The notes under the pieces were generated by a model. That model was given only the letters and a program-made list of their open reading frames with translations, was not told where the DNA came from and did no database searches. A DNA stretch of 64,000 nt from Alteromonas sp. KC3 (GTDB taxonomy: Bacteria; Pseudomonadota; Gammaproteobacteria; Enterobacterales; Alteromonadaceae). A program made the position numbers and the translations under genes. The stretch is from contig NZ_AP024235.1 in the NCBI RefSeq assembly GCF_016756315.1, forward strand, positions 806,001-870,000. Reading direction: 5' to 3'. Shown here piece after piece: positions 1-64,000 of this stretch; the first letter of the stretch is position 1, and each line of letters starts with the position of its first letter.

Positions 1-656
1 CTTGTTCCAAGTGCGATAATTGTTAATCCAATAACCAAATCAGAAATACCAAGATAACGCGCGATTTCTACAGCGGAATTTACTAAGAAATGGGCACTTA
101 AAGGCAAAATAACAAGACCAACACCAATCCAAATAAGCGCAGACGTGTTCGACACATCTTTAGGGATTTCATCGGCAGTTTCGGCAACGAGAGGGTCTTC
201 TTTATCAACTTGAAGCGAGAGCCACGCCATCATCGCTAATACGAAAATAAAAAGACCTAGCAAAATAATGCCTTCGTAGGACTTTAATTCACCATCAAAC
301 ATAAAGCCTATTGCGATAAGTGAGATGATGAGTAACGCCGGGAGTTCACGTTTAAGCGTTGTTGAGGAAACGATAAGAGGTTTAACTAACGCGGTGATAC
401 CCAACACTAATGCGACGTTGGTGATGTTAGACCCTAATGCGTTACCTACCGCAGTGTTCATGTTTCCGTTTGCTGAGGCAATCGCTGATACGACGATTTC
501 AGGGGCTGATGATCCCATCGCCACAATAGTGAGACCTATCATCATCGGCGATATTCCGATGTTTTTCGCCAGTGCAGATGCACCGTATACAAAGCGATCG
601 GCACTCCAACTTAAAATCACTAGTCCTACGATGAAAATTACGATGTTTAAAAGCAC
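1..656 (-). CDS. yrbG: Calcium/sodium antiporter, YrbG/CaxA family (C-terminus cut by window edge)
   Basis: Reading the minus strand from a GTG at 656 gives about 218 residues that leave the window without a stop. The N-terminus (LLNIVIF, then SADRFVYGASALA) and the repeat motifs GSSAPEIVVS and GNALGSNITN are the signature alpha-repeat of the CaCA exchanger superfamily. A second repeat (DLVIGLTIIALGT) starts near position 1. It is an inner-membrane protein exchanging Ca2+ for Na+ or H+. The GTG was chosen because no in-frame ATG lies upstream and the protein then starts like YrbG; the ATGs at about 709-714 are in another frame. yrbG commonly sits beside the mla genes, and here it is divergent from mlaF. 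Family assignment is firm, the start less so. Confidence 0.85.
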   Translation of the reverse strand, partial: MLLNIVIFIVGLVILSWSADRFVYGASALAKNIGISPMMIGLTIVAMGSSAPEIVVSAIASANGNMNTAVGNALGSNITNVALVLGITALVKPLIVSSTTLKRELPALLIISLIAIGFMFDGELKSYEGIILLGLFIFVLAMMAWLSLQVDKEDPLVAETADEIPKDVSNTSALIWIGVGLVILPLSAHFLVNSAVEIARYLGISDLVIGLTIIALGT

Positions 657-1191
657 AACAACCTGTAATAAAAAGTATTTCGCTAGATTGTCGCAAAAAC
701 AGTGCCATTTGCATATGGGAAGTGCATTTTATTTTATTGTAGCGATAAAGTTTCTGTTTTGGGTGTTACCACACTCTATAAACATGTTGCATTGCCTTTA
801 ACACACGACAAGCGACCAGATTTTAGCGAAATTTACTGTAAAATCAGGCGTTACGATGAGCTCGTTCAGTTTCAGTTAATAAAAAATACTCTACCATTTT
901 AGTGCCCCGATAAGTGTTATAGGGCTTTTCGAATAAGACAACTAACACAGCGATTGGGCTGACAGGCTTAATCATTCGTATTCATCGAACATAACTTGTA
1001 ACTTTTTGACTTTGGCGACGCCCTTGAAAAAGCGTAGAATGTCACTAGATTACACTGCCCGGTAAACTTTACTGTGAAAGTAATCGAAGGCATAGAACTT
1101 GAATGTTCTCGATGTTAAATAAATTTTTATAAAGCCCGCCGATGTAAATACTGGCGGCTTCATTAGGTCAAGGGTCGACATTAAACACGCT
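657..1191. other. Intergenic region between yrbG and the mla operon
   Basis: No convincing gene is seen; the short open frames here have no recognisable protein character. A sigma70-like promoter pointing at mlaF is the only element I can suggest. Confidence 0.5.
1024..1051 (+). promoter_or_regulatory. Possible sigma70 promoter for the mla operon
   Basis: TTGAAA at 1024-1029 and TAGATT at 1046-1051 are separated by 16 bases. Start of transcription would fall near 1058, leaving a leader of about 130 bases before mlaF. This is a visual match only. Confidence 0.35.
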
Positions 1192-1992
1192 ATGGATCAT
1201 TTAGTTGAAATAGACAACCTTACCTTTAAGCGTGCCGATCGTATTATTTACGATGGCATTTCGCTTAAAGTGCCCAAGGGAAAAATTACTGCGGTAATGG
1301 GCCCCAGTGGTATTGGTAAAACCACACTGCTGCGCCTTATTGGCGGGCAGTTAACACCTGATGAAGGTGATGTGAAGTTCGACGGGGACTCCATTGTCTC
1401 TATGTCGAGGAAGTCGCTATATCAGACCCGACGCAGAATGAGCATGTTATTTCAAAGTGGCGCGCTCTTTACTGACATGAGTGTGTTTGACAACGTGGCC
1501 TTCCCGCTGCGTGAGCACACCCAACTTTCAGAAGATGTGATTGCTACTATTGTCGCTTTAAAGCTACAGGCTGTAGGTTTACGTGGGGCAGCGAAGTTGA
1601 TGCCAAGTGAATTGTCAGGCGGTATGGCGAGACGCGCAGCCTTGGCCAGAGCAATCGCTCTTGACCCTGATTTAATTATGTATGATGAGCCCTTTGCAGG
1701 TCAGGACCCTATTTCAATGGGGGTTCTTGTTAAACTCATACGTGAACTGAACGACGCATTAAATCTTACCAGCATAGTGGTAACCCATGATGTCACGGAA
1801 GTATTAACCATTGCCGATTACATTTATATTCTTGCTGATAAGCGGGTAATTGGTGAAGGAAGTGCACAACAAATTAGAGAAAGTGATAGCGAGTTAGTAC
1901 AGCAGTTTCTGAAAGGAAAAGCTGATGGCCCTGTCCCATTTCATTATCCGGCATCTGATCTGAAAACGAGCTTTCTGGGGGCGGGTAAATGA
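1192..1992 (+). CDS. mlaF: Phospholipid ABC transporter ATP-binding protein MlaF
   Basis: This 266-residue ABC ATPase energises the Mla complex, which moves phospholipids between outer and inner membranes to keep the outer leaflet asymmetric. Walker A (GPSGIGKTT) is at residues 37-45, the signature LSGG at 141-144, and Walker B with catalytic Asp-Glu at 165-166 (YDEP), followed by a switch histidine in VVTHD. Length matches MlaF of Enterobacteria. The stop overlaps the mlaE start by four bases, and the order mlaF-E-D-C-B is the standard one, so the call is secure. Confidence 0.96.
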
Positions 1993-2765
1993 GTTTCTTA
2001 CAATCCGTCGGTGCAAACACCATAGGTAAAATTACGGCAATTGGCCGTGCCGCCATTATGCTATTTGGTGCGTTAATCGCCGTACCTCGTATTAAAAATA
2101 TCCCGCTGATTATCAGGCAACTTTACGTGGTTGGTGTTCAATCATTGCTTATCATAATGGTGTCAGGACTTTTTATTGGCATGGTAATGGCGCTTCAAGG
2201 CTACACTATCTTGGTGGATTACGGTGCAGAAGGTAGCTTGGGTCCCATGGTAGCGCTCTCGTTATTAAGAGAGCTCGGGCCTGTTGTTACTGCACTACTT
2301 TTTGCAGGGCGAGCGGGTTCAGCATTAACTGCTGAAATAGGACTAATGAAAGCGACCGAACAGTTAAGTAGCCTAGAAATGATGGCTGTCGATCCACTAC
2401 GCCGCATTGTTGCTCCGCGCTTTTGGGCAGGTATGCTAGCTATGCCAATGCTTGCAATCATTTTTAGCGCAATTGGCATACTAGGCGGGCACTTAGTGGG
2501 CGTTGACTGGTTAGGCGTTGATGCAGGAAGTTATTGGTCAATTATGCAGTCCACAGTAGATTGGAACCAAGATGTAGTGAACGGTGTAATAAAAAGCCTC
2601 GTTTTTGCCTTGGTTGTGACCTGGATTGCCATATTTAAAGGGTACGATTCTATTCCAACATCGGAAGGGATCAGCAAAGCCACTACTGAAACAGTAGTGT
2701 ATTCATCATTAGCAGTATTAGGGCTGGATTTCGTACTTACCGCCCTTATGTTTGGTATCGAGTAG
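1989..2765 (+). CDS. mlaE: Phospholipid ABC transporter permease MlaE
   Basis: This is a 258-residue MlaE/YrbE permease with five to six hydrophobic segments. The family motifs are visible: [22 protein letters not shown] in the coupling helix region, then [13 protein letters not shown]. It forms the inner-membrane channel with MlaF and the MlaD ring. The ATG overlaps the end of mlaF, so translation is probably coupled. Confidence 0.96.
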
Positions 2766-2774
2766 GGGATCGGA

Positions 2775-3248
2775 ATGAACAAGTATAAAACGGAAGTCAT
2801 GGTTGGTGTGTTTGTCATGCTGACAATCGGCGCACTGTTGTTGTTGGCGCTAAAAGTGGCTAACCAAACGGTTGCGACAGAAGGCGATTCCTACACGCTA
2901 TATGCAAAATTTGACAACATTGGTGGGCTGAAGCCCCGTTCTGCCGTCAAGGTTGGTGGCGTTACTGTAGGGCGAGTATCTTCGATTACCTTAGATCAGG
3001 AAGACTTCACGCCAGTTGTTGAGCTATCGATTCTTAAAGAATACAACGGTTTTCCAGAAACCAGTTCGGTATCCATTTTGACGTCAGGTCTTCTTGGAGA
3101 GCAATATGTTGGGTTTCAGCCTGGTTTCTCTTTCGATGGTGTGGCGAATTTACAAGATGGTGATTACCTCCAAGATACTAAGTCAGCATTGGTATTAGAG
3201 GATTTGATTGGCCAATTCTTATTTAATCGCGGTAGTGACGAAGACTAG
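2775..3248 (+). CDS. mlaD: MCE-domain lipid-binding protein MlaD
   Basis: 157 residues: an N-terminal membrane anchor (about residues 8-27) followed by one MCE domain containing the family core LYAKFDNIGGLKPRSAVKVGG and the hydrophobic LLGEQYVGF strand. MlaD forms a hexameric ring on the periplasmic face and passes lipids between MlaC and MlaE. The C-terminal tail is shorter than in E. coli MlaD. It starts nine bases after mlaE. Confidence 0.95.
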   Translation: MNKYKTEVMVGVFVMLTIGALLLLALKVANQTVATEGDSYTLYAKFDNIGGLKPRSAVKVGGVTVGRVSSITLDQEDFTPVVELSILKEYNGFPETSSVSILTSGLLGEQYVGFQPGFSFDGVANLQDGDYLQDTKSALVLEDLIGQFLFNRGSDED

Positions 3249-3351
3249 TAGCGTAAATAAACGCATAGATATAAAGATTTGATGCGGTTCGTTGAAACTA
3301 AACAGTGTATTAACGGGTCTGCATAAGTGAGATTGTTTTAGGAGAGTTACT

Positions 3352-4029
3352 TTGAAAAAGTTAATGGTAGCAATTGGCATATTGATGATGTCAGTAGTAG
3401 GGTCGGTTAGCGCACAGGAAGTGAATGAGCAGAACCCGTATGCACTCGTTCAAGACGTTGCAAATAGAACGTTTGAGCGTATTAAGGCAAACCAAGAAGC
3501 AATTAAAGCTGATCCAGAAATGCTGCGTACCATTATGGAAGAAGAGCTTGTACCGCATATTGATTATAAGTTTGCCGCGTTTATGGTTTTGGGTAAGCAC
3601 TTTAAGTCAGTACCACAGGAAAAGATGGGTGAATACATCAGTGTTTTTCGCCAATACCTAATTACTACGTACGCTATTGCAATGGGATACTACGACAATC
3701 AAACTGTTGTGTTTGAACCAGAGTCGAGCTTTGATGACAAGAAATCAGTAACAGTGCGCGCCGTAGTACAGGATCCAGATCGTCCAGAAATCAAAATTGC
3801 TTTCAAAGTACGCAAAGACAGCAAGACAAATGAATGGAAAGCGTATGACATGGTTGCAGAGGGCATTAGCCTACTAAATAGCAAGCGTAGTGAATTTGAA
3901 TCTATCTTACGTCAAGATGGTATCGACTCAGTTATTGCACTTATGCGTGACAAGATTGGCCAGCCAGTAGAACTTAATCAAGGCGAAGCGGTTGAGATTT
4001 CAGGCGAAGCTGAGGGAGAGTCTGAGTGA
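3352..4029 (+). CDS. mlaC: Periplasmic phospholipid-binding protein MlaC
   Basis: 225 residues with a signal peptide (MKKLMVAIGILMM... ending VSAQ, cleavage near residue 21) and the Tol_Tol_Ttg2/MlaC fold, with conserved ELVPHIDYKFAAFMVLGKHF near residue 65 and FRQYLITTYA. It shuttles phospholipid across the periplasm between MlaA and MlaD. The start codon is TTG, chosen because GGAGAG at 3341-3346 is well placed and a clean signal peptide begins there. A roughly 100-base gap separates it from mlaD. The acidic tail GEAEGESE is unremarkable. Confidence 0.95.
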   Translation: MKKLMVAIGILMMSVVGSVSAQEVNEQNPYALVQDVANRTFERIKANQEAIKADPEMLRTIMEEELVPHIDYKFAAFMVLGKHFKSVPQEKMGEYISVFRQYLITTYAIAMGYYDNQTVVFEPESSFDDKKSVTVRAVVQDPDRPEIKIAFKVRKDSKTNEWKAYDMVAEGISLLNSKRSEFESILRQDGIDSVIALMRDKIGQPVELNQGEAVEISGEAEGESE

Positions 4030-4334
4030 GCCTTTTTGAGGTAAACGACAAAGGCAATATTGTTGTTCACGGTCACCTTGACCGTGACACGCTGTCCAAA
4101 AACTTTTGGGAATGCTTGAGTAGCAAAGAGCGGGAGCAATTAATCAATAGTGGTGCGTGTCGAATTGACCTTAGCGATGTAGAGCGCGCGGATAGTGCTG
4201 GCCTAGCATGGCTAATTAATGCGGTTAGGGATGCAGGTCAAAACGGTGTTAGCATGACCCTTCTCAAAATGCCTGAGAAGCTGCACAAGCTTGCAAAAAT
4301 TAGCGACGCAGATAGCTTTTTGCCAGTAGAATAG
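4026..4334 (+). CDS. mlaB: STAS-domain protein MlaB
   Basis: 102-residue STAS domain that binds MlaF on the cytoplasmic side and stabilises the transporter. The STAS hallmark is visible as RIDLSDVERADSAGLAWLI, with the conserved D-S-A-G turn. It starts at a GTG overlapping the mlaC stop by four bases, which implies translational coupling. Confidence 0.93.
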   Translation: MSLFEVNDKGNIVVHGHLDRDTLSKNFWECLSSKEREQLINSGACRIDLSDVERADSAGLAWLINAVRDAGQNGVSMTLLKMPEKLHKLAKISDADSFLPVE

Positions 4335-4365
4335 AGCCCACATTAGCGAATATAAGAAGTAAGTT

Positions 4366-4623
4366 ATGGAATTGTCTGAAATCGAAAAAATTTTGAAGGA
4401 CGCCTTAGACCTTCACGAAGTTCACGTGAAAGGCGAGGGGTCGCATTATAATATTATCGCTGTAAGTGACGTGTTTAACGACATGAGCCGCGTTAAGCGT
4501 CAGCAAGCCGTGTATGCACCACTTGCAGATAAAATAGCTGATGGCAGCATGCATGCAATTACGATTAAGACGTTTTCAGTTAAAGACTGGGAGCGTGAGC
4601 GCCAGTTCAATATCCCTCAATAA
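4366..4623 (+). CDS. ibaG: BolA-family protein IbaG
   Basis: 85 residues with the BolA fold: GEGSHYNIIAVSDVF followed by the VKRQQAVYAPL helix and the conserved IHAITIKTFS-type C-terminal strand. BolA proteins pair with monothiol glutaredoxins and handle Fe-S clusters. The position between mlaB and murA is the usual one for ibaG (yrbA). Confidence 0.93.
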   Translation: MELSEIEKILKDALDLHEVHVKGEGSHYNIIAVSDVFNDMSRVKRQQAVYAPLADKIADGSMHAITIKTFSVKDWERERQFNIPQ

Positions 4624-4626
4624 TAG

Positions 4627-5898
<1,272 letters not shown>

Positions 5899-5964
5899 AA
5901 GCGTTCCAAAACAGCTTAATTTACGTTAATTCTTAGTGAATTAACGAGCAAAGAGCCAACAAGT

Positions 5965-5990
5965 AAAAAGCGCCCATCGGGCGCTTTTTT
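5965..5990. terminator. Bidirectional terminator between murA and degS
   Basis: AGCGCCC-ATC-GGGCGCT forms a 7-bp GC-rich stem, with an A-run on the left and a T-run on the right. It can therefore end both murA (+) and degS (-). Confidence 0.9.
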
Positions 5991-6021
5991 ATACTTGCTT
6001 ACGTGCTGCGTACTATTGCCG

Positions 6022-7092
6022 TTACTGATTTGTTCTTAACTCGGCAACGGTAGCCTTTATTGACAATGAGCGTCCATCGCGACTTATTTCAATGTCTAGT
6101 TCTGTTCCCGGCGTGGTTTCTGCAATCATATCAAGGGTTTTCGATGCGCTCTCAAGCTGTACACCATCAATCGCCACAATGATATCGCCAGGTTGAAGCC
6201 CCGCCAAATCGGCCGGACTACCTTTGGCGACAGCCGTTACATCAATACCTGGCCTGTTGCGATTCTCACTGCCTATAAAACCAAGTTGACCTCGAATAAC
6301 ACGCCCATTGCTAATAATTTCGTCCATCACTCGCTTAGCGAGTTCGTAAGGTACAGCGAAGTTAATACCATCTACATTTCGAACGCGATTGCGCGAGTCA
6401 CGTACTTGAAAATTCGCATTAGTGATACCGAGTAAAATACCGTTACTGTCAACCAAGGCGCCGCCTGAATTGCCTTGGTTAAGTACCGCATCTGTCTGAA
6501 TAAAGTCGACGTAGTTAGACAGCCCATTACGACCAGCACGGCTGACGATACCCTGAGTAATGGTCTGGCCAAGATCAAAAGGGTTGCCTATAGCCATAAC
6601 CACGTCGCCCACGTGAGTATCTGGTTCCGAAACCTGTGGAATAATATGTAGGTTATCAGCAGTGACTTTTAGCACCGCCAAATCGGTGAGAGGATCGGTA
6701 CCCACAATTTGAGCTTCAAGCACACGCCCATCTTGAACCGCTACGTATATGCTATCAGCATCTTGAACGACATGGTGGCAAGTCAATATATAACCATTTT
6801 CGGTCATAATTACACCGGACCCCAAACTTGTTCGCTCACGAGGCTGGTTTCTAAACAAGCCAGTGTCGTTTTCGATACTGACACTGTATATATTCACCAC
6901 CGCAGGCGCAGAGCGACTTAATGCACCAAAGTAACTTTCTCGATTTGCACTTACAGACGGTGTTGCAAACCAGCTGGTGGCCAGGCCGTTGCCTTGCCGC
7001 AAATCTGGTAAAAAGAGCAACAAAAGCACCGCTACAGTGATGCCAAGGAAGATTGATTTAAGTATGAAGTTTAAGGTTGAACGGCCAATCAC
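6022..7092 (-). CDS. degS: Membrane-anchored serine protease DegS
   Basis: 356 residues: one N-terminal transmembrane anchor (about residues 8-28), a trypsin-like domain with triad H107, D137 and S209 (CHHVV, TDLAVL, NQGNSGGAL), and a single PDZ domain (about 265-350). DegS senses misfolded outer-membrane proteins through its PDZ domain and makes the first cut in anti-sigma factor RseA. A single PDZ and an uncleaved anchor distinguish it from DegQ. It lies downstream of degQ on the same strand but is separated by a terminator. Confidence 0.93.
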   Translation of the reverse strand: MIGRSTLNFILKSIFLGITVAVLLLLFLPDLRQGNGLATSWFATPSVSANRESYFGALSRSAPAVVNIYSVSIENDTGLFRNQPRERTSLGSGVIMTENGYILTCHHVVQDADSIYVAVQDGRVLEAQIVGTDPLTDLAVLKVTADNLHIIPQVSEPDTHVGDVVMAIGNPFDLGQTITQGIVSRAGRNGLSNYVDFIQTDAVLNQGNSGGALVDSNGILLGITNANFQVRDSRNRVRNVDGINFAVPYELAKRVMDEIISNGRVIRGQLGFIGSENRNRPGIDVTAVAKGSPADLAGLQPGDIIVAIDGVQLESASKTLDMIAETTPGTELDIEISRDGRSLSIKATVAELRTNQ

Positions 7093-7303
7093 AAATACAC
7101 TTTCTTGTTGTTTGTCACATCTACTCGATTCGTACTTGTATGCTAGCAGTACGACACCACAATCGCGAAGTGCAACATTGTTAGTTTTTGTAGAGTATCT
7201 CTACACTATTGATAAGAGGATATCACTTTATTTAATAAACTACCGTAATGATGCACAAATTTTGTGGTAAGCATTTGCCGTTTACTGTGTATGGAATGGT
7301 ATA

Positions 7304-7337
7304 AAAAAACAGCGCCACATTTTGGCGCTGTTTTTTT
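7304..7337. terminator. Terminator between degQ and degS
   Basis: ACAGCGCCA-CATT-TTGGCGCTGT makes a strong stem flanked by seven A and seven T. It lies just after the degQ stop on the minus strand. Confidence 0.9.
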
Positions 7338-7365
7338 ATCTTCGTTAACGGTTTCTGGTGGGAAA

Positions 7366-8733
7366 CTATTGACGAATTACCAAGTAGAGTGTGGAATTTC
7401 CACGCTTCACGTTAAGTGCAATTACGCCTTTGGCTTCGTCTAACGCATTCCTAAATTCAGCAACACTTGATGTGCGTACTCGGTTAACACCGATGATCAC
7501 ATCGTTCTCTTGTAGACCTATTCGTGCTGCAGGGGCACCGCGTTCTACTTCAGACACGACTACACCAGTATTACCCGCATTATCTTCGCCATTTGTTAAG
7601 GTTGCACCTTCTAACGCAGGATGGATTTGTGCAGCGGTTACCGTTGTATCTGTTGCATCATCAAGGACAACATCAACGGTCATTTTCTTACCCTTGCGCA
7701 TAACGGTCAGTTCTACTTCAGCGCCTGCGCCCATACTAGCAATTTTCGCGCGTAGCTCTTGGAAGCTATTTAACTGTCTACCGTTAATAGCGGTGATGAT
7801 GTCACCTGCTTGAAGACCACCTTTCTCAGCAGCTGAGTCAGGCTGTACTTCACTCACAAACGCACCGATATTGACCTCGGCATTCATTGCTTCTGCAAGA
7901 CCAGCATCAATGTCGTTGCCCAAAATACCTAAAAGACCGCGGCGAACTTCACCATATTCTGCGATTTGGTCGGCCAAGCTTTTCATCATGTTAGCAGGAA
8001 TGGCAAAACCAATTCCCACGTTACCGCCGTTAGGACCAAATATGGCGGTGTTTATCCCAACCAATTCACCGCGTAGATTTACCAATGCACCACCAGAGTT
8101 TCCTCGGTTAATAGCGGCGTCAGTTTGAATAAAGTCTTCGTAACCGCCGATACTCAAACCAGAGCGGCCTAATGCGCTAACAATACCTGAGGTGACAGTT
8201 TGTGATAGACCAAAGGGGTTACCAATCGCCACCACAAAATCACCTACGCGTAACTTATCAGAGTCAGCAAGTGGCAATGCTTTTAAGTCATCAGGTTCGA
8301 TTTTAAGCAAGGCAATGTCGCTCTGTTCGTCAGCACCAAGCTTTTTGGCCTTGAATTCACGGCCATCAGTAAGCTTAACAGTGATTTCGTCAGCGTTATC
8401 TACAACGTGATTATTAGTAACAACATAACCTTTGTCGGCGTCGATAATGACACCTGAGCCTAATCCTCTAAATGGGCGCTCTTGCACTTGCTCTTGAGGC
8501 GCACCAAAGAAATAGCGGAACATTTCAGGCACACGCTGTCTTGAGGTTTGGGTTCCTTCGACAGCGATACTGACTACAGCAGGCGTCGCTTCTTCTAGCA
8601 TAGGGGCGAGAGAGGGGACTTCGTCCTTGCTGTCAGAGAAAAACGGTAACGCCGCCTGTGTGCTAGCAGTAAAGCCTAATGAACTAACAACAACGGCAGA
8701 CGCCAATAGACAATGGCGGAAAGACATTTTCAT
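7366..8733 (-). CDS. degQ: Periplasmic Do-like serine protease/chaperone DegQ
   Basis: 455 residues with a cleavable signal peptide (ending near STQAA, residues 24-28), a protease domain with triad H109, D139, S213 (TNNHVV, SDIALL, RGNSGGAL), and two PDZ domains (about 265-350 and 375-450). It degrades or refolds damaged periplasmic proteins. Two PDZ domains plus a cleavable leader make it DegP/DegQ. The place next to degS and zapG favours DegQ. Confidence 0.92.
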   Translation of the reverse strand: MKMSFRHCLLASAVVVSSLGFTASTQAALPFFSDSKDEVPSLAPMLEEATPAVVSIAVEGTQTSRQRVPEMFRYFFGAPQEQVQERPFRGLGSGVIIDADKGYVVTNNHVVDNADEITVKLTDGREFKAKKLGADEQSDIALLKIEPDDLKALPLADSDKLRVGDFVVAIGNPFGLSQTVTSGIVSALGRSGLSIGGYEDFIQTDAAINRGNSGGALVNLRGELVGINTAIFGPNGGNVGIGFAIPANMMKSLADQIAEYGEVRRGLLGILGNDIDAGLAEAMNAEVNIGAFVSEVQPDSAAEKGGLQAGDIITAINGRQLNSFQELRAKIASMGAGAEVELTVMRKGKKMTVDVVLDDATDTTVTAAQIHPALEGATLTNGEDNAGNTGVVVSEVERGAPAARIGLQENDVIIGVNRVRTSSVAEFRNALDEAKGVIALNVKRGNSTLYLVIRQ

Positions 8734-8815
8734 GTTCGCTTACACTCCTTCATGTTATATGCGACATAGCATGGTTTCACTAAAAGAGTCTGAGGCCTGT
8801 GAAAAGTTCCCGATG

Positions 8816-9253
8816 TTACTGTTTTTCTGCGTTATTCTGCTCAGAACGTCCGACGAATAACCCTGAACCAGAATTTGCAAAGTCTTTCGGTTGCGTATCA
8901 GATACGCGTTTCACGCGAGCTTTATCAGACTTCTTAAGATTATTTCGTAAGTAAGTCGTTGCTTGTTCCCCGTAAAAAGGAACCTTGCTATCTTCTTCAT
9001 CGCTGCCTTGCGCTAGCAACAGTTCATATTCTTCAATTTGTTGTTTAAGCACGTCGCACTGGTTTTCAATGCTTTCCAAGCTTTGACGGGTCTGATGAAT
9101 ATGGTGTTGCGCCTGCTGTGCAAGAATTTCTTTCACCTGCTTCTCAGTTTGTGCGGTGTTACCTGCACCTTGCTTTTGCTGAAAAAAGCGACCTACAAAA
9201 AAGCCAATAATTAGGCCAACTACTAATAAAGCAAGAGATACTAACAATTCCAT
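8816..9253 (-). CDS. zapG: Z-ring-associated/envelope protein ZapG (YhcB, DUF1043)
   Basis: 145 residues: an N-terminal transmembrane helix (about residues 3-23) followed by a long coiled coil (residues ~30-85) and a disordered polar tail, as in YhcB. It links division and envelope synthesis. The ATG at 9253 is preferred over an in-frame ATG at 9277 because GGAG sits about six bases before it and the protein then starts directly with the membrane helix. It is divergent from zapE, as is usual. Confidence 0.88.
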   Translation of the reverse strand: MELLVSLALLVVGLIIGFFVGRFFQQKQGAGNTAQTEKQVKEILAQQAQHHIHQTRQSLESIENQCDVLKQQIEEYELLLAQGSDEEDSKVPFYGEQATTYLRNNLKKSDKARVKRVSDTQPKDFANSGSGLFVGRSEQNNAEKQ

Positions 9254-9516
9254 TATATTCTCCGAATCAATCAACATCTGCAGCTGACCTAACTATTACG
9301 GCAAGAACGCTGCTTTCGACCACACTTTGAATATAGCAAGGTCGAACCCGAAAAGCGCATACATACTGACATTTATTGTAATGATAACAGTGTATGTCTA
9401 TTTTCAAGGTGCGATTCTACCGTGATTTCCAGTAAAATTAAGGTCATAATTGAGAAATTCAAGCAGGTCGGTGCAGCAAGTACCGCTATTGACTTTTGTA
9501 CGGAGTGGTTTCGGCG

Positions 9517-10614
9517 ATGACGCCATGGGAAAAATATCAGCTAGATTTACAGTCGTCTGACTTTCATTATGATGCAGCGCAAGAAAACGCGGTTAAAGAG
9601 TTGCAGCGCTTGTACGATGAGTTAACCCAGCCAGAAAAGAAAACGACATGGCGGGTGAAGTTAAAAGCGGCGTTCGGAAAGGGCCATGCTAAACCTGGTA
9701 TTCAGGGTATCTATTTTTACGGCGGCGTGGGTCGCGGAAAAACTTACCTAGTTGATACCTTTTACGATTGTCTGCCGTTTGAAAAGAAAATGCGCGTTCA
9801 CTTTCACCGCTTTATGTATCGTATTCACGATGAACTTAAGCAGCTGAAAAACGCACAAGATCCGCTGAAGCTGGTTGCTGCAAAGCTTGCGAAAGAGGCG
9901 AGAGTTATCTGTTTCGATGAGTTTTTCGTGTCTGATATTACCGATGCGATGATTTTAGGTACCTTGATGGAAGAGCTCTTCGGTCACGGTATTGTGCTTG
10001 TGGCCACGTCAAATATTGTACCAGATGACCTGTATAAGAATGGTTTACAACGCGCCCGGTTTTTACCTGCCATTGACCTGCTCAACCAAAACACGCGTGT
10101 TGTGAATGTCGACAGCGGTATTGATTATCGGCTTCGTACCCTCGAACAAGCAGAAATTTATCACTTCCCACTGGATGACAAAGCAACAGAAAACCTGCAT
10201 TGCTATTTTGCTCAACTGGCACCGGAAGAAGGTACGTCAGGTGAAGAGATAGATGTGAATAACCGGAAGATCAAAACGCTGCGCAATGCCGATGGTGTGC
10301 TTATGATTGATTTTAGCGATCTTTGCGGCGGCCCGCGCAGTCAAAGTGATTATATAGAGCTTAGCCGCTGCTATCATTCTGTGCTGCTAGCCAATGTAAA
10401 AGAGATGGGGCAGCACAACGATGATGTGGCACGGCGCTTTATTGCAATGGTTGATGAGTTTTACGAGCGCAATGTAAAGCTGATTATTTCTGCAGAAGTT
10501 GCGTTGGAAAAGTTGTACACAGAAGGACTGTTGAATTTCGAATTTAGACGCTGTTTAAGCCGTTTAAAAGAGATGCAATCACACGATTACCTAGCAACGG
10601 AACATTTGCCTTAA
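9517..10614 (+). CDS. zapE: Cell division ATPase ZapE (AFG1 family)
   Basis: 365 residues of AFG1-like AAA ATPase. Walker A GGVGRGKT is at residues 69-76 and Walker B reads VICFDEFFVSD, then a sensor region ATSNIVPDDLY. ZapE acts at the Z-ring, mainly at low oxygen or high temperature. The ATG at 9517 was chosen; upstream TTG (9496) and GTG (9505) are in frame but would add residues not typical of the family. About 260 bases of divergent regulatory DNA separate it from zapG. Confidence 0.92.
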   Translation: MTPWEKYQLDLQSSDFHYDAAQENAVKELQRLYDELTQPEKKTTWRVKLKAAFGKGHAKPGIQGIYFYGGVGRGKTYLVDTFYDCLPFEKKMRVHFHRFMYRIHDELKQLKNAQDPLKLVAAKLAKEARVICFDEFFVSDITDAMILGTLMEELFGHGIVLVATSNIVPDDLYKNGLQRARFLPAIDLLNQNTRVVNVDSGIDYRLRTLEQAEIYHFPLDDKATENLHCYFAQLAPEEGTSGEEIDVNNRKIKTLRNADGVLMIDFSDLCGGPRSQSDYIELSRCYHSVLLANVKEMGQHNDDVARRFIAMVDEFYERNVKLIISAEVALEKLYTEGLLNFEFRRCLSRLKEMQSHDYLATEHLP

Positions 10615-10857
10615 AAGTGCTATTTGAATTGGTGTATCAGCCTACAAGTGGCGCAATAGCGCAACAAAAGCGAATTGGGGCTGTATTGTTGGGTATAAAA
10701 TAAGGTAGAATTTCGCCACTTTTTTCTGCGCTATCCCATGCGTTTGCATGACAAACGGGCTGTTCAATGCTTTCGTTCACTTGATAGTTCAGAGTATGAA
10801 ATAAACTGAAATCAACCCCAACGCAGCATTCTGTATTGCGAGAAAGAGAATTTTAAG

Positions 10858-11580
10858 ATGGGAAGAGCATTCGAAGTACGTAAAAACGCCATGGCAAAAA
10901 CTGCCGGCCAAAAAACTAAAGTGTATTCTAAGTACGGTAAAGAAATTTACGTATGTGCGAAAAATGGTGGTGCCGATCCAGACACTAACCTTTCACTTCG
11001 CCGCTTAATGGAAAAGGCGAAGAAAGACCAAGTTCCAAGCCACGTAATTGAAAAAGCGATTGATAAAGCTGCCGGTGGTGCTGGTGAAGATTTCCAGCCT
11101 ATGCGCTACGAAGGTTTTGGACCGGGTAATTGTATGGTAATTGTTGACTGCTTGTCAGATAACGCTAACCGCACTATCACTGAAGTTCGTAACTGCTTTA
11201 CAAAAACAAATGCCAAGCTAGGTGCCCAAGGTGCGGTATCGCACATGTTCGATCACCAAGCTGTATTTCAGTTTGAAGGCGACGACGAAGACGCTATTTT
11301 AGAAGTTCTAATGGAAGCTGATGTCGATGTTACTGACGTTGAAGTCGAAGATGGCAAAGTGACCGTGTACGCGCCGCACACTGAATTCTATCAAGTGAAA
11401 ACGGCATTAACTGAGGCTTATCCAGACATTAGCTTTATTGCAGAAGAAATGAGTTGGATGCCACAAACTGAAACAGAGATCAGTGAAGAAGACATGCCAA
11501 TGTTCGAAAAGTTTATGGATATGCTGAACGACTGCGATGATGTTCAGGACGTATATCACAACGCAATTACACCTAATTAA
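10858..11580 (+). CDS. YebC/PmpR-family protein (YeeN-like paralogue)
   Basis: 240 residues with all three TACO1/YebC domains: [15 protein letters not shown] at the start, [19 protein letters not shown], and [19 protein letters not shown]. YebC proteins act either as transcription factors or as ribosome-associated factors that relieve stalling at proline stretches. The lack of the AGHSKWANI start and the MGRAFEVRK beginning point to the YeeN subgroup. It has its own leader of about 240 bases and its own terminator, so it is probably monocistronic. Confidence 0.88.
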
Positions 11581-11599
11581 TTAGGCAATAAGCGATTAA

Positions 11600-11626
11600 A
11601 AAAGCCCTCTTCTAGAGGGCTTTTTC
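11600..11626 (+). terminator. Terminator after the yebC-like gene
   Basis: AAAGCCCTCT-TCT-AGAGGGCTTT followed by T; a near-perfect stem 20 bases after the stop. Confidence 0.9.
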
Positions 11627-11641
11627 GTTGTTAATATTCAA

Positions 11642-11983
11642 TTATTGAACTGTCGGTGCGTAGGTAAATGTGACCGGAACAGTTATTGTTGTTGTACCAG
11701 AAACGGTAACCGTAATCGTAGTACCAACGCACACATCGCCATCAAGTGGGTCGTCGCCTTCACATGAGGGTTGAGGTGTTGGACCTGGAGGCGTTACAGG
11801 GGCATTTGCTGAGTTATTATTAACGATACCTGCAATGACACCGGCAGCCACTAAACCCGTGGCGATATAACTACCATTGATAGCTCCGTCACCACTTGTA
11901 TCAGCACCTCCTGTGCCTTCTTGAGCATTTACTCCAGCGACCAAGGTCGCGCTCGCCATCAACGTAAACATAAACTTTTTCAT
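11642..11983 (-). CDS. Small secreted Thr/Val-rich protein, unknown
   Basis: 113 residues with a signal peptide (MKKFMFTLMAS... ending VNAQE, cleavage near residue 20), a Gly/Ala-rich hydrophobic segment (YIATGLVAAGVIAGIV, about 39-54), a Pro-rich linker with two cysteines, and a Thr/Val-rich beta-like tail. The layout is reminiscent of small exopolysaccharide-locus proteins such as YjbE, but no EPS genes lie nearby, so I do not assign a function. Confidence 0.7.
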   Translation of the reverse strand: MKKFMFTLMASATLVAGVNAQEGTGGADTSGDGAINGSYIATGLVAAGVIAGIVNNNSANAPVTPPGPTPQPSCEGDDPLDGDVCVGTTITVTVSGTTTITVPVTFTYAPTVQ

Positions 11984-12110
11984 ATCAGTCCTTTAAAGAT
12001 GCAAACTTGCAACATCATGCTAGTCTAAAATTCATGCTTTGGCTATATTTTGTTCAGTGTTTTGGTTAAATTTTTTGCAACGCTTTTTTGATGCTTTTAC
12101 TTAACCAATG

Positions 12111-12536
12111 CTACAAATCGATAGTCTGGTACTTAATGGGGGCTAACTTTTTTAATATCTGATTTTCTTGTTGGTAAGTGAGCCCTACATCTCTCATAGC
12201 GCCTTGTACAATTTCAACAAGAATATAGAACTCGCGTTCTTTTATATCTAAGCCCTTATGTGACTCCAACATACTTTTTCCGTCGTATTCACAAGGCCCA
12301 CCGATGAGTTCGCACGTTTGTGCTACTAATTGCTCACGCAAATGCTGCTTCGGAACGCCTTTAAAATAGTGGCCAATCTCAGGGTGGGTATAAATACGGG
12401 TTATCGATACACCAAAAATGGTGTTTAGGGTTTGATGGCCACCAATCTCATCGTACAGACTCTGACGAGACGTTGATGCACACCCTAAGATTGCTACTAG
12501 AAGCAAGGCGCTAAGTACATAAGTTCGAAAAGTCAT
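12111..12536 (-). CDS. Lipoprotein-anchored group 1 truncated haemoglobin
   Basis: 141 residues. The first 19 form a lipoprotein signal peptide with lipobox ILGC (Cys19). The rest is a group 1 truncated globin: LYDEIGG start, HYFKGV, then LIGGPCEYDGKSM and the proximal haem histidine H93 in SHKGLDI, the family's standard spacing. Ala at +2 implies outer-membrane sorting, so the haem domain would face the periplasm or cell surface. Start 12536 was chosen for its strong GGGAGG ribosome site, inside a longer open frame. It follows the DUF3034-like gene by 16 bases, so they form a two-gene operon. Confidence 0.85.
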   Translation of the reverse strand: MTFRTYVLSALLLVAILGCASTSRQSLYDEIGGHQTLNTIFGVSITRIYTHPEIGHYFKGVPKQHLREQLVAQTCELIGGPCEYDGKSMLESHKGLDIKEREFYILVEIVQGAMRDVGLTYQQENQILKKLAPIKYQTIDL

Positions 12537-12552
12537 TGTCTTTACCTCCCTA

Positions 12553-13500
12553 TTAAAAGTTGGCATTGAAGGTAAGATAAAAACCACTTGAACTTTGTTG
12601 CAGCGGCAAGTTTCCCATATCGACATAAGCAGCGGTTAGTGACATGGATTTATTGGGGAAGTAAGCAACAAAGATATCGCTAATCGTATCTTCCTCGGCG
12701 AGCCCACCAAGGCGGTCTGATTGAGTTCGAAATTCAGCGCCTATTGCAGTGGTCGGGCTTATAAGAAGTGCAAGCGAGCCTTCCCATTCCAAAGTTGCGT
12801 CGTCATCAGTTTGCGAGCCAAAACCTAATAGGCCGAGTGTATTTGCTTTGGTGTATCGAGCGGTTACATTAGTTAGCAAGTTGTAGCCATTTACTGCACC
12901 TAACCAAAGCTTGGTGGCCGTGATATATACGTCCGTACCGCTGTCATCTTTGGCGCCGAGTAGTTGAGGCACGCCAATATTAGGTAGCGGTACGCTACCA
13001 TCTGGCAGGCTTAGCGAGCTGTCAAAATCGTTATTTTTCTTATACTGTGCACCGGCAGAAACTTGCGGCATCCAAGAGTCTTGAGTAAAGACACCGTCAC
13101 CAAATAGTTTCACCTTAACAGCTAAAATATCTTGCTCAATGGTTGCTGAATTAGCGTTGGTAATAGCGCCGTCAGTAAGTAATGCAAATACATTGCTGGT
13201 TAACCCTGATGCTATTTCTAATTTCTGTCGCTGAAGACTTACTTCAACGCGATCATAGAAACTAATACTCCCTCCCGCAGTGGTAAGCGAATAGTCGTTT
13301 AAACTTAGGTATTGCAAATTTGCATTGTAAGAGATTTCTTCTTTGCTCGCGTACCCGCCAATAAAAGCCCAAGGCGTGATACCACCACCTGCAACGCCCT
13401 CTATCGAAGTAATACCACCTGAAGCAATGAGCCGCGAGCCCGTATCAGCATTCACTGTTAGGGCACTTAGTGCAGCGAGCGCTAAAACGTATTTCTTCAT
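12553..13500 (-). CDS. DUF3034-family probable outer-membrane protein
   Basis: 315 residues with signal peptide (MKKYVLALAALSALTVNA), followed by a beta-rich sequence with alternating hydrophobic strands and a C-terminal aromatic (ANF), as in beta-barrels. The GGITSIEGVAGGGITPWA stretch is characteristic of DUF3034 as I remember it. The ATG at 13500 is preferred to one nine bases upstream because AGGA abuts the latter. It is co-transcribed with the truncated haemoglobin lipoprotein. Function unknown. Confidence 0.75.
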   Translation of the reverse strand: MKKYVLALAALSALTVNADTGSRLIASGGITSIEGVAGGGITPWAFIGGYASKEEISYNANLQYLSLNDYSLTTAGGSISFYDRVEVSLQRQKLEIASGLTSNVFALLTDGAITNANSATIEQDILAVKVKLFGDGVFTQDSWMPQVSAGAQYKKNNDFDSSLSLPDGSVPLPNIGVPQLLGAKDDSGTDVYITATKLWLGAVNGYNLLTNVTARYTKANTLGLLGFGSQTDDDATLEWEGSLALLISPTTAIGAEFRTQSDRLGGLAEEDTISDIFVAYFPNKSMSLTAAYVDMGNLPLQQSSSGFYLTFNANF

Positions 13501-13659
13501 GTTCGCCATTCCTTTTATATTTGTTTTTCTGGTGGGTAGAACGAGTGTCTACTGTACGTTGTTATGTACGCTATGACTACCCGCAATGATTCCCCATTAT
13601 GACAACCCATTATGATAACTATAGTCATATGAGTGATATTTGGCTGTTACTGGTTAGTG

Positions 13660-14583
13660 TTAGTTGGTTGTGCACACAAGCGATCTAAGCCAGCGCTGTA
13701 AGTTTTCAAAACGCTCAGTTTGAGCAAAGTTTGCAGAGCATACTAGCCAGTAACTCGCGTCAATTGAAACCGCTTTTCCAATAGGCTTTAGAAAGCCACG
13801 GTTAATATCATCTTCGATGAGCAGTGTGCGACCTAGCCCTACACCTAAGCCACTAATGACACTTTGTAGCAACAAGTCCGCTCGGTCGAATTCGTAAGAA
13901 ATACCGAAGTGGTCAATCGATAGCTTCGCTTTTTTAATGTAAGTTTCCCAGTTGTACTGCGTTTTGTCATGCTCTCCCTTTCGGTCTGCAAGGAACACAG
14001 TATTGCTGTTTAATAACAGTGTTGAACTTTCTTCCTTTGACTGGAGGATAGAAGAGGCGTAGTGGGGACTTACTACAGGTTGTAAGGCACACTTTGAAAT
14101 ACGCACAGCATAATGGCCAGGAAAGGGACCTACACCAAACCGTATTGCGGCATCAATGCCACTTTGCTCAAACTCCACAAGCTCATCATCAACATTAAGT
14201 GCAACGCTAACACCGTATTGCTTAGCACTTGGTAGTGTTTTAATAAGCCACTTCATTGCTAGAGAGGAAGAAACAGAAAGTTGAATTTGTTCAGTTTTAT
14301 TTATTCTTTCTAACTGTGCTAAAGCCTGCGTCCACAGATCAACAGACGATGTTGCTGCCTCACATAAAATGCGTCCGGCATCAGTAAGGGCTAATTGCCG
14401 AGTTGTGCGACTAAACAAGGCAAAGCCAATCGACGCTTCAATTGATTTTACTCTGTGGCTTACCGCTGACTGGTCAATACCAAGCTTTTCGGCTGCTTTA
14501 GTAAAACTCCTCTCGCTATGAATTGCTGCGAGCAAAGGAGCGCTTTGTACCAGTTTGGCCAAATCGACATGAGTTCTATTCAT
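13660..14583 (-). CDS. LysR-family transcriptional regulator
   Basis: 307 residues. The N-terminal winged helix-turn-helix is at about residues 12-70 (AAIHSERSFTKAAEKLGIDQSAVSHRVKSIE), followed by a periplasmic-binding-like effector domain. It is divergent from the phzF-like gene with 90 bases between starts, so it most likely controls that gene and itself. The effector is unknown. Confidence 0.9.
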   Translation of the reverse strand: MNRTHVDLAKLVQSAPLLAAIHSERSFTKAAEKLGIDQSAVSHRVKSIEASIGFALFSRTTRQLALTDAGRILCEAATSSVDLWTQALAQLERINKTEQIQLSVSSSLAMKWLIKTLPSAKQYGVSVALNVDDELVEFEQSGIDAAIRFGVGPFPGHYAVRISKCALQPVVSPHYASSILQSKEESSTLLLNSNTVFLADRKGEHDKTQYNWETYIKKAKLSIDHFGISYEFDRADLLLQSVISGLGVGLGRTLLIEDDINRGFLKPIGKAVSIDASYWLVCSANFAQTERFENLQRWLRSLVCTTN

Positions 14584-14593
14584 GAGTTTTTCA

Positions 14594-14622
14594 CATGTTT
14601 ATATGAGTGTTTAGTTAACATG
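14594..14622. promoter_or_regulatory. Interrupted dyad between lysR and phzF-like gene
   Basis: CATGTT and AACATG are perfect inverted arms separated by 17 bases in the short divergent promoter region. It may be part of the LysR recognition area, though the spacing is longer than the classic T-N11-A box. Confidence 0.3.
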
Positions 14623-14673
14623 AATAAGCATATTCTTTGTAACGACTTTAATCTATTGTGAAAGGTGAAAATA

Positions 14674-15591
14674 ATGAAAAGTTCTCATTTAAAGGTGCAG
14701 GGAAATACAATCTCTGCACACATTGTTAGTGGTTTTACTCACAACGGAATAGGAGGAAATCCTGCTGGCGTGGTGCTTGATGCAGACGCGCTAAGCGAAG
14801 CGCAAATGCTAAAAGTTGCAGCGCAATTAGGCCTATCTGAAACCGCTTTTGTTTCTAATTCGACAAGTGATGGCTTTAAGTTAGACTTCTTTACCCCCGT
14901 TCGTCGGATTGCTCATTGTGGACACGCCACGGTAGCGGCCTTTGCTTACATGGCTGAGAAGGGGATAGTACAAGAGGGCATGACATCGAAAGAGACGGTT
15001 GATGGCTCAAGAGCTATTTCAATTAAAGGTACTATGGCGTATATGGAGCAACTAAGCCCAAGGTATACTGCCCCCTCAGACTGGCTGAAACAGGGGGTTA
15101 CGCTAGATAGCGTTCTTGACTCTGTTGGACTTTCGACAAAAGACTTGGACGTGACAGTAAGCCCAATACTGGTTAACACCGGTAATAGCTTCATCGTTAT
15201 TGGTGTAAAAGAAGGAACGAGGTTACAACAACTCGAGCCCAACTTTGATGCAATAGAGACTATCAGTAATAAACTGGATCTTGTTGGTTACTACCTTTTT
15301 ACCACCAATCCCGGTGCTACAGATAAAGATGCGACAACCAGAATGTTTGCGCCGCGCTATGGCATAAAAGAAGAATCTGCAACCGGCATGGCAGCAGGGC
15401 CTTTAGCGTGTGTATTGCATGATATTGTAGGTATAAAGAAGCAAACATTTCAGATAGAGCAGGGCAAATTCATGGCACTGCCATCGCCGAGTTTGATTAG
15501 TGTGGACCTTACTACCTCAAACGGTAAAATTACGGGGCTAATGGCCGGCGGGAAAGGCAAGGTTCAGCAAGACATTGAGATAGAACTTTGA
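14674..15591 (+). CDS. PhzF-family isomerase
   Basis: 305 residues with the double hot-dog-like PhzF fold: GGNPAGVVLD near residue 27, the catalytic Glu56 in LSETAFV, the FFTPVRRIAHCGHATVAAF segment, and the second-half RMFAPRYGIKEESATGMAAGPL. Phenazine-pathway PhzF is one member, but most relatives are uncharacterised isomerases or epimerases. No other phenazine genes are present, so phenazine synthesis is not supported. ATG 14674 has AAAGG eight bases upstream and is preferred over an in-frame GTG at 14665. Confidence 0.87.
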   Translation: MKSSHLKVQGNTISAHIVSGFTHNGIGGNPAGVVLDADALSEAQMLKVAAQLGLSETAFVSNSTSDGFKLDFFTPVRRIAHCGHATVAAFAYMAEKGIVQEGMTSKETVDGSRAISIKGTMAYMEQLSPRYTAPSDWLKQGVTLDSVLDSVGLSTKDLDVTVSPILVNTGNSFIVIGVKEGTRLQQLEPNFDAIETISNKLDLVGYYLFTTNPGATDKDATTRMFAPRYGIKEESATGMAAGPLACVLHDIVGIKKQTFQIEQGKFMALPSPSLISVDLTTSNGKITGLMAGGKGKVQQDIEIEL

Positions 15592-15600
15592 TTTATATCA

Positions 15601-16539
15601 TCAGTTGGCATTCTGCTGGTCGAGGGAATGCCAATCGCGTGCAACGTCGGCTAATCGCGCTTGCAGTCTAGGTACCATGAAATCAATAAAGCTACGTTGT
15701 TTAATAGGCAGTGGATCATGCCTGATAAAGAGTAAGTTAACCGGCAACGCAGGTGGATTATATTCGTTGAGAATGCGCACCAACTCGTTATTCATCAAGT
15801 AGGGTAAGGCTTGGTATGAAAGAACGCGCGCAATACCAAGGCTTTCTCGGGCGCTGAGTACCGCAATATCAGTAGAATTTGCTTTCATTCGTGACATAAC
15901 TGGCACGTCAATATCTTTGCCGTGCTCACTGAATCGCCATCGCGTTGTTGAATCGAGCCCCTCAAAGGTAATTACACTGTGATGACTTAAAGCTTGTGGC
16001 GATTTAGGCATACCATTTCGTTCTATATACTCTGGCGAAGCACATAAAATCTTATGTACCTCTCCTATTTTTTTTGCAACAAGATCGCTATTGGGGAGGT
16101 TACCAACTCGAATGGCAATATCGACAAGGTCTTCATAAAGATGCATGTTCTGATCGGTCAATATCAATCTCACCGATACATCCGGAAACGCGCTCATATA
16201 CTCAGCTAACAAAGGAAATACATGCATCCTTCCCATTATGATGGGGGCGGTAATCGTTAAATTACCCTTGGGCTCTTTGAATTCCCCTTTCACTTCTTGT
16301 TCCATCTCATTTAATGAGTCGAGCAACTTTTTTGCACAGGAGAGATAGTTTCTGCCTGCTTCGGTGAGCGAGAGCGTGCGTGTTGTCCTTAAAATCAATT
16401 GAACACCCAAGTATTCTTCAAGATCTTTCACTTGGCGACTAATTGTGGTTTGGGGCTTGTTGAGCTTTCTGGCGGCGGCTGAAAAACTACCGCTCTCAAA
16501 GACTGCTACAAACACCTGCATTGCCGTTAGCCTGTCCAA
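15601..16539 (-). CDS. LysR-family transcriptional regulator
   Basis: 312 residues: HTH at about residues 1-60 (MQVFVAVFESGSFSAAARKLNKPQTTISRQVKDLE) and a LysR substrate-binding domain (CrgA-like, from about residue 90). A TTG start at 16539 is chosen because GGAGAG precedes it at good distance and the HTH then begins as in relatives; a longer open frame extends to 16653 without support. It converges with the phzF-like gene and is divergent from the AraC gene. Confidence 0.88.
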   Translation of the reverse strand: MDRLTAMQVFVAVFESGSFSAAARKLNKPQTTISRQVKDLEEYLGVQLILRTTRTLSLTEAGRNYLSCAKKLLDSLNEMEQEVKGEFKEPKGNLTITAPIIMGRMHVFPLLAEYMSAFPDVSVRLILTDQNMHLYEDLVDIAIRVGNLPNSDLVAKKIGEVHKILCASPEYIERNGMPKSPQALSHHSVITFEGLDSTTRWRFSEHGKDIDVPVMSRMKANSTDIAVLSARESLGIARVLSYQALPYLMNNELVRILNEYNPPALPVNLLFIRHDPLPIKQRSFIDFMVPRLQARLADVARDWHSLDQQNAN

Positions 16540-16691
16540 CGTTACTCTCCATTTACTGATCGGTGTAGCCTTTATTGAGTCTATCCTATCTATAGGTTTA
16601 GGGAAGACTGAAAAGCAACATTGCGTATTCTCGGACAAGTATTTTGTACGCATTGTTTCATTCTAAAATAAACTTACCGCTATGCTTATCG

Positions 16692-16705
16692 CTATTGTGC
16701 AATAG
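16692..16705. promoter_or_regulatory. Short dyad between lysR and araC genes
   Basis: CTATTG-TG-CAATAG lies in the divergent intergenic region about 53 bases before the AraC start. It could be a regulator site; no further support. Confidence 0.3.
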
Positions 16706-16757
16706 ACCAAGTGAATGCCTTCGCTTTGGTCTTATTATTTTTTGAGTGCTTAATCCA

Positions 16758-17573
16758 ATGGAAAACATCGCTACAATTCTTCGCAAAATCTCTATCAAAG
16801 CCGATGTGTTTTTCAGTGGTAAGTTGTGCGGCATCCAATCTTTCGAAGGAGATAATAACGGGCATCTTCACTTGCTGAAAAGCGGAAAGCTAACCTTAGT
16901 GTTAGACAATAACCGAAAGATTACTGTCGACGAACCTTCGGTTATTTTCATGCCTGGCCCCACAACTCACAGGATAATCTCTGACAATGTTGACGCACCA
17001 CAGTTGGTATGTGCCAACGTTATTATTGAATCGATTGATAAAAAACTATTGCTCGATGCAGTACCTGATATTTTGGTGCTGCCGCTGTCTTTGCATGACG
17101 ATATTGGTCGCACTGCTTCTTGGTTGTTTGAAGAAGCGTTTAACCAGTCTGTGGCTAGGCTCGCCATGATCGACAAACTTAGTGAAATGTTCTTACTACA
17201 AGTGTTGCGCTACGTACTGGACAACCAAATGGTACAAGGTGGTGTACTTGCCGCATTAACACACCCTCAATTATCAAAAGTTATTGCCTCAATTCACGGT
17301 GCGCCTGAACAAAGCTGGACCGTTGATTCTTTGGCTGATGTTGCCGCGATGTCTCGTTCAAAATTTGCCACTTTGTTTCGTGAAACGGTAGGCACTACAC
17401 CTAACGACTATATTACAGATGTGCGAATAGCACTGGCCAAGGAGATGTTAAAAGATAATGTGCCGGTAAGTATTGTGGCCAATAAAGTGGGGTATGAGCA
17501 TGCCTCTGCACTGGCAAGAATTTTTAGAAAGCGCTTGGGGTTATCGCCTAAAGAATGGTTGAAAAATGCGTGA
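16758..17573 (+). CDS. AraC-family regulator with N-terminal cupin domain
   Basis: 271 residues. A cupin-type sensor domain fills residues ~1-150 (SGKLTLVLDNN, VIFMPGPTTHRI). A double HTH follows: WTVDSLADVAAMSRSKFATLFRETVGTTPNDYITDVRI and VSIVANKVGYEHASALARIFRKRLGLSPKEW, the AraC/XylS signature. The order matches cupin-AraC regulators that often control nearby oxidoreductase or DoxX genes. The doxX-like gene starts 115 bases downstream on the same strand and is the likely target. Confidence 0.9.
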   Translation: MENIATILRKISIKADVFFSGKLCGIQSFEGDNNGHLHLLKSGKLTLVLDNNRKITVDEPSVIFMPGPTTHRIISDNVDAPQLVCANVIIESIDKKLLLDAVPDILVLPLSLHDDIGRTASWLFEEAFNQSVARLAMIDKLSEMFLLQVLRYVLDNQMVQGGVLAALTHPQLSKVIASIHGAPEQSWTVDSLADVAAMSRSKFATLFRETVGTTPNDYITDVRIALAKEMLKDNVPVSIVANKVGYEHASALARIFRKRLGLSPKEWLKNA

Positions 17574-17688
17574 TATTTAAACGAATTGTCACTTTCGAAG
17601 TACGTTTGGTTTCATTTTGTTGAAACGAAAAAAGTAATATTTGTTGGTAGCACGCAGTTAGTCAAACACCACGTTTAGGAGATTACTT

Positions 17689-18147
17689 ATGAAGTCACTC
17701 ACTGCCAATTCATATCAATTGTTCGAAAATTTATCGACGCTTTTATCAACGCCTCAGTCATTAGTTAGTCTGCTAGGAAGACTGTATGTAGCTTGGGTTT
17801 TCTGGGCTTCAGGCCTTACTAAAATTGCTGACTTTGAATCAACATTATTCTTGTTTGAATACGAATACCAAGTGCCTCTACTGCCTTTTACCCTTGCCGC
17901 TTATCTGGCGACGTTTGGTGAAATTGTTTTTCCAATTTTACTGTCACTTGGTGTTGCGAGTCGTTTTAGTGCATTAGCGCTAAGTGTTGTTAACGTAGTT
18001 GCGGTGATGAGTTTAGAAGATATGCCGCCAGCAGCACTTAATGAGCACATTATTTGGGGCGTAATTTTGCTGCACATCGTGTTTTGGGGAGCGGGCAAGT
18101 TGTCTGTGGATTTTCTTGTTAAGAAAAAAGCCAGTCGTTTTGACTAA
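17689..18147 (+). CDS. DoxX-family inner-membrane protein
   Basis: 152 residues with four predicted membrane helices and the DoxX start (LLGRLYVAWVFWASGLTKIADF), then YLATFGEIVFPILLSLGVASRFSALAL. DoxX proteins are small quinone-linked or redox membrane proteins. Bufferin operons often include a DoxX protein (BufD). This one is 3.7 kb from the bufferin cassette, on the other strand and with its own terminator, so a link is only a possibility. Confidence 0.85.
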   Translation: MKSLTANSYQLFENLSTLLSTPQSLVSLLGRLYVAWVFWASGLTKIADFESTLFLFEYEYQVPLLPFTLAAYLATFGEIVFPILLSLGVASRFSALALSVVNVVAVMSLEDMPPAALNEHIIWGVILLHIVFWGAGKLSVDFLVKKKASRFD

Positions 18148-18182
18148 GCGCGACTGATTGTTTTTGGGCCGTTCCCTTTTTA

Positions 18183-18210
18183 AGCGCAGCGCAAGCTGCG
18201 CTTTTTTTTA
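18183..18210 (+). terminator. Terminator after doxX-like gene
   Basis: AGCGCAGC-GCAA-GCTGCGCT, a perfect 8-bp stem with a GNRA tetraloop, followed by eight T. Confidence 0.93.
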
Positions 18211-18225
18211 TTAATGGAGAAGACA

Positions 18226-19458
18226 ATGCAAATTCGTAGCGTAGTTTGGTTAGGGATACTTTTTTTTGTGACAAGTATCAGTGCGTTGGCAGATGGACAA
18301 ACACGCCTGCTGGGCGAGAAATTCCTTTTTACTTCTGAGTATTTGAAAGGAGAGCGTGTTATTGACATCTACATTCCACAAGACATAGATGCATCACCCA
18401 TCGCTTTGCCAACGGTTTATGTTTTCGACAGCAACGTATTGTTTGATGTTGTGGTTTCTACGTTGAAACTGCGTTGGGAAAGAGGTTTAGCCCCCAAAGC
18501 CGTTATAGTGGGAGTAAGAGCGCGGGATGCTCATGAACGATTCAGTTTTGCAGTGCCGTTAAAACGTTTGTCCGGGGATGCTGTCGTGTTTTCACAAAGC
18601 AAACCCGAAGTCTTCGACAACTTTATGCGCAAAGAGCTTATTCCCTATATTGAAAACCTCACTAACGTGAATGACTATCGCGCGATTATTGGTCTTTCGC
18701 CTACATCGACCAATGTCATTTATGACTATTTGCATGAATCACCGCTTTTTTCTGCACATATTGCTATGGCAGCAGATTTTTTAGCAACGTCCTCATTCAA
18801 CCATAGTGAGACGTCACTTAAAAAGCTTCTAGTCAGAAAAGCGAAACAAAGCAAAGGACGATTTCTCTATCTAAGCCTGGCTTCTGAAGACCGAGACAAT
18901 GAGCCGGAAAGAGCCGTCCCTTTCGATGAGCTTCAAAAAGACAAATCGTTACGTCAGTTTGGCCTCCATGCCATTATTCATGATGAAACCGAACACTATG
19001 AACACGCGTCTGTTGCAATTATTCAAGCCATGTCTACGCTCTTTCCTATGTCGCTATGGCGGCCAAATTACCCTCTACTGCGCGAGAAACCAGAAATATC
19101 GCTAACCTTTTTAACGCAATTTCATCAAGTTCTTGAACAAAAATACAAATTCAACATACGCCCGTTTACTCATGGGTACTGGACCCAAAACAGCGTAATC
19201 GGACATATCGAATATCTTGTAAACGCACAGCATTGGCATCAAGCGGTGTCGGTTTCTCAATGGTTAAGTGAGAAAATACCGCAGGTGCCAAAAGCCTATT
19301 ATCTCGAGGCTTTAGCACTTCAACAGTTAGGTAAGTACAAACAGGCACTGCAAGCGGTAAATACCGGTTTATCGATGAAAGCCACGCTCACAGATGAAGA
19401 TAGAACAAAGCTAAAGCAGTTGAAAGTATCGCTCACCGACGCGGCGCAGCTACCTTAA
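18226..19458 (+). CDS. Secreted esterase-like alpha/beta-hydrolase with C-terminal TPR
   Basis: 410 residues: signal peptide (to about SALADG), a putative esterase domain (EstD/Fes/IroE type; IDIYIPQ, TVYVFDSNVLFDVV, HDETEHYEHASV) and a C-terminal helical repeat region (residues ~330-400, AYYLEALALQQLGKYKQALQAV) that is TPR-like. The nucleophile elbow reads IIGLSPTST: the serine is present but the usual final Gly of GxSxG is Thr, so activity is uncertain. ATG 18226 is preferred because GGAG lies just before it. Confidence 0.78.
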   Translation: MQIRSVVWLGILFFVTSISALADGQTRLLGEKFLFTSEYLKGERVIDIYIPQDIDASPIALPTVYVFDSNVLFDVVVSTLKLRWERGLAPKAVIVGVRARDAHERFSFAVPLKRLSGDAVVFSQSKPEVFDNFMRKELIPYIENLTNVNDYRAIIGLSPTSTNVIYDYLHESPLFSAHIAMAADFLATSSFNHSETSLKKLLVRKAKQSKGRFLYLSLASEDRDNEPERAVPFDELQKDKSLRQFGLHAIIHDETEHYEHASVAIIQAMSTLFPMSLWRPNYPLLREKPEISLTFLTQFHQVLEQKYKFNIRPFTHGYWTQNSVIGHIEYLVNAQHWHQAVSVSQWLSEKIPQVPKAYYLEALALQQLGKYKQALQAVNTGLSMKATLTDEDRTKLKQLKVSLTDAAQLP

Positions 19459-19667
19459 GGATTGACGCGAGTTTTGCTGCCATATAGAAATACACAAAAC
19501 GGAACGCAATAACTCAAAACGGCTTTAACCGTGTTAATCGGTGTTACGCCAACTAAGGCTTCGTACTGATTTATGATTAACAAGATTGTACCCACCACCA
19601 TTGCGGTTTTCGCGGCGCGAAGCAGCAATGGTGAGTTGTCTCTTATGTGTGAAAGCACGCTAGTCAC
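19455..19667 (-). CDS. NrtS-like small membrane protein (nitrate/nitrite transporter family)
   Basis: 70 residues with two hydrophobic helices (residues ~20-35 and ~48-62). The pattern LLRAAKTAMVVGTILLIINQYEALV...VKAVLSYCVPFCV resembles NrtS-family proteins, small nitrate/nitrite transporters first described in cyanobacteria and marine bacteria. It overlaps the TlpA-like gene by eight bases and is last in the operon that holds the bufferin genes. Recognition is from memory of the motif; the substrate here is not shown. Confidence 0.65.
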   Translation of the reverse strand: MTSVLSHIRDNSPLLLRAAKTAMVVGTILLIINQYEALVGVTPINTVKAVLSYCVPFCVFLYGSKTRVNP

Positions 19668-20154
19668 CTTCTTTAATACTTCTTAGGTAATCAATAAACC
19701 CTACGGGTAATGTATGACCGCGGTATAACAATTCACCTTCGGTTGAGACAATAGCAATAACGGGTGTCCCTATGACTTGATAAGCATTGCTTATCTCGTA
19801 TGATTGATCAAAAACGATGGGAAACGCGATGTCATATTTGCTCATATATCGGACTATGTCAGCTTCTTCATCTTCTATCCCCACGTTGACACCAATAACA
19901 TTGATAGCGTCATAAAACTCAGAGTGAATGGTAACTAATGAAGGTGTCGCTTTTTTACAGTATGGGCACCACGTAGCCCAAAAATAGAGTAAAGTCGGTT
20001 TTTCTAGCCACTTGTCCTTAAGCTCGAACTGGTCGCCATTGATGGTTGAAACGGTGAAGTTGGGAGCGCGGAATTCAGCCTCTGCATAAGTGCTGAATGG
20101 GTATGCTCCAGCAATAAGTAAAAAAATTAAAGCAACACTTTTTAAGTTAAACAT
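19660..20154 (-). CDS. TlpA/ResA-type periplasmic thioredoxin-like protein
   Basis: 164 residues: signal peptide (to about residue 24, TYAEA), a redoxin core with the active-site CPYC at residues 63-66 (FWATWCPYCKK), and the cis-proline loop GTPVIAIV. It would reduce or oxidise cysteines outside the cytoplasm. In this operon the obvious client is the cysteine-rich precursor BufA, or the metal sites it protects. It starts 15 bases after the DUF2063 gene. Confidence 0.88.
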   Translation of the reverse strand: MFNLKSVALIFLLIAGAYPFSTYAEAEFRAPNFTVSTINGDQFELKDKWLEKPTLLYFWATWCPYCKKATPSLVTIHSEFYDAINVIGVNVGIEDEEADIVRYMSKYDIAFPIVFDQSYEISNAYQVIGTPVIAIVSTEGELLYRGHTLPVGFIDYLRSIKEGD

Positions 20155-20169
20155 GTTGGGTTCTCAATA

Positions 20170-20919
20170 CTATGATATTAATGAAACAAGCCAATGTTTT
20201 TGAATAGCTTCTTGAAGCCAACTGGGCATGTCGAATGAAGGATACTTGTCGAGTAAATATTCAAGAGAGTGACTTTTTTGAATGTCGTGCAGCCACAAGT
20301 AAGTCGCTTCTGACGTACGCTCTACTCTCATTAACCCCATTTCATCTTGATAAATAACAAAATAATAGAAACCTTGCGGGGCAAGCAACGTGTCCTGCTG
20401 AGGCTCATAAGTTGTGTCAGTTTGCATTCGCCTAAAGCTGTCTAACGCATATGGGCTTTGAATGATAGAAACACCGTCTTGCAGCTCGATAAATACGTTG
20501 CCTAAATCGTCTTTGGCTAACGCACTGAAGCTGTCGCGGTCAAATGGCCGCCGCGCTTTTCTAAAGCCAGTATGAAGTTTCCACTCTACATCGATGACAT
20601 CTGTTAAATAAGGGTGGGCGTCATTAAGCTCGCTATTTGCAACAAGCAAAGAGAGTGAAGAACCCCATTGTGCCCAATCTCCATGGCGTGGCTTTTCCTG
20701 CGCGAGTAGTCGTATAGCGAGTGTCAATGTGACTTGCTCACCCACCATCGATTCAAAAATGGGATAGCTTATCGATAACGCTCTATGAGCAGTATGAATG
20801 AGGTTACTACGATAAATCCGTTGCGCCTTATCGCTGAGTAACACGGTATCTTCATTTGTAAAAATTGAGTCGATCAGTGCATTTTGGTATTGCAGTGGAG
20901 TGAGGTCGTTATTTTTCAT
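20170..20919 (-). CDS. bufC: DUF2063 protein, RiPP precursor-recognition partner (BufC-like)
   Basis: 249 residues. The N-terminal DUF2063 region is recognisable by RIYRSNLIHTAHRALSISYPIFESMVGEQ and the spacing to a second block LTDVIDVEWKLHTGF. DUF2063 proteins are the standard partner of DUF692 (MNIO) enzymes and are thought to present the precursor leader. The older label 'putative DNA-binding domain' is not evidence of DNA binding. It overlaps the MNIO gene by 11 bases. Confidence 0.85.
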   Translation of the reverse strand: MKNNDLTPLQYQNALIDSIFTNEDTVLLSDKAQRIYRSNLIHTAHRALSISYPIFESMVGEQVTLTLAIRLLAQEKPRHGDWAQWGSSLSLLVANSELNDAHPYLTDVIDVEWKLHTGFRKARRPFDRDSFSALAKDDLGNVFIELQDGVSIIQSPYALDSFRRMQTDTTYEPQQDTLLAPQGFYYFVIYQDEMGLMRVERTSEATYLWLHDIQKSHSLEYLLDKYPSFDMPSWLQEAIQKHWLVSLIS

Positions 20920-21817
20920 CGTCCTTTAACTCGCTCAGTGTTGAATGGAACTTTCGCGCTTTTTTCGCTTCAGAATTGAGTTCCTGCCACGACGGTAAAT
21001 CGTTGTCCCACTCTATAAGGGTTGAAGCGTTGGTAAATAAAGTGGTTGCGTGTCGGTACAGCATCCAACCTTCTTCATCTACAGGTTGGCTGTGATCATC
21101 AACAATAAGCTCGCCTGCTGGTGGTTTACTGCTGCCGGCTAAGTGAATTTCTTCTACCGCATCTGACACAATAGAAGACAACCATCTTGTTGCTGCGGGT
21201 ATCACGTCTTTTGAAGTACGTGCGAAGTTTCTTTGATTTACCACTATATTGTTAATATCAACTAATAAACCACATTGTGTTCTTGATACGAGTTCAGATA
21301 AAAAGTCGCATTCATACATAGGGTCGTAAGCGTGATCTAAGTAGCTGACAATATTCTCAACCAGCAATTTTCTACCGAGTGTTTGTTGGACATGATCAAC
21401 ATTATTCACCAGTATATCTAGATGGGCCCTATCGAAGGTGAGCGGAAGCAAATCACCGGAATGCACAGGTTGGTTATTTATCGTGCCCCAACTGAAGCTA
21501 GCATGATCTGAAATATGAATTGGATTTACTCGCTCCACGAGTTGCTTAAAAGGTCGTAGATAGGAAACAGGCACACCATTTGCTGAGCCCAAACCCATAG
21601 CGGTGCCGTGAATACTCATTGGATATCGCGCGTTTACAGCCTCGAGATAATCAATAAGTTTTCCACCCTCAGCGAAAAAGTTCTCTGCATGTATTTCAAT
21701 AAAGTCGGTGGAGTCTACTTTGTCATTCAACGCGTCGGAATAATGCTGATGACGCAAGCCAACACCAAAATTGGGTAGAGTATTTGATGTAGTTTGCGCT
21801 TCATCTTTGTTTGACAT
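20909..21817 (-). CDS. bufB: DUF692 multinuclear non-haem iron oxidase (MNIO, BufB-like)
   Basis: 302 residues with the TIM-barrel DUF692 pattern. Likely metal ligands are visible in order: FIEIHAENFF, MSIHGTAMG, HISDHASF, LLVENIVSY, LLVDINNIV, EIHLAGSS, VDDHSQPV, LIEWDND. MNIO enzymes oxidise cysteines of a small precursor; in bufferins they make thiooxazole-type copper-binding groups. It starts with a good GGAG, 30 bases after bufA. Identification of the family is firm; the exact product is inferred from context. Confidence 0.93.
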   Translation of the reverse strand: MSNKDEAQTTSNTLPNFGVGLRHQHYSDALNDKVDSTDFIEIHAENFFAEGGKLIDYLEAVNARYPMSIHGTAMGLGSANGVPVSYLRPFKQLVERVNPIHISDHASFSWGTINNQPVHSGDLLPLTFDRAHLDILVNNVDHVQQTLGRKLLVENIVSYLDHAYDPMYECDFLSELVSRTQCGLLVDINNIVVNQRNFARTSKDVIPAATRWLSSIVSDAVEEIHLAGSSKPPAGELIVDDHSQPVDEEGWMLYRHATTLFTNASTLIEWDNDLPSWQELNSEAKKARKFHSTLSELKDDEK

Positions 21818-21847
21818 AAGTAGTCTCCACCGCCTTTAAACTTGCGC

Positions 21848-22132
21848 TTATTGCTCTTTGTTTTGCTGGTAGCGACGTTTCGCTTCCGCTTTGAGCATGC
21901 CACCTAATGATTCGCATGTACCTTTTGCAACCAACTTCCATTCGCCTGGATCATTGTCGACAGTTGACTGACCTGCACATGAGTGTGTGCCAGCTAAGTT
22001 TCCACAGTCATTTTGGCCCGCTGCTGAAATGCCGTAACATTTTTCTTTTGCAGCAGCTTGCACTGGCGCGGTAATTGACGTTGTAAGCACTACGGCAAGC
22101 GCCGCAGCGGCTAGTTTAGTCTTGTTATCCAT
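21848..22132 (-). CDS. bufA: Bufferin-type RiPP precursor (DUF2282, BufA-like)
   Basis: 94 residues: a Sec-type signal peptide (residues 1 to about 27, APVQAAA) and a core with four cysteines at 32, 43, 52 and 73 in the DUF2282 motifs EKCYGI, NDCGNL, HSCAGQS and [12 protein letters not shown]2282 proteins with this pattern are bufferins, copper-chelating peptides modified by an MNIO and exported. Immediate downstream MNIO and DUF2063 genes support this. The Lys/Arg/Gln-rich tail is disordered. Confidence 0.92.
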
Positions 22133-22142
22133 TGATTTTTCC

Positions 22143-22472
22143 TCATTTTTTCAAAAGCTGGATGTGTGAATCTAGCCATTGAGTCAAGTCGTTATACGAC
22201 TGCAGGCCAATTCGTTCATCTAATCGTTTATCGCTGTGCATTAGCACTAATGCGGGAATGGCTCTTAGCCCAAGCTCCCTCATCATTTCAAACTTTTCAT
22301 CAGCATCAATTTTCACTACGCGAACTTTCGCTTTGTAGGCTTCTGTTAACATTGACATCGATGGACCAAGTTGTTTGCAAGGTGCACACCACTGAGCAGT
22401 GAAATAAAGCAGAACCAATTCAGGCTCTGCGATAGTAGTGCCTGCATGTGAATCATCAGGTACTAAATTCAT
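22143..22472 (-). CDS. Cytoplasmic thioredoxin
   Basis: 109 residues with a thioredoxin fold: active site WCAPC (C29, C32), cis-proline AIPALVLM, no signal peptide. It is six bases from the YHS gene and ten from bufA, so it is co-expressed with the precursor. A cytosolic thioredoxin could keep BufA cysteines reduced before the MNIO acts; that role is inferred. Confidence 0.88.
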
Positions 22473-22478
22473 GTTGGC

Positions 22479-22955
22479 TTAGTCCTCAGCGTTCGCTTCA
22501 GCAACAGTAAGGGTTTCGATGCCATCCCATACGCGGTAAGCCGTTTTTAGGTTACCTGGAATGTCTTCCATCCATTTCTTCTGTACTTGCTTGTTAAGGT
22601 TTAAGTAAAGCTTGTCACCTTTGATTAAAAAGGCGCTTGGATCTACGTCTAGCTTTTTGTTTAGCGCAACACCCATTGCACAGTAGCCACCGAATTGAGG
22701 TGCATACTTATCGGTGTTTGATTTAAAAAGGTCACGGTTTTTAGCACTAGAAAAGCGGTAGATAGCGCCGTCGTGCGTTGCAGTGTACTGCGCAGAACCT
22801 TCTACTGCTTTGTTGCTAACAAAGTAAGCTACAGGGTCGTAACCGTGGATTGCCACGTCATTCTGTTCAACGTTAACCGCAGAGGCGAATGTGAAGCTAC
22901 TGAAGATAAGTGCGCTTGCTGCACCAATTAACTTAAGCGTTTTAGATACTTTCAT
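22479..22955 (-). CDS. Secreted YHS-domain protein
   Basis: 158 residues: signal peptide (residues 1 to about 25, TFASA) followed by a YHS domain (HGYDPVAYFV, YRFSSAKNRDLF, YAPQFGGYCAMGVALNKK) and a C-terminal KKWMEDIPGN segment typical of the 'YHS domain (seleno)protein' family. YHS domains are often linked to metal handling. It is the first gene of the bufferin operon. Start 22955 is chosen for the signal peptide and AAGGAAA ribosome site; the open frame extends 34 codons further without support. Confidence 0.87.
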   Translation of the reverse strand: MKVSKTLKLIGAASALIFSSFTFASAVNVEQNDVAIHGYDPVAYFVSNKAVEGSAQYTATHDGAIYRFSSAKNRDLFKSNTDKYAPQFGGYCAMGVALNKKLDVDPSAFLIKGDKLYLNLNKQVQKKWMEDIPGNLKTAYRVWDGIETLTVAEANAED

Positions 22956-23296
22956 TTTCGTTTCCTTAATATACCAGTCAAATTTAGAGAGAAGAGACGA
23001 CCTCAATCTCTGAAATATATTTAAGCAAATGCAAAACGCTCGAATGAAACCGATCATCTAGAAAGATCGACAAATTGTTCAAAGTTGAAAATAAAAAAAT
23101 GAGACTGCTGGATAAAAGCGTGTTGTAAATGAGTGCAAGGCGCGGGGTCAGAAGAGAGACTAAAAACAAAGAGTAGTAAGACAGAAAGTAGCAACACAGA
23201 AAGTAACAAAACAGAAAGTATCATACGCAAAGAAATAATTGAATTGTTGATGCGATTGCTGACGTGAAATTTAAATTGGCGACTTAAGTGCTTAAG
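22956..23296. other. Leader/promoter region of the bufferin operon
   Basis: AT-rich DNA with no gene. It contains three spaced copies of ACAGAAAGTA (listed separately). Nothing else stands out. Confidence 0.6.
23181..23220. repeat. Three direct repeats of ACAGAAAGTA at 15-bp period
   Basis: Exact 10-base copies start at 23181, 23196 and 23211, with five-base spacers GCAAC and ACAAA. The 15-bp period is about one and a half helical turns. The array lies about 225 bases before the YHS gene that opens the bufferin operon, a plausible regulator-binding array. Confidence 0.8.
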
Positions 23297-23785
23297 CTAT
23301 TGATTCGTAAGTTTGCTTTTTGTTTTCGCTAATGTGGTTTCGATATCGCTCACTTCTTGCTTTAAAATGATTGATATCTGGTTTGTGCACAATTCTTGGT
23401 AACTTGAAAGGTACAACAAAATAAACTCTTTCTGACTGATTATATGCTTCTGCTTTTTTAGTGTAATTACCACTGTACTGTCGTTATTTTCGGTATATAT
23501 CTTTTTACAGAGGCTCGCGAATAATGATAGCGATACCTTTTCCATCAATGCGCCATTAAAAATTCGGTTTGCAATTTTGTACCAAAAAATACTTGGCTTG
23601 TTTTTTAATATAAAAGCCGTGGCGTCATGTAAATCTTTTAATTCCATCATGCGAAATTCTTGTCGAACAATATCAATCACTTTATTAGCAAATGGTTTAC
23701 TGTGTGTGGCATTTCGTACTAAAAATAAAACTGATCGTCTCAAGGTCGAGCTGCCATTAATAAATGGCTGTCGCAGAAGCGACAC
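23297..23785 (-). CDS. Putative divergent ECF-sigma-like protein
   Basis: 162 residues from a GTG start that directly follows an in-frame TGA. The last 45 residues (SQKEFILLYLSSYQELCTNQ, then ISIILKQ and TTLAKTKSKL) fit the spacing of a sigma70 region 4 helix-turn-helix. The N-terminal part does not show a clear region 2, so it may be a degenerate sigma factor or an unrelated HTH protein. An internal ATG-ATG at about 23650 is an alternative start. It lies upstream of the bufferin operon on the same strand, and ECF sigma factors are known regulators of bufferin genes. Confidence 0.5.
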   Translation of the reverse strand: MSLLRQPFINGSSTLRRSVLFLVRNATHSKPFANKVIDIVRQEFRMMELKDLHDATAFILKNKPSIFWYKIANRIFNGALMEKVSLSLFASLCKKIYTENNDSTVVITLKKQKHIISQKEFILLYLSSYQELCTNQISIILKQEVSDIETTLAKTKSKLTNQ

Positions 23786-23916
23786 TCAGCGCGTTTTTAT
23801 TTTCAAAAAATGACAGAAACTGATTCCGCTTTTACCCGTCTTATCATTGAAAAACAAACTGATTACCATAGCGCTCAGTTTACAAAACCCTTAAATGACA
23901 TTGAGAGGAGTTAGCT

Positions 23917-24573
23917 ATGTCTCATCCGATTATCGAAGATCTCAACAAGCGTTATACGGTCAAAAAGTATGACAGCAACAAGCGTATTGATGCCCAAGAC
24001 CTCAATGTAATCCTTGAGGCAATGAGATTATCTGCGTCTTCTATCAACTCTCAACCGTGGAAGTTCGTGGTTGTTGAGAGTGAGCAGGCGAAGCAACGCC
24101 TGCATGATACCTTTGCTAACAAGCATCAATTCAATCAGCATCATGCAAAAGAAGCATCACATATTATTTTGTTTGCATACGATCCTAAATTCACTAAAGA
24201 AAAGTTTGTAAAACGTGTAGATGCTGAAGTGTCATCGGGTCACTTGCCTGAATCTATGCGTGAAAATTTCATGGGAGCTTATGCTTTTGCTGAAATGAAT
24301 ACAGATGACAACGGCAACAATGCCCAGTGGACAAAAGCGCAAGTCTATCTGGCTTTGGGTAATGTACTTCACACCGTAGCTCGGTTAGGTATTGCCTCTA
24401 CGCCAATGGAAGGAGTAGACCCTGACCTTATCGGCGAGCTGTTCAAAGACGAACTAGATGGTCACGTTTGTGAAGTAGCCCTCGCCATGGGTTACCCAGA
24501 TACAGAAGAAGACTGGAATTATGGCTTGCCTAAAGCCCGATTAGCAAAAGAGGATGTGATTGCCATTGTATAA
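23917..24573 (+). CDS. NAD(P)H nitroreductase (NfsB-like)
   Basis: 218 residues of the FMN-dependent nitroreductase family: LNKRYTVKKYD at the start, LSASSINSQPWKFVVVES for FMN and substrate binding, and the C-terminal GYPDTEEDWN. Such enzymes reduce quinones, nitroaromatics or flavins. It has a GAGAGGAG ribosome site and is monocistronic, ending in a terminator. Confidence 0.9.
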   Translation: MSHPIIEDLNKRYTVKKYDSNKRIDAQDLNVILEAMRLSASSINSQPWKFVVVESEQAKQRLHDTFANKHQFNQHHAKEASHIILFAYDPKFTKEKFVKRVDAEVSSGHLPESMRENFMGAYAFAEMNTDDNGNNAQWTKAQVYLALGNVLHTVARLGIASTPMEGVDPDLIGELFKDELDGHVCEVALAMGYPDTEEDWNYGLPKARLAKEDVIAIV

Positions 24574-24601
24574 TTAGGCATTCATGTTTTGGCAATTATA
24601 T

Positions 24602-24628
24602 AAAGCCCTAGACAACTAGGGCTTTTTT
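24602..24628 (+). terminator. Terminator after nitroreductase gene
   Basis: AAAGCCCTAG-ACAA-CTAGGGCTTT, a perfect 10-bp stem followed by T. Confidence 0.93.
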
Positions 24629-24775
24629 AGGCGGTAAAGAAATTTGTTATGCTTTACCTTGAGTAATGTCTTTTATTCCCCACATTTAATGCGTAGTATC
24701 AATCGCACTCAATAGAAAATTTATAGAGTAGTTGCTCTGAAACCAAATGCTTCACGTCCAACGTTTTATCACTAC

Positions 24776-25126
24776 ATGCCGCTTGTTTTGGCATGGGCGT
24801 TGTCGTGCCTAGTATTTAGCGCTGGTTTTCAAAGTAAAAGTATTGCTGAAGATGTGGGGTTTACTACTCAATCACTGCTTGCTCAGTTTAACCACTCTGG
24901 CAATAACTATTCGTTACGCTTTAATGGCTTAAGGCTTATCGCTACAGCCCAAACGCTCGATAGTACTGATGATGTAGATGCTTTACCTTCCTACATGTTT
25001 ATCAATGTGCCATCGCGTATTGTTGAAGTGCCTTTCGCGGGAATACCGCATAACAAAGGCAAACAGTCTTATAACTACCCTCGCCCAAGGGGCCCACCTC
25101 ACTTTCTAGATTTTTATAACGCGTAA
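24776..25126 (+). CDS. Hypothetical exported protein
   Basis: 116 residues with a hydrophobic N-terminus (PLVLAWALSCLVFSAGF) that could be a signal peptide or anchor, followed by a polar part with no motif I recognise and a Pro-rich end (NYPRPRGPPHF). It precedes the secDF-like gene by 88 bases on the same strand. It has no strong ribosome site, so the start and reality are moderately supported. Confidence 0.5.
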   Translation: MPLVLAWALSCLVFSAGFQSKSIAEDVGFTTQSLLAQFNHSGNNYSLRFNGLRLIATAQTLDSTDDVDALPSYMFINVPSRIVEVPFAGIPHNKGKQSYNYPRPRGPPHFLDFYNA

Positions 25127-25214
25127 ACGGTACTTCACGGGTACCACCATCGGCGATAGTGCAATTACTCGCAGTGTCGTCGTGCCGTATATATGAAATT
25201 TAGGAAGACTTTCA

Positions 25215-27758
25215 ATGACACGATCACCTATTCGTGGTGTTGTGTATGTGCTTATTGTCATACTTGGCTTACTTAGCGCATTACCCAACGTATTACCACA
25301 TTCAATAAACCAACAATTACCTCAGTGGTACACCTCACATACATTATCTTTGGGCTTAGATTTGCAGGGTGGCTCTCATTTGCTGCTTGAGGCTAATGCC
25401 GATGCACTTGTCAAAAAGCAGCTCGATAGCTTCTCAAGCGATTTGTTTAGTGCGTTAAGAGACGCCAATATTCGTTATTCAAAGAAGTCTAGCGATCAAT
25501 CAAACAGTATCAGTTTTACCCTTCGTAATAGTGATGATGCGCGAATGGTCAAAGAAACTGCATTTCAGGTATCTGCGCAACCATCTGGCTATGGGGCGTT
25601 AGACGTTAGCATCGACAATGCTAACGTTCATCTTGCACTAAGTGAGTTGTATACCCAGCAGCTACTTAAAGATGCGCTTAATCGAAGTGTAGAGGTGGTG
25701 AGAAAACGATTAAATGAAACAGGACTTACAGAGCCAAGCGTAACGCTACAAGGCAGTGATGCCATACTTGTGCAAATGCCTGGGGTGTCGGATCCCACTC
25801 AGGTCAAAAAACTATTGGGTACCACTGCACAAATGACGTTTCACTGGCAAGCAAATAGCCAGTCCACAGCATCAATGACAAAACAAGATGAGTCGGGCAA
25901 TACTTATCGTCTAGAGCAGCGCGTTGCTCTAGAAGGTGAGCATATTACTGATGCTGCCGGGGTGCTCAGCAGTGAAACAGGCCAACCTGTAGTTACGTTT
26001 AAGCTAGATAGTACAGGGGCGAAACAGTTCGCTAGCATGACGCGGGAAAATATAGGTCGAGTGCTTGCTATTGTACTAGATGACAAGGTGGTTACAGCGC
26101 CCGTTATCAATAGTGTGATTCCTGGGGGACGTGGTGAAATTACAGGTAATTTTACTCTACCCGAGGCGCATAATGTTGCCCTTATGCTGAGAACGGGCGC
26201 GCTACCAGTACCACTTGATATTGTAGAAGAGCGCACAGTAGGTCCCGATTTGGGCAGTGACGCTATTCAAACTGGCGTAGAAAGTGGTGTGGCCGGTGCA
26301 TTATTAGTGCTCGCGTTCATGGTGGCAATTTATGGACGATGGGGAGCTATTGCGAGTTTTGCGTTGTGTATCAACATGGGCTTAGTATTTGGCGCTCTCA
26401 CCTTATTTGGTGCCACGCTGACGCTACCTGGTATTGCGGGGATTATTTTAACCATGGGAATGGCAGTGGATGCCAATATCCTAATCAATGAGCGCATCCG
26501 CGAAGAGAGCCGAAAAGGGCGCCCTGCAACTAATGCTATCAATGTCGGTTTTGATAAAGCCTTTGCCACTATTGTGGACTCAAACTTTACTACCCTTATT
26601 GCAGTAAGTTTACTTTTTATGTTTGGTAGCGGGCCAATAAAAGGCTTTGCCATCACCATTGCGCTAGGTTTGATTTCTTCCGTATTTACCGCAGTGGCAT
26701 TAACAAAAATGTTGATGCTCTGGGTTGTGAAGTACCGAAAAGGTAAGCCGGCCACACGAACGCCTTTAACGTTTTCATCACCATTGCTACGAATGAGTGA
26801 CAGTTTAAAAGGAATTAACTTCTTATCGAAACGCAAAATAGCGCTGACACTCTCTGTTGTGCTAACGATGGCGTCGATAGGCCTTTTTGCGAAACCGGGG
26901 CTTCACTATGGCGTTGATTTTACGGGCGGTACTATGATTGAGCTAACGGCCCCTAAGTTGTCAACTGACGAACTGCGCAATGCAATAAGAAGCAGCGGTT
27001 TTGAACAGGTGGCAATCCAGGAGTATGGCAGCGAGCATCATTATTTATTGCGCGCACCGCTAGCAGAGGCGCAGAGTAACGCGCAAGTTGATGGTAGCAA
27101 GGTATCTTATACTGACTCACTTAAAGCCGCGATACAAAACGCTGACAGTCACGTTTCGTTCGATAAGGTAGATGTTGTGGGTCCGAAAGTAAGTGGTGGG
27201 TTTGCTGAGCTATCCATTTTGGCACTGCTAATAGCGGGAGCGGGAATGTTGGTCTACTTGTGGGCGCGATTTGAGGCGCACTTTGCAACTGCGGCACTGT
27301 TAACGGTATTGCTCGACCTTACTAAAACGGTTGGATTTTTCGCGCTTACAGGCATCGAGTTTAATTTAACCGCCGTTGCTGCCCTTTTAGCACTCATTGG
27401 TTATTCAATTAATGACAAAGTGGTTGTACTTGACCGCATACGTGAATTGCTGCGTATAGACCCTACAAAGCCACTGGCAGACACCATCAACGACGCAGTA
27501 AACAGTACGCTAAGTCGAACTGTTTTTACATCGGTCACTACGCTACTTGCGCTTTTACCTATGGCACTTTTTGGTGGCGATGCAGTCGAAAGTTTTGCCG
27601 TACCCATGGTTTTTGCCGTGGTCATTGGCACCTCTTCAACATTGTTTATCACGTCAGCTTTGCTGTATATGTTTGGAGTGCGTCGCGAGCAACAAGGAAA
27701 AGCTCAGCTGAAACCTACATCTGAAGAGATTCAAGCGTCACTGGCGCACATACCATAA
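25215..27758 (+). CDS. Fused SecD-SecF protein translocase subunit (accessory SecDF)
   Basis: 847 residues joining SecD and SecF. The SecD half has the first helix then LGLDLQGGSHLLLE, the periplasmic P1 domain with ETGLTEPSVTLQG, and six helices with GMAVDANILINERIREE. The SecF half starts near residue 530 with FTGGTMIELTAP, then LLALIGYSINDKVVVLDRIRE. SecDF uses the proton or sodium gradient to pull proteins across the inner membrane. Gammaproteobacteria normally have separate secD and secF beside yajC, so this fused copy away from that context is probably a second system. Confidence 0.9.
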   Translation: MTRSPIRGVVYVLIVILGLLSALPNVLPHSINQQLPQWYTSHTLSLGLDLQGGSHLLLEANADALVKKQLDSFSSDLFSALRDANIRYSKKSSDQSNSISFTLRNSDDARMVKETAFQVSAQPSGYGALDVSIDNANVHLALSELYTQQLLKDALNRSVEVVRKRLNETGLTEPSVTLQGSDAILVQMPGVSDPTQVKKLLGTTAQMTFHWQANSQSTASMTKQDESGNTYRLEQRVALEGEHITDAAGVLSSETGQPVVTFKLDSTGAKQFASMTRENIGRVLAIVLDDKVVTAPVINSVIPGGRGEITGNFTLPEAHNVALMLRTGALPVPLDIVEERTVGPDLGSDAIQTGVESGVAGALLVLAFMVAIYGRWGAIASFALCINMGLVFGALTLFGATLTLPGIAGIILTMGMAVDANILINERIREESRKGRPATNAINVGFDKAFATIVDSNFTTLIAVSLLFMFGSGPIKGFAITIALGLISSVFTAVALTKMLMLWVVKYRKGKPATRTPLTFSSPLLRMSDSLKGINFLSKRKIALTLSVVLTMASIGLFAKPGLHYGVDFTGGTMIELTAPKLSTDELRNAIRSSGFEQVAIQEYGSEHHYLLRAPLAEAQSNAQVDGSKVSYTDSLKAAIQNADSHVSFDKVDVVGPKVSGGFAELSILALLIAGAGMLVYLWARFEAHFATAALLTVLLDLTKTVGFFALTGIEFNLTAVAALLALIGYSINDKVVVLDRIRELLRIDPTKPLADTINDAVNSTLSRTVFTSVTTLLALLPMALFGGDAVESFAVPMVFAVVIGTSSTLFITSALLYMFGVRREQQGKAQLKPTSEEIQASLAHIP

Positions 27759-27778
27759 GTTAAACAAAGGTCCCCAAA

Positions 27779-29242
27779 ATGTTTGCAGTAGATCACATTT
27801 TATTACTTAGTGCGGTACTTGCCATTATTGGTGTGCTGGCAAGTAAGCTGTCTCCGCGTTTTGGGGTACCTGTTCTGGTGCTTTTTTTAGGCGTTGGCAT
27901 GCTTGCTGGAGAAGATGGCATCGGGCGAATATTCTTTGACAATGCTGATGCTGCTCATGCTATCGGTACATTTGCACTAATTCTTATTTTGTTTGACGGC
28001 GGATTACAGACGTCCAAAAAGTCGATTGTACAAGCATGGAAGCCCGCTGCATTGTTGGCCACGCTTGGCGTAGTGGGCACTGCGGTAATCACAGGGATTA
28101 CGGCAATGTACGTGCTTGAATTGCCCCTGTACAAAGGGTTGCTAATTGGCGCCATAGTGGGGTCGACGGACGCCGCTGCGGTATTCTCTGTGTTGCGCAA
28201 TGCTGGTATTCGCATACCTGAAAAAGTGAAATCTACTTTGGAGCTTGAGAGTGCGTCTAACGATCCAATGGCTATATTTCTTACCATAGGACTTATTTCC
28301 CTAATACAAAACACTAGCACAACGCCAAGCGACTTACTGGTGCTTTTTGTAAGTCAAATGGGAGTAGGGGCTGTGGTGGGTTTTGCCATCGGAGGATTGG
28401 CAGTATGGCTATTTCGGCGCATTACACTTATGGCAATTGGTCTGTATCCCGTTTTTGTAATGCTATTCGGCGTATTAGCGTTCGGTTTGGCGGCCAACTT
28501 AAACGGAAGCGGCTTTTTGGCAACCTTTATAACCGGCGTTATTGTTGGTAATAGTCGATTTGCTTATCAACGCAACACCTTTGTGTTTTTAGATGGGTTG
28601 GCATGGCTTGGACAAATAGCGATGTTTGTTATTCTAGGGCTATTAGTTACACCTACAGAGCTTTTTGTTAACTGGAAAGAAGGGCTACTAATAGCGGTTG
28701 TATTGATTTTTATCGCAAGGCCATTGGTTGTAATGCCATTGCTACTACTTACCCAATTCTCTTTTAAAGCGTCGCTTTTAATTTCATGGGTTGGGCTTAG
28801 AGGCTCAGTGCCCATTATCCTTTCAATTTTCCCTCTCATCTTCAATATGGATTATGCGGAACTCATCTTTAACGTCGTGTTCTTCATTGTACTAATATCG
28901 GCGCTACTGCAAGGTTCTACATTGCCCCTTGCAGCTCGAAAACTTGGTTTGGTGTTAGCCCGTAAGGCCGAGTCTTCTAAGACACTAGAAATTGTCAAAA
29001 TTGCAAAGAATAAACGCGAGTTAATTGAAATTGAGCTTGGCGTTCAATCAACGGCATTGGGCAAGTGTATAAGCGAACTGGCGCTACCACCAGATACCGT
29101 TGTTGCCATGATCGCTAGAAATGAAAAAACGTTAGTGCCAAAAGGCAAAACCCGATTAAAAGAAGGGGATCATGTTTTTATCATTACTAAATTAACCGAT
29201 AAAAGTGCAGTCGAATCGTGTTTTTTCACGAAGCAAGAATAG
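27779..29242 (+). CDS. K+/H+ antiporter of the CPA1 NhaP2/CvrA type
   Basis: 487 residues: a 12-helix Na+/H+ exchanger domain (LFDGGLQTS, GSTDAAAVFSVLRN, ESASNDPMAIFL with the ND transport motif) and a C-terminal TrkA_C/RCK_C domain (VVAMIARNEKTLVPKGKTRLKEGDHVFII). NhaP2 exports K+ in exchange for H+. The C-terminus is shorter than typical NhaP2 (about 570 residues) and lacks the final CorC-like domain. It lies 20 bases after the secDF gene and may be co-transcribed. Confidence 0.88.
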   Translation: MFAVDHILLLSAVLAIIGVLASKLSPRFGVPVLVLFLGVGMLAGEDGIGRIFFDNADAAHAIGTFALILILFDGGLQTSKKSIVQAWKPAALLATLGVVGTAVITGITAMYVLELPLYKGLLIGAIVGSTDAAAVFSVLRNAGIRIPEKVKSTLELESASNDPMAIFLTIGLISLIQNTSTTPSDLLVLFVSQMGVGAVVGFAIGGLAVWLFRRITLMAIGLYPVFVMLFGVLAFGLAANLNGSGFLATFITGVIVGNSRFAYQRNTFVFLDGLAWLGQIAMFVILGLLVTPTELFVNWKEGLLIAVVLIFIARPLVVMPLLLLTQFSFKASLLISWVGLRGSVPIILSIFPLIFNMDYAELIFNVVFFIVLISALLQGSTLPLAARKLGLVLARKAESSKTLEIVKIAKNKRELIEIELGVQSTALGKCISELALPPDTVVAMIARNEKTLVPKGKTRLKEGDHVFIITKLTDKSAVESCFFTKQE

Positions 29243-29308
29243 CGGCCTTGTTAGAGCATGAACACAACGCAGTGTCTTTTGATTGTCGCTATTAATAAGT
29301 ACTTCATG

Positions 29309-29314
29309 TAGAAT
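29309..29314 (+). promoter_or_regulatory. rnpB promoter -10 element with GC-rich discriminator
   Basis: TAGAAT lies seven bases before the first base of RNase P RNA and is followed by GCGCCGC, a GC-rich discriminator typical of growth-rate-controlled stable RNA promoters. No good -35 box is seen at 17 bases. Confidence 0.5.
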
Positions 29315-29321
29315 GCGCCGC

Positions 29322-29671
29322 GGAGTTGGCCAGGCAACCGTCGCTTTCGTAAGAAAGGGGAGGAAAGTCCGGGCTCCAAAGGGCAGGGTGCCAGATAACG
29401 TCTGGGCGGCGTGAGCCGACGACAAGTGCAGCAGAGAGAAGACCGCCTAAGCATGTTCGCATGCCGGTAAGGCTGAAAGGGTGCGGTAAGAGCGCACCGC
29501 ACCTCTGGTAACAGAGTGTGGCGAGGTAAACTCCACCCGGAGCAAGACCAAATAGGATCCCTTAACGTGTGGCCCGCATGGGGATCGGGTAGGTTGCTTG
29601 AATCAGTGAGTGATTGCTGATCTAGAGGAATGGTTGCCCACGACAGAACCCGGCTTATCGGCCAACTCCAC
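29322..29671 (+). ncRNA. rnpB: RNase P RNA, bacterial type A
   Basis: The 350-base RNA has the universally conserved parts in order: P1 stem GGAGTTGGCC (29322-29331) pairing with GGCCAACTCC (29660-29669), GAGGAAAGTCCGGGCTCC, the CAGGGTGCCAG region, AGACCGCC, GGTAAGGCTGAAAGGGTGCGGTAAGAG, GGTAACAGAGTG, GGCGAGGTAAACTCCACC, GAGCAAGACCAAATAG, and ACAGAACCCGGCTTAT. It cleaves tRNA precursors with RnpA. Its 3' end is duplicated at 48.12 kb and appears to be the attachment site of the adjoining island. Confidence 0.97.
29654..29671 (+). repeat. Island left repeat (attL), part of rnpB
   Basis: CTTATCGGCCAACTCCAC forms the 3' strand of the rnpB P1 stem and matches 48120-48137 in 18 of 18 bases. Confidence 0.85.
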
Positions 29672-29839
29672 ATTTTTTTAGAGCTTTTATTAAATCAGAA
29701 GGCTTGAAGTTAGCTTGAGATTGCCACAATCACTAAGTAAGAAGCAGTGCAATCAGCGTTGATTATTCACTTATGTTTTTTACTTTTACATAGGTCACTT
29801 GCATATCAAGCTTAAATTGCCATCGCCCTACTGATTTAA

Positions 29840-32737
29840 TTATCTTAACAACTGATTGTTAAATGGCGCTCCGAATATATCTTCCCAGCTTTCTAACCAA
29901 TTTTCACTAAGAGAAAACGCTTTGTATTTAGGGTGTACATTTTTGCGAACATTTAGCCACTTTTGGTTGATAATTTTTTTACTGCGTAAAGCCCTAGAAA
30001 CGTTGTTAGTGAACTTTGCATTGTCGGGATTAACTAAGTAGTTATTTATACAGTTTGTAATATCAATTCCAAAGCTATACTCGTTTCCTGTTAATAATCT
30101 AATTACAAGCGCACATAATATGAGCGGTATAAATTCTGTGCCATCAAACTTCACTCCATTAATATCAATTCCCTCAGGGAGTATCAATGATATGTCGACT
30201 AAGAATTCTTCATTTTCACTATTTTCGTCGTCTATATAGGGCAAAAGTTCCAATTGCTTGGATGTTGAACTAGGCCTATTTGATTCATCAATCAACAGCT
30301 CTTTAGGAAAAATTCGTTTTATTTTGTCTTCACAGAGATTTATTTCAGAAAGGGAGTTAAAAGCTTTGTTATTTGGGAGTTCTTCCCTATACATCTTTAG
30401 AAGGTATCGAACTATATAAAACGATAGTTTTGAATTTTCAACAATATCTATGGCGTCTTTGTAAAAAATGTTTTTACCTTTTTCCCCCATGTAAGAAAAA
30501 ACTCGGTCATATTCTGCCTTTGTTTTATCAAAGTCTATTGTTGAATGAAAGGGCAAGTCAGCGCAGATCAATGATAAATAAATTTTGGTTCCTGTTATTT
30601 CAGATAGGAAAGTTAGACCAAGAGGGGAAATTCTAAAATGTATTCCTTCATTCACTTCAAATTCATATATATTATCTGCATCACTCGGGCCTTCAAGACA
30701 TTCAAGTAAACGTTGTCTTACAGACTCTTCAATAGCATTTAAGATCCAATTTTGTTTATAACCGTACATTTTTAGGTGAGCTAATATTCGTCGCTTAGGT
30801 ATTCCATGCGTCTTTTCATTACTCTTTATCGAGTAGTTCAAAAACATCAATAAACGCAACTTAAGAAAATATGTCTTGTTTATATTCTGATAAGGAATGA
30901 ATATATTGGGTATTATTCCTCCTTCGGATATTTCCTTACTTATCATCAATGCTGTTATTGCTTCTGCATTTGTCCATACTTCCTTTGAAGATCCCAATTG
31001 CATATGAACTCTTTTAAGTAGATCGTAAAATAGTCTAATGTTATGCCATGATATACTGGAAAGTGTTTGCAATATCTTTGGACCGTCGGAAGAAAGTTGT
31101 AAACTGTTTTTGAGTACTTCTTTGTACTTGAAAATTGCAATTTTGAATTGATCTAAATCGTACTTTCTTCTCCATTCAGAGACTCTAAAATCTTCGTCAA
31201 AATGCTGTTCTATATATTTCAATCGCTTTGATATTAGCGTTTCAAAATCTGGAGCTTTGAGGTGAATAACTCTATCCGAAGGCCTTACGTCAAGAAAGCC
31301 TTTATTCTTATTTTTGAAGTATGTGAATTCTCTCATTGTGATAATTATAGTAGAGCCACTGAGCGATGATATTTTGCAGGCTAATGTATATACTTCCTCT
31401 TGGATAACCTCAGATGCCCTATCAACGTTGTCAATTATAATGATGACGTTATTCTTTCTCTTCGTTATTTCCTTTGCAGCTTTAATAATAAAGTCTTCTT
31501 TATTTTTTATAAGCTCGTCAAGAAGGTTGGCTTCACTTTCTATATACTTTTCTGGATGAGATTCAAATAGTTTTTTCTTAGGTCCGTTTTTCAGTATTCT
31601 TATTTCGTCCTTGAAAACATTTACGAGGTTTTCATACTCGTTTATCCAAGGGTAGCATTCTTTTATATTCCTGCTTACTTTATCGAAAATTAGCTCTTTC
31701 GGATTTTTTATTGTTTTATCAACATCGTAAATTAAGTCGACAAAAATTGGCGTTATAGACGATTTTTGATTGACTTTGGCTTCGATTAAACTTTTCTTTA
31801 CTAGAGTGCTTTTCCCACAGCCGACAGAACCTGCAACAATAATTACTTTGCCGGAATTTGAATGGTCCAAGATTGCAGATTGGCTCTCACCTGGTGCTAG
31901 ATCATCTGCATTAGAAGGTAGAAAATTTGGCTTTTGATCTTTGAGTATCCTTTTTAAATCACCTTTATACTGTGATAATTTTGAATCAGCTACAAAACAA
32001 TGGTCCAACATCTTTCGCTGATTGCTTTCGGTTATTTGGGAGAAAAATGATTCATAGAATTCATCAATGTACTTGTCTCGGTCGGGTTTATTCCATTTAA
32101 GAACTCCATAATCAGACTTTATTATTTTACACACTTCAGACTGTGAGTAATTAAGTTCATTCAAACACTCGTCCAGTTCTCCATTACCCACCGATTCTTT
32201 AGATAGCAAATTCCAAAAATGGTCAAAATAGAAGTCATCAGAAAATATGTTACCGAAATAGATACCCTTCATATTGTCAAAAGCAACGCCTGGGGTAGCT
32301 ATTAACGGTAATACTAGCCATTCAGCTCCATTAGATATGACACCATAGGATACTCCATTATCAATACAATACTTTGTCGCTTGATCTATGGTATTTGTAA
32401 GATTTCTCTTGAACGCTTGTTTAAAATAAGAAATTGTATATTCGTGTTGGTTTAGTCTTTTTTGAGGAGTGCCAAATGTGACGCCAGTTTTTTTTGCTTC
32501 TAGTACAAATCGCGGAACGCTATCCAGTTTAACCAAATAATCAGCATAGCCGCTTGCTGCACTATGTGATTCTGGATTAAATTCTTCTAAATCCCAACCG
32601 AGTAATTGAAGTACTTGGTCAATGATAAGAAGTCTTGTTTTAGCTTCATTTGCATTCTGTAGCTTATTATTTATGTATTTTTCTCTAATTGCGTTCAGTT
32701 TCGATAACGCTTTTTCTTTTGTTCCCAAATTATTCAA
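29840..32737 (-). CDS. HsdR_N-like PD-(D/E)XK nuclease fused to P-loop NTPase, candidate defence protein
   Basis: 965 residues. Residues ~25-190 resemble the N-terminal nuclease domain of type I restriction HsdR: E31 (NEAKTR), D66 (GYADYLV), the E80-x-K82 pair (VLEAKK), then Q97 and VSYGVISNGAEWLVLP. A P-loop NTPase follows, with Walker A GSVGCGKST (about 303-311), Walker B NVIIIIDNVDRAS (about 430-442) and a sensor TIIITMREF. The remaining ~450 residues are helical with a possible winged helix and no motif I know. There are no helicase motifs, HsdS or HsdM, so it is not a type I R subunit. Nuclease plus STAND-like NTPase plus sensor tail in an island suggests a standalone antiphage gene. Strongly AT-rich. 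Confidence 0.72.
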   Translation of the reverse strand: MNNLGTKEKALSKLNAIREKYINNKLQNANEAKTRLLIIDQVLQLLGWDLEEFNPESHSAASGYADYLVKLDSVPRFVLEAKKTGVTFGTPQKRLNQHEYTISYFKQAFKRNLTNTIDQATKYCIDNGVSYGVISNGAEWLVLPLIATPGVAFDNMKGIYFGNIFSDDFYFDHFWNLLSKESVGNGELDECLNELNYSQSEVCKIIKSDYGVLKWNKPDRDKYIDEFYESFFSQITESNQRKMLDHCFVADSKLSQYKGDLKRILKDQKPNFLPSNADDLAPGESQSAILDHSNSGKVIIVAGSVGCGKSTLVKKSLIEAKVNQKSSITPIFVDLIYDVDKTIKNPKELIFDKVSRNIKECYPWINEYENLVNVFKDEIRILKNGPKKKLFESHPEKYIESEANLLDELIKNKEDFIIKAAKEITKRKNNVIIIIDNVDRASEVIQEEVYTLACKISSLSGSTIIITMREFTYFKNKNKGFLDVRPSDRVIHLKAPDFETLISKRLKYIEQHFDEDFRVSEWRRKYDLDQFKIAIFKYKEVLKNSLQLSSDGPKILQTLSSISWHNIRLFYDLLKRVHMQLGSSKEVWTNAEAITALMISKEISEGGIIPNIFIPYQNINKTYFLKLRLLMFLNYSIKSNEKTHGIPKRRILAHLKMYGYKQNWILNAIEESVRQRLLECLEGPSDADNIYEFEVNEGIHFRISPLGLTFLSEITGTKIYLSLICADLPFHSTIDFDKTKAEYDRVFSYMGEKGKNIFYKDAIDIVENSKLSFYIVRYLLKMYREELPNNKAFNSLSEINLCEDKIKRIFPKELLIDESNRPSSTSKQLELLPYIDDENSENEEFLVDISLILPEGIDINGVKFDGTEFIPLILCALVIRLLTGNEYSFGIDITNCINNYLVNPDNAKFTNNVSRALRSKKIINQKWLNVRKNVHPKYKAFSLSENWLESWEDIFGAPFNNQLLR

Positions 32738-33156
32738 TTTCTATCATCCATTTTTGGTTAACTAGGAAACTTAATCGATCCCGATAGCTACTTCTGTATT
32801 CATACCAAGGCGCTAGATTATAGTCAATTAGGGTGAGCTTGAGTATTTTGTATCAAAGTCGTATCTCACCTTTGAATCGTACGCTATTTCACTTGTCCTG
32901 TAGTGCTTGATTAAAGAGTACTTGTTCTACTAACTTCATACTGCTTGAATACGGAGTGCTAAATGTCATATCCAGCATCCAAAGGTAATTTTTAGATATT
33001 TTTATGTACTTTTTGATATGGTTTCTCCTGAAAAGTTACTCTGTAATTTTCTCTCAATTAAACCTCATTGAAATCTTCGCAAATCATTTAATCATTTGGT
33101 AAAAGTATATGGTTACCACCTTCTCAAGACAAAGAAACTAATGATAAGGACTAAGA
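32738..33156. other. Intergenic region in the island
   Basis: AT-rich divergent region between the nuclease-NTPase gene and the VOC gene; presumably holds both promoters. No gene, repeat or RNA is recognisable. Confidence 0.5.
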
Positions 33157-33537
33157 ATGAATCACAAAGGTGAGCTTAACTGGGTTGAATTACAAACGAA
33201 GCAGCCTGAAGAGGCAATGACATTTTACAACCGACTATATGGTTGGAGTTTTGCCTCAGAAACGAATGAACAAGGTGATGTTTATTGGTTAATCTCTAAC
33301 ACAGATAAGTTTCCGTTTGGTGGAATTCTTACCTTAAAAGAGGACTCTCCGATAAATTCAAGGTGGGTGACCTATTTTCAGGTAGACGATGTTGATACTG
33401 CCATTCGAGTTGTCGAAGATAACAACGGTACTATAATAAATGGCCCAAGAGATGTAAAAGGCGTAGGGCGGGTCGCATGGCTCCAAGATAAAGAAAGGGC
33501 AGAGTTTGGTATAATTGCACCATGTACCGATAATTAG
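33157..33537 (+). CDS. VOC-superfamily (glyoxalase/bleomycin-resistance-like) protein
   Basis: 126 residues forming one vicinal-oxygen-chelate domain: GELNWVELQTKQPEEAMTFYNRLYGWSF, FGGILTL, WVTYFQVDDVDTAI and FGIIAPC. Substrate cannot be inferred; members act as dioxygenases, isomerases or antibiotic-binding proteins. It stands alone with about 240 bases on its right. Confidence 0.85.
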   Translation: MNHKGELNWVELQTKQPEEAMTFYNRLYGWSFASETNEQGDVYWLISNTDKFPFGGILTLKEDSPINSRWVTYFQVDDVDTAIRVVEDNNGTIINGPRDVKGVGRVAWLQDKERAEFGIIAPCTDN

Positions 33538-33749
33538 CGAGTTTATAAACGCTTCCTTAGTTGCCCAAAAAAGTAACAAGTAAAAAGACTTTATATTTAC
33601 GCATTAGTTAGATAGCATATACGCGTAACAAAAGTAAGGATTTTGATGATTGTAACAACACCTATGCAATAGCAATCGGCAGCAACTGCCTAGCTTTGCA
33701 TGATTCAAGCCGTTGACTCCTCAAAAAGTCAGCGTTATTTGTTTTGTTA

Positions 33750-33765
33750 AGGCAGATATCTGCCT
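33750..33765. promoter_or_regulatory. Perfect 16-bp palindrome next to the rsgA-like ribosome site
   Basis: AGGCAGATATCTGCCT is perfectly self-complementary. It abuts the GAAGG ribosome site (33766-33770) of the gene starting at 33778, so a repressor bound there, or an RNA hairpin, could block translation or transcription. Confidence 0.55.
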
Positions 33766-33777
33766 GAAGGTATTGTT

Positions 33778-34806
33778 ATGAATAATTTTTCTGAGTTGAA
33801 AAAGCTTGGTTGGCAGCCGTTTTTCCTCCAGCAACTCACTTTAGAAGAGTATGAACTCTTCGAACCCGCGCGAATCGTCGCACACGACCGCAGTCGATAT
33901 GTAGTTTTTAACGGCACTTCTTACCAGTCGCTAGACATTCTAAAATCTTTTCCCAAGATGACGGTTGGCGATTGGATTCTCATTGACGGACAATCACAGT
34001 TTGTTCGTTTGTTAGACAGGAAATCTTTATTTTCACGTCGTTCAGCTGGAAGTAAGCTAGGCCTGCAACTTATTGCGTCTAATATTGAAACACTGTTTAT
34101 TGTCTCTTCTTTAAACCATGACTTTAATCTGAGTCGAATTGAAAGGTACTTAGTGCTCGCCAGAGAAGCAGAAGTTGAACCCATTATCGTGCTAACTAAA
34201 GCAGACTTAGCTTCAAACAAGGATGATGCGCTCGACAAGCTTGAAAAGCTCGATTCTAGACTGAGAGTCTTCTGTGTAAACGCTCTAGATAAAGAGAGCT
34301 GTGAGGGCTTGAGAGAAGAGTGTCCTGTAGGAACTACGGTTGCGCTTTTGGGCTCATCGGGTGTTGGTAAATCTACCATAACCAATACGTTATTACAGTC
34401 AGAAGTGCAAGCGACTAAAACCATTCGCGAAGACGATAGTAAAGGCAGACACACTACCTCGTCTCGTTCCATACATTTTATACCGAATGGCGGTGTTCTT
34501 ATTGATACACCAGGAATGCGAGAATTAAAATTAACAGATTGCTCTGAAGGTATTGACTCTACTTTTGATGATATTGGTCAACTAGCGAAGAAATGTAAGT
34601 TTGCAGATTGCAGCCATACTAGTGAGCTAGGATGCGCAGTCTTAAAGGCAATAGAAAACGGCTTGCTAGAACCTAGGCGATTAGCTAACTATCAAAAACT
34701 AAAGCGTGAAGAGGAACGAAATTCAATGGAATTACATGAATTAAGAGCAAAGGAGAAAAGCTTCAAAAAAATGGTTAACTCAGTTACTCGTAAGTCAAAA
34801 ATGTAG
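33778..34806 (+). CDS. RsgA-like circularly permuted GTPase (second copy type)
   Basis: 342 residues: OB-fold N-terminus, then a permuted GTPase with G4 (LTKADL) before G1 (GSSGVGKST) and G3 (DTPGMREL), and the C-terminal zinc motif CKFADCSHTSELGC. RsgA helps mature the 30S subunit. The extended N-terminus (ELKKLGWQPFFLQQLTLEEYE) marks the longer RsgA subgroup found as an additional copy in many bacteria. Its location in an island suggests it is not the housekeeping gene. Confidence 0.88.
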   Translation: MNNFSELKKLGWQPFFLQQLTLEEYELFEPARIVAHDRSRYVVFNGTSYQSLDILKSFPKMTVGDWILIDGQSQFVRLLDRKSLFSRRSAGSKLGLQLIASNIETLFIVSSLNHDFNLSRIERYLVLAREAEVEPIIVLTKADLASNKDDALDKLEKLDSRLRVFCVNALDKESCEGLREECPVGTTVALLGSSGVGKSTITNTLLQSEVQATKTIREDDSKGRHTTSSRSIHFIPNGGVLIDTPGMRELKLTDCSEGIDSTFDDIGQLAKKCKFADCSHTSELGCAVLKAIENGLLEPRRLANYQKLKREEERNSMELHELRAKEKSFKKMVNSVTRKSKM

Positions 34807-35126
34807 TAAATAGCGCCTGCCCAGTTTAATCTGGGCAGGAATTCAAAGCGCGAAGTTCTTAATAAACTCAGCTATACCCAATATTCGTATCTTCTTAGTA
34901 AGACCCACCAACCAAATCAATTGCTGTACATTATTCTTGCTTAACCAAGAAAGCCATCTCAACAAAAAACGAATTTCGCCTACCAAATCCGCAAACATAG
35001 CATTTAGCCGTTAAAGTGGTCTTCAAGAAATTAGACTTACAACTGACGTGCATAATTTTAAATTCTCAATAAAACAGATTGTTACGCGGAGGGTTCTGAA
35101 AATAACGACATTGTTTATTGGAACAG

Positions 35127-35142
35127 TTTGACAATGGTCAAA
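35127..35142. promoter_or_regulatory. Inverted repeat, candidate TetR operator 1
   Basis: TTTGAC-AATG-GTCAAA, perfect 6-bp arms, about 165 bases before the adaptor-like gene that precedes tetR. Confidence 0.5.
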
Positions 35143-35157
35143 TATAGAACGAAAATA

Positions 35158-35170
35158 TGAACACTGTTCA
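35158..35170. promoter_or_regulatory. Inverted repeat, candidate TetR operator 2
   Basis: TGAACA-C-TGTTCA, perfect 6-bp arms around one base, 15 bases after the first repeat. Confidence 0.5.
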
Positions 35171-35307
35171 CATTTTGTTTTGTAGTACGAATGCCATGAC
35201 GGCAGCCTGTATCTACATTGTTGTTGTAATACTTGAGCACCTTACTGCATTGGACTAATGGAGTGATTAAAGCGTTGGGTGCAAGAGCATGTTTCTGTGT
35301 AGTTGGT

Positions 35308-36324
35308 ATGAAGCACTTTATTCTTTTAGTTTTGTTTTTATCCTGCGTTCAGGGTTGTAGCAACGAAAAAGTTGCGCTCAGGTCTAACGTATTATCGATG
35401 GTAAAAGCAGCGGTGTTATCCGAAGAAAGTGGAATCCAACATGTTTTTATTGGGGTAGTTGAAACTACAAGAAAAGCCGTCCTACTTGTCAATAAAGCAC
35501 AACCATCTGTATATGCCTCTACGGGTTTAATGAAACAAAATCTATCTTCGGGTGAACAGTATGATGAAGGTCTCATAAGTAGAAACATTCAGTTCGGCAA
35601 GCCATCTCACAGGGGCTCTGCCGACGAGCAAGCTTCAAAAGAAATAGGAAAACATGTGCTTAGGTGCGAAGAGTTTGAGTTCAAGTTGAACAGTGTTCTG
35701 ACTGATACTAGTTTGATGGTTAATGAGTCTCAAGGCAGTGCCATAACATCTGCTCATATGTTGGAGCTTGTAGATATCGTGATCCACCTCCCCTTTGAAT
35801 TCATTTCGAAACTTGAAGAAAGAGGTGGATTAAAAAAACCAAAAGTAAAACTTGATGACATAGCTGGTGCAACATTTGATGGCGTTTTGCATTCGTGGAA
35901 TAAAAAAACCAGCTCAAATACTCAACTTTATAGAGCGATAATTACAATTCAAAAGCCCAAAGAGCAGGATGTGTATTCAGGCATGCCAGCACGAATTGTT
36001 TTTGATGTTCCACAAAATAGCGGGCACAAAGAAAAGTATTTAACGGTGCCAGTAGAATCTGTATTTGGTATCGGCCAGTATGGGAAGACAAAGGGCTATG
36101 TCTGGGTCATAGGCAGTAACGACTTTGTAGAAAAGCGATGGGTAACTGTAAGTAGAACTGACGAACAGTATGCATTTGTTTTGAACGGACTGGAACTTGG
36201 CGAAAGAATTGTAATCGCTGGGGGAGAAGAACTAGAAGATGGGGATTTGGTTCTTATCTGGCGCGAAGGCCGTAAATTGGAATTACAAACTCATAGAGCA
36301 AGCATAACAAGCGACAAAGCCTAA
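35308..36324 (+). CDS. RND efflux adaptor-like lipoprotein with atrophied N-terminal half
   Basis: 338 residues starting at ATG 35308 with a lipoprotein signal (lipobox VQGC). The C-terminal half resembles membrane-fusion proteins: a beta-barrel (LVDIVIHLPFEFISKLEE, then AIITIQKPKEQDVYSGMPARIVFDV) and a membrane-proximal domain (VPVESVFG, GYVWVIG, LNGLELGERIVIAGGEELEDGDLVL). The lipoyl/coiled-coil hairpin that contacts TolC is not recognisable; a short polar stretch takes its place. No RND pump gene lies nearby. It is probably a remnant or a repurposed adaptor, paired with the tetR gene 45 bases downstream. Confidence 0.68.
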   Translation: MKHFILLVLFLSCVQGCSNEKVALRSNVLSMVKAAVLSEESGIQHVFIGVVETTRKAVLLVNKAQPSVYASTGLMKQNLSSGEQYDEGLISRNIQFGKPSHRGSADEQASKEIGKHVLRCEEFEFKLNSVLTDTSLMVNESQGSAITSAHMLELVDIVIHLPFEFISKLEERGGLKKPKVKLDDIAGATFDGVLHSWNKKTSSNTQLYRAIITIQKPKEQDVYSGMPARIVFDVPQNSGHKEKYLTVPVESVFGIGQYGKTKGYVWVIGSNDFVEKRWVTVSRTDEQYAFVLNGLELGERIVIAGGEELEDGDLVLIWREGRKLELQTHRASITSDKA

Positions 36325-36369
36325 AAATATTAACAGCTTGGCAAAATGCACAAGGGTACTAAGTAAATA

Positions 36370-37017
36370 ATGAAAGTCTCATTAGAGAAACCAGCATTCA
36401 GGAAAATGCCAACTCAGCAACGTGCTATCGAGAAAGTTGAGCGTATTCTTGATTGCGCTGCAAACATTCTTGTAGACAAGAAAGTAAGACTAAGTACGAG
36501 GCAAATAGCTAGCGAAGCTGGGCTTTCCCCTGGGACCATTTATCAATTCTTTAATAACGTAGATTCAATAATGTCCGCTTTAGTTGAAAGGCTAATGGCG
36601 GGACTTTATGAGGAAATGGTTGAAGCATTAAAGGATTATCCGAAGAGCGACTTTGCAACTGTTTCTTCGAATATGATAAACCGCATTGTCCAATATTATT
36701 ATGACAATAAAGGCATCGTCAGCGTAGTGTTAGCTGCGCAAAATCACGCTGAATTTATACGAGTAAATGAAGAATTTAATACACAGATAAGCGCATTAAT
36801 GACCGAAAGTATTGTGTTGCACAATGCCTTGATTGAAATAGAAACGGTAGAGCGATTGGTTGATGTGTTAATGATGGTCAGCGACTCGATGTCAATGAAA
36901 ATATGGTCGCTAGATGATGATGTTAAAAGGGAACGGTATGCGGAAGACCTAAGGTTTTTAATTGTTCAATACGTAAACAAAACGTTGAATGGCGAAGGCT
37001 CAGTTTATGAAGCATGA
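36370..37017 (+). CDS. TetR-family transcriptional regulator
   Basis: 215 residues. The N-terminal HTH (residues ~18-65) reads ILDCAANILVDKKVRLSTRQIASEAGLSPGTIYQFFNNVDSIMSALVERL, the TetR signature. The C-terminal ligand domain is not assignable. It follows the adaptor-like gene in the same direction, so autoregulation of the pair through the upstream inverted repeats is likely. Confidence 0.92.
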   Translation: MKVSLEKPAFRKMPTQQRAIEKVERILDCAANILVDKKVRLSTRQIASEAGLSPGTIYQFFNNVDSIMSALVERLMAGLYEEMVEALKDYPKSDFATVSSNMINRIVQYYYDNKGIVSVVLAAQNHAEFIRVNEEFNTQISALMTESIVLHNALIEIETVERLVDVLMMVSDSMSMKIWSLDDDVKRERYAEDLRFLIVQYVNKTLNGEGSVYEA

Positions 37018-37180
37018 AAATTCGAGAAGACTGTTACGCGTTAAAACGATTGTCACAAGAAAGCAATGCATAGATGTAACTAGTCAAAGTGTAAGAGATA
37101 AAGTAACGCTATATCATTTTGGTTTATAAAAGATAAAGTCAGCAGTTTATGCAGCTGCCGCTAAAAATCTGAGTTGTAAG

Positions 37181-37480
37181 ATGATGGAGCGGCATATGCA
37201 AACAAGCAACTACGATCCAGAATTTCTCGGAGCACGAGGTTTTGGACTTATTGGTTATGGTTATGCCGATGAACTAGAAGATTTCTTAAAGACAGCAAAA
37301 AGAGAGCGAGCGGACAACACCTTTTCTCTCAGGCAGCTTTCAAAACACTCAAATGACTTTTTCATTATTCAGTACGTCATGCTCAAAACTGAGAACAGAG
37401 GGGCGATAGGGTTCGAGATCGTCTCTGAGACAATGCGTCGTAGGTCCGATATATCGGCGCAGTGTAACTCACTGCGCTGA
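37181..37480 (+). pseudogene. CHASE-domain fragment of a lost sensor protein
   Basis: 99 residues: YDPEFLGARGFGLIGYGYADELEDFL, FSLRQLSKHSNDFFIIQYVML and NRGAIGFEIVSETMRRRS line up in order with the extracytoplasmic CHASE sensor domain of diguanylate cyclases and kinases. CHASE domains are always flanked by membrane helices and an output domain; none is present here, and the frame ends in a short unrelated tail (AQCNSLR). In-frame residues continue upstream of the ATG without a start or helix. I read it as a decayed remnant. Confidence 0.6.
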
Positions 37481-38032
37481 TAACGCTTGTTCAAGCGAAC
37501 AAACGTTGGTTTCTTAAAGGATCCGAAATTGTGGCCTGTAAACAGTGTCACCTAAAAAACCTTCTTCAACTAGATACTGTCTTAACGATCATATAAATTT
37601 TTTAATCCTACACTCCTTACCACGTTAACTACAATAAGCTGTATGAAAAGATGATTTTACATACAGCTTCTACCAGGTCAGGAGTACGACTGCTAAGACT
37701 AGAACTGAGATGGACCAGGTACTATCTTCAACTCTTCAGCTAGATTTAGTGTTGTTGCCAACCTTGCGCAAAAACAATATGAGAACAAGTCTGTTTTCTC
37801 AATAAAAGAGAGCAAACAATTAGTCAAAAAAGCAAATTATCAAAAGCACCACTTAGATCCGTTTCATTTTTCTTAGGTACAATTACCTGCAGTGCTGTTA
37901 TATAGCAAGTGCTCAACACCGTAATCTAAGCTGATAAGATTCCAGTTGCTCAATTGGGAGTGAATTGACATTTTTAATCAAAGCTATTCAAACAGGTTCG
38001 ACTACCAATTGTTTTTACGAATGGAAAACCTT
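37481..38032. other. Intergenic region in the island, possibly decayed DNA
   Basis: No gene is seen. Just before it an 8-bp stem (GCGCAGTG...CACTGCGC, 37457-37477), and inside it small inverted repeats around 37485-37500, may mark the point where the CHASE gene was broken. Confidence 0.4.
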
Positions 38033-39004
38033 TTAGTTGTTGTTTATTCTCTTACCAAAAGAAATCGCATACGTTGGAGATCGCATTCTTAGTATGGGGT
38101 CTGAACTAGTCAAAAAACCCTGACTCAAAACATTTGGATCGAAATTAATACTTTCACAGTTATTCCCACCACTACTTTTGACTTTAAAAGTTCCGACATT
38201 AATGGTTGGGCGAACAGGCCACTGTTTTGTAGGATCATCTTCACTATCGTTTTCCTCCCCCAGACTTATTATCCAATCAAAATCAATCGAAGATTTCTTT
38301 AGCCGTTCTATTAATCTATGTTCAAGGTAGTTCGAACCATTTAGACCTAACTCAGATTCATCGATTGCCTTTAGACCATCCCTAGGTTTTAATCGCCAAC
38401 GGATTTTAATCATGCTTCCGTCTTTGTGTTCAACGAAAAAGGTATGGATCCCAAAGTATTCGCTAGTGTTGTACCCCCAGGGTGGGAGATTATTCTTTAA
38501 CCACTCAGCTTGAGCCTGAGTATCTGGATGCTTTTTCCTAAACGCTTCAATTTTTGTTGTGTCGTCGTCACCAGGAATAGAAGCATTCAAAAGACCTAAA
38601 AAAGTCTCAGGGTCTTTTGCTGCAAACACCGGCACACTAAGTGCTGCTATGTTATGTTTAACGTTACTTGAAAGAGTGATCTGAGCCGCCAACCCTCGAG
38701 GGGCTCTCGAATTGTCCGAGGTCAAAGGGTTTCCTCCAGGTAGTGAAAATCTGAACACCACCGGCTTTTCTTTAAGTGTAAATAAGGCCGCATCAAAATA
38801 GTCTATTGCTGCGGGGTTTGGGAGAAAGCTTCCCTCGGCACATATACCTTTTGCATGATTCTTTCTAACGCCTTTGTGTTTACCTGCTATTTTTTCGAAT
38901 ATATTTATAAAATCTACCGGTCGAACTGCTTCTGCATGAGCGGTCTGAATACTGCTAAAAAGCCCAAAAAATCCTGTTAGCAAAAAAGTAACAGTAGTAC
39001 GCAT
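38033..39004 (-). CDS. Periplasmic catalase-related peroxidase (SrpA-like)
   Basis: 323 residues with signal peptide (to about residue 24, AHAEA). The distal haem histidine H50 sits in RKNHAKGICAEGSF; SLPGGNP, RGLAAQI, YFGIHTFFVEH and the proximal tyrosine in RMRSPTYAISFGKR complete the catalase core. Small catalase-related proteins of this type bind haem and have peroxidase rather than strong catalase activity. The exported location suggests peroxide defence in the periplasm. It follows the large lipoprotein gene on the same strand, about 100 bases after it. Confidence 0.87.
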   Translation of the reverse strand: MRTTVTFLLTGFFGLFSSIQTAHAEAVRPVDFINIFEKIAGKHKGVRKNHAKGICAEGSFLPNPAAIDYFDAALFTLKEKPVVFRFSLPGGNPLTSDNSRAPRGLAAQITLSSNVKHNIAALSVPVFAAKDPETFLGLLNASIPGDDDTTKIEAFRKKHPDTQAQAEWLKNNLPPWGYNTSEYFGIHTFFVEHKDGSMIKIRWRLKPRDGLKAIDESELGLNGSNYLEHRLIERLKKSSIDFDWIISLGEENDSEDDPTKQWPVRPTINVGTFKVKSSGGNNCESINFDPNVLSQGFLTSSDPILRMRSPTYAISFGKRINNN

Positions 39005-39067
39005 AAGGGTGTCCTTTTGTGGAAGAGAATTGAACTCGTGAGTCTCGGTTTTGTTTATCTTCTGGAT

Positions 39068-39097
39068 AGTGTAAGGCTGGAGTTCCAGCCTTACACT
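39068..39097. terminator. Long inverted repeat between lipoprotein and catalase-like genes
   Basis: Two perfect 14-bp arms (AGTGTAAGGCTGGA and its complement) surround two bases. It begins five bases after the lipoprotein stop on the minus strand. No T-run follows in that direction, so it may be an mRNA-stabilising stem or attenuator rather than a standard terminator. Confidence 0.5.
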
Positions 39098-39102
39098 CTT
39101 GA

Positions 39103-41346
39103 TTAATTGTCTAAACGATAGGACAACCGTATGTCACTGATTTCAACGTCTGAACTATCAGGAGTAAGTAAAATTCTATTTATTATTTCAATACCTTGTG
39201 TGGATATGAACTTAGATTCTGGCCCAAATGGTGGTAGCTGAAAGTTATCTACGAACAAAAGCTGTTTATACCTTGGACTAGACGCAAGAGCTTGTATACA
39301 AGAAGTTGGAGCATCAATAGAAATATCTGAAAGCAAGTCAATTTGTTGGTTCGGTCTTAATTTTGCTTCATCTAAGATTGTCCCATCAGATGAAATTACT
39401 TTACCCTCACAAATATAGTGTGCTAGACGTGGGGGAAAAGATTCGAGAGCTTCGTTTATTCCAAATGACTCTGCAGCTCTAAAAGTAGTAAGATCATTTA
39501 AGGGAGCGAAATTATTGCCAACGTGAGACGGTGTCGCCAACATATCCATAGAGAAATTCAAGTCTCCTATTTTTATGTTAGACATTTTATCGCTCATTAT
39601 TTTGCTCGAAAACTTGGCTTCGACCGTTTCTAGATCGACGATACTTAAAGTCCCTAAAGCGCCGCTTAATTCTACGCCTGTAATAATCTCTACCAACTCC
39701 TCATAGGCATACTTGAAGTCCCACAAAGCGTCAACTAACACTGAATCTTTAACCTCAATAGGAACTGCTGTGAAGTTATCAGCTTTCAAAGAAAATGCAG
39801 AGTCAGATGCGTTTTCCTCTCTTATCAATTCACCATTTGTTACCAAATGCTCGGCAGTTCCTCCCGATAAGGCTTCATCCAAAATGATGTATGAAGCTCT
39901 TTTCAATCTATCGAATTGAAATACTATAGGTTCACTTGGAAGCAATGCCCCTGATTTTTTGACCCTTGAGGACAAAGCCTCATTTGGAAGAAACGGGGCA
40001 TTTGCTAATGACGAAATGTGTGGTAGCAAAGTTGCAGCTGTGAGAACCTTCGTACTAGTAAGGAAGTTCTGTTGATTTTCGCGAATCTGTAGCTCTCTAG
40101 TTAAGTCAGAAGTAGCAGAACCCTCTGATATCTCTAACATAGATTCAACCAATTTATAAGTAGAAAACAAACTACCTTCTCTAAAACCACGCGATGAACT
40201 ACTCGGACCTGCTATTGTGTTAAACGGCGCACTTAAAGGAGACAACCCAGACTGCTGTAATGCTGTTTTAGCTAATATTAAGTTGTGCAACATTATTCGT
40301 CGATCTTGGAGTGTAAACCCTTTCTCATTGAGTTCATTAACCACTAATGATGTAATCTCAGAGTTAGTAGTTTCGCCATTATAATAAGATTGCGTCTGGA
40401 TCATACCTATGAGTTCTTGAACATTAATAGCTCGTCCATTCAGTTCAAACTCATCGGTATTGCCTAACAAATCTTCAACCAGAATCAAGATACCATCTTC
40501 AATTCTTATTTGTTGCTTTTTACCATCAGCACCGTGAATACTGAAGGGTTCCATCGAAGTCAGAGGCGTACGATGAATAGAACCATCGGTCAGCTCAACT
40601 TCTAACTGAGCAGAAAGTTCTTGAATTGAGTCAACGTCTATCCCACCTTGGGAGACTGATTTAAAAACCTCAGGATGAACTTGTAAGGTAAAAGTCGGAT
40701 ATTTAGTAAATGTTGTATTTAGGCTATTTTTGCCTCTATGAAACAAAGAAATAGTACTACCGTCGAACTCTTGGTCTTCTGTTGAGCTGGAAAAATTATG
40801 CACTGTAGGTCCTAGTAGAGGCCCAGGCGCTGCAATTGCGGGGTTGTGAATAGGAGAACCAGTTAGAACAAAATCCACGTTTTTTGCTTGGAACAACATA
40901 TATACGAAGTCTTCTCTAGAAATATGTTCAAGATCAGATGTGTACTTCTTCGTTAAAAAGCCTTGTATCGAAATGGTTTCACTATCTGTTTCTTCAATAA
41001 ACTGCTCTCGTATGATTCTCTCGGCCTCCGCATATGTCACGAGGCCGTCTCCCAAGCCACTTGTGTTTAGGAGCTCCTCCGCGAAAGTAAAATCTGCCTT
41101 CTCTTTAGGATAAAAAAAGCTTTCATTAGGAAGTAAGCCTAATTCTTTAAGCTCATTTACGGCTTTTCTTGCATAATTAGAAATCTGGGCGCTATCTTGA
41201 AATGGTGCATTAGGGTCTACGATTGACATACCAGGATCATCAACATAGTCATCATAATTATTGTTGTCATTGCAAGCAGCTAATAAACCTACCGTTAAAC
41301 CCAATACTGCAGTAACACGAAAATACATTTTTTTTCTTTTGACCAT
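39103..41346 (-). CDS. Large lipoprotein of unknown function
   Basis: 747 residues with a lipoprotein signal (GLLAAC, Cys at about 25), then an acidic Asn/Asp-rich linker. I recognise no domain. The C-terminal 150 residues contain two cysteines (HYICEGKV, TSCIQAL) that could form a disulfide. Composition is Ser/Thr/Leu/Glu-rich and mostly beta/alpha mixed. It is preceded by tandem 11-bp repeats identical in style to those before the adjacent two-component genes, so it is the likely regulated output of that system. Confidence 0.7.
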   Translation of the reverse strand: MVKRKKMYFRVTAVLGLTVGLLAACNDNNNYDDYVDDPGMSIVDPNAPFQDSAQISNYARKAVNELKELGLLPNESFFYPKEKADFTFAEELLNTSGLGDGLVTYAEAERIIREQFIEETDSETISIQGFLTKKYTSDLEHISREDFVYMLFQAKNVDFVLTGSPIHNPAIAAPGPLLGPTVHNFSSSTEDQEFDGSTISLFHRGKNSLNTTFTKYPTFTLQVHPEVFKSVSQGGIDVDSIQELSAQLEVELTDGSIHRTPLTSMEPFSIHGADGKKQQIRIEDGILILVEDLLGNTDEFELNGRAINVQELIGMIQTQSYYNGETTNSEITSLVVNELNEKGFTLQDRRIMLHNLILAKTALQQSGLSPLSAPFNTIAGPSSSSRGFREGSLFSTYKLVESMLEISEGSATSDLTRELQIRENQQNFLTSTKVLTAATLLPHISSLANAPFLPNEALSSRVKKSGALLPSEPIVFQFDRLKRASYIILDEALSGGTAEHLVTNGELIREENASDSAFSLKADNFTAVPIEVKDSVLVDALWDFKYAYEELVEIITGVELSGALGTLSIVDLETVEAKFSSKIMSDKMSNIKIGDLNFSMDMLATPSHVGNNFAPLNDLTTFRAAESFGINEALESFPPRLAHYICEGKVISSDGTILDEAKLRPNQQIDLLSDISIDAPTSCIQALASSPRYKQLLFVDNFQLPPFGPESKFISTQGIEIINRILLTPDSSDVEISDIRLSYRLDN

Positions 41347-41715
41347 CAGTGTCTTTTCCTCAAATACTAAAATTTAAATATCTGGTCATAAATGTGAAAA
41401 ATGATTTCAGAAGAGTGAATCAAAATAGTTTTTTGTTTAAATTCACTTCAAATACCAAGCCTGAAAAAACAAAAAAGAACCCAATTCTGAAAAATCAATT
41501 CACAACACCTTAACCTGAGAAAATATTCATATATTTAAGGCCCAAATACCTCACAATCACTTCACAATTCACGTACATTTTATATTTATTGTTATGGAGA
41601 AAACTTAAAACAAATATTCTCAGAATGTGAAAATTTTAAGTACGAAAGACCGACTTAGTCAGAGAGGGAGCGTTTTTATAGCTTTGTGTAAAAGCAACAG
41701 CTTTTTTATTAATTG
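41347..41715. other. AT-rich promoter region of the large lipoprotein gene
   Basis: No gene. It holds several TTCAC/TCACAA words, including the perfectly phased pair listed separately. Confidence 0.6.
41551..41572. promoter_or_regulatory. Tandem 11-bp repeats, candidate response-regulator box
   Basis: TCACAATCACT followed directly by TCACAATTCAC. Direct repeats at 11-bp spacing are the binding pattern of OmpR/PhoB regulators. It lies about 205 bases before the lipoprotein gene. Confidence 0.6.
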
Positions 41716-43161
41716 TTAAGGGAAAGAAAGTGGTAAGATAATTTGAAAACAATTTTTATCATCTATTCGTTGAAATTTTAATCGACCACCATGTTTTTCA
41801 GATATTATACGAACAATTGTGAGGCCAAGGCCAGATGTAGTTTTTAAAGGTCCGGATCTAAGTTGTGAACAAAGCTCTGGTTGAATAGGTTCACCTTGAC
41901 TACATATACTCAGAAGCAATTCGTCGTTACAGTGTTTTACACTAAATTTTACACAACCCGTTCCATATTTTGATGCATTGTCAAATAGATTTGTGAGAGC
42001 ACTCTCAATGTGGATCGGGTCAAATACATAAATGTAATTCTCTACGACATTGATTTCCCAATCTCTTTTGGGGTTACGAGTAAGGTAGTCGTTAAATATG
42101 TCGAAACAAAACTCGCTCAACGATAGCTCCTCTTTTTGTAGTACAAAGCTAGCGAGGTCAACTCTTGCAAAATCAAAAAGTTGATCTAAATAATGTTTTA
42201 GCTTAAGAGCGTTTTTGTATGCCGTGTTCATAAAAGGATCAGTGGTTTTTTTCTCAGCCTGCTCCATGTACCCGAGCACATTAGTAAGAGGCGTACGTAA
42301 ATCATGAGAGAGACGAGAGACCAGAAAACGTCTTTGGTCCTCTGACTGCTCAAGTAAATTCACTTGTGACTGAATCTTTATGGTTAAGGCATTTAGATCG
42401 CTCTGCAAATTATCCAGTTCGTTTACAGAGCTTGTTATTGGTGGTATTACTTCGATCAAATCACCTCGGAATTCCTGAATCTTTTCAGATAAAAAAATAA
42501 TTCGCTTTATCAGTCTAAAAAACAGCGTCATACCAAGTACTAGTCCAACAAACAAACTAAAGCCTAATGCATAAACTCCTAGTTTAAGCATTAGGCTTTC
42601 GTGCAGTTGCCTGTCTGCATCAGCCTCTATACTATCTTGGATTATCACATAGAGAAAATAATCGTTTTTTCCCTTTTCATTTGGAATTGGTGATACTGAA
42701 AATGACTTTTTCTCGTTTATGTCTCGTGGATCATCACCTAATATCCAAGTCGACTCTCCACTTTGGTTTAACATCGAATATATTGGTTCAAGAGAAACAT
42801 GAGTGACTTTTATTTTCTTTTCATCTGCTGCATATCTCAATATTTCACCGTCTTTACCCAACAAATAAATCTGTAGAATTGGGTTCAATAGCATATAACG
42901 TTCGAAGGTTTTGATTATCGCGGGCTCATTGAGCTTTCCATTTTTAGTTAAGTTGTGATCTTTGATTATGGTCTGAGCCATATTAATGTGAATACGAGTT
43001 TGAACTTGGTGCAAATAGTAACGAGCAATACTGTAGCTCATTGATATGTAAATCAAACTAGATAAAAAGAAGATACTTATCAAAAGTAGACTATACTGTC
43101 TAAACAATCTGGTTCTGAAAACATTACGAGTAGGTTTGAGTACTTGTTGATTAAATTTCAT
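41716..43161 (-). CDS. Membrane sensor histidine kinase
   Basis: 481 residues: transmembrane helices near residues 20-45 and 190-215 enclosing a ~145-residue periplasmic sensor domain, a linker, a HisKA domain with phospho-accepting H286 (RLSHDLRTPL), and an HATPase domain with LTNLFDNASKYG (N box) and TTSGLGLTIVR (G box). The gene overlaps its response regulator by four bases. The signal is unknown. Confidence 0.93.
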   Translation of the reverse strand: MKFNQQVLKPTRNVFRTRLFRQYSLLLISIFFLSSLIYISMSYSIARYYLHQVQTRIHINMAQTIIKDHNLTKNGKLNEPAIIKTFERYMLLNPILQIYLLGKDGEILRYAADEKKIKVTHVSLEPIYSMLNQSGESTWILGDDPRDINEKKSFSVSPIPNEKGKNDYFLYVIIQDSIEADADRQLHESLMLKLGVYALGFSLFVGLVLGMTLFFRLIKRIIFLSEKIQEFRGDLIEVIPPITSSVNELDNLQSDLNALTIKIQSQVNLLEQSEDQRRFLVSRLSHDLRTPLTNVLGYMEQAEKKTTDPFMNTAYKNALKLKHYLDQLFDFARVDLASFVLQKEELSLSEFCFDIFNDYLTRNPKRDWEINVVENYIYVFDPIHIESALTNLFDNASKYGTGCVKFSVKHCNDELLLSICSQGEPIQPELCSQLRSGPLKTTSGLGLTIVRIISEKHGGRLKFQRIDDKNCFQIILPLSFP

Positions 43162-43850
43162 AACGCATCGGGATTTAACTTATAGCCAACCCCCCATACT
43201 GTTTGAATAATTTGTGGGTTTTTTGCGTCATCTTCGAGTTTTTGACGCAGTCGGTTAAGATGACTATTTACTGTATGTTCATATCCCTCATGTTGAACTC
43301 CCCATACTCGATTAAGAAGGTCAGATCGGCTAAAAACGTGTGTAGGGTTCGAAGCAAAAGTCATAAGAATAGAAAACTCTTTGGCTGTTAGTGATAGTTC
43401 ATTCCCTCTAACAAATGCCTGATGAGAGTGTGGAATCATTCTTAACGAACCGATTCTTATCTCACTATTCTCCGGTATGTTTCCAACTCGCATAGCTCGC
43501 CTAAGTAATGCCTTTATTCTGGCTTTCAGCTCTGCCAAGCTGAACGGCTTACTAAGATAATCATCAGCTCCAACTTCCAACCCTACCACTCTATCAAGCT
43601 CTCCTCTGCGAGCAGAGAGCATCAAAATAGGAGTTGTCTCATTAGATTTCCGAAACTCCTTACAGAATTCAATCCCATCTCCGTCAGGCAGAGATAAATC
43701 TAAGACAATAATGTTGAACTCTTCCTCTGAAACTTTCTTGAAGGCTTCAGACAAAGTATTAACAATAGTTTCTTTACCCTGTAGTTCTTCAACCTGAATA
43801 GACACTAAGTTTGCAATATCGATATCGTCCTCAATTATTAATACTTTCAT
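43158..43850 (-). CDS. OmpR/PhoB-family response regulator
   Basis: 230 residues: receiver domain with acidic pocket D8-D9, phosphorylated D51 (IVLDLSLPDGDG) and conserved Lys in LSKPFSLAEL, then a winged-helix DNA-binding domain (ELSLTAKEFSILMTF...YKLNP). It is the first gene of the two-component operon. Matching 11-bp tandem repeats lie upstream of it and of the lipoprotein gene, suggesting autoregulation. Confidence 0.94.
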   Translation of the reverse strand: MKVLIIEDDIDIANLVSIQVEELQGKETIVNTLSEAFKKVSEEEFNIIVLDLSLPDGDGIEFCKEFRKSNETTPILMLSARRGELDRVVGLEVGADDYLSKPFSLAELKARIKALLRRAMRVGNIPENSEIRIGSLRMIPHSHQAFVRGNELSLTAKEFSILMTFASNPTHVFSRSDLLNRVWGVQHEGYEHTVNSHLNRLRQKLEDDAKNPQIIQTVWGVGYKLNPDAL

Positions 43851-44730
43851 ATTGTTTTTCTAGAGAGCTAATTAAAAATGATTCTGAAAAAACAAAGCAT
43901 TATAGACTCGTCATCCCAGCTCTAATTTCCGAACTGTGAAGACGAAGGGTTCTCTTGAGCTCGGCCTTGTAACAGTATCAGTAAAAAAGCAGCAATACAT
44001 CACAAATACTTCACGGAATATTTCTATTTGTAGTTGATAAAGGAACAAGAGATACAACGAAGACTTTATGATTTAAGTGGACTTGGAGATTATACAATGA
44101 TTTAAGTCGCACAGAGGACATATGCTGCATACTAAATCTCCATCCATTGTAACAACGAGCCATGTAATCCTTATCACACCTGTTGTTCAAAGAATGGGCT
44201 CTTGGAAAACGATTTCTTATTAAGTTAACAAACAAAACTTTGTGCCGTTACTATAGAAGTTGATCAGCGACTAGCTAGTTGATTTATACTGTGAATAATC
44301 ATTCACACTACTTAAATTTTGCCCACGATCATCATAAAGCTAGCAAAAGCTGAAACTTAGATGTCTGCTCAAGACAAGTTGCGGGCGAACAGGTTATTGA
44401 CTAGCTACTTCTGCTTCGTGCCAGAAACTGCCGTTCAAGTATATGTAATTCGACGGCAGAAGAATACGCAAAGCTGAAGCTAATGAGCTTAGATTTGAAT
44501 TTTTATCATGTGCGCACGCTAACTTATCTTTAGTGGTTGATTTTGGGCGTTGTATAAATCAAATAGATAATAAGCAACTATTCTCTAGAATGGATTTCAC
44601 TAAGTTCTGATTATTGCAAGCATCTCAATTAGTAGTTAACTTTAGCGATATTAATGGAACCCAAATCTTTTGAACTCAGATTGGTTTTCGCTGAAGTTTT
44701 TCACAAAATTAATCTGCAGGAAGTGGTAGT
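43851..44730. other. Long intergenic region between divergent sensor genes
   Basis: 880 bases between the response-regulator operon (-) and the diguanylate cyclase (+). A 74-codon frame on the minus strand has no protein character. Apart from the tandem box at 44000 and a small dyad GTGAAT-AATC-ATTCAC at 44291, nothing is recognised. Confidence 0.5.
44000..44021. promoter_or_regulatory. Tandem 11-bp repeats upstream of the response regulator
   Basis: TCACAAATACT followed by TCACGGAATAT, in the same orientation and phase as the pair at 41551. It lies 150 bases before the regulator's start. Confidence 0.6.
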
Positions 44731-47637
44731 TTGAAGAATGTAATTTTTACGCTGTATTTTTTTGTGACTGCTGTAGGAGCAGTATCTCAAGCATCTGATA
44801 GCCACAATTTATTTTATGAGTCCTGGAATACAAAAGCAGGACTACCGCACAACACTATCACGGATATTACTCAGTCAGAAGATGGTTATTTATGGCTTTC
44901 TACTTGGGAGGGAGTCGCACGCTACAATGGTGAGTCATTCTTAAATTCAAATGAGATAGTTGGAGCAAACTTCACTGACAGTGGTGCCTGGGTAATCACC
45001 AGAGATTCATCCGGAAATGTTTTTATCGGAGGTGCGGAAGGACAGGTTATAAAAAGAAGCTCAAATGGTGAATGGACTGAATTAGGAAACGTTAACTCCC
45101 AAGTGAATGCTCTATATTACCATCCTGATTTAAATCTTTTAATTTCTGCCGAGAATGGAAGTATCTATAGAGTAGATTTCGATGGTAATTTTTCAGTTTT
45201 CGTTGATTCAGAAGAGTTAGACGGCAAAAGTGTTTTAAGTATTGTTCATCACGGACCAACTACTTTCTTTGGAACAGAATCCGGATTGAATATTTTGCAT
45301 GAGGGAATATTATCCAGAGACGAACGGATGCTGGGAAGTCGCATTAACGCCCTTGCACTATTCGAGAGTAAGCTGCTCGCGGCGTCTGATGAGGGGCTTA
45401 GTTTAATCTCAATCTCTGATCCCAGCGAAACCGTTGTAAAACTATCGGAGAAGCCAGCCACTTCAATCTTAATTGATAGAGGAGATAGAATCTGGTTAGG
45501 CACATATAAAGATGGCTTGTATCTGTACGATAATTTGAAGCTCACGCGGCACTTCTCTCTAAATTATGGTCTGCTAGATAATCGCGTCCTTTCTATTTTT
45601 GAAGACCGAGAAAGAAGTATTTGGGTTGGTACAAATGGTGGGCTAAGTCGACTTAGAAAGTCTTTATTTACCAGCTTTGGAAAGCGGGACGGAATTGATA
45701 ATGAATTTGCAAGAGCTGTAATACAGAGGGACGATACAATTTGGGTTGGTACTTCAGGTGGGTTGTACAAATCAGTTAGTGGCAACCAATTTGAAAAGGT
45801 CGTTTCCGATATATCAATACTAAGTCTCGCGATAGGTAACAATTCAGAAGTTTTAGTTGGTACATATGCAAGTGGACTTTATCAATTAAGAGGAAACGAT
45901 TTAACGAGATTTACGCACCTTGAAGATTTAATCCCCACCACGGAAATTAGAACAATTGCTGTAAATGATTATGGTGACTTAGCAATAGGAACTTCAAACG
46001 GCCTGCTAATTGTGTCAAGAGACCAAACATACCTATTTGATGAAAATAGCGGGTTAGAAAGTGATTTTATTGCGGTTGCTAAATTTATTGAACGCACCCT
46101 TTGGATAGGTACAAGCCAAGGTTTTTATTCGATTGAAAATGGCGAGTTAAGCGAACAAGTCTTTGATCCAGCTACTGGTGCTGTTCAGATTTTCGATATT
46201 CAAAAGCCTTTAAATTCGAAATATTTTTGGATTGCGTCTAGTCGAGGCTTGACAAGATATGACCCTCAGATAAACGAGTACAAGACCTTTAATGATTTTG
46301 GGGATCTTCCAACTCAAAAAGTCTTATCCATAAATACTGACAATAATGGCTTTTTTTGGCTCACAACAAACCACGGCGTGGTCCAAATAAGAATTGAACA
46401 AGTCAACGCTAGTATTGAAACTGGTATTAAACCAAACATTGCTTGGTTTACCGAAAGAAATGGGATGAACAGCCGTCAAGCCAATGGACGTTCCACACCA
46501 TCATCTTGGTTTGACACTGAATCTGATTATCTCTGGGTTGCAACAGCGAAAGGAATATCCAGAGCGGATTTAAAAATCACAGAACCTGTGATTCAATCGC
46601 CTCCAGCGCCAAGGTTTGAAGCACTATACATATCAGATGTACTCATGGGTGTAGAAGATTCGGTACAAATCGCTGCCGGTGATTCTGACTTAAAAATAAA
46701 GTTTGCAAGTATCGATTTATTGCTGGGTGAGCAAATAAAATATCGCGCTAGACTTGTAGGCTATGCAAATGAATGGGCGAAACGAAGCAAACTCAACGTT
46801 ATCGAGTACTTCAATCTGCCTCCTGGCAATTTTCGGTTTGAAGTGCAAGCCAGTTACGATTATTCTACTTGGTCAGATGCTTCAATTCTAGAAATTACTA
46901 AGCAACCGTTCTGGTGGCAGACATTGACTGCGAGGATCTCTTTTTATGTTTTCATCGCTTTACTGATTTTGGGATTATTTTGGTTGAAAACTTTAAGTGC
47001 CAAACGTGTTCAGCGGTCACTTGAAACAAGAGTTGCCGAGAGAACTAGTGAGTTACAAGCGAGAAGTAGACAGCTAGAAGAAGCCAATATTGAGAAAACG
47101 AAACTTGTAGAAGAACTCAGCAAAAAGTCTCTAATGCTTGAAGAACTATCTGCAAGGGACCCACTAACTAATTTTTTTAATAGACGAGCATTTGAAGAAA
47201 TCTGCAGTAACGAAGAATCGAGAGCGCAGAGAGCTGCAAGCCCTTTTTGTCTATGTTTTATTGATATAGACCACTTCAAGAAGATAAATGACAACTGGTC
47301 GCATAATGTTGGCGATAAGGCACTAGTTGCAATATCTAAAATAATTTTATCTCAATTAAGGACAGTGGACAGTGCTGCGCGGTGGGGTGGAGAAGAATTC
47401 ATATTGCTACTGCCAAATGTAACAATCGAATCAGCGATAATTTGCTGCGAGAGAATTCGAAAAGCGGTCGAGCAATACGACTGCACCGAGATTGCAGACA
47501 ATCTGAAAATAACCATCAGTGGGGGTGTAAGCCAATATGATCCCGATTCAACGATTCAAGAGCTTATACACAGAGCAGACCTAGCTTTATATGAAGCGAA
47601 ATCATCAGGAAGAAATATAGTATTCCCGCAAAGATAA
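44731..47637 (+). CDS. Two-component-type beta-propeller sensor fused to GGDEF diguanylate cyclase
   Basis: 968 residues. A signal peptide (to about SQA) is followed by periplasmic Reg_prop propeller repeats (recurring GLPHNTITDITQSEDGYLWLST, DRIWLGTYKDGLY, RSIWVGTNGGLS units), a Y_Y_Y domain (about 640-725), one membrane helix (about 735-755), a coiled coil, and a GGDEF domain with active GGEEF at 886-890 and an I-site RTVD at 877-880, five residues upstream. It makes cyclic-di-GMP, with product inhibition, in response to a periplasmic ligand. The TTG start is supported by CAGGAAG. Related hybrid sensors often bind sugars. Confidence 0.93.
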   Translation: MKNVIFTLYFFVTAVGAVSQASDSHNLFYESWNTKAGLPHNTITDITQSEDGYLWLSTWEGVARYNGESFLNSNEIVGANFTDSGAWVITRDSSGNVFIGGAEGQVIKRSSNGEWTELGNVNSQVNALYYHPDLNLLISAENGSIYRVDFDGNFSVFVDSEELDGKSVLSIVHHGPTTFFGTESGLNILHEGILSRDERMLGSRINALALFESKLLAASDEGLSLISISDPSETVVKLSEKPATSILIDRGDRIWLGTYKDGLYLYDNLKLTRHFSLNYGLLDNRVLSIFEDRERSIWVGTNGGLSRLRKSLFTSFGKRDGIDNEFARAVIQRDDTIWVGTSGGLYKSVSGNQFEKVVSDISILSLAIGNNSEVLVGTYASGLYQLRGNDLTRFTHLEDLIPTTEIRTIAVNDYGDLAIGTSNGLLIVSRDQTYLFDENSGLESDFIAVAKFIERTLWIGTSQGFYSIENGELSEQVFDPATGAVQIFDIQKPLNSKYFWIASSRGLTRYDPQINEYKTFNDFGDLPTQKVLSINTDNNGFFWLTTNHGVVQIRIEQVNASIETGIKPNIAWFTERNGMNSRQANGRSTPSSWFDTESDYLWVATAKGISRADLKITEPVIQSPPAPRFEALYISDVLMGVEDSVQIAAGDSDLKIKFASIDLLLGEQIKYRARLVGYANEWAKRSKLNVIEYFNLPPGNFRFEVQASYDYSTWSDASILEITKQPFWWQTLTARISFYVFIALLILGLFWLKTLSAKRVQRSLETRVAERTSELQARSRQLEEANIEKTKLVEELSKKSLMLEELSARDPLTNFFNRRAFEEICSNEESRAQRAASPFCLCFIDIDHFKKINDNWSHNVGDKALVAISKIILSQLRTVDSAARWGGEEFILLLPNVTIESAIICCERIRKAVEQYDCTEIADNLKITISGGVSQYDPDSTIQELIHRADLALYEAKSSGRNIVFPQR

Positions 47638-48289
47638 TATAAAGGTAAAGGGATGGAAAAGGGATTTTCTGAATGTCTGCAAGTTGTCTGAAGCGGTTTC
47701 GCGAGTCACAAACATCTAATGTCCACTTAATGCTCAAAACTGACCTCTACTGCATTAGATATTAAATTGGGCCTTCGCTAACTGACGGTGCCTTTTATAA
47801 AAACCAGATAGACAAGTACCCCAAATCTCAAGTGTTTGCTGTTTAAGCAGTAGCTTGTTTTCTCATGCAGCTTTGTGATGTTACTCCGTCCATACTTGCT
47901 GCGTCGGCTGTGACCTAGAAGATAGAATAAGCAGCTTCGTGACTTCGCCCAACGAATAAAAAATCATTTTAAATCAATGCTGTAAGCCGGTCTTATGCAT
48001 AATGCCTTTAATTCAACCATTCTAATCTATGTCACACTGTGACACTATAGTGATACCACACGAAATCAACGTTTTTAAATGACTGATTTTGAAGTATTTT
48101 TGTGAGTATGGTTTGTTAACTTATCGGCCAACTCCACTCTTTTCTATAACCAAAACTCGGGCTTTTTTTTAATCCTATACGACTCAAAACCGTCTAATCT
48201 GCAAATAAAAGCGCCTAGCTACTTCAATACATTATCATGTATATCTGTACTATTTATGTAATCAACTGAAATGACGTAGAGATGCAGAT
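47638..48289. other. Right end of the island and promoter of the EamA gene
   Basis: No gene is seen. It includes the palindrome GTCACACTGTGAC (48031-48043), the 18-base copy of the rnpB end, and a T-run after CTCGGGC (48158-48170) that could be left over from the original rnpB terminator. Confidence 0.5.
48120..48137 (+). repeat. Island right repeat (attR)
   Basis: Exact 18-base copy of the rnpB 3' end. Bases on both sides differ from rnpB, so it is a short site duplication and not a second rnpB fragment. Confidence 0.85.
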
Positions 48290-49219
48290 ATGATTGTTCA
48301 AGCGAGTACAAAGGGGGTCTTGGCTGTCGTGGTTGCCAGTTTTCTTTGGGGGACTACCGGGACGGCAGCGCAATACGCACCAACGATAAGCCCGTTTGCC
48401 ATTGGCGCATTTGCCATGGGGGTTGGTGGTGTACTCTTATGCTTAACTGCATGGAAAACACTGAAGAAAGACTGCGCTGTCTTGCGCGCTAACCCTTTGG
48501 TAGTAATTGCAGGAAGCTGCTGTGTTGCCTTATATCCTCTGGCGTTTTACGCCTCAATGCGACTCTCCGGCGTGGCAATTGGCACGGTTGTTTCTATTGC
48601 CACTGCCCCTCTCTTTGCCGCTGTTTTCGAATATCTATTCGGCAAAAAAAAGGTGTCTTTTAAATGGGTGGTCAGCTTCGTTTTAGGCGCGGTGGGAATT
48701 GTGTTGCTAAGCACAGGAAAATCGTCAAGTGTGGTGATGCTACCAGAGACAGAATACAAACAACATGCGGGGATAGTACTGGGGCTGGTAGCGGGAGTAA
48801 CTTATGCCGGGTACTCGTGGGCAGCCAAGCAACTCATTAATGCTGGAGGGCACTCTAAATCTGCTATGGCGAGTCTTTTTGGCTGTGCCGCTTTACTGTT
48901 ATTGCCCTCTTTGTATTTCACTGGTGAGCGCTTATTTGCCACACCTATCAATACTAGTGTCGCGCTTTACATGGCGGTCGTACCCATGTTTTTTGGGTAT
49001 GTACTCTTTGGCTTCGGGTTGCGTTTCATCGAAGTCAGTCAAGCTACATTAATTACGCTCATTGAACCTGTTGTTGCAACGTTATTCGCGATTTTTCTTA
49101 TTGGCGAAACCTTCTCTGCGCTTGGGTGGCTGGGAATGGCAATGGTGTGCCTGTGCCTCGTCATACAAACAATCAGGTTTCCGCAGCGCTTCAGCCTTAG
49201 TAGTACAGTTGCAAACTAA
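48290..49219 (+). CDS. EamA/DMT-family transporter
   Basis: 309 residues with ten membrane helices in two EamA repeats: VVVASFLWGTTGTAAQYAP near the start and IVLGLVAGVTYAGYSWAAKQLI near residue 165, with the end-of-repeat LIEPVVATLFAIFLIGE. Members export amino acids or metabolites; substrate unknown. First gene right of the island. Confidence 0.9.
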   Translation: MIVQASTKGVLAVVVASFLWGTTGTAAQYAPTISPFAIGAFAMGVGGVLLCLTAWKTLKKDCAVLRANPLVVIAGSCCVALYPLAFYASMRLSGVAIGTVVSIATAPLFAAVFEYLFGKKKVSFKWVVSFVLGAVGIVLLSTGKSSSVVMLPETEYKQHAGIVLGLVAGVTYAGYSWAAKQLINAGGHSKSAMASLFGCAALLLLPSLYFTGERLFATPINTSVALYMAVVPMFFGYVLFGFGLRFIEVSQATLITLIEPVVATLFAIFLIGETFSALGWLGMAMVCLCLVIQTIRFPQRFSLSSTVAN

Positions 49220-49225
49220 AGGCCG

Positions 49226-49960
49226 CTATAATGAAAAGTCGGCGTATTTATCGAGTATGGCTTGTATTTGGCCTGTTTCCTGTAAATAGTCTATTGCGTT
49301 ATTAATGCGGCTTAGTTTGTCTTTATGACGGTTATGAACTCTCAACGCTAACGAACCTTGGGTATGTATTGGGCCCAACGCAATCTTAACTTTGTGTTTT
49401 GCCGACCAATAGCGAGCCGCCGCTTCTTCCATAATGATTACATCTATACGCTTTTTGCCTAAGGCTTGCATTAATGTGCTTTCAGACTGGAAATCGAGGC
49501 GGTCGAAGTGTTTGTCATTGAAATAGACGTAGCCTGATATCGTGCCAACAGGGTTGCCATAAATACGTTCAATATCCGCATACAGGTTCTGCTTTTCTGG
49601 CAAAGTAATAAAGTACTCTGTGACGGTGAGTATAGAATGAGAGAACGTAAAGTCACCTTGAGGCTCTCCTTCAGGCAACCATCCCGGGCTAAAGAAATCG
49701 AAATCTAGCTTACCAGTATTAAAGGCCACCATAGCGCGTTTTGTCGACAACATCACTTTTTCAGTTTTAATGCCAGCACGTTCCATAATTAGCGGTAAAA
49801 TTTCAACCAATATGCCTTTTCTTGCAGCATCTACTGCGTTTTCATAAGGGACGGAACTGCCTGAGGTACCCAAATTATACTTCAGCACAGCGTCTTCACC
49901 GGCTGTGCTGAAAGCAACAAGGTATAACGCCAATGCAACTAGAACCGCCTTCAAAATCAT
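49226..49960 (-). CDS. Periplasmic solute-binding protein (SBP_bac_3-like)
   Basis: 244 residues with signal peptide (to about AFSTAGED) and the family-3 binding-protein shape: an early substrate loop (SVPYENAVD), KLDFDFFSPG, and the C-terminal NAIDYLQETGQIQAILDKYA. There are no ABC permease genes nearby. It starts four bases after the hybrid kinase, so it probably serves as a sensory binding protein for that kinase. Confidence 0.8.
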   Translation of the reverse strand: MILKAVLVALALYLVAFSTAGEDAVLKYNLGTSGSSVPYENAVDAARKGILVEILPLIMERAGIKTEKVMLSTKRAMVAFNTGKLDFDFFSPGWLPEGEPQGDFTFSHSILTVTEYFITLPEKQNLYADIERIYGNPVGTISGYVYFNDKHFDRLDFQSESTLMQALGKKRIDVIIMEEAAARYWSAKHKVKIALGPIHTQGSLALRVHNRHKDKLSRINNAIDYLQETGQIQAILDKYADFSL

Positions 49961-49964
49961 AATG

Positions 49965-52847
49965 CTATGTTACGCCCATATCTTGAGTTTCTTGACCTGA
50001 ATCAGGTGCGCTTGCCCAATACTCTACTTTTTCTACAAGATCGCCTGCCTCAAAGGGTTTGCTAAGGTAATCATTCATGCCTGCTGCTTCACAGCGCTCC
50101 TTATCCCCTTTCATTGCGTTTGCCGTTAGCGCTATTATTGGAACGTGTTTGTAACGCTCTCCCGCTTCACCTTGTCTTATACGTTGAGTGGCTTCGAAAC
50201 CGTCCATTTCTGGCATTTGGCAGTCCATTAATATAACGTCGAATGTGGGCTTCATTTTTATAAGTGCTTCTAAGGCCTCGCGACCTGATTTTGCGCTTAA
50301 CGTGGTGTGGTGATTTAGATGTTGCTTAACAATAATCTGGTTAATGTCATTATCTTCCACAATAAGTATTTTGCGCTTTAGGGCTTTGTCTGATGCGGTT
50401 GTAGCCTTAGTGCGTGCAGGTGCAATGGCTTCTTCACTTGCCTCTTCTAGCGCTACGCAAAAACTGAAGGTACTGCCTTTACCTTTCTCGCTATGCACAT
50501 CAATATTGCCGCCCATGAGTTCACATAACTGCCTGCTAATTGATAGACCAAGGCCTGTACCACCAAATTTTCGTGTGGTAGAGAGATCTTCTTGAGTAAA
50601 GACGTCAAAAATAGTTTGTTGTTTTTCTTTTGCAATACCAATACCCGTGTCACTTACGCTACACAAGAAAGACAGTTTGCCATCAGGTCGAGACTCTAGG
50701 TTAGCCGTCACTGAGATATTGCCGTTTTCAGTGAATTTAACCGCGTTACCAATTAAGTTAGTTAATACTTGTCTTAGCCTTACTTCATCGCCTAGGACCA
50801 CGTGATGATTCAGTAGGTTAAATTGAAAATGTAGGTCTAGCCCCTTTTCTTGACACAATATGGCATACTGGCTGTGAATACTTTCAAGCGACGCCTCTAT
50901 ATCAAAAGGGGAGTGTTCAATCTGAAGTTGACCTGCCTCTATTTTCGAGAAATCCAGTATGTCGTTGACGATATGCAATAAGCTTTGAATACTAAAATTA
51001 GCCAGCGACAGGTAATGTTGTTGTTCACTGTTTAGCTCTGATGATTCAAGTAACTGCAGTACCCCGGAAATACCGTGAATTGGTGTTCTAATTTCATGAC
51101 TCATACTTGCTAGAAAGCTTGATTTTAAACGTACCGATTCTTCCGCTTTTTCCCTTGCTTCTTGCAGATATTGTTCAGTCTGACGCTGCTGCGTTACGTC
51201 CTGCTGGAAACCAATATAATGTGTCACTTCTCCATTTATGGTTACTGGCGTCAGGTTGAGCCTATTGTAGAACGCATCTCCATTTTTCTTATAATTCAAC
51301 AAAGTAATTTCTATGGGTTCTCTTTTGGCTACTGCTTGACGAACAGCGTCAATATTGAGGGCATCAGTATCTTGCCCCTGCATTGCTCGGCAGTTATTGC
51401 CTATGATTTCATCTTTGTTGTAGCCCGTTAACTCCTCAAATGCGCTATTGACGTAAATGACGGGTTGGCCGGGCTGACGAATGTCAGAGATGATTATTGA
51501 GACCGTTGCTTCATCGATGGCGTGGCTAAGAATTTGAACATTACTTTCAAGAGAGCGTTGCTTGGTTTCGTCTCCACCTACGTAAATTGTCCCCCTGTTT
51601 ATACCATTAACATCAACTAATGATGTTTTGGTCCATCTCACAAATAGCTGTCCATTACTTTCAGATAAATGTGTTAATTCAATGGCCTGAGAAGAACTTA
51701 AGGCGAGATCAATGCGCTCTATGAGCTCGGGCTTAGTTTCCCGCTGGCCGTCACAAAAGCTATCAAAGCGCTTGTTCGATAGCATGATCTGCCCTTCTTG
51801 ATCGATAACAACAAGCATGTCGCCCATCGATTCGAGTACATTGGAGAATTGTTCATTAGATAATGATACTTCAGAAAGATCCCAGATTAGCTTATCAAAA
51901 GCTTCCCGTATGTCTGCAAGCTCCTGTGCCTCTATAGTAGTTTGAGTTTGGGGGGCAATATTGTCGTGCTTCAATCTGCCTTTGATGTCACGATACAGTG
52001 CCGACAGGGTGGACTCTGCCAGTGCGGCGGTGACTTTTAGCATATGGATAATGATGAAAACGAAGCCCACGATCATTGAAAGTAACACAACGCTGATGCC
52101 AGCAACTTCTTTGTAGACCGTTATCGTAGGTTTTACACTATACAGCGTTAAATTACGCCATTTGGCTTGCTTTAACGAATACCCATTTGAGTCAAATTCG
52201 CTAAGCAAAGAGTTAGGCTTTATTACAGTGGGCTGGCTACTAAATAACACTCTACCGTCGCTATCGCTGACCAACTGATTAGTCAACCGAGGGTAAGGTG
52301 CCAATAACGACTGTAAACTATCGACATACATAACCAGTGCGCCTTCAGCGACACCGCCAAGCAATACCGGCACACTAATCAGTACGCCATATTGGGAAAT
52401 AGATGAATAAGGTATTGAGGAGCCAAGTGTTTGCTGACGCCAGGCAGTGTCAAGTGTGCTTGGTAACACCGCATCCCAATTCTTATCAATAATTTTATTG
52501 CCAGCAAAATCGTACAACGCAAACTCGACGGTTTTCGCTTGGGTTAGGTTCAGCGAGCGAAAAAACATTGGCAAGTAGTTGTCACGCTGCTGTAAATCGA
52601 CAAATGCGTTGATGATAATGTCGTTGGCAGCCAAATCAGCTAGCTGACGTGTGGTGTCATTGACAATGAAAGTAAGGTCTTGCTCTAGTCCATCGACTGA
52701 TTCTTGCTGCAATTGCTCTGCTTGAGTAACCACATAATGGAACGAAATGGCAAACAACACCAAAGAAGCAAATAACACTAGGGCAATCAGCCGTGGGAGC
52801 ATGCTCGAGAGAAGGAGTGTCCTTAACCTCGGTCGCTGTTGCTGCAT
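49965..52847 (-). CDS. Hybrid sensor histidine kinase with PAS domains and receiver
   Basis: 960 residues: transmembrane helix (about 12-38), a periplasmic sensor of about 210 residues, a second helix (about 255-275), a HAMP-like linker, two PAS domains (about 335-425 and 440-550; GYNKDEIIGNNCRAMQGQDT in the second), HisKA with H584 (ASMSHEIRTP), HATPase (NLIGNAVKF, GTGLGLSISRQL) and a receiver with D875 (LMDCQMPEMDG). There is no HPt domain or output regulator in the operon. Flanking periplasmic binding proteins imply it reads their ligand-bound state. Confidence 0.93.
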   Translation of the reverse strand: MQQQRPRLRTLLLSSMLPRLIALVLFASLVLFAISFHYVVTQAEQLQQESVDGLEQDLTFIVNDTTRQLADLAANDIIINAFVDLQQRDNYLPMFFRSLNLTQAKTVEFALYDFAGNKIIDKNWDAVLPSTLDTAWRQQTLGSSIPYSSISQYGVLISVPVLLGGVAEGALVMYVDSLQSLLAPYPRLTNQLVSDSDGRVLFSSQPTVIKPNSLLSEFDSNGYSLKQAKWRNLTLYSVKPTITVYKEVAGISVVLLSMIVGFVFIIIHMLKVTAALAESTLSALYRDIKGRLKHDNIAPQTQTTIEAQELADIREAFDKLIWDLSEVSLSNEQFSNVLESMGDMLVVIDQEGQIMLSNKRFDSFCDGQRETKPELIERIDLALSSSQAIELTHLSESNGQLFVRWTKTSLVDVNGINRGTIYVGGDETKQRSLESNVQILSHAIDEATVSIIISDIRQPGQPVIYVNSAFEELTGYNKDEIIGNNCRAMQGQDTDALNIDAVRQAVAKREPIEITLLNYKKNGDAFYNRLNLTPVTINGEVTHYIGFQQDVTQQRQTEQYLQEAREKAEESVRLKSSFLASMSHEIRTPIHGISGVLQLLESSELNSEQQHYLSLANFSIQSLLHIVNDILDFSKIEAGQLQIEHSPFDIEASLESIHSQYAILCQEKGLDLHFQFNLLNHHVVLGDEVRLRQVLTNLIGNAVKFTENGNISVTANLESRPDGKLSFLCSVSDTGIGIAKEKQQTIFDVFTQEDLSTTRKFGGTGLGLSISRQLCELMGGNIDVHSEKGKGSTFSFCVALEEASEEAIAPARTKATTASDKALKRKILIVEDNDINQIIVKQHLNHHTTLSAKSGREALEALIKMKPTFDVILMDCQMPEMDGFEATQRIRQGEAGERYKHVPIIALTANAMKGDKERCEAAGMNDYLSKPFEAGDLVEKVEYWASAPDSGQETQDMGVT

Positions 52848-52850
52848 GTA

Positions 52851-54023
52851 TTAATCCATTATTTCTAGATGGCCCTGTTCGTTGAATTTCGTCATGAAAT
52901 AGTCGTCTGACCAAAGCGCATCATGTTTTTCTTGAGTAAATGGCGGGGTGTAAACTTTTACCGCGCCTTCTACGTTTTCAAGAGACTCAAGTGCCTCTCG
53001 CAGTTTATCTACTCTTATACTAGCAGCTTTCTCAGCCGCGGCAGCAATTAAATGCGTTAGGTCAAAAGCGTGAGCAAGCCCAGTTACACCGTTAATAGTC
53101 GTCTTATCAACTATGCCGTATTTCTTATAATAGGCATCGAGAAGCTGTTTGGCTTTTTCCGTTTTAGGCTTACTGAAATGAAATGTTTGAAGCACTGAAA
53201 TATCAAAACTTCCTATAGGTGTATTAAGCTTCTCAGCAAGCTGCCCAGAAGCAATACCCCAATGGGATATTACTGGCATAGAGGCAATGCCTTGCTGCGC
53301 CATTTCATCTAGCACTACGACGCCTTCAGGTACATTGGTAACCAATAAAATCGCTTGGGCCTCACTATTCTTTATGGCAGAAATATCTTCGGCAAAGCTT
53401 TTTTGTTGCCAATTAATCCAATGAATTGACGTTATTGTAATGCCTTGCTGTGCAGCAGCTTTCTTAAGCGATGCTAAGTTAGAACGCCCCCAACCCGTTC
53501 GCTCTAAAACCAAAGCAACGTGCTTTATGCTTTTTTGCTTCGCGTGCTGGATGAGTACTGAGGCCGCCTCAGAATCTCTTACCGATACGCGAAAAATATT
53601 GTTAGGGCTATAACCGTTGTCAATAATAGGTGTACCCGCTGCCCATGGAACCAACATCAGCACATTATTTCTGTGTATTGCTTCTACTTCAGCAAGAACC
53701 ACAGGTGTGTGCACGCCGCCAATAACCGCAAGCAAGTTAGGGTCTTTGCTTACTGTTTCAATATTGTGTAAGCCTCTAGCTGGATTACCTCGATGATCTT
53801 TGGTGACAACGGTCAAATGTCTTCCCAATACACCGCCACGGGCGTTTATTTCATCAACCGCTAATTCGACGCCACGCTTAATCGCAATACCACCCTCAAC
53901 GGCAACGGCAGTAAAATCTGCATCGATAGCAATGACTAACGGCTCTGATTGCGATTTCGCGTGAGGGGAAGTCGCTACAATAAAAAATGTAAGTAAGAAA
54001 ATGATAAGTGACGTCGAGCGCAT
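52851..54023 (-). CDS. Periplasmic type-1 (Leu/Ile/Val-like) binding protein
   Basis: 390 residues with signal peptide (to about HAKSQ) and a Peripla_BP_6 fold: GIAIKRGVELAVDEINARGGVLGRHL, LLAVIGGVHTPVVLA, VALVLERTGWGRSNLASL. No ABC transporter genes are adjacent; instead the gene is three bases ahead of the hybrid kinase, so a sensory role as in LuxP-type systems is likely. ATG 54023 is preferred, but an in-frame TTG at 54038 is possible. Confidence 0.88.
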   Translation of the reverse strand: MRSTSLIIFLLTFFIVATSPHAKSQSEPLVIAIDADFTAVAVEGGIAIKRGVELAVDEINARGGVLGRHLTVVTKDHRGNPARGLHNIETVSKDPNLLAVIGGVHTPVVLAEVEAIHRNNVLMLVPWAAGTPIIDNGYSPNNIFRVSVRDSEAASVLIQHAKQKSIKHVALVLERTGWGRSNLASLKKAAAQQGITITSIHWINWQQKSFAEDISAIKNSEAQAILLVTNVPEGVVVLDEMAQQGIASMPVISHWGIASGQLAEKLNTPIGSFDISVLQTFHFSKPKTEKAKQLLDAYYKKYGIVDKTTINGVTGLAHAFDLTHLIAAAAEKAASIRVDKLREALESLENVEGAVKVYTPPFTQEKHDALWSDDYFMTKFNEQGHLEIMD

Positions 54024-54381
54024 AATATTGCTATCCAAAAAACCTTCCCCAAGTGTATAGCATTGGTTTGTGCGTGTTTAATAAGTTACATCATCCTTTA
54101 GTATAGACTTAGCCTAAAGTTTTGGATGTTTATTCATACAATTAACGGTTTTTTAAAGAGCTGTTAAAGGTTTTGACGTATTAGGTGTAAAAAGTGGCAT
54201 GATTCTACCATTCGCTTATATCTTCGTTGTGTGAAGAAGGTCATTCTTTATTACCCATTGTCATGACCATCATGCGATATGAAATGTGCAAGAATAAGCT
54301 GTTTACATACACTAAGTATTACGTTCAAAGCTGTTGAGAATAGTGGGTGGCTCACAGCAATGGGTATCACTGGGAGAAGGT
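54024..54381. other. Intergenic region between sensory operon and exonuclease gene
   Basis: Divergent promoter region of about 340 bases with no recognisable gene or repeat. Confidence 0.45.
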
Positions 54382-54885
54382 GTGGGAAAAAAGAGTCTGC
54401 CGTCAATTGTCGATGTTGAAGCAAGCGGTTTTGGCGCAGTGAGTTATCCTATTGAGATTGGCATTGTGCGCTATGATGGTGCAAAGTGGTGTAAGTTAAT
54501 TCGTCCTTTTGACTCATGGGTTCATTGGGATAAAGAGGCTGAAGCCTTACACGGCATCTCACAGGCGATGTTACTTACCAAAGGCGTAGACCCAGTCAAA
54601 GTCTGTCACGAGTTAAATCACTTCTTGGGAAATACGATGGTGTACAGTGACGGCTGGGTAGTAGACAACCCATGGTTGATAAAGCTCTTCTCGGCGGCGC
54701 AAGTAGAAATGACGTTCTCGTGCCGCGCACTGGAGTATATACTTAGCCAAACGCAAATGGAAAAGTGGCATGAAGTAAAATCTGAACTTGCACAAAAACT
54801 CGACACTAGACGACACAGGGCAAGCGCAGATGCATTTCTTATCCAGCAGACCTATGCTGAAACACGTGAATATTCAAACGGTTAG
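54382..54885 (+). CDS. DEDDh-type 3'-5' exonuclease-like protein
   Basis: 167 residues from GTG 54382. Exonuclease motif I is VDVEASG (D11, E13), motif II lies in YSDGWVVDNPW, and motif III is HRASADA (H and D five apart), which together make the DEDDh catalytic set of the DnaQ/RNase T superfamily. Target unknown. The GTG with GGGAGAAG is preferred to a TTG 16 codons upstream because the exonuclease fold then begins naturally. Confidence 0.78.
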   Translation: MGKKSLPSIVDVEASGFGAVSYPIEIGIVRYDGAKWCKLIRPFDSWVHWDKEAEALHGISQAMLLTKGVDPVKVCHELNHFLGNTMVYSDGWVVDNPWLIKLFSAAQVEMTFSCRALEYILSQTQMEKWHEVKSELAQKLDTRRHRASADAFLIQQTYAETREYSNG

Positions 54886-54898
54886 CCACAATGCCGTT

Positions 54899-55369
54899 TT
54901 AAAAAAGATAGTGCACGCCAAGTGATAAGGCCATGTTCTCTTCTTCGCCCACTTGTCTGTGTTCTATTTCTACCGCCATATTTAGCCCCTGATTGTGACC
55001 CAATAGCCATCCTAATCGCGTAAATGTGCCTACATCATTGGGCAAATAGAGCCATTCCGCATAATGCTGAAAGGCCGTGTTATTGGTTTTGTAAGTGGCA
55101 TATACCGATTGGGGGAGGTGGGTATCAAAACGCCTGCTTGCGCTAAGGGTACTTTGCGAACCTGTAGGGTAGGTGAAGCTATTGTCATAGTAATGTGCCT
55201 CAGTGGTAGAGCGGACCCGATATTGGGTCTGAAGCTGCCACTTGGCTACTTTTTCACTTTTAAAATAAATAGGACTGTAAGACGCATTAGACACGTCTGC
55301 GACTGCGTTTGAAGAGTACAGATTCGACAACAATAATGACAAACATGTGAAGCTTATAGCTGCTTTCAT
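54899..55369 (-). CDS. Hypothetical exported protein
   Basis: 156 residues: signal peptide (to about NAVADV), then beta-rich sequence ending in ALSLGVHYLF, with a terminal phenylalanine as in outer-membrane beta-barrels. Its size suits a small eight-strand barrel. Convergent with the exonuclease gene, 13 bases apart. I cannot assign a family. Confidence 0.65.
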   Translation of the reverse strand: MKAAISFTCLSLLLSNLYSSNAVADVSNASYSPIYFKSEKVAKWQLQTQYRVRSTTEAHYYDNSFTYPTGSQSTLSASRRFDTHLPQSVYATYKTNNTAFQHYAEWLYLPNDVGTFTRLGWLLGHNQGLNMAVEIEHRQVGEEENMALSLGVHYLF

Positions 55370-55639
55370 GGCATGCGACCCAAGTTGTTTAGTGAGTGCT
55401 TGTTTATGTGTCCAGCGTTATTTCTGACCACCCTGTCGGAACCATTTTTGTAATTGATGCTAGAGCCACCGCGCCACAACTTATCGCAATGTACTATCAC
55501 ACTGTATAAGCATAGCTGTAAAAAATAGATCATAAAAATAAACTTGATGAATTTTTCATTCGTGAACTAGTTTTAAAGATACAGGGTTATTTTTATCGTT
55601 TTAAATAAGCCCGCCATCATTGAACGGAGGTCTTTTGAA

Positions 55640-56158
55640 ATGCAAACGGAATGGGAATTCGAAAGAAAGTTTATGGTCACTTTTGTACCAGAGGGACTAT
55701 TGGATACACGAACTCCTGTCGACATACGCCAAGGCTACCTATCATGCGAACCCGATAAACACATATGTTTGCGAGATGAAGGTGGTAAATTCAGTATGGC
55801 GGTGACGCAGGGTATTGGATTAAAGCACAGGGAAACGCGTATTGAACTGTCGGCGTCTCAATTTAATGATTTGTGGCCACTCACTCAAAAAATGCGTGTA
55901 GAAAAGCAGCGCTATCGCATAGACTTCTACGGCGCGCAATTGGTGATAGACGTATTCACAGGAACGCTTGCGCCACTTAAGTTAGTTGAAGTCGAGTTTG
56001 ATAGTGAAATCAGCAGTCGTCAGTTTTTACCTCCTGATTTTGCTGATATAGAAGTTACGCACCGCAAGGAATTTCAGAACATTGCGCTAGCGCGCTTTGG
56101 TCTACCAGACAGAATCATTTCCCCCAGTTTTAATGAAAGCTATCGACTGTTTGTATGA
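55640..56158 (+). CDS. CYTH-domain phosphohydrolase-like protein
   Basis: 172 residues: the CYTH signature is WEFERKFMVTF (ExExK-type motif, here E-F-E-R-K), followed by IRQGYLS, CLRDEGGKFSM, and KLVEVEFDSE. CYTH enzymes bind triphosphates in a tunnel and act as triphosphatases or adenylate cyclases. It has a clear GGAGG ribosome site and ends before a shared terminator. The specific activity is unknown. Confidence 0.85.
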   Translation: MQTEWEFERKFMVTFVPEGLLDTRTPVDIRQGYLSCEPDKHICLRDEGGKFSMAVTQGIGLKHRETRIELSASQFNDLWPLTQKMRVEKQRYRIDFYGAQLVIDVFTGTLAPLKLVEVEFDSEISSRQFLPPDFADIEVTHRKEFQNIALARFGLPDRIISPSFNESYRLFV

Positions 56159-56228
56159 GCCTTTGCAAAATTAAGTGATAAAAGTGTAGCTAAGTGATAA
56201 AAGTGTAGCTATAAAACACAGCCATAAA

Positions 56229-56252
56229 AAAAGCAGCCAGTTGGCTGCTTTT
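56229..56252. terminator. Bidirectional terminator between CYTH gene and metK
   Basis: AAAAGCAGCCA-GT-TGGCTGCTTTT, an 11-bp perfect stem with A-run left and T-run right, serves both convergent genes. Confidence 0.92.
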
Positions 56253-56271
56253 CTCTTTAAACGACAACAAA

Positions 56272-57417
56272 TTACAGTGACGCTTTCAATGCTTCTGCTT
56301 TGTCTGTTGCTTCCCACGGGAACTCGTCGCGACCAAAGTGGCCGTACGCTGCAGTAGGACGGTAAATAGGGCGCTCAAGATCAAGCATTTGAATTAGGCC
56401 GTAAGGGCGCAGGTCGAAGTGCTCGCGAACTAAAGCAACTAGCGTTTTTTCATCAACCACGCCAGTGCCAAAAGTATCAATGCTGATAGACGTTGGCTCT
56501 GCAACGCCAATAGCGTAAGACACCTGAATTTCACAACGCTTAGCAAGACCTGCTGCAACAATATTCTTGGCAACATAACGGCCTGCGTATGCTGCGCTGC
56601 GGTCAACTTTTGAAGGATCTTTACCAGAGAACGCACCACCGCCGTGACGAGCCATGCCGCCGTAGGTATCAACGATGATTTTACGACCTGTTAGACCACA
56701 GTCGCCCATTGGGCCGCCGATAACAAAGCGGCCAGTAGGGTTAATGTGAAAACGCGTATTGGCATCAATCCATTCGCTTGGCAGAACAGGCTTGATGATT
56801 TCTTCCATTACCGCTTCACGAACCTGCTCGGTAGTGACCGAGTCGCAGTGTTGGGTTGAAAGCACTACCGCATCAATACCAACAGGTTTGTCGTTTTCAT
56901 ATTTAAATGTAATTTGGCTTTTCGCATCTGGACGCAAAAAGTCTAACTTGCCAGACTTGCGTACTTCGGCCTGTTTTTGAACAAGACGGTGAGAATATGT
57001 GATTGGTGCCGGCATTAATACGTCAGTTTCGTCACTGGCGTAACCGAACATTAGGCCTTGGTCGCCTGCACCTTGTTCTTCTAAACTCTCTCGGTCAACA
57101 CCTTGATTGATATCAGGTGACTGTTTACCAATAGCATTCAATACAGCACACGAGTCTGCATCAAAACCCATATCAGAATGCGTGTAACCAATTTCTTTTA
57201 CTGTGTTACGGGTAAGCTCTTCAATGTCTACCCATGCTGAGGTGGTCACTTCACCACCTACTAAAACCATACCGGTTTTTACATACGTTTCGCAGGCCAC
57301 CCGAGCGCGCGGATCTTGTTCTAAAATAGCGTCAAGAACGGCATCTGAGATCTGATCAGCAATCTTGTCCGGATGCCCTTCAGACACTGACTCGGATGTG
57401 AATAAATGCGTGGCCAT
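56272..57417 (-). CDS. metK: S-adenosylmethionine synthetase MetK
   Basis: 381 residues, full family length. It makes SAM from methionine and ATP. Visible: [61 protein letters not shown]. The upstream region carries tandem MetJ boxes, so it is probably repressed by SAM-bound MetJ. Confidence 0.98.
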
Positions 57418-57815
57418 AAATGCTCCGTAAGCGTTAAATTATCAAAATAGTCGTATATTGTACTAAAACAAGTTATAAATACCAGTCTTTACTTCTAGAC
57501 GTCTAAAAGTCTCTTCGTTACGAATTGTTGACATAACCCGATCACTTTTGGGGTTATTTCGATACAGAACAAAGAGATTGTAGTATTTAAGGTAATCGGC
57601 AGTGTCCAGCGCTTTATAAGCTAAATAGATGTTTTTGGATTTACTTTCGACAATGGCAATGAAAATCCATTGAACTGAAAGGTGGCATGGGTAAGAATAC
57701 CCCCACATTCAAAAGTGCCTAGAAGTAGATCAATAGCAGATAATTGGTGTGCCTTGGTGCTCAAACCAACATACTACTGCGGTACTTAAAGATACAAAAT
57801 AAATCAGGAGACAAC
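57418..57815. other. Divergent regulatory region between metK and tkt
   Basis: No gene; an 81-codon minus-strand frame is judged accidental. It contains the MetJ operator. Confidence 0.6.
57481..57512. promoter_or_regulatory. MetJ operator: four tandem met boxes
   Basis: Consecutive 8-mers ACCAGTCT, TTACTTCT, AGACGTCT and AAAAGTCT match consensus AGACGTCT at 5, 5, 8 and 6 of 8 positions in perfect register. The operator lies about 65 bases upstream of metK. Confidence 0.75.
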
Positions 57816-59807
57816 ATGCCCTCTCGTCGTGAACTCGCCAATGCTATCCGTGCATTAAGCATGGATGCCGTTCAACAAGCTAAATCTGGTCACCCAGGCG
57901 CCCCAATGGGGATGGCTGATATTGCGCAGGTACTATGGGGTGATTTCTTATCACATAACCCTGCAAACCCGTCATGGGCAAATCGCGACCGCTTTGTTCT
58001 TTCAAACGGCCACGGCTCGATGCTGTTGTACTCTTTACTTCATTTGTCAGGTTACGAACTGCCAATTGAAGAGTTGAAAAACTTCCGTCAGCTACACTCA
58101 AAAACACCAGGTCACCCAGAATACGGTTATGCACCAGGTGTAGAAACGACCACAGGCCCGTTGGGTCAAGGTATCAGCAACGCAGTAGGTATGGCGCTTG
58201 CTGAAAAAGTGCTTGCCGCACAATTTAACCGTGACGGTCACGACATTGTTGATCACTACACTTATGCATTTATGGGCGACGGCTGCCTGATGGAAGGTAT
58301 TTCACACGAAACTTGTTCATTGGCTGGCACACTAGGCCTTGGCAAACTCATCGCGTTTTGGGATGACAACGGCATTTCAATTGATGGTGAAGTAGAAGGC
58401 TGGTTCACTGACGATACACCAGCACGCTTTAAGAGCTACGGTTGGGAAGTGATTGAAGGTGTTGACGGTCACGATGCAGAGCAAGTTAAAGCGGCTATTG
58501 AAAAGGCGCAAGCGAATACTGCTCAGCCTACGCTAATTTGTTGTAAAACCACCATTGGTTTCGGTTCGCCTAACAAAGAAGGAACCGAGTCTTGTCACGG
58601 TGCACCACTAGGTGAAGATGAAATTGTTGCTACTCGTGAAAAGCTTGGCTGGAGCCACGGTGCGTTCGAAATCCCAGACGATATCTATGCGGGCTGGGAT
58701 GGTAAAGACAAAGGTTCAAAAGCAGAAAGCGCATGGAACGATGCCTTCGCTGCCTATGAAGCTGCCTATCCAGAACTTGCTGCAGAGTTTAAACGCCGTA
58801 TTAATGGCGAACTGCCAGCAGACTTCAGCGATAAAGCTGACGCTATCATTGCTGATCTTCAAGCAAACCCACAAAACATTGCTTCACGTAAAGCGTCGCA
58901 AAATGCACTGAACGCATTTGGCCCGTTACTGCCAGAACTATTAGGCGGCTCAGCAGACCTTGCAGGTTCTAACCTAACCATTTGGGAAGGCAGCAAGGGT
59001 GTTGAAGCAAACGATGCATCAGGTAATTATATTTACTACGGCGTACGCGAATTTGGTATGTCTGCCATGATGAACGGTATTGCGCTTCACGGCGGTTTTA
59101 AAGCATACGGTGCAACCTTCCTAATGTTTATGGAATATGCGCGTAACGCGGTACGTATGGCAGCACTAATGAAGCAGCCTGCTATTTTCGTTTACACTCA
59201 CGACTCAATTGGTTTGGGTGAAGATGGCCCAACGCACCAGCCGGTAGAGCAGGTAGTAGCGCTACGTGCTACGCCTAATCTTGATAACTGGCGTCCGTGT
59301 GACCAAGTTGAATCGGCGGTGTCGTGGAAGTCAGCAATTGAGCGTACAGACGGCCCAACAACCCTAATCTTTACGCGTCAAGGCCTTGCACAGCAAGAAA
59401 GAAATGCTCAACAAGTTGCTGATATCGCGAAAGGCGGCTATGTACTTAAAGATTGTGAAGGTACGCCTGAACTTATTCTCATTGGTACGGGTTCAGAGGT
59501 TCAGCTTGCTGTAGAAGCTGCAGCTAAACTTACCGAGCAAGGTAAAGCGGTACGCGTAGTGTCTATGCCATCTACTGACGTATTTGACCGTCAGTCTGCT
59601 GATTACCGTGAAAGCGTATTGCCATCAAGTGTTGTTAAACGCGTTGCGGTAGAAGCGTTGTCGAAAGACAGCTGGTACAAGTATGTTGGCTTTAATGGCG
59701 CGATTGTAGGTATGGACACCTTTGGTGAGTCTGCACCTGCAGGTGATTTGTTCAAGCATTTCAACATTACCACTGACGCTGTAGTAGAGGCTGCACTGTC
59801 TCTGTAA
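57816..59807 (+). CDS. tkt: Transketolase
   Basis: 663 residues. Thiamine-diphosphate enzyme of the pentose phosphate pathway: [14 protein letters not shown], the TPP-binding GDGCLMEG...[10 protein letters not shown], and the pyrimidine-side [12 protein letters not shown] and [22 protein letters not shown] 57816 is chosen because CAGGAG lies before it; the open frame begins 24 codons earlier with an unrelated sequence. It heads the tkt-epd-pgk-fba cluster, 19 bases from epd. Confidence 0.97.
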
Positions 59808-59826
59808 GAGGTAAACAAATAAGCCT

Positions 59827-60837
59827 ATGGTAAATATTGCCATTAATGGGTTTGGTCGTATTGGTCGCAATGTATTGCGTGCACTTTATGAAAGTGGGCG
59901 CAATAACGAATTTAATGTTGTGGCCATTAACGACATTGCCAAGCCAGAAGGCATTGCACATTTACTTAAATACGATACCGCCCACGGGCGGTTCCGTTTT
60001 GATGTGGCCTTAGAAAATAACACGCTTAATGTCGCTGGCGACGATATTACGTTGCTGGCTATCAGTGACATTACCGATCTGCCATGGAAAGAACTTGGCG
60101 TAGATATTGTGTTGGAATGCACAGGTAAGTTTGACGATAGGGCATCAGGGCAAGCCCATCTAGATGCAGGTGCTGGTAAGGTGTTGTTCTCCTCTCCGGG
60201 CTCCCCCGATTTAGACAATACCGTTATCTTCGGTACAAACGAAGACACATTGACCAGTGAACAAAAATTAGTCTCTAATGGTTCCTGTACCACTAATTGC
60301 ATTGTGCCCGTCATCCAAGCACTTGATGCAGCCTTTGGCGTTGAGAGTGGTACGATCACTACTATCCATGCCTCTATGCATGACCAGCAAGTCATCGATG
60401 CATACCATGAAGATTTACGCCGAACTCGCGCGGCGAGTCAGTCAATTATTCCGGTTGATACACGCCTTGCTGCGGGTATAGAGCGCATTCTGCCTAAGTT
60501 TGCCGGTAAATTCGAAGCTATTGCTGTGCGCGTCCCAACCATTAATGTAACGGCCATGGACTTGAGCGTTACATTGAGAAGTAAGGTTACGATTGAAGAC
60601 GTAAATTGCGCATTAAGGCAAGCAAAAGACGGTCGTTTACACGGTATTTTGGACTACACTGAAGAACCGTTAGTATCAGTAGATTTTAATCATGACCCGC
60701 ACTCGTGTATCGTAGATGGTACACAGACAAGGGTCAGTCACAAGCAACTGGTTAAAACACTGGTGTGGTGTGACAACGAATGGGGTTTTGCAAACCGTAT
60801 GCTCGACACAGCTAAAGTAATGTTCGACGCAAAATAA
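59827..60837 (+). CDS. epd: Erythrose-4-phosphate dehydrogenase
   Basis: 336 residues of the GAPDH family: [17 protein letters not shown], catalytic C154 in NGSCTTNC, and the Epd-type segment [23 protein letters not shown]. Epd makes 4-phosphoerythronate for vitamin B6 synthesis. Placement between tkt (source of erythrose-4-phosphate) and pgk is the gammaproteobacterial arrangement. A glycolytic GAPDH cannot be fully excluded but fits less well. Confidence 0.9.
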
Positions 60838-60982
60838 GCATTGATGCTGCCACGGGTTGGTAGCACCAGCCCGCGCAGCTTTCACAGTTAATTAGAGTGT
60901 GTACACCACTAGGGCATGAATAGTCTCATGCACCATAATGGTTCGCACACTCACCTAAATTTTAAATTAACAAGGAAAGACA

Positions 60983-62158
60983 ATGGCAATTCCAAGCATG
61001 AACGATATGGCACTTAACGGTCAACGCGTTCTTATTAGACAAGATCTAAACGTACCAGTAAAAGACGGTAAAGTGACTTCTGATGCGCGTATCAAAGCAT
61101 CGATTCCTACTATTAAGGCGGCGCTAGAAGCGGGCGCGGCAGTAATGGTGATGTCTCACCTAGGGCGTCCAACTGAAGGCGAACCCGCCGACGAATTCTC
61201 TCTTCAACCCGTAGTGGATTACCTGAACGCCGCGTTAGACGTACCTGTAAAGCTTGTGAAAGACTACCTTGATGGCGTACAGCTAAACGATGGCGAGTTA
61301 GTTATTCTTGAAAACGTGCGTTTTAACAAAGGTGAAAAGAAAGACGACGAAACCCTAGCGAAGCAGTATGCAGCCCTTTGCGATATCTTCGTTATGGATG
61401 CATTCGGTACGGCGCACCGTGCGCAGGCGTCGACTCACGGCGTAGCAAAGTTTGCACCGAAAGCGTGTGCTGGCCCGCTACTTGCTGCAGAATTAGATGC
61501 ATTAGGTAAAGCGCTAGATAACCCTAAGCGTCCTATGGTAGCAATTGTAGGTGGTTCTAAGGTATCAACTAAGCTAACTGTACTTAAATCACTTGCCGAA
61601 AAAGTTGACCAGCTAATTGTAGGTGGTGGAATTGCTAATACCTTCATTGCAGCGCAAGGCCACAATGTCGGTAAATCACTCGTTGAAATGGACTTGGTTG
61701 AACAGGCCACGCAATTGATGAGTGAAGCGCAAGCAAACGGCGGCAATATTCCTGTACCGACGGATGTTGTAGTGGGTAAAGCGTTTGATGAAAATACAGA
61801 AGCTACGCTTAAAGTCGTGTCTGACGTTGCTGACGACGACATGATTTTCGACATCGGCCCAGACTCATCAAAAGCGCTCGAAGACATCATCAAAAATGCC
61901 GGAACCATTGTATGGAATGGTCCAGTAGGTGTATTTGAATTTGAACAGTTTAGCGCAGGAACTAAGGCATTATCTGAGGCGATTGCCGCGAGCGATGCTT
62001 TCTCTATCGCTGGTGGTGGTGATACACTTGCCGCAGTAGATAAGTACGAAATTGCAGACAAAGTGTCTTATATTTCAACCGGTGGTGGTGCGTTCCTTGA
62101 GTTTCTTGAAGGGAAGACGTTACCCGCTGTCGCGGTACTTGAAGAAAAAAATAAATAG
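60983..62158 (+). CDS. pgk: Phosphoglycerate kinase
   Basis: 391 residues with [43 protein letters not shown] and the ATP-site GGGDTLAAV and [13 protein letters not shown]. It transfers phosphate between 1,3-bisphosphoglycerate and ADP. Preceded by AAGGAAAG and separated from epd by 145 bases. Confidence 0.98.
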
Positions 62159-62395
62159 ATTAAGCGCGAATAATAATAAAAATGGCTTAATTCGGCGGTA
62201 TAACCATTACTTACATGCATAGCAGGTAAAGTTATCGCCATAAAAACAAAATGAGCTGCGCTTTTAACAGCAATCATAAGCGCAGCCTTTAAATCGGTAA
62301 CGATTTTACTGACGATACAGTGACGTACGTCGGCACATAATTATAAACCCTACACCTGCCCATAGTGGCAGATACAATACGAAAGGAGTGTTGCA

Positions 62396-63295
62396 ATGGC
62401 ATCACAAGCTCAGCAGGCAATGCTGGATAAATTAAAGACGCAAACCGGTTTTATTGCAGCGTTAGATCAAAGCGGTGGCAGTACACCAAAAGCACTACGT
62501 CTTTACGGCATCGAAGAATCTGAATACAGCTCAGATGAAGAGATGTTTAACCTTGTTCACGAAATGCGTACTCGCATTATCACCAGCACCCCTTTTAGCG
62601 GCGAACGCGTACTTGGCGCTATCTTGTTTGAAAATACCCTCGACAGAGAAATTGAAGGCATGTCTACTGCACATTACTTATGGCAGAAAAAGCGTGTGAT
62701 TCCGTTTTTGAAAGTGGATAAAGGGTTAGCAGAAGAGAGTAACGGCGTACAGGTTATGAAACCAATGCCTGGCTTAGATGCATTGTTGGCAAAAGCAGTA
62801 GCGCAGGACGTATTTGGTACTAAAATGCGCAGCGTTGTAAAGCTAGCTAACCATCAAGGCATTAAAGACGTTGTAGCACAGCAATTTGAAGTAGGTAAAC
62901 AAATTCTAGCTGCTGGATTGGTGCCCATTATCGAACCAGAAGTCGATATTCACAGCCCACAAAAAGCAGAAGCAGAAGCATTGCTTAAACTTGAAATCCT
63001 TACGCAGCTTAACCTTTTGAACGAAGGCCAAGAGGTTATGTTGAAACTGACGCTGCCAACAGAAGCGAACTTCTACAAAGAGCTTGTAGATCACCCTCGA
63101 GTGCTTAAAGTAGTTGCACTTTCTGGCGGATATAGCCGAGAAGAAGCAAACGCTAAATTGTCTGAAAACCAAGGTATGATCGCGAGCTTTTCTCGTGCGC
63201 TTACACAAGGTGTTTCAGCACAACAGACACAGGAAGAGTTTGAAGCCACATTAGATGACGCTATTGAAGGTATTTACCAAGCGTCTAAGTCTTAA
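62396..63295 (+). CDS. fba: Fructose-bisphosphate aldolase, class I
   Basis: 299 residues of the short bacterial class I aldolase family: [46 protein letters not shown] [20 protein letters not shown], and the Schiff-base lysine region EVMLKLTLP, then [13 protein letters not shown]. coli has the unrelated class II fbaA at this place, so the cluster has a class I enzyme in its stead. Ribosome site AAAGGAG is strong. Confidence 0.93.
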
Positions 63296-63309
63296 CACTT
63301 ATAGTTGTC

Positions 63310-63342
63310 GCTAAAGGGAAGAGAAACACTCTTCTCTTTAGC
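63310..63342 (+). terminator. Hairpin terminator after fba
   Basis: Fourteen-base arms GCTAAAGGGAAGAG and CTCTTCTCTTTAGC pair with one G-T pair around AAACA. The T-tract after it is weak. Confidence 0.55.
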
Positions 63343-63368
63343 TTATAGATAGGCTTTTAGCGGCGCAG

Positions 63369-63821
63369 TCACTGAGCAGTAAAATTAAATTGTTCAAAAA
63401 AGCCGATAGCCTCTTCTTTATCAAACCTAATCTCCCTCTCTTCTATAGCGCAAAGCGCGTCCTTCACATTGTCAAAAAAGGCGAAAGGAACTTCAGCTAG
63501 TTCGTAACACAAGCTTATTTGCTGCTTAATGGTAAGCATAATATCGGTATCAAGGATCACCACAGCCAAAAACGATAGGCCGCGACGCTTTCTTATGCGA
63601 GTTTGTTTTACAAAGATGTCGAAAGTAGATGGCGGCATAATACTTTCACCATACAAACAGCTTACTTGTGCCCATTGTGAGCCTTCCTCAAATTGTGAGA
63701 TGTTAGAAGCCATTCGGACGACACCGTTTTTCATGGTCTCGTCATTCCATGGACCTCGTGCCGAAAAGAGTAATAGTTGGTGTGTGACAAAGGTTTCAAA
63801 TTCACCATGTGGATTGTTCAT
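63369..63821 (-). CDS. Conserved hypothetical protein, possibly SpoIIAA-like
   Basis: 150 residues, no signal peptide or membrane helix. The alternation FETFVTHQLLLFSARGPWNDET, SQWAQVSCLYGESIMPPSTFD, FLAVVILDTD and FAFFDNVKDALCAI resembles the SpoIIAA/STAS-like fold, but the resemblance is structural impression only. Convergent with fba. Function unknown. Confidence 0.6.
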   Translation of the reverse strand: MNNPHGEFETFVTHQLLLFSARGPWNDETMKNGVVRMASNISQFEEGSQWAQVSCLYGESIMPPSTFDIFVKQTRIRKRRGLSFLAVVILDTDIMLTIKQQISLCYELAEVPFAFFDNVKDALCAIEEREIRFDKEEAIGFFEQFNFTAQ

Positions 63822-64000
63822 TCAGCTTACTTCGCTTTCTGATCATACTAAAACGTTAGCATGTGCAATCAACTGCGCAACTATCCATTGGGCTAATAAA
63901 CCTTCTATCGTCTTTCTCTGTAAGCTCACCGCTTATTGCTAACCTCATTAATTTATTCATTAATATATGTACTGATACAACAAGTCTTGAACAATAATAA

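Follow-up and report, generated by a model that had tools for sequence, protein, structure and literature searches.

Among described systems, the closest to the locus examined here are genomic islands inserted at tRNA and tmRNA genes, the Islander class, of which the tmRNA elements I23, I44 and I55 are examples (passages of PMC12595487). These islands and the one described below have in common that the 3' end of an RNA gene forms a direct repeat, that the RNA gene stays whole and that the cargo is accessory. A related system is the alternative-flagellin islet flk of Escherichia coli, encoding FlkA and carried on GI10 of strain ECC-1470 (passages of PMC5422975). The passages and listings of the open literature that we covered, including passages of PMC2516327, PMC8776855, PMC2864759, PMC11476347, PMC12595487, PMC5422975, PMC7018530 and PMC7133007, do not state that rnpB, the gene for RNase P RNA, is an attachment site; the site may well be named in two papers on flk and unilateral phase variation in E. 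coli, Feng 2008 and Liu 2012.

In this study, we examined an island next to rnpB in Alteromonas sp. KC3, within a window of 64,000 nucleotides (the whole stretch of DNA that was analysed). Unlike the tRNA/tmRNA-site islands, it targets rnpB, has no integrase, gives no match to the Gp2-like proteins of its relatives' elements and carries cargo that is mostly not defence. The rnpB elements of its relatives share with that class an integrase gene beside the RNA gene, defence genes and, in some cases, a weakly Gp2-like protein. Cis-mobilizable elements (CIMEs) resemble the window island in having attachment sites on both sides and no recombinase; in contrast to them, no neighbouring helper element was seen at the window island.

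Results

An intact rnpB gene for class A RNase P RNA lies at 29322..29673 on the plus strand (Rfam RF00010, 336.1 bits, model positions 1-367 of 367), so the RNA gene is restored to full length beside the island. Its 3' end overlaps the left copy (attL, 29654..29671, plus strand) of the repeat CTTATCGGCCAACTCCAC, which an exact repeat search found again, 18,466 bp away, as the right copy (attR, 48120..48137, plus strand). The left copy stands between AACCCGG and ATTTTTTTAG, the right one between GTTTGTTAA and TCTTTTCTAT, and comparison of both flanks sets the repeat length at exactly 18 bp. Within the left repeat, GGCCAACTCC can pair with the first bases of rnpB, GGAGTTGGCC at 29322-29331, in what we take to be the terminal helix P1 of RNase P RNA. 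No third site was present in the window at up to three mismatches (chance expectation, 0.02, on which grounds a chance repeat was rejected), and the exact 18-mer has no further copy in the whole 4.56-Mb genome. The exact duplication of the rnpB end at 48120-48137, as claimed in the preliminary description, was thereby reproduced. The same 18-mer is present in 16 of 59 genomes of the genus.

The preliminary description had placed the island at 29654..48137. The repeats do lie at these ends, but the insert proper is the 18,448 bp from 29672 to 48119. GC content is 33 to 41% in the 1-kb windows inside it (30001-48000) and mostly 41 to 48% outside, with one outer window at 36%; along the island it runs at 33 to 35% at 30-33 kb and mostly at 37 to 41% beyond, with 34% at 41-42 kb. 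In a DNA search of the genus, with at most five candidate stretches scored per genome, the interval was matched by short patches alone, in 26 of the 58 other genomes. The longest patch measured 260 bp at 84% identity (genome G009) and all others were shorter than 200 bp, and the 59 genomes yielded no second copy of the island. The low GC and the patchy matches agree with the earlier characterization of this DNA as AT-rich and accessory.

Equally, the reported lack of a recombinase frame was upheld by every search made. Tyrosine recombinases were found at seven places in the genome and a resolvase domain at five (three above the cut-off), none of them inside the island. Pieces of an rnpB-type integrase were sought in 520 six-frame pieces of the island with no match (best E value, 4.5); the same test recognizes the decayed copies of genomes G022 (1e-8) and G042 (2e-19), so that an integrase present but broken beyond notice was rejected. 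A tblastn search with the second-ORF (Gp2-like) protein and the resolvase of same-genus elements gave no match in the island at E ≤ 1, and a Pfam scan of the 11 main island ORFs revealed neither a transposase nor a recombinase. The island ends share nothing beyond the repeat with the same-genus elements except 9-base matches, and similarity of the ends was accordingly rejected.

The first island gene after rnpB (29840..32737, minus strand) encodes a STAND/AAA NTPase-like protein of 965 amino acids, a candidate defence gene with weak matches to ATPase_2, NACHT and PADLOC PDC-M54B; a check of the island for antiphage cargo yielded this NTPase with its weak PADLOC match only. The protein has one metagenomic relative (91% over 90% of its length), followed by relatives at 45 to 56% in diverse bacteria, and a remnant of the gene at 87% is present in G009. 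On the plus strand follow genes for a glyoxalase-superfamily protein (126 amino acids, 33157..33537), an RsgA-like GTPase (342 amino acids, 33778..34806; TIGR00157 above cut-off), an RND efflux periplasmic-adaptor-like protein (363 amino acids, 35233..36324; below the curated cut-off), a TetR-family regulator (215 amino acids, 36370..37017) and a CHASE-domain piece of 99 amino acids (37181..37480) that is probably left over from a larger gene. The minus strand then encodes a catalase-related haem protein (323 amino acids, 38033..39004), a protein of 747 amino acids without known family (39103..41346), found in one of 395 family genomes, the source genome itself, a sensor histidine kinase (481 amino acids, 41716..43161) and an OmpR/PhoB-type response regulator (230 amino acids, 43158..43850). 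The last gene, on the plus strand (44731..47637), encodes a 968-amino-acid Reg_prop/Y_Y_Y/GGDEF protein, a putative diguanylate cyclase. Most of this cargo reads as ordinary chromosomal genes.

The DNA after the right-hand repeat looks like displaced native flank. It starts with TCTTTTC (48138..48289, plus strand), as does the DNA directly after rnpB in G029, G012 and G041, though not in G039, and is followed by a gene for an EamA transporter (48290..49219, plus strand). In these four relatives rnpB adjoins the same right-hand gene, at about 0.2 kb in G039, 0.36 kb in G029, 0.42 kb in G012 and 0.69 kb in G041, which indicates that the site can be empty; these empty sites are defined by gene order rather than at base level, and the flank aligns poorly past its first bases. 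The relatives are distant: compared over the gene that lies left of rnpB, G029, G012 and G041 are 73 to 74% identical as DNA, and G039 gives no match there. Both window repeats read TTATC where the four empty-site relatives have TTAC, and the native copy is therefore not distinguishable. The preliminary description had set against an island the case of relatives all carrying these genes with no empty site; the 58 congeners instead show short patches at most, and four of them a site empty by gene order. No case came to light of a relative bearing the island but lacking the junction repeat, since the island itself turned up in no relative.

A second rnpB end downstream of rnpB was present in 7 of 56 loci of the genus: the window and genomes G022, G023, G040, G003, G015 and G054, the last counted across two contigs with its orientation inferred. 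The 56 loci were taken from 59 genomes (outside them are G035, with rnpB split over contigs, G053, with no rnpB match, and G056), and five have less than 8 kb of downstream DNA. G023 was counted from a five-edit match at 5.6 kb with native flank, and G015 from a 16-bp exact match that the five-edit scan misses. G049 and G023 also have 12-bp repeats, which, like the five-edit match of G026, were not counted as attachment repeats; G042 (a recombinase remnant, and about 25 kb without a far repeat) and G031 (contig end) stand outside the seven. The scan of the 56 loci for rnpB ends gave six forward matches, that of G026 being weak, against one weak match in the reverse-strand control. Exact repeats measure 20 to 28 bp in G022, G040, G003 and G054 and 16 bp in G015, compared with 18 bp in the window.

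At five of the seven loci, an intact tyrosine recombinase of 555 to 564 amino acids lies just downstream of rnpB, together with a resolvase; G022 has a recombinase remnant, and the window is the only one of the seven without any recombinase trace. These five same-genus elements span 4.6 to more than 10 kb, and the decayed G022 and G042 retain a recognizable N-terminal piece of the recombinase at its usual position. The window island is longer than every same-site element delimited in the genus, the next measuring about 10.4 kb plus a gap.

Across the family, matches to the recombinase were found in 14 of 395 family genomes (E value, 1e-30), all 14 beside rnpB. This count is a lower bound, as the genomes were drawn from a larger group with at most three candidates scored per genome, and G040 and G054 hold the recombinase yet are missing from it. 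Elements at rnpB occur in Alteromonas, Salinimonas, Marisediminitalea and Paraglaciecola and have the attachment stretch at the rnpB 3' end in common with the window island; unlike it, they carry a tyrosine recombinase, whose gene starts about 43 to 88 bp after rnpB, and the five same-genus elements that were delimited have a serine resolvase as well. The source genome (G000) gave no match in the family search under the same settings, and its one distant recombinase relative (1.3e-23) lies at another place in the chromosome, where no RNA gene was detected within 1.5 kb.

An order-wide search matched 75 of 394 genomes at an E value of 1e-20. Thirty of these loci were inspected, of which 12 had rnpB beside the match; the other 18 had a tRNA gene (seven), a tmRNA gene (two), an SRP RNA gene (one), a TPP riboswitch (two) or none of these within 1.5 kb (six). 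In a tree of 42 sequences, all 24 rnpB-linked recombinases fall into one group of 29 (support, 98/99), which also holds four non-rnpB sequences and L138, so that use of rnpB is not universal in the group; the root is a midpoint root, and a long-branch warning applies to the outer sequences. The tree input was 46 loci, from which L179 (no matching frame) and L152, L181 and L182 (less than 350 amino acids; two of them rnpB-linked) were dropped; the duplicates L145 and L147 (copies of L136 and L141) and L164 and L165 (repeating G015 and G095) had been left out. That same-site elements in other genomes bear a tyrosine recombinase, as had been suggested, is confirmed by five congeners, the family matches and the tree.

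In E. coli ECC-1470, a flagellin islet adjoins rnpB directly; the integrase in front of it is nearly the same as one in the rnpB group, and copies of the rnpB end lie on the far side; from its two flagellin-type genes, this islet would be GI10. It differs from the window island in having an integrase, a YagK/YfjJ protein, a recombinase and flagellin genes, and the cargo is unrelated. In E. coli, an island of this kind is reported by Liu et al. (2012) to be excised through the action of an integrase. Judged from these sequences, rnpB is a real and recurrent attachment site across the order, E. coli included. Comparison of viral contigs with the recombinase alignment gave 28 stretches that fit a pattern, none of them confirmed, and phage records gave no match to a relative's recombinase. 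Matches were present in four plasmid records, one of which extended over at least 80% of the query, with 22% identity.

Discussion

The description of this DNA as a genomic island that uses rnpB as its attachment site is supported by the exact repeat, the intact rnpB, the gene-order empty sites and the recombinase-bearing same-site elements of relatives. Very likely, the island entered the rnpB 3' end by site-specific recombination through a tyrosine recombinase of the rnpB group and is now without that recombinase. The incoming circle would have borne a copy of the last rnpB bases, and a crossover within the shared stretch would have left rnpB complete at the left boundary, with the former 3' end shifted to the right; in this way the ribozyme gene would stay whole. 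The window island presumably used the same kind of recombinase as the elements of its relatives, the gene for which may have been lost by deletion or always supplied by another element.

Several observations count against this explanation: the island has no trace of a recombinase, a Gp2-like protein or a resolvase, its repeat-flanking ends are dissimilar, its cargo is ordinary, its size is large and its repeat is mostly shorter. The TTATC/TTAC difference, the empty sites known from gene order only and the distance of the relatives were counted likewise.

It is possible, though doubtful, that the island is composite: a small rnpB element, perhaps the STAND gene alone at about 33% GC, grew by later insertions or gain in place, so that the outer ends alone are site specific. 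The lower GC at 30-33 kb than over most of the remainder (34% at 41-42 kb excepted), the mixed cargo with its broken CHASE gene and the relatives of the STAND gene alone elsewhere, including the G009 remnant, are in line with this; the lack of any further repeat inside the island, with up to three mismatches allowed, and of a Pfam transposase or recombinase in the 11 ORFs scanned speaks against it. A composite origin overlaps with entry by site-specific recombination, and the two are not mutually exclusive.

A passenger that never had an integrase, consisting of cargo between two attachment copies that an rnpB-type element would move in trans or in cis, in a CIME-like manner, is unlikely. Both repeats are perfect and no integrase remnant exists, whereas G022 and G042 retain theirs, as such a passenger would have it, but the source genome offers no helper recombinase beyond the distant relative elsewhere, and the genus shows no other copy of the island. 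Highly improbable is a repeat that is accidental or stems from recombination with another rnpB end, with no site-specific recombinase ever involved: the lack of a recombinase in the island fits it, but the chance expectation, the recurrence of the same rnpB stretch at six other genus loci, five with a recombinase, and the 56-locus scan, in which forward matches outnumbered the control and integrase-free rnpB ends did not emerge as common near rnpB, argue against it.

On the favoured reading of site-specific entry, the island, lacking its own integrase, probably cannot move by itself and would be immobile in cis. Given its two perfect repeats, it might still be excised were an rnpB-type recombinase to enter the cell; since none was found in the source genome, the island is probably fixed for now. 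Integrase-free and flanked by perfect repeats, it is a clean substrate on which to ask whether rnpB recombinases can act in trans.

More broadly, we give an even chance to the view that rnpB, like tRNA and tmRNA genes, serves as a standing site of attachment, with its own old recombinase group across the order of Alteromonas and E. coli, carrying defence islands, flagellin islets and integrase-free passengers, the window island among them, that rnpB recombinases may move in trans. Finders of tRNA/tmRNA islands such as Islander, going by its title and the start of its abstract, would miss rnpB. The rnpB recombinase group can be used directly to search for another class of islands, some of them in E. 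coli, and its members are open to excision assays.

In G023 and G015, the version of the end in rnpB differs from that in the far repeat, and the far repeat of G023 has the form native to its relatives. As RNase P RNA is essential in most bacteria, the exchange of the rnpB 3' end for an element-borne version in these two genomes, with the native end displaced, amounts to mobile DNA editing a core ribozyme.

Integrase-free island at the 3' end of rnpB

The 18-mer CTTATCGGCCAACTCCAC occurs as exact copies at positions 29654 to 29671 and 48120 to 48137, and no third copy was found genome-wide. The left copy forms the 3' end of a complete rnpB gene (29322 to 29673), and the 18.4 kb separating both copies is AT-rich. 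When other genomes of the genus were searched with the island DNA, scoring up to five candidate stretches per genome, 26 of 58 yielded matches, all of them short patches. The longest, 260 bp with 84% identity in the congener G009, covers the end of the gene for a 965-amino-acid STAND NTPase-like protein (29840 to 32737, minus strand); all others were shorter than 200 bp. Furthermore, a 747-amino-acid island protein was found in only one of 395 family genomes, namely, that of the window itself.

Several smaller features were observed in this context. In G009, which belongs to another species, 86 codons remain of a STAND gene; this piece is 87% alike in protein sequence and lies alone amid unrelated genes (locus L134, 4958 to 5223). 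Within the island, an isolated CHASE-domain piece (37181 to 37480) is likely the relic of a bigger sensor gene, and a 22-nucleotide inverted repeat with 91% complementarity (42556 to 42602) lies inside a histidine kinase gene. Short noncoding stretches before (44356 to 44483) and after (47684 to 47742) the GGDEF gene (44731 to 47637) recur at about 79 to 87% in several congeners and elsewhere in the window's genome; G021 and G038 carry both, within about 2 and 6.5 kb, respectively.

Empty and occupied rnpB sites in the genus

Measured to the start of the match, rnpB is followed by the EamA transporter gene (48290 to 49219 in the window) after about 0.2, 0.36, 0.42, and 0.69 kb in G039, G029, G012, and G041, respectively. 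When the sequence starting at 48138 is spliced directly onto the end of rnpB in the window, the gene order of these four genomes results. The first bases of the spliced junction, TCTTTTC, are common to G029, G012, and G041 and differ in G039. Since the flank past this motif aligns poorly and the empty-site species are distant from the window, it is gene order that shows the empty site, and not a base-level alignment. The gap measures about 2.9 kb in seven other genomes; as G022 carries a TonB-receptor gene between the far repeat and the EamA gene, and G023 a similar gene (by eye), this gap presumably contains the receptor gene.

Scanning of 56 same-genus rnpB loci for a downstream copy of the rnpB end revealed seven occupied loci, including the window. 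The second end lies at 3.2 kb in G022, which harbors a recombinase remnant, and at 4.6, 5.6, 8.2, and 8.9 kb in G015, G023, G040, and G003, respectively, all with an intact recombinase. It lies at at least 10.4 kb in G054, also with an intact recombinase, across two contigs with inferred orientation, and at 18.5 kb in the window, without a recombinase. One further weak match each was obtained for G026 in the forward scan and for G003 in the reverse-strand control. The intact enzymes (five of seven loci) are tyrosine recombinases of 555 to 564 amino acids, encoded 65 to 88 bp past rnpB and in its direction.

All five recombinase-bearing elements also encode a serine resolvase. The open reading frame following the recombinase weakly matches a Gp2-type replication domain in G003 and G054; no domain match was obtained in G040, G015, and G023. 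Cargo genes encode AbiH and an Mrr-type nuclease in G040, the candidate defense pair PDC-M22A/B in G003, and an Mrr-type nuclease plus a PIN-domain protein in G054. The right-hand portion of the element in G054 has its genes in the same order as G040 (resolvase, Mrr-type nuclease, HTH protein), which supports the two G054 contigs as one element. By eye, an imperfect hairpin of differing sequence was seen about 10 to 45 bp past rnpB in G022, G023, G015, G042, and G040, possibly a terminator or a recombinase site, and none was seen at the window's left end.

In G023, rnpB ends in CTAACTCCGC; the far repeat has the sequence CCAACTCCAC and runs into TCTTTTC, which is the native form in its relatives. 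The near and far ends in G015 likewise represent two versions. Hence the element brings a new rnpB 3' end and displaces the previous end to its other side, in the manner of islands inserted into tRNA genes. Both copies in the window are identical, as would be expected of a recent insertion or of an incoming end with the same sequence, and either of them may be the native one.

Origin of the integrase-free state

The preliminary description had reported no integrase in the island, and this was borne out. Tyrosine recombinases were found at seven places genome-wide and resolvase domains at five (three above the cut-off), none of them in the island. A profile of 15 recombinases gave a best E value of 4.5 against 520 six-frame island pieces; the same profile detects the remnants in G022 (1e-8) and G042 (2e-19). 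At its ends, the window island works in the manner of tRNA-type islands, but it has no integrase and is therefore not classed as a full member. It occupies a recurrent attachment site at rnpB and carries no integrase. Most likely, its recombinase was lost after entry; transfer of the island in trans and its stepwise build-up were both judged less likely than such a loss.

A recombinase group associated with rnpB

Taken by itself, the island is a modest result, and what a specialist could use is the rnpB recombinase group. No published description of the group was found in the openly available literature searched, although earlier E. coli work may mention the site. A search of 395 family genomes with five same-genus rnpB-linked recombinases (E value of 1e-30) gave 14 matches, all adjoining rnpB. 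Among eight named loci, rnpB lies 84 to 103 bp ahead of the match in seven; in the eighth, L138 (about 8644 to 9980) from a gammaproteobacterial metagenome-assembled genome, the recombinase follows an FtsX-domain gene, with an rnpB-end-like stretch between the two that is perhaps a secondary site. A protein-database search gave 25 relatives of the G015 recombinase, listed without genomic context.

Across the order, a wider profile matched in 75 of 394 genomes, and rnpB adjoins 12 of the 30 loci fetched. In a tree of 42 recombinases, all 24 rnpB-linked rows fall within one group of 29 (support 98/99), and the rnpB label requires 3 changes versus 13.8 in shuffles. The remainder of the group consists of L138 and four rows without an rnpB link, of which two lie behind a TPP riboswitch. 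Outside the group, 13 rows neighbor tRNA (six), tmRNA (two), SRP RNA (one), or no RNA that was seen (four). The two riboswitch cases (L172, 2908 to 3007, in G597; L175, 2915 to 3011, in G513) lie directly past the aptamer instead of rnpB, with similar spacing, and a target switch to another structured RNA is possible. A more distant recombinase in G555 lies directly past the 4.5S SRP RNA gene (L186, 895 to 991), an unusual RNA neighbor.

Relatives of one group member were present in 34 of 5,426 complete E. coli genomes, in 19 across most of its length. In all four E. coli loci examined, the integrase comes after rnpB, with an extra annotated frame ahead in one. One of these loci is the flagellin islet of strain ECC-1470 (L260, 13602 to 23121), which we take to be the authors' GI10 and whose integrase belongs to the rnpB recombinase group. 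On its far side, the islet carries two rnpB-end copies about 120 bp apart that differ from the gene's own end.
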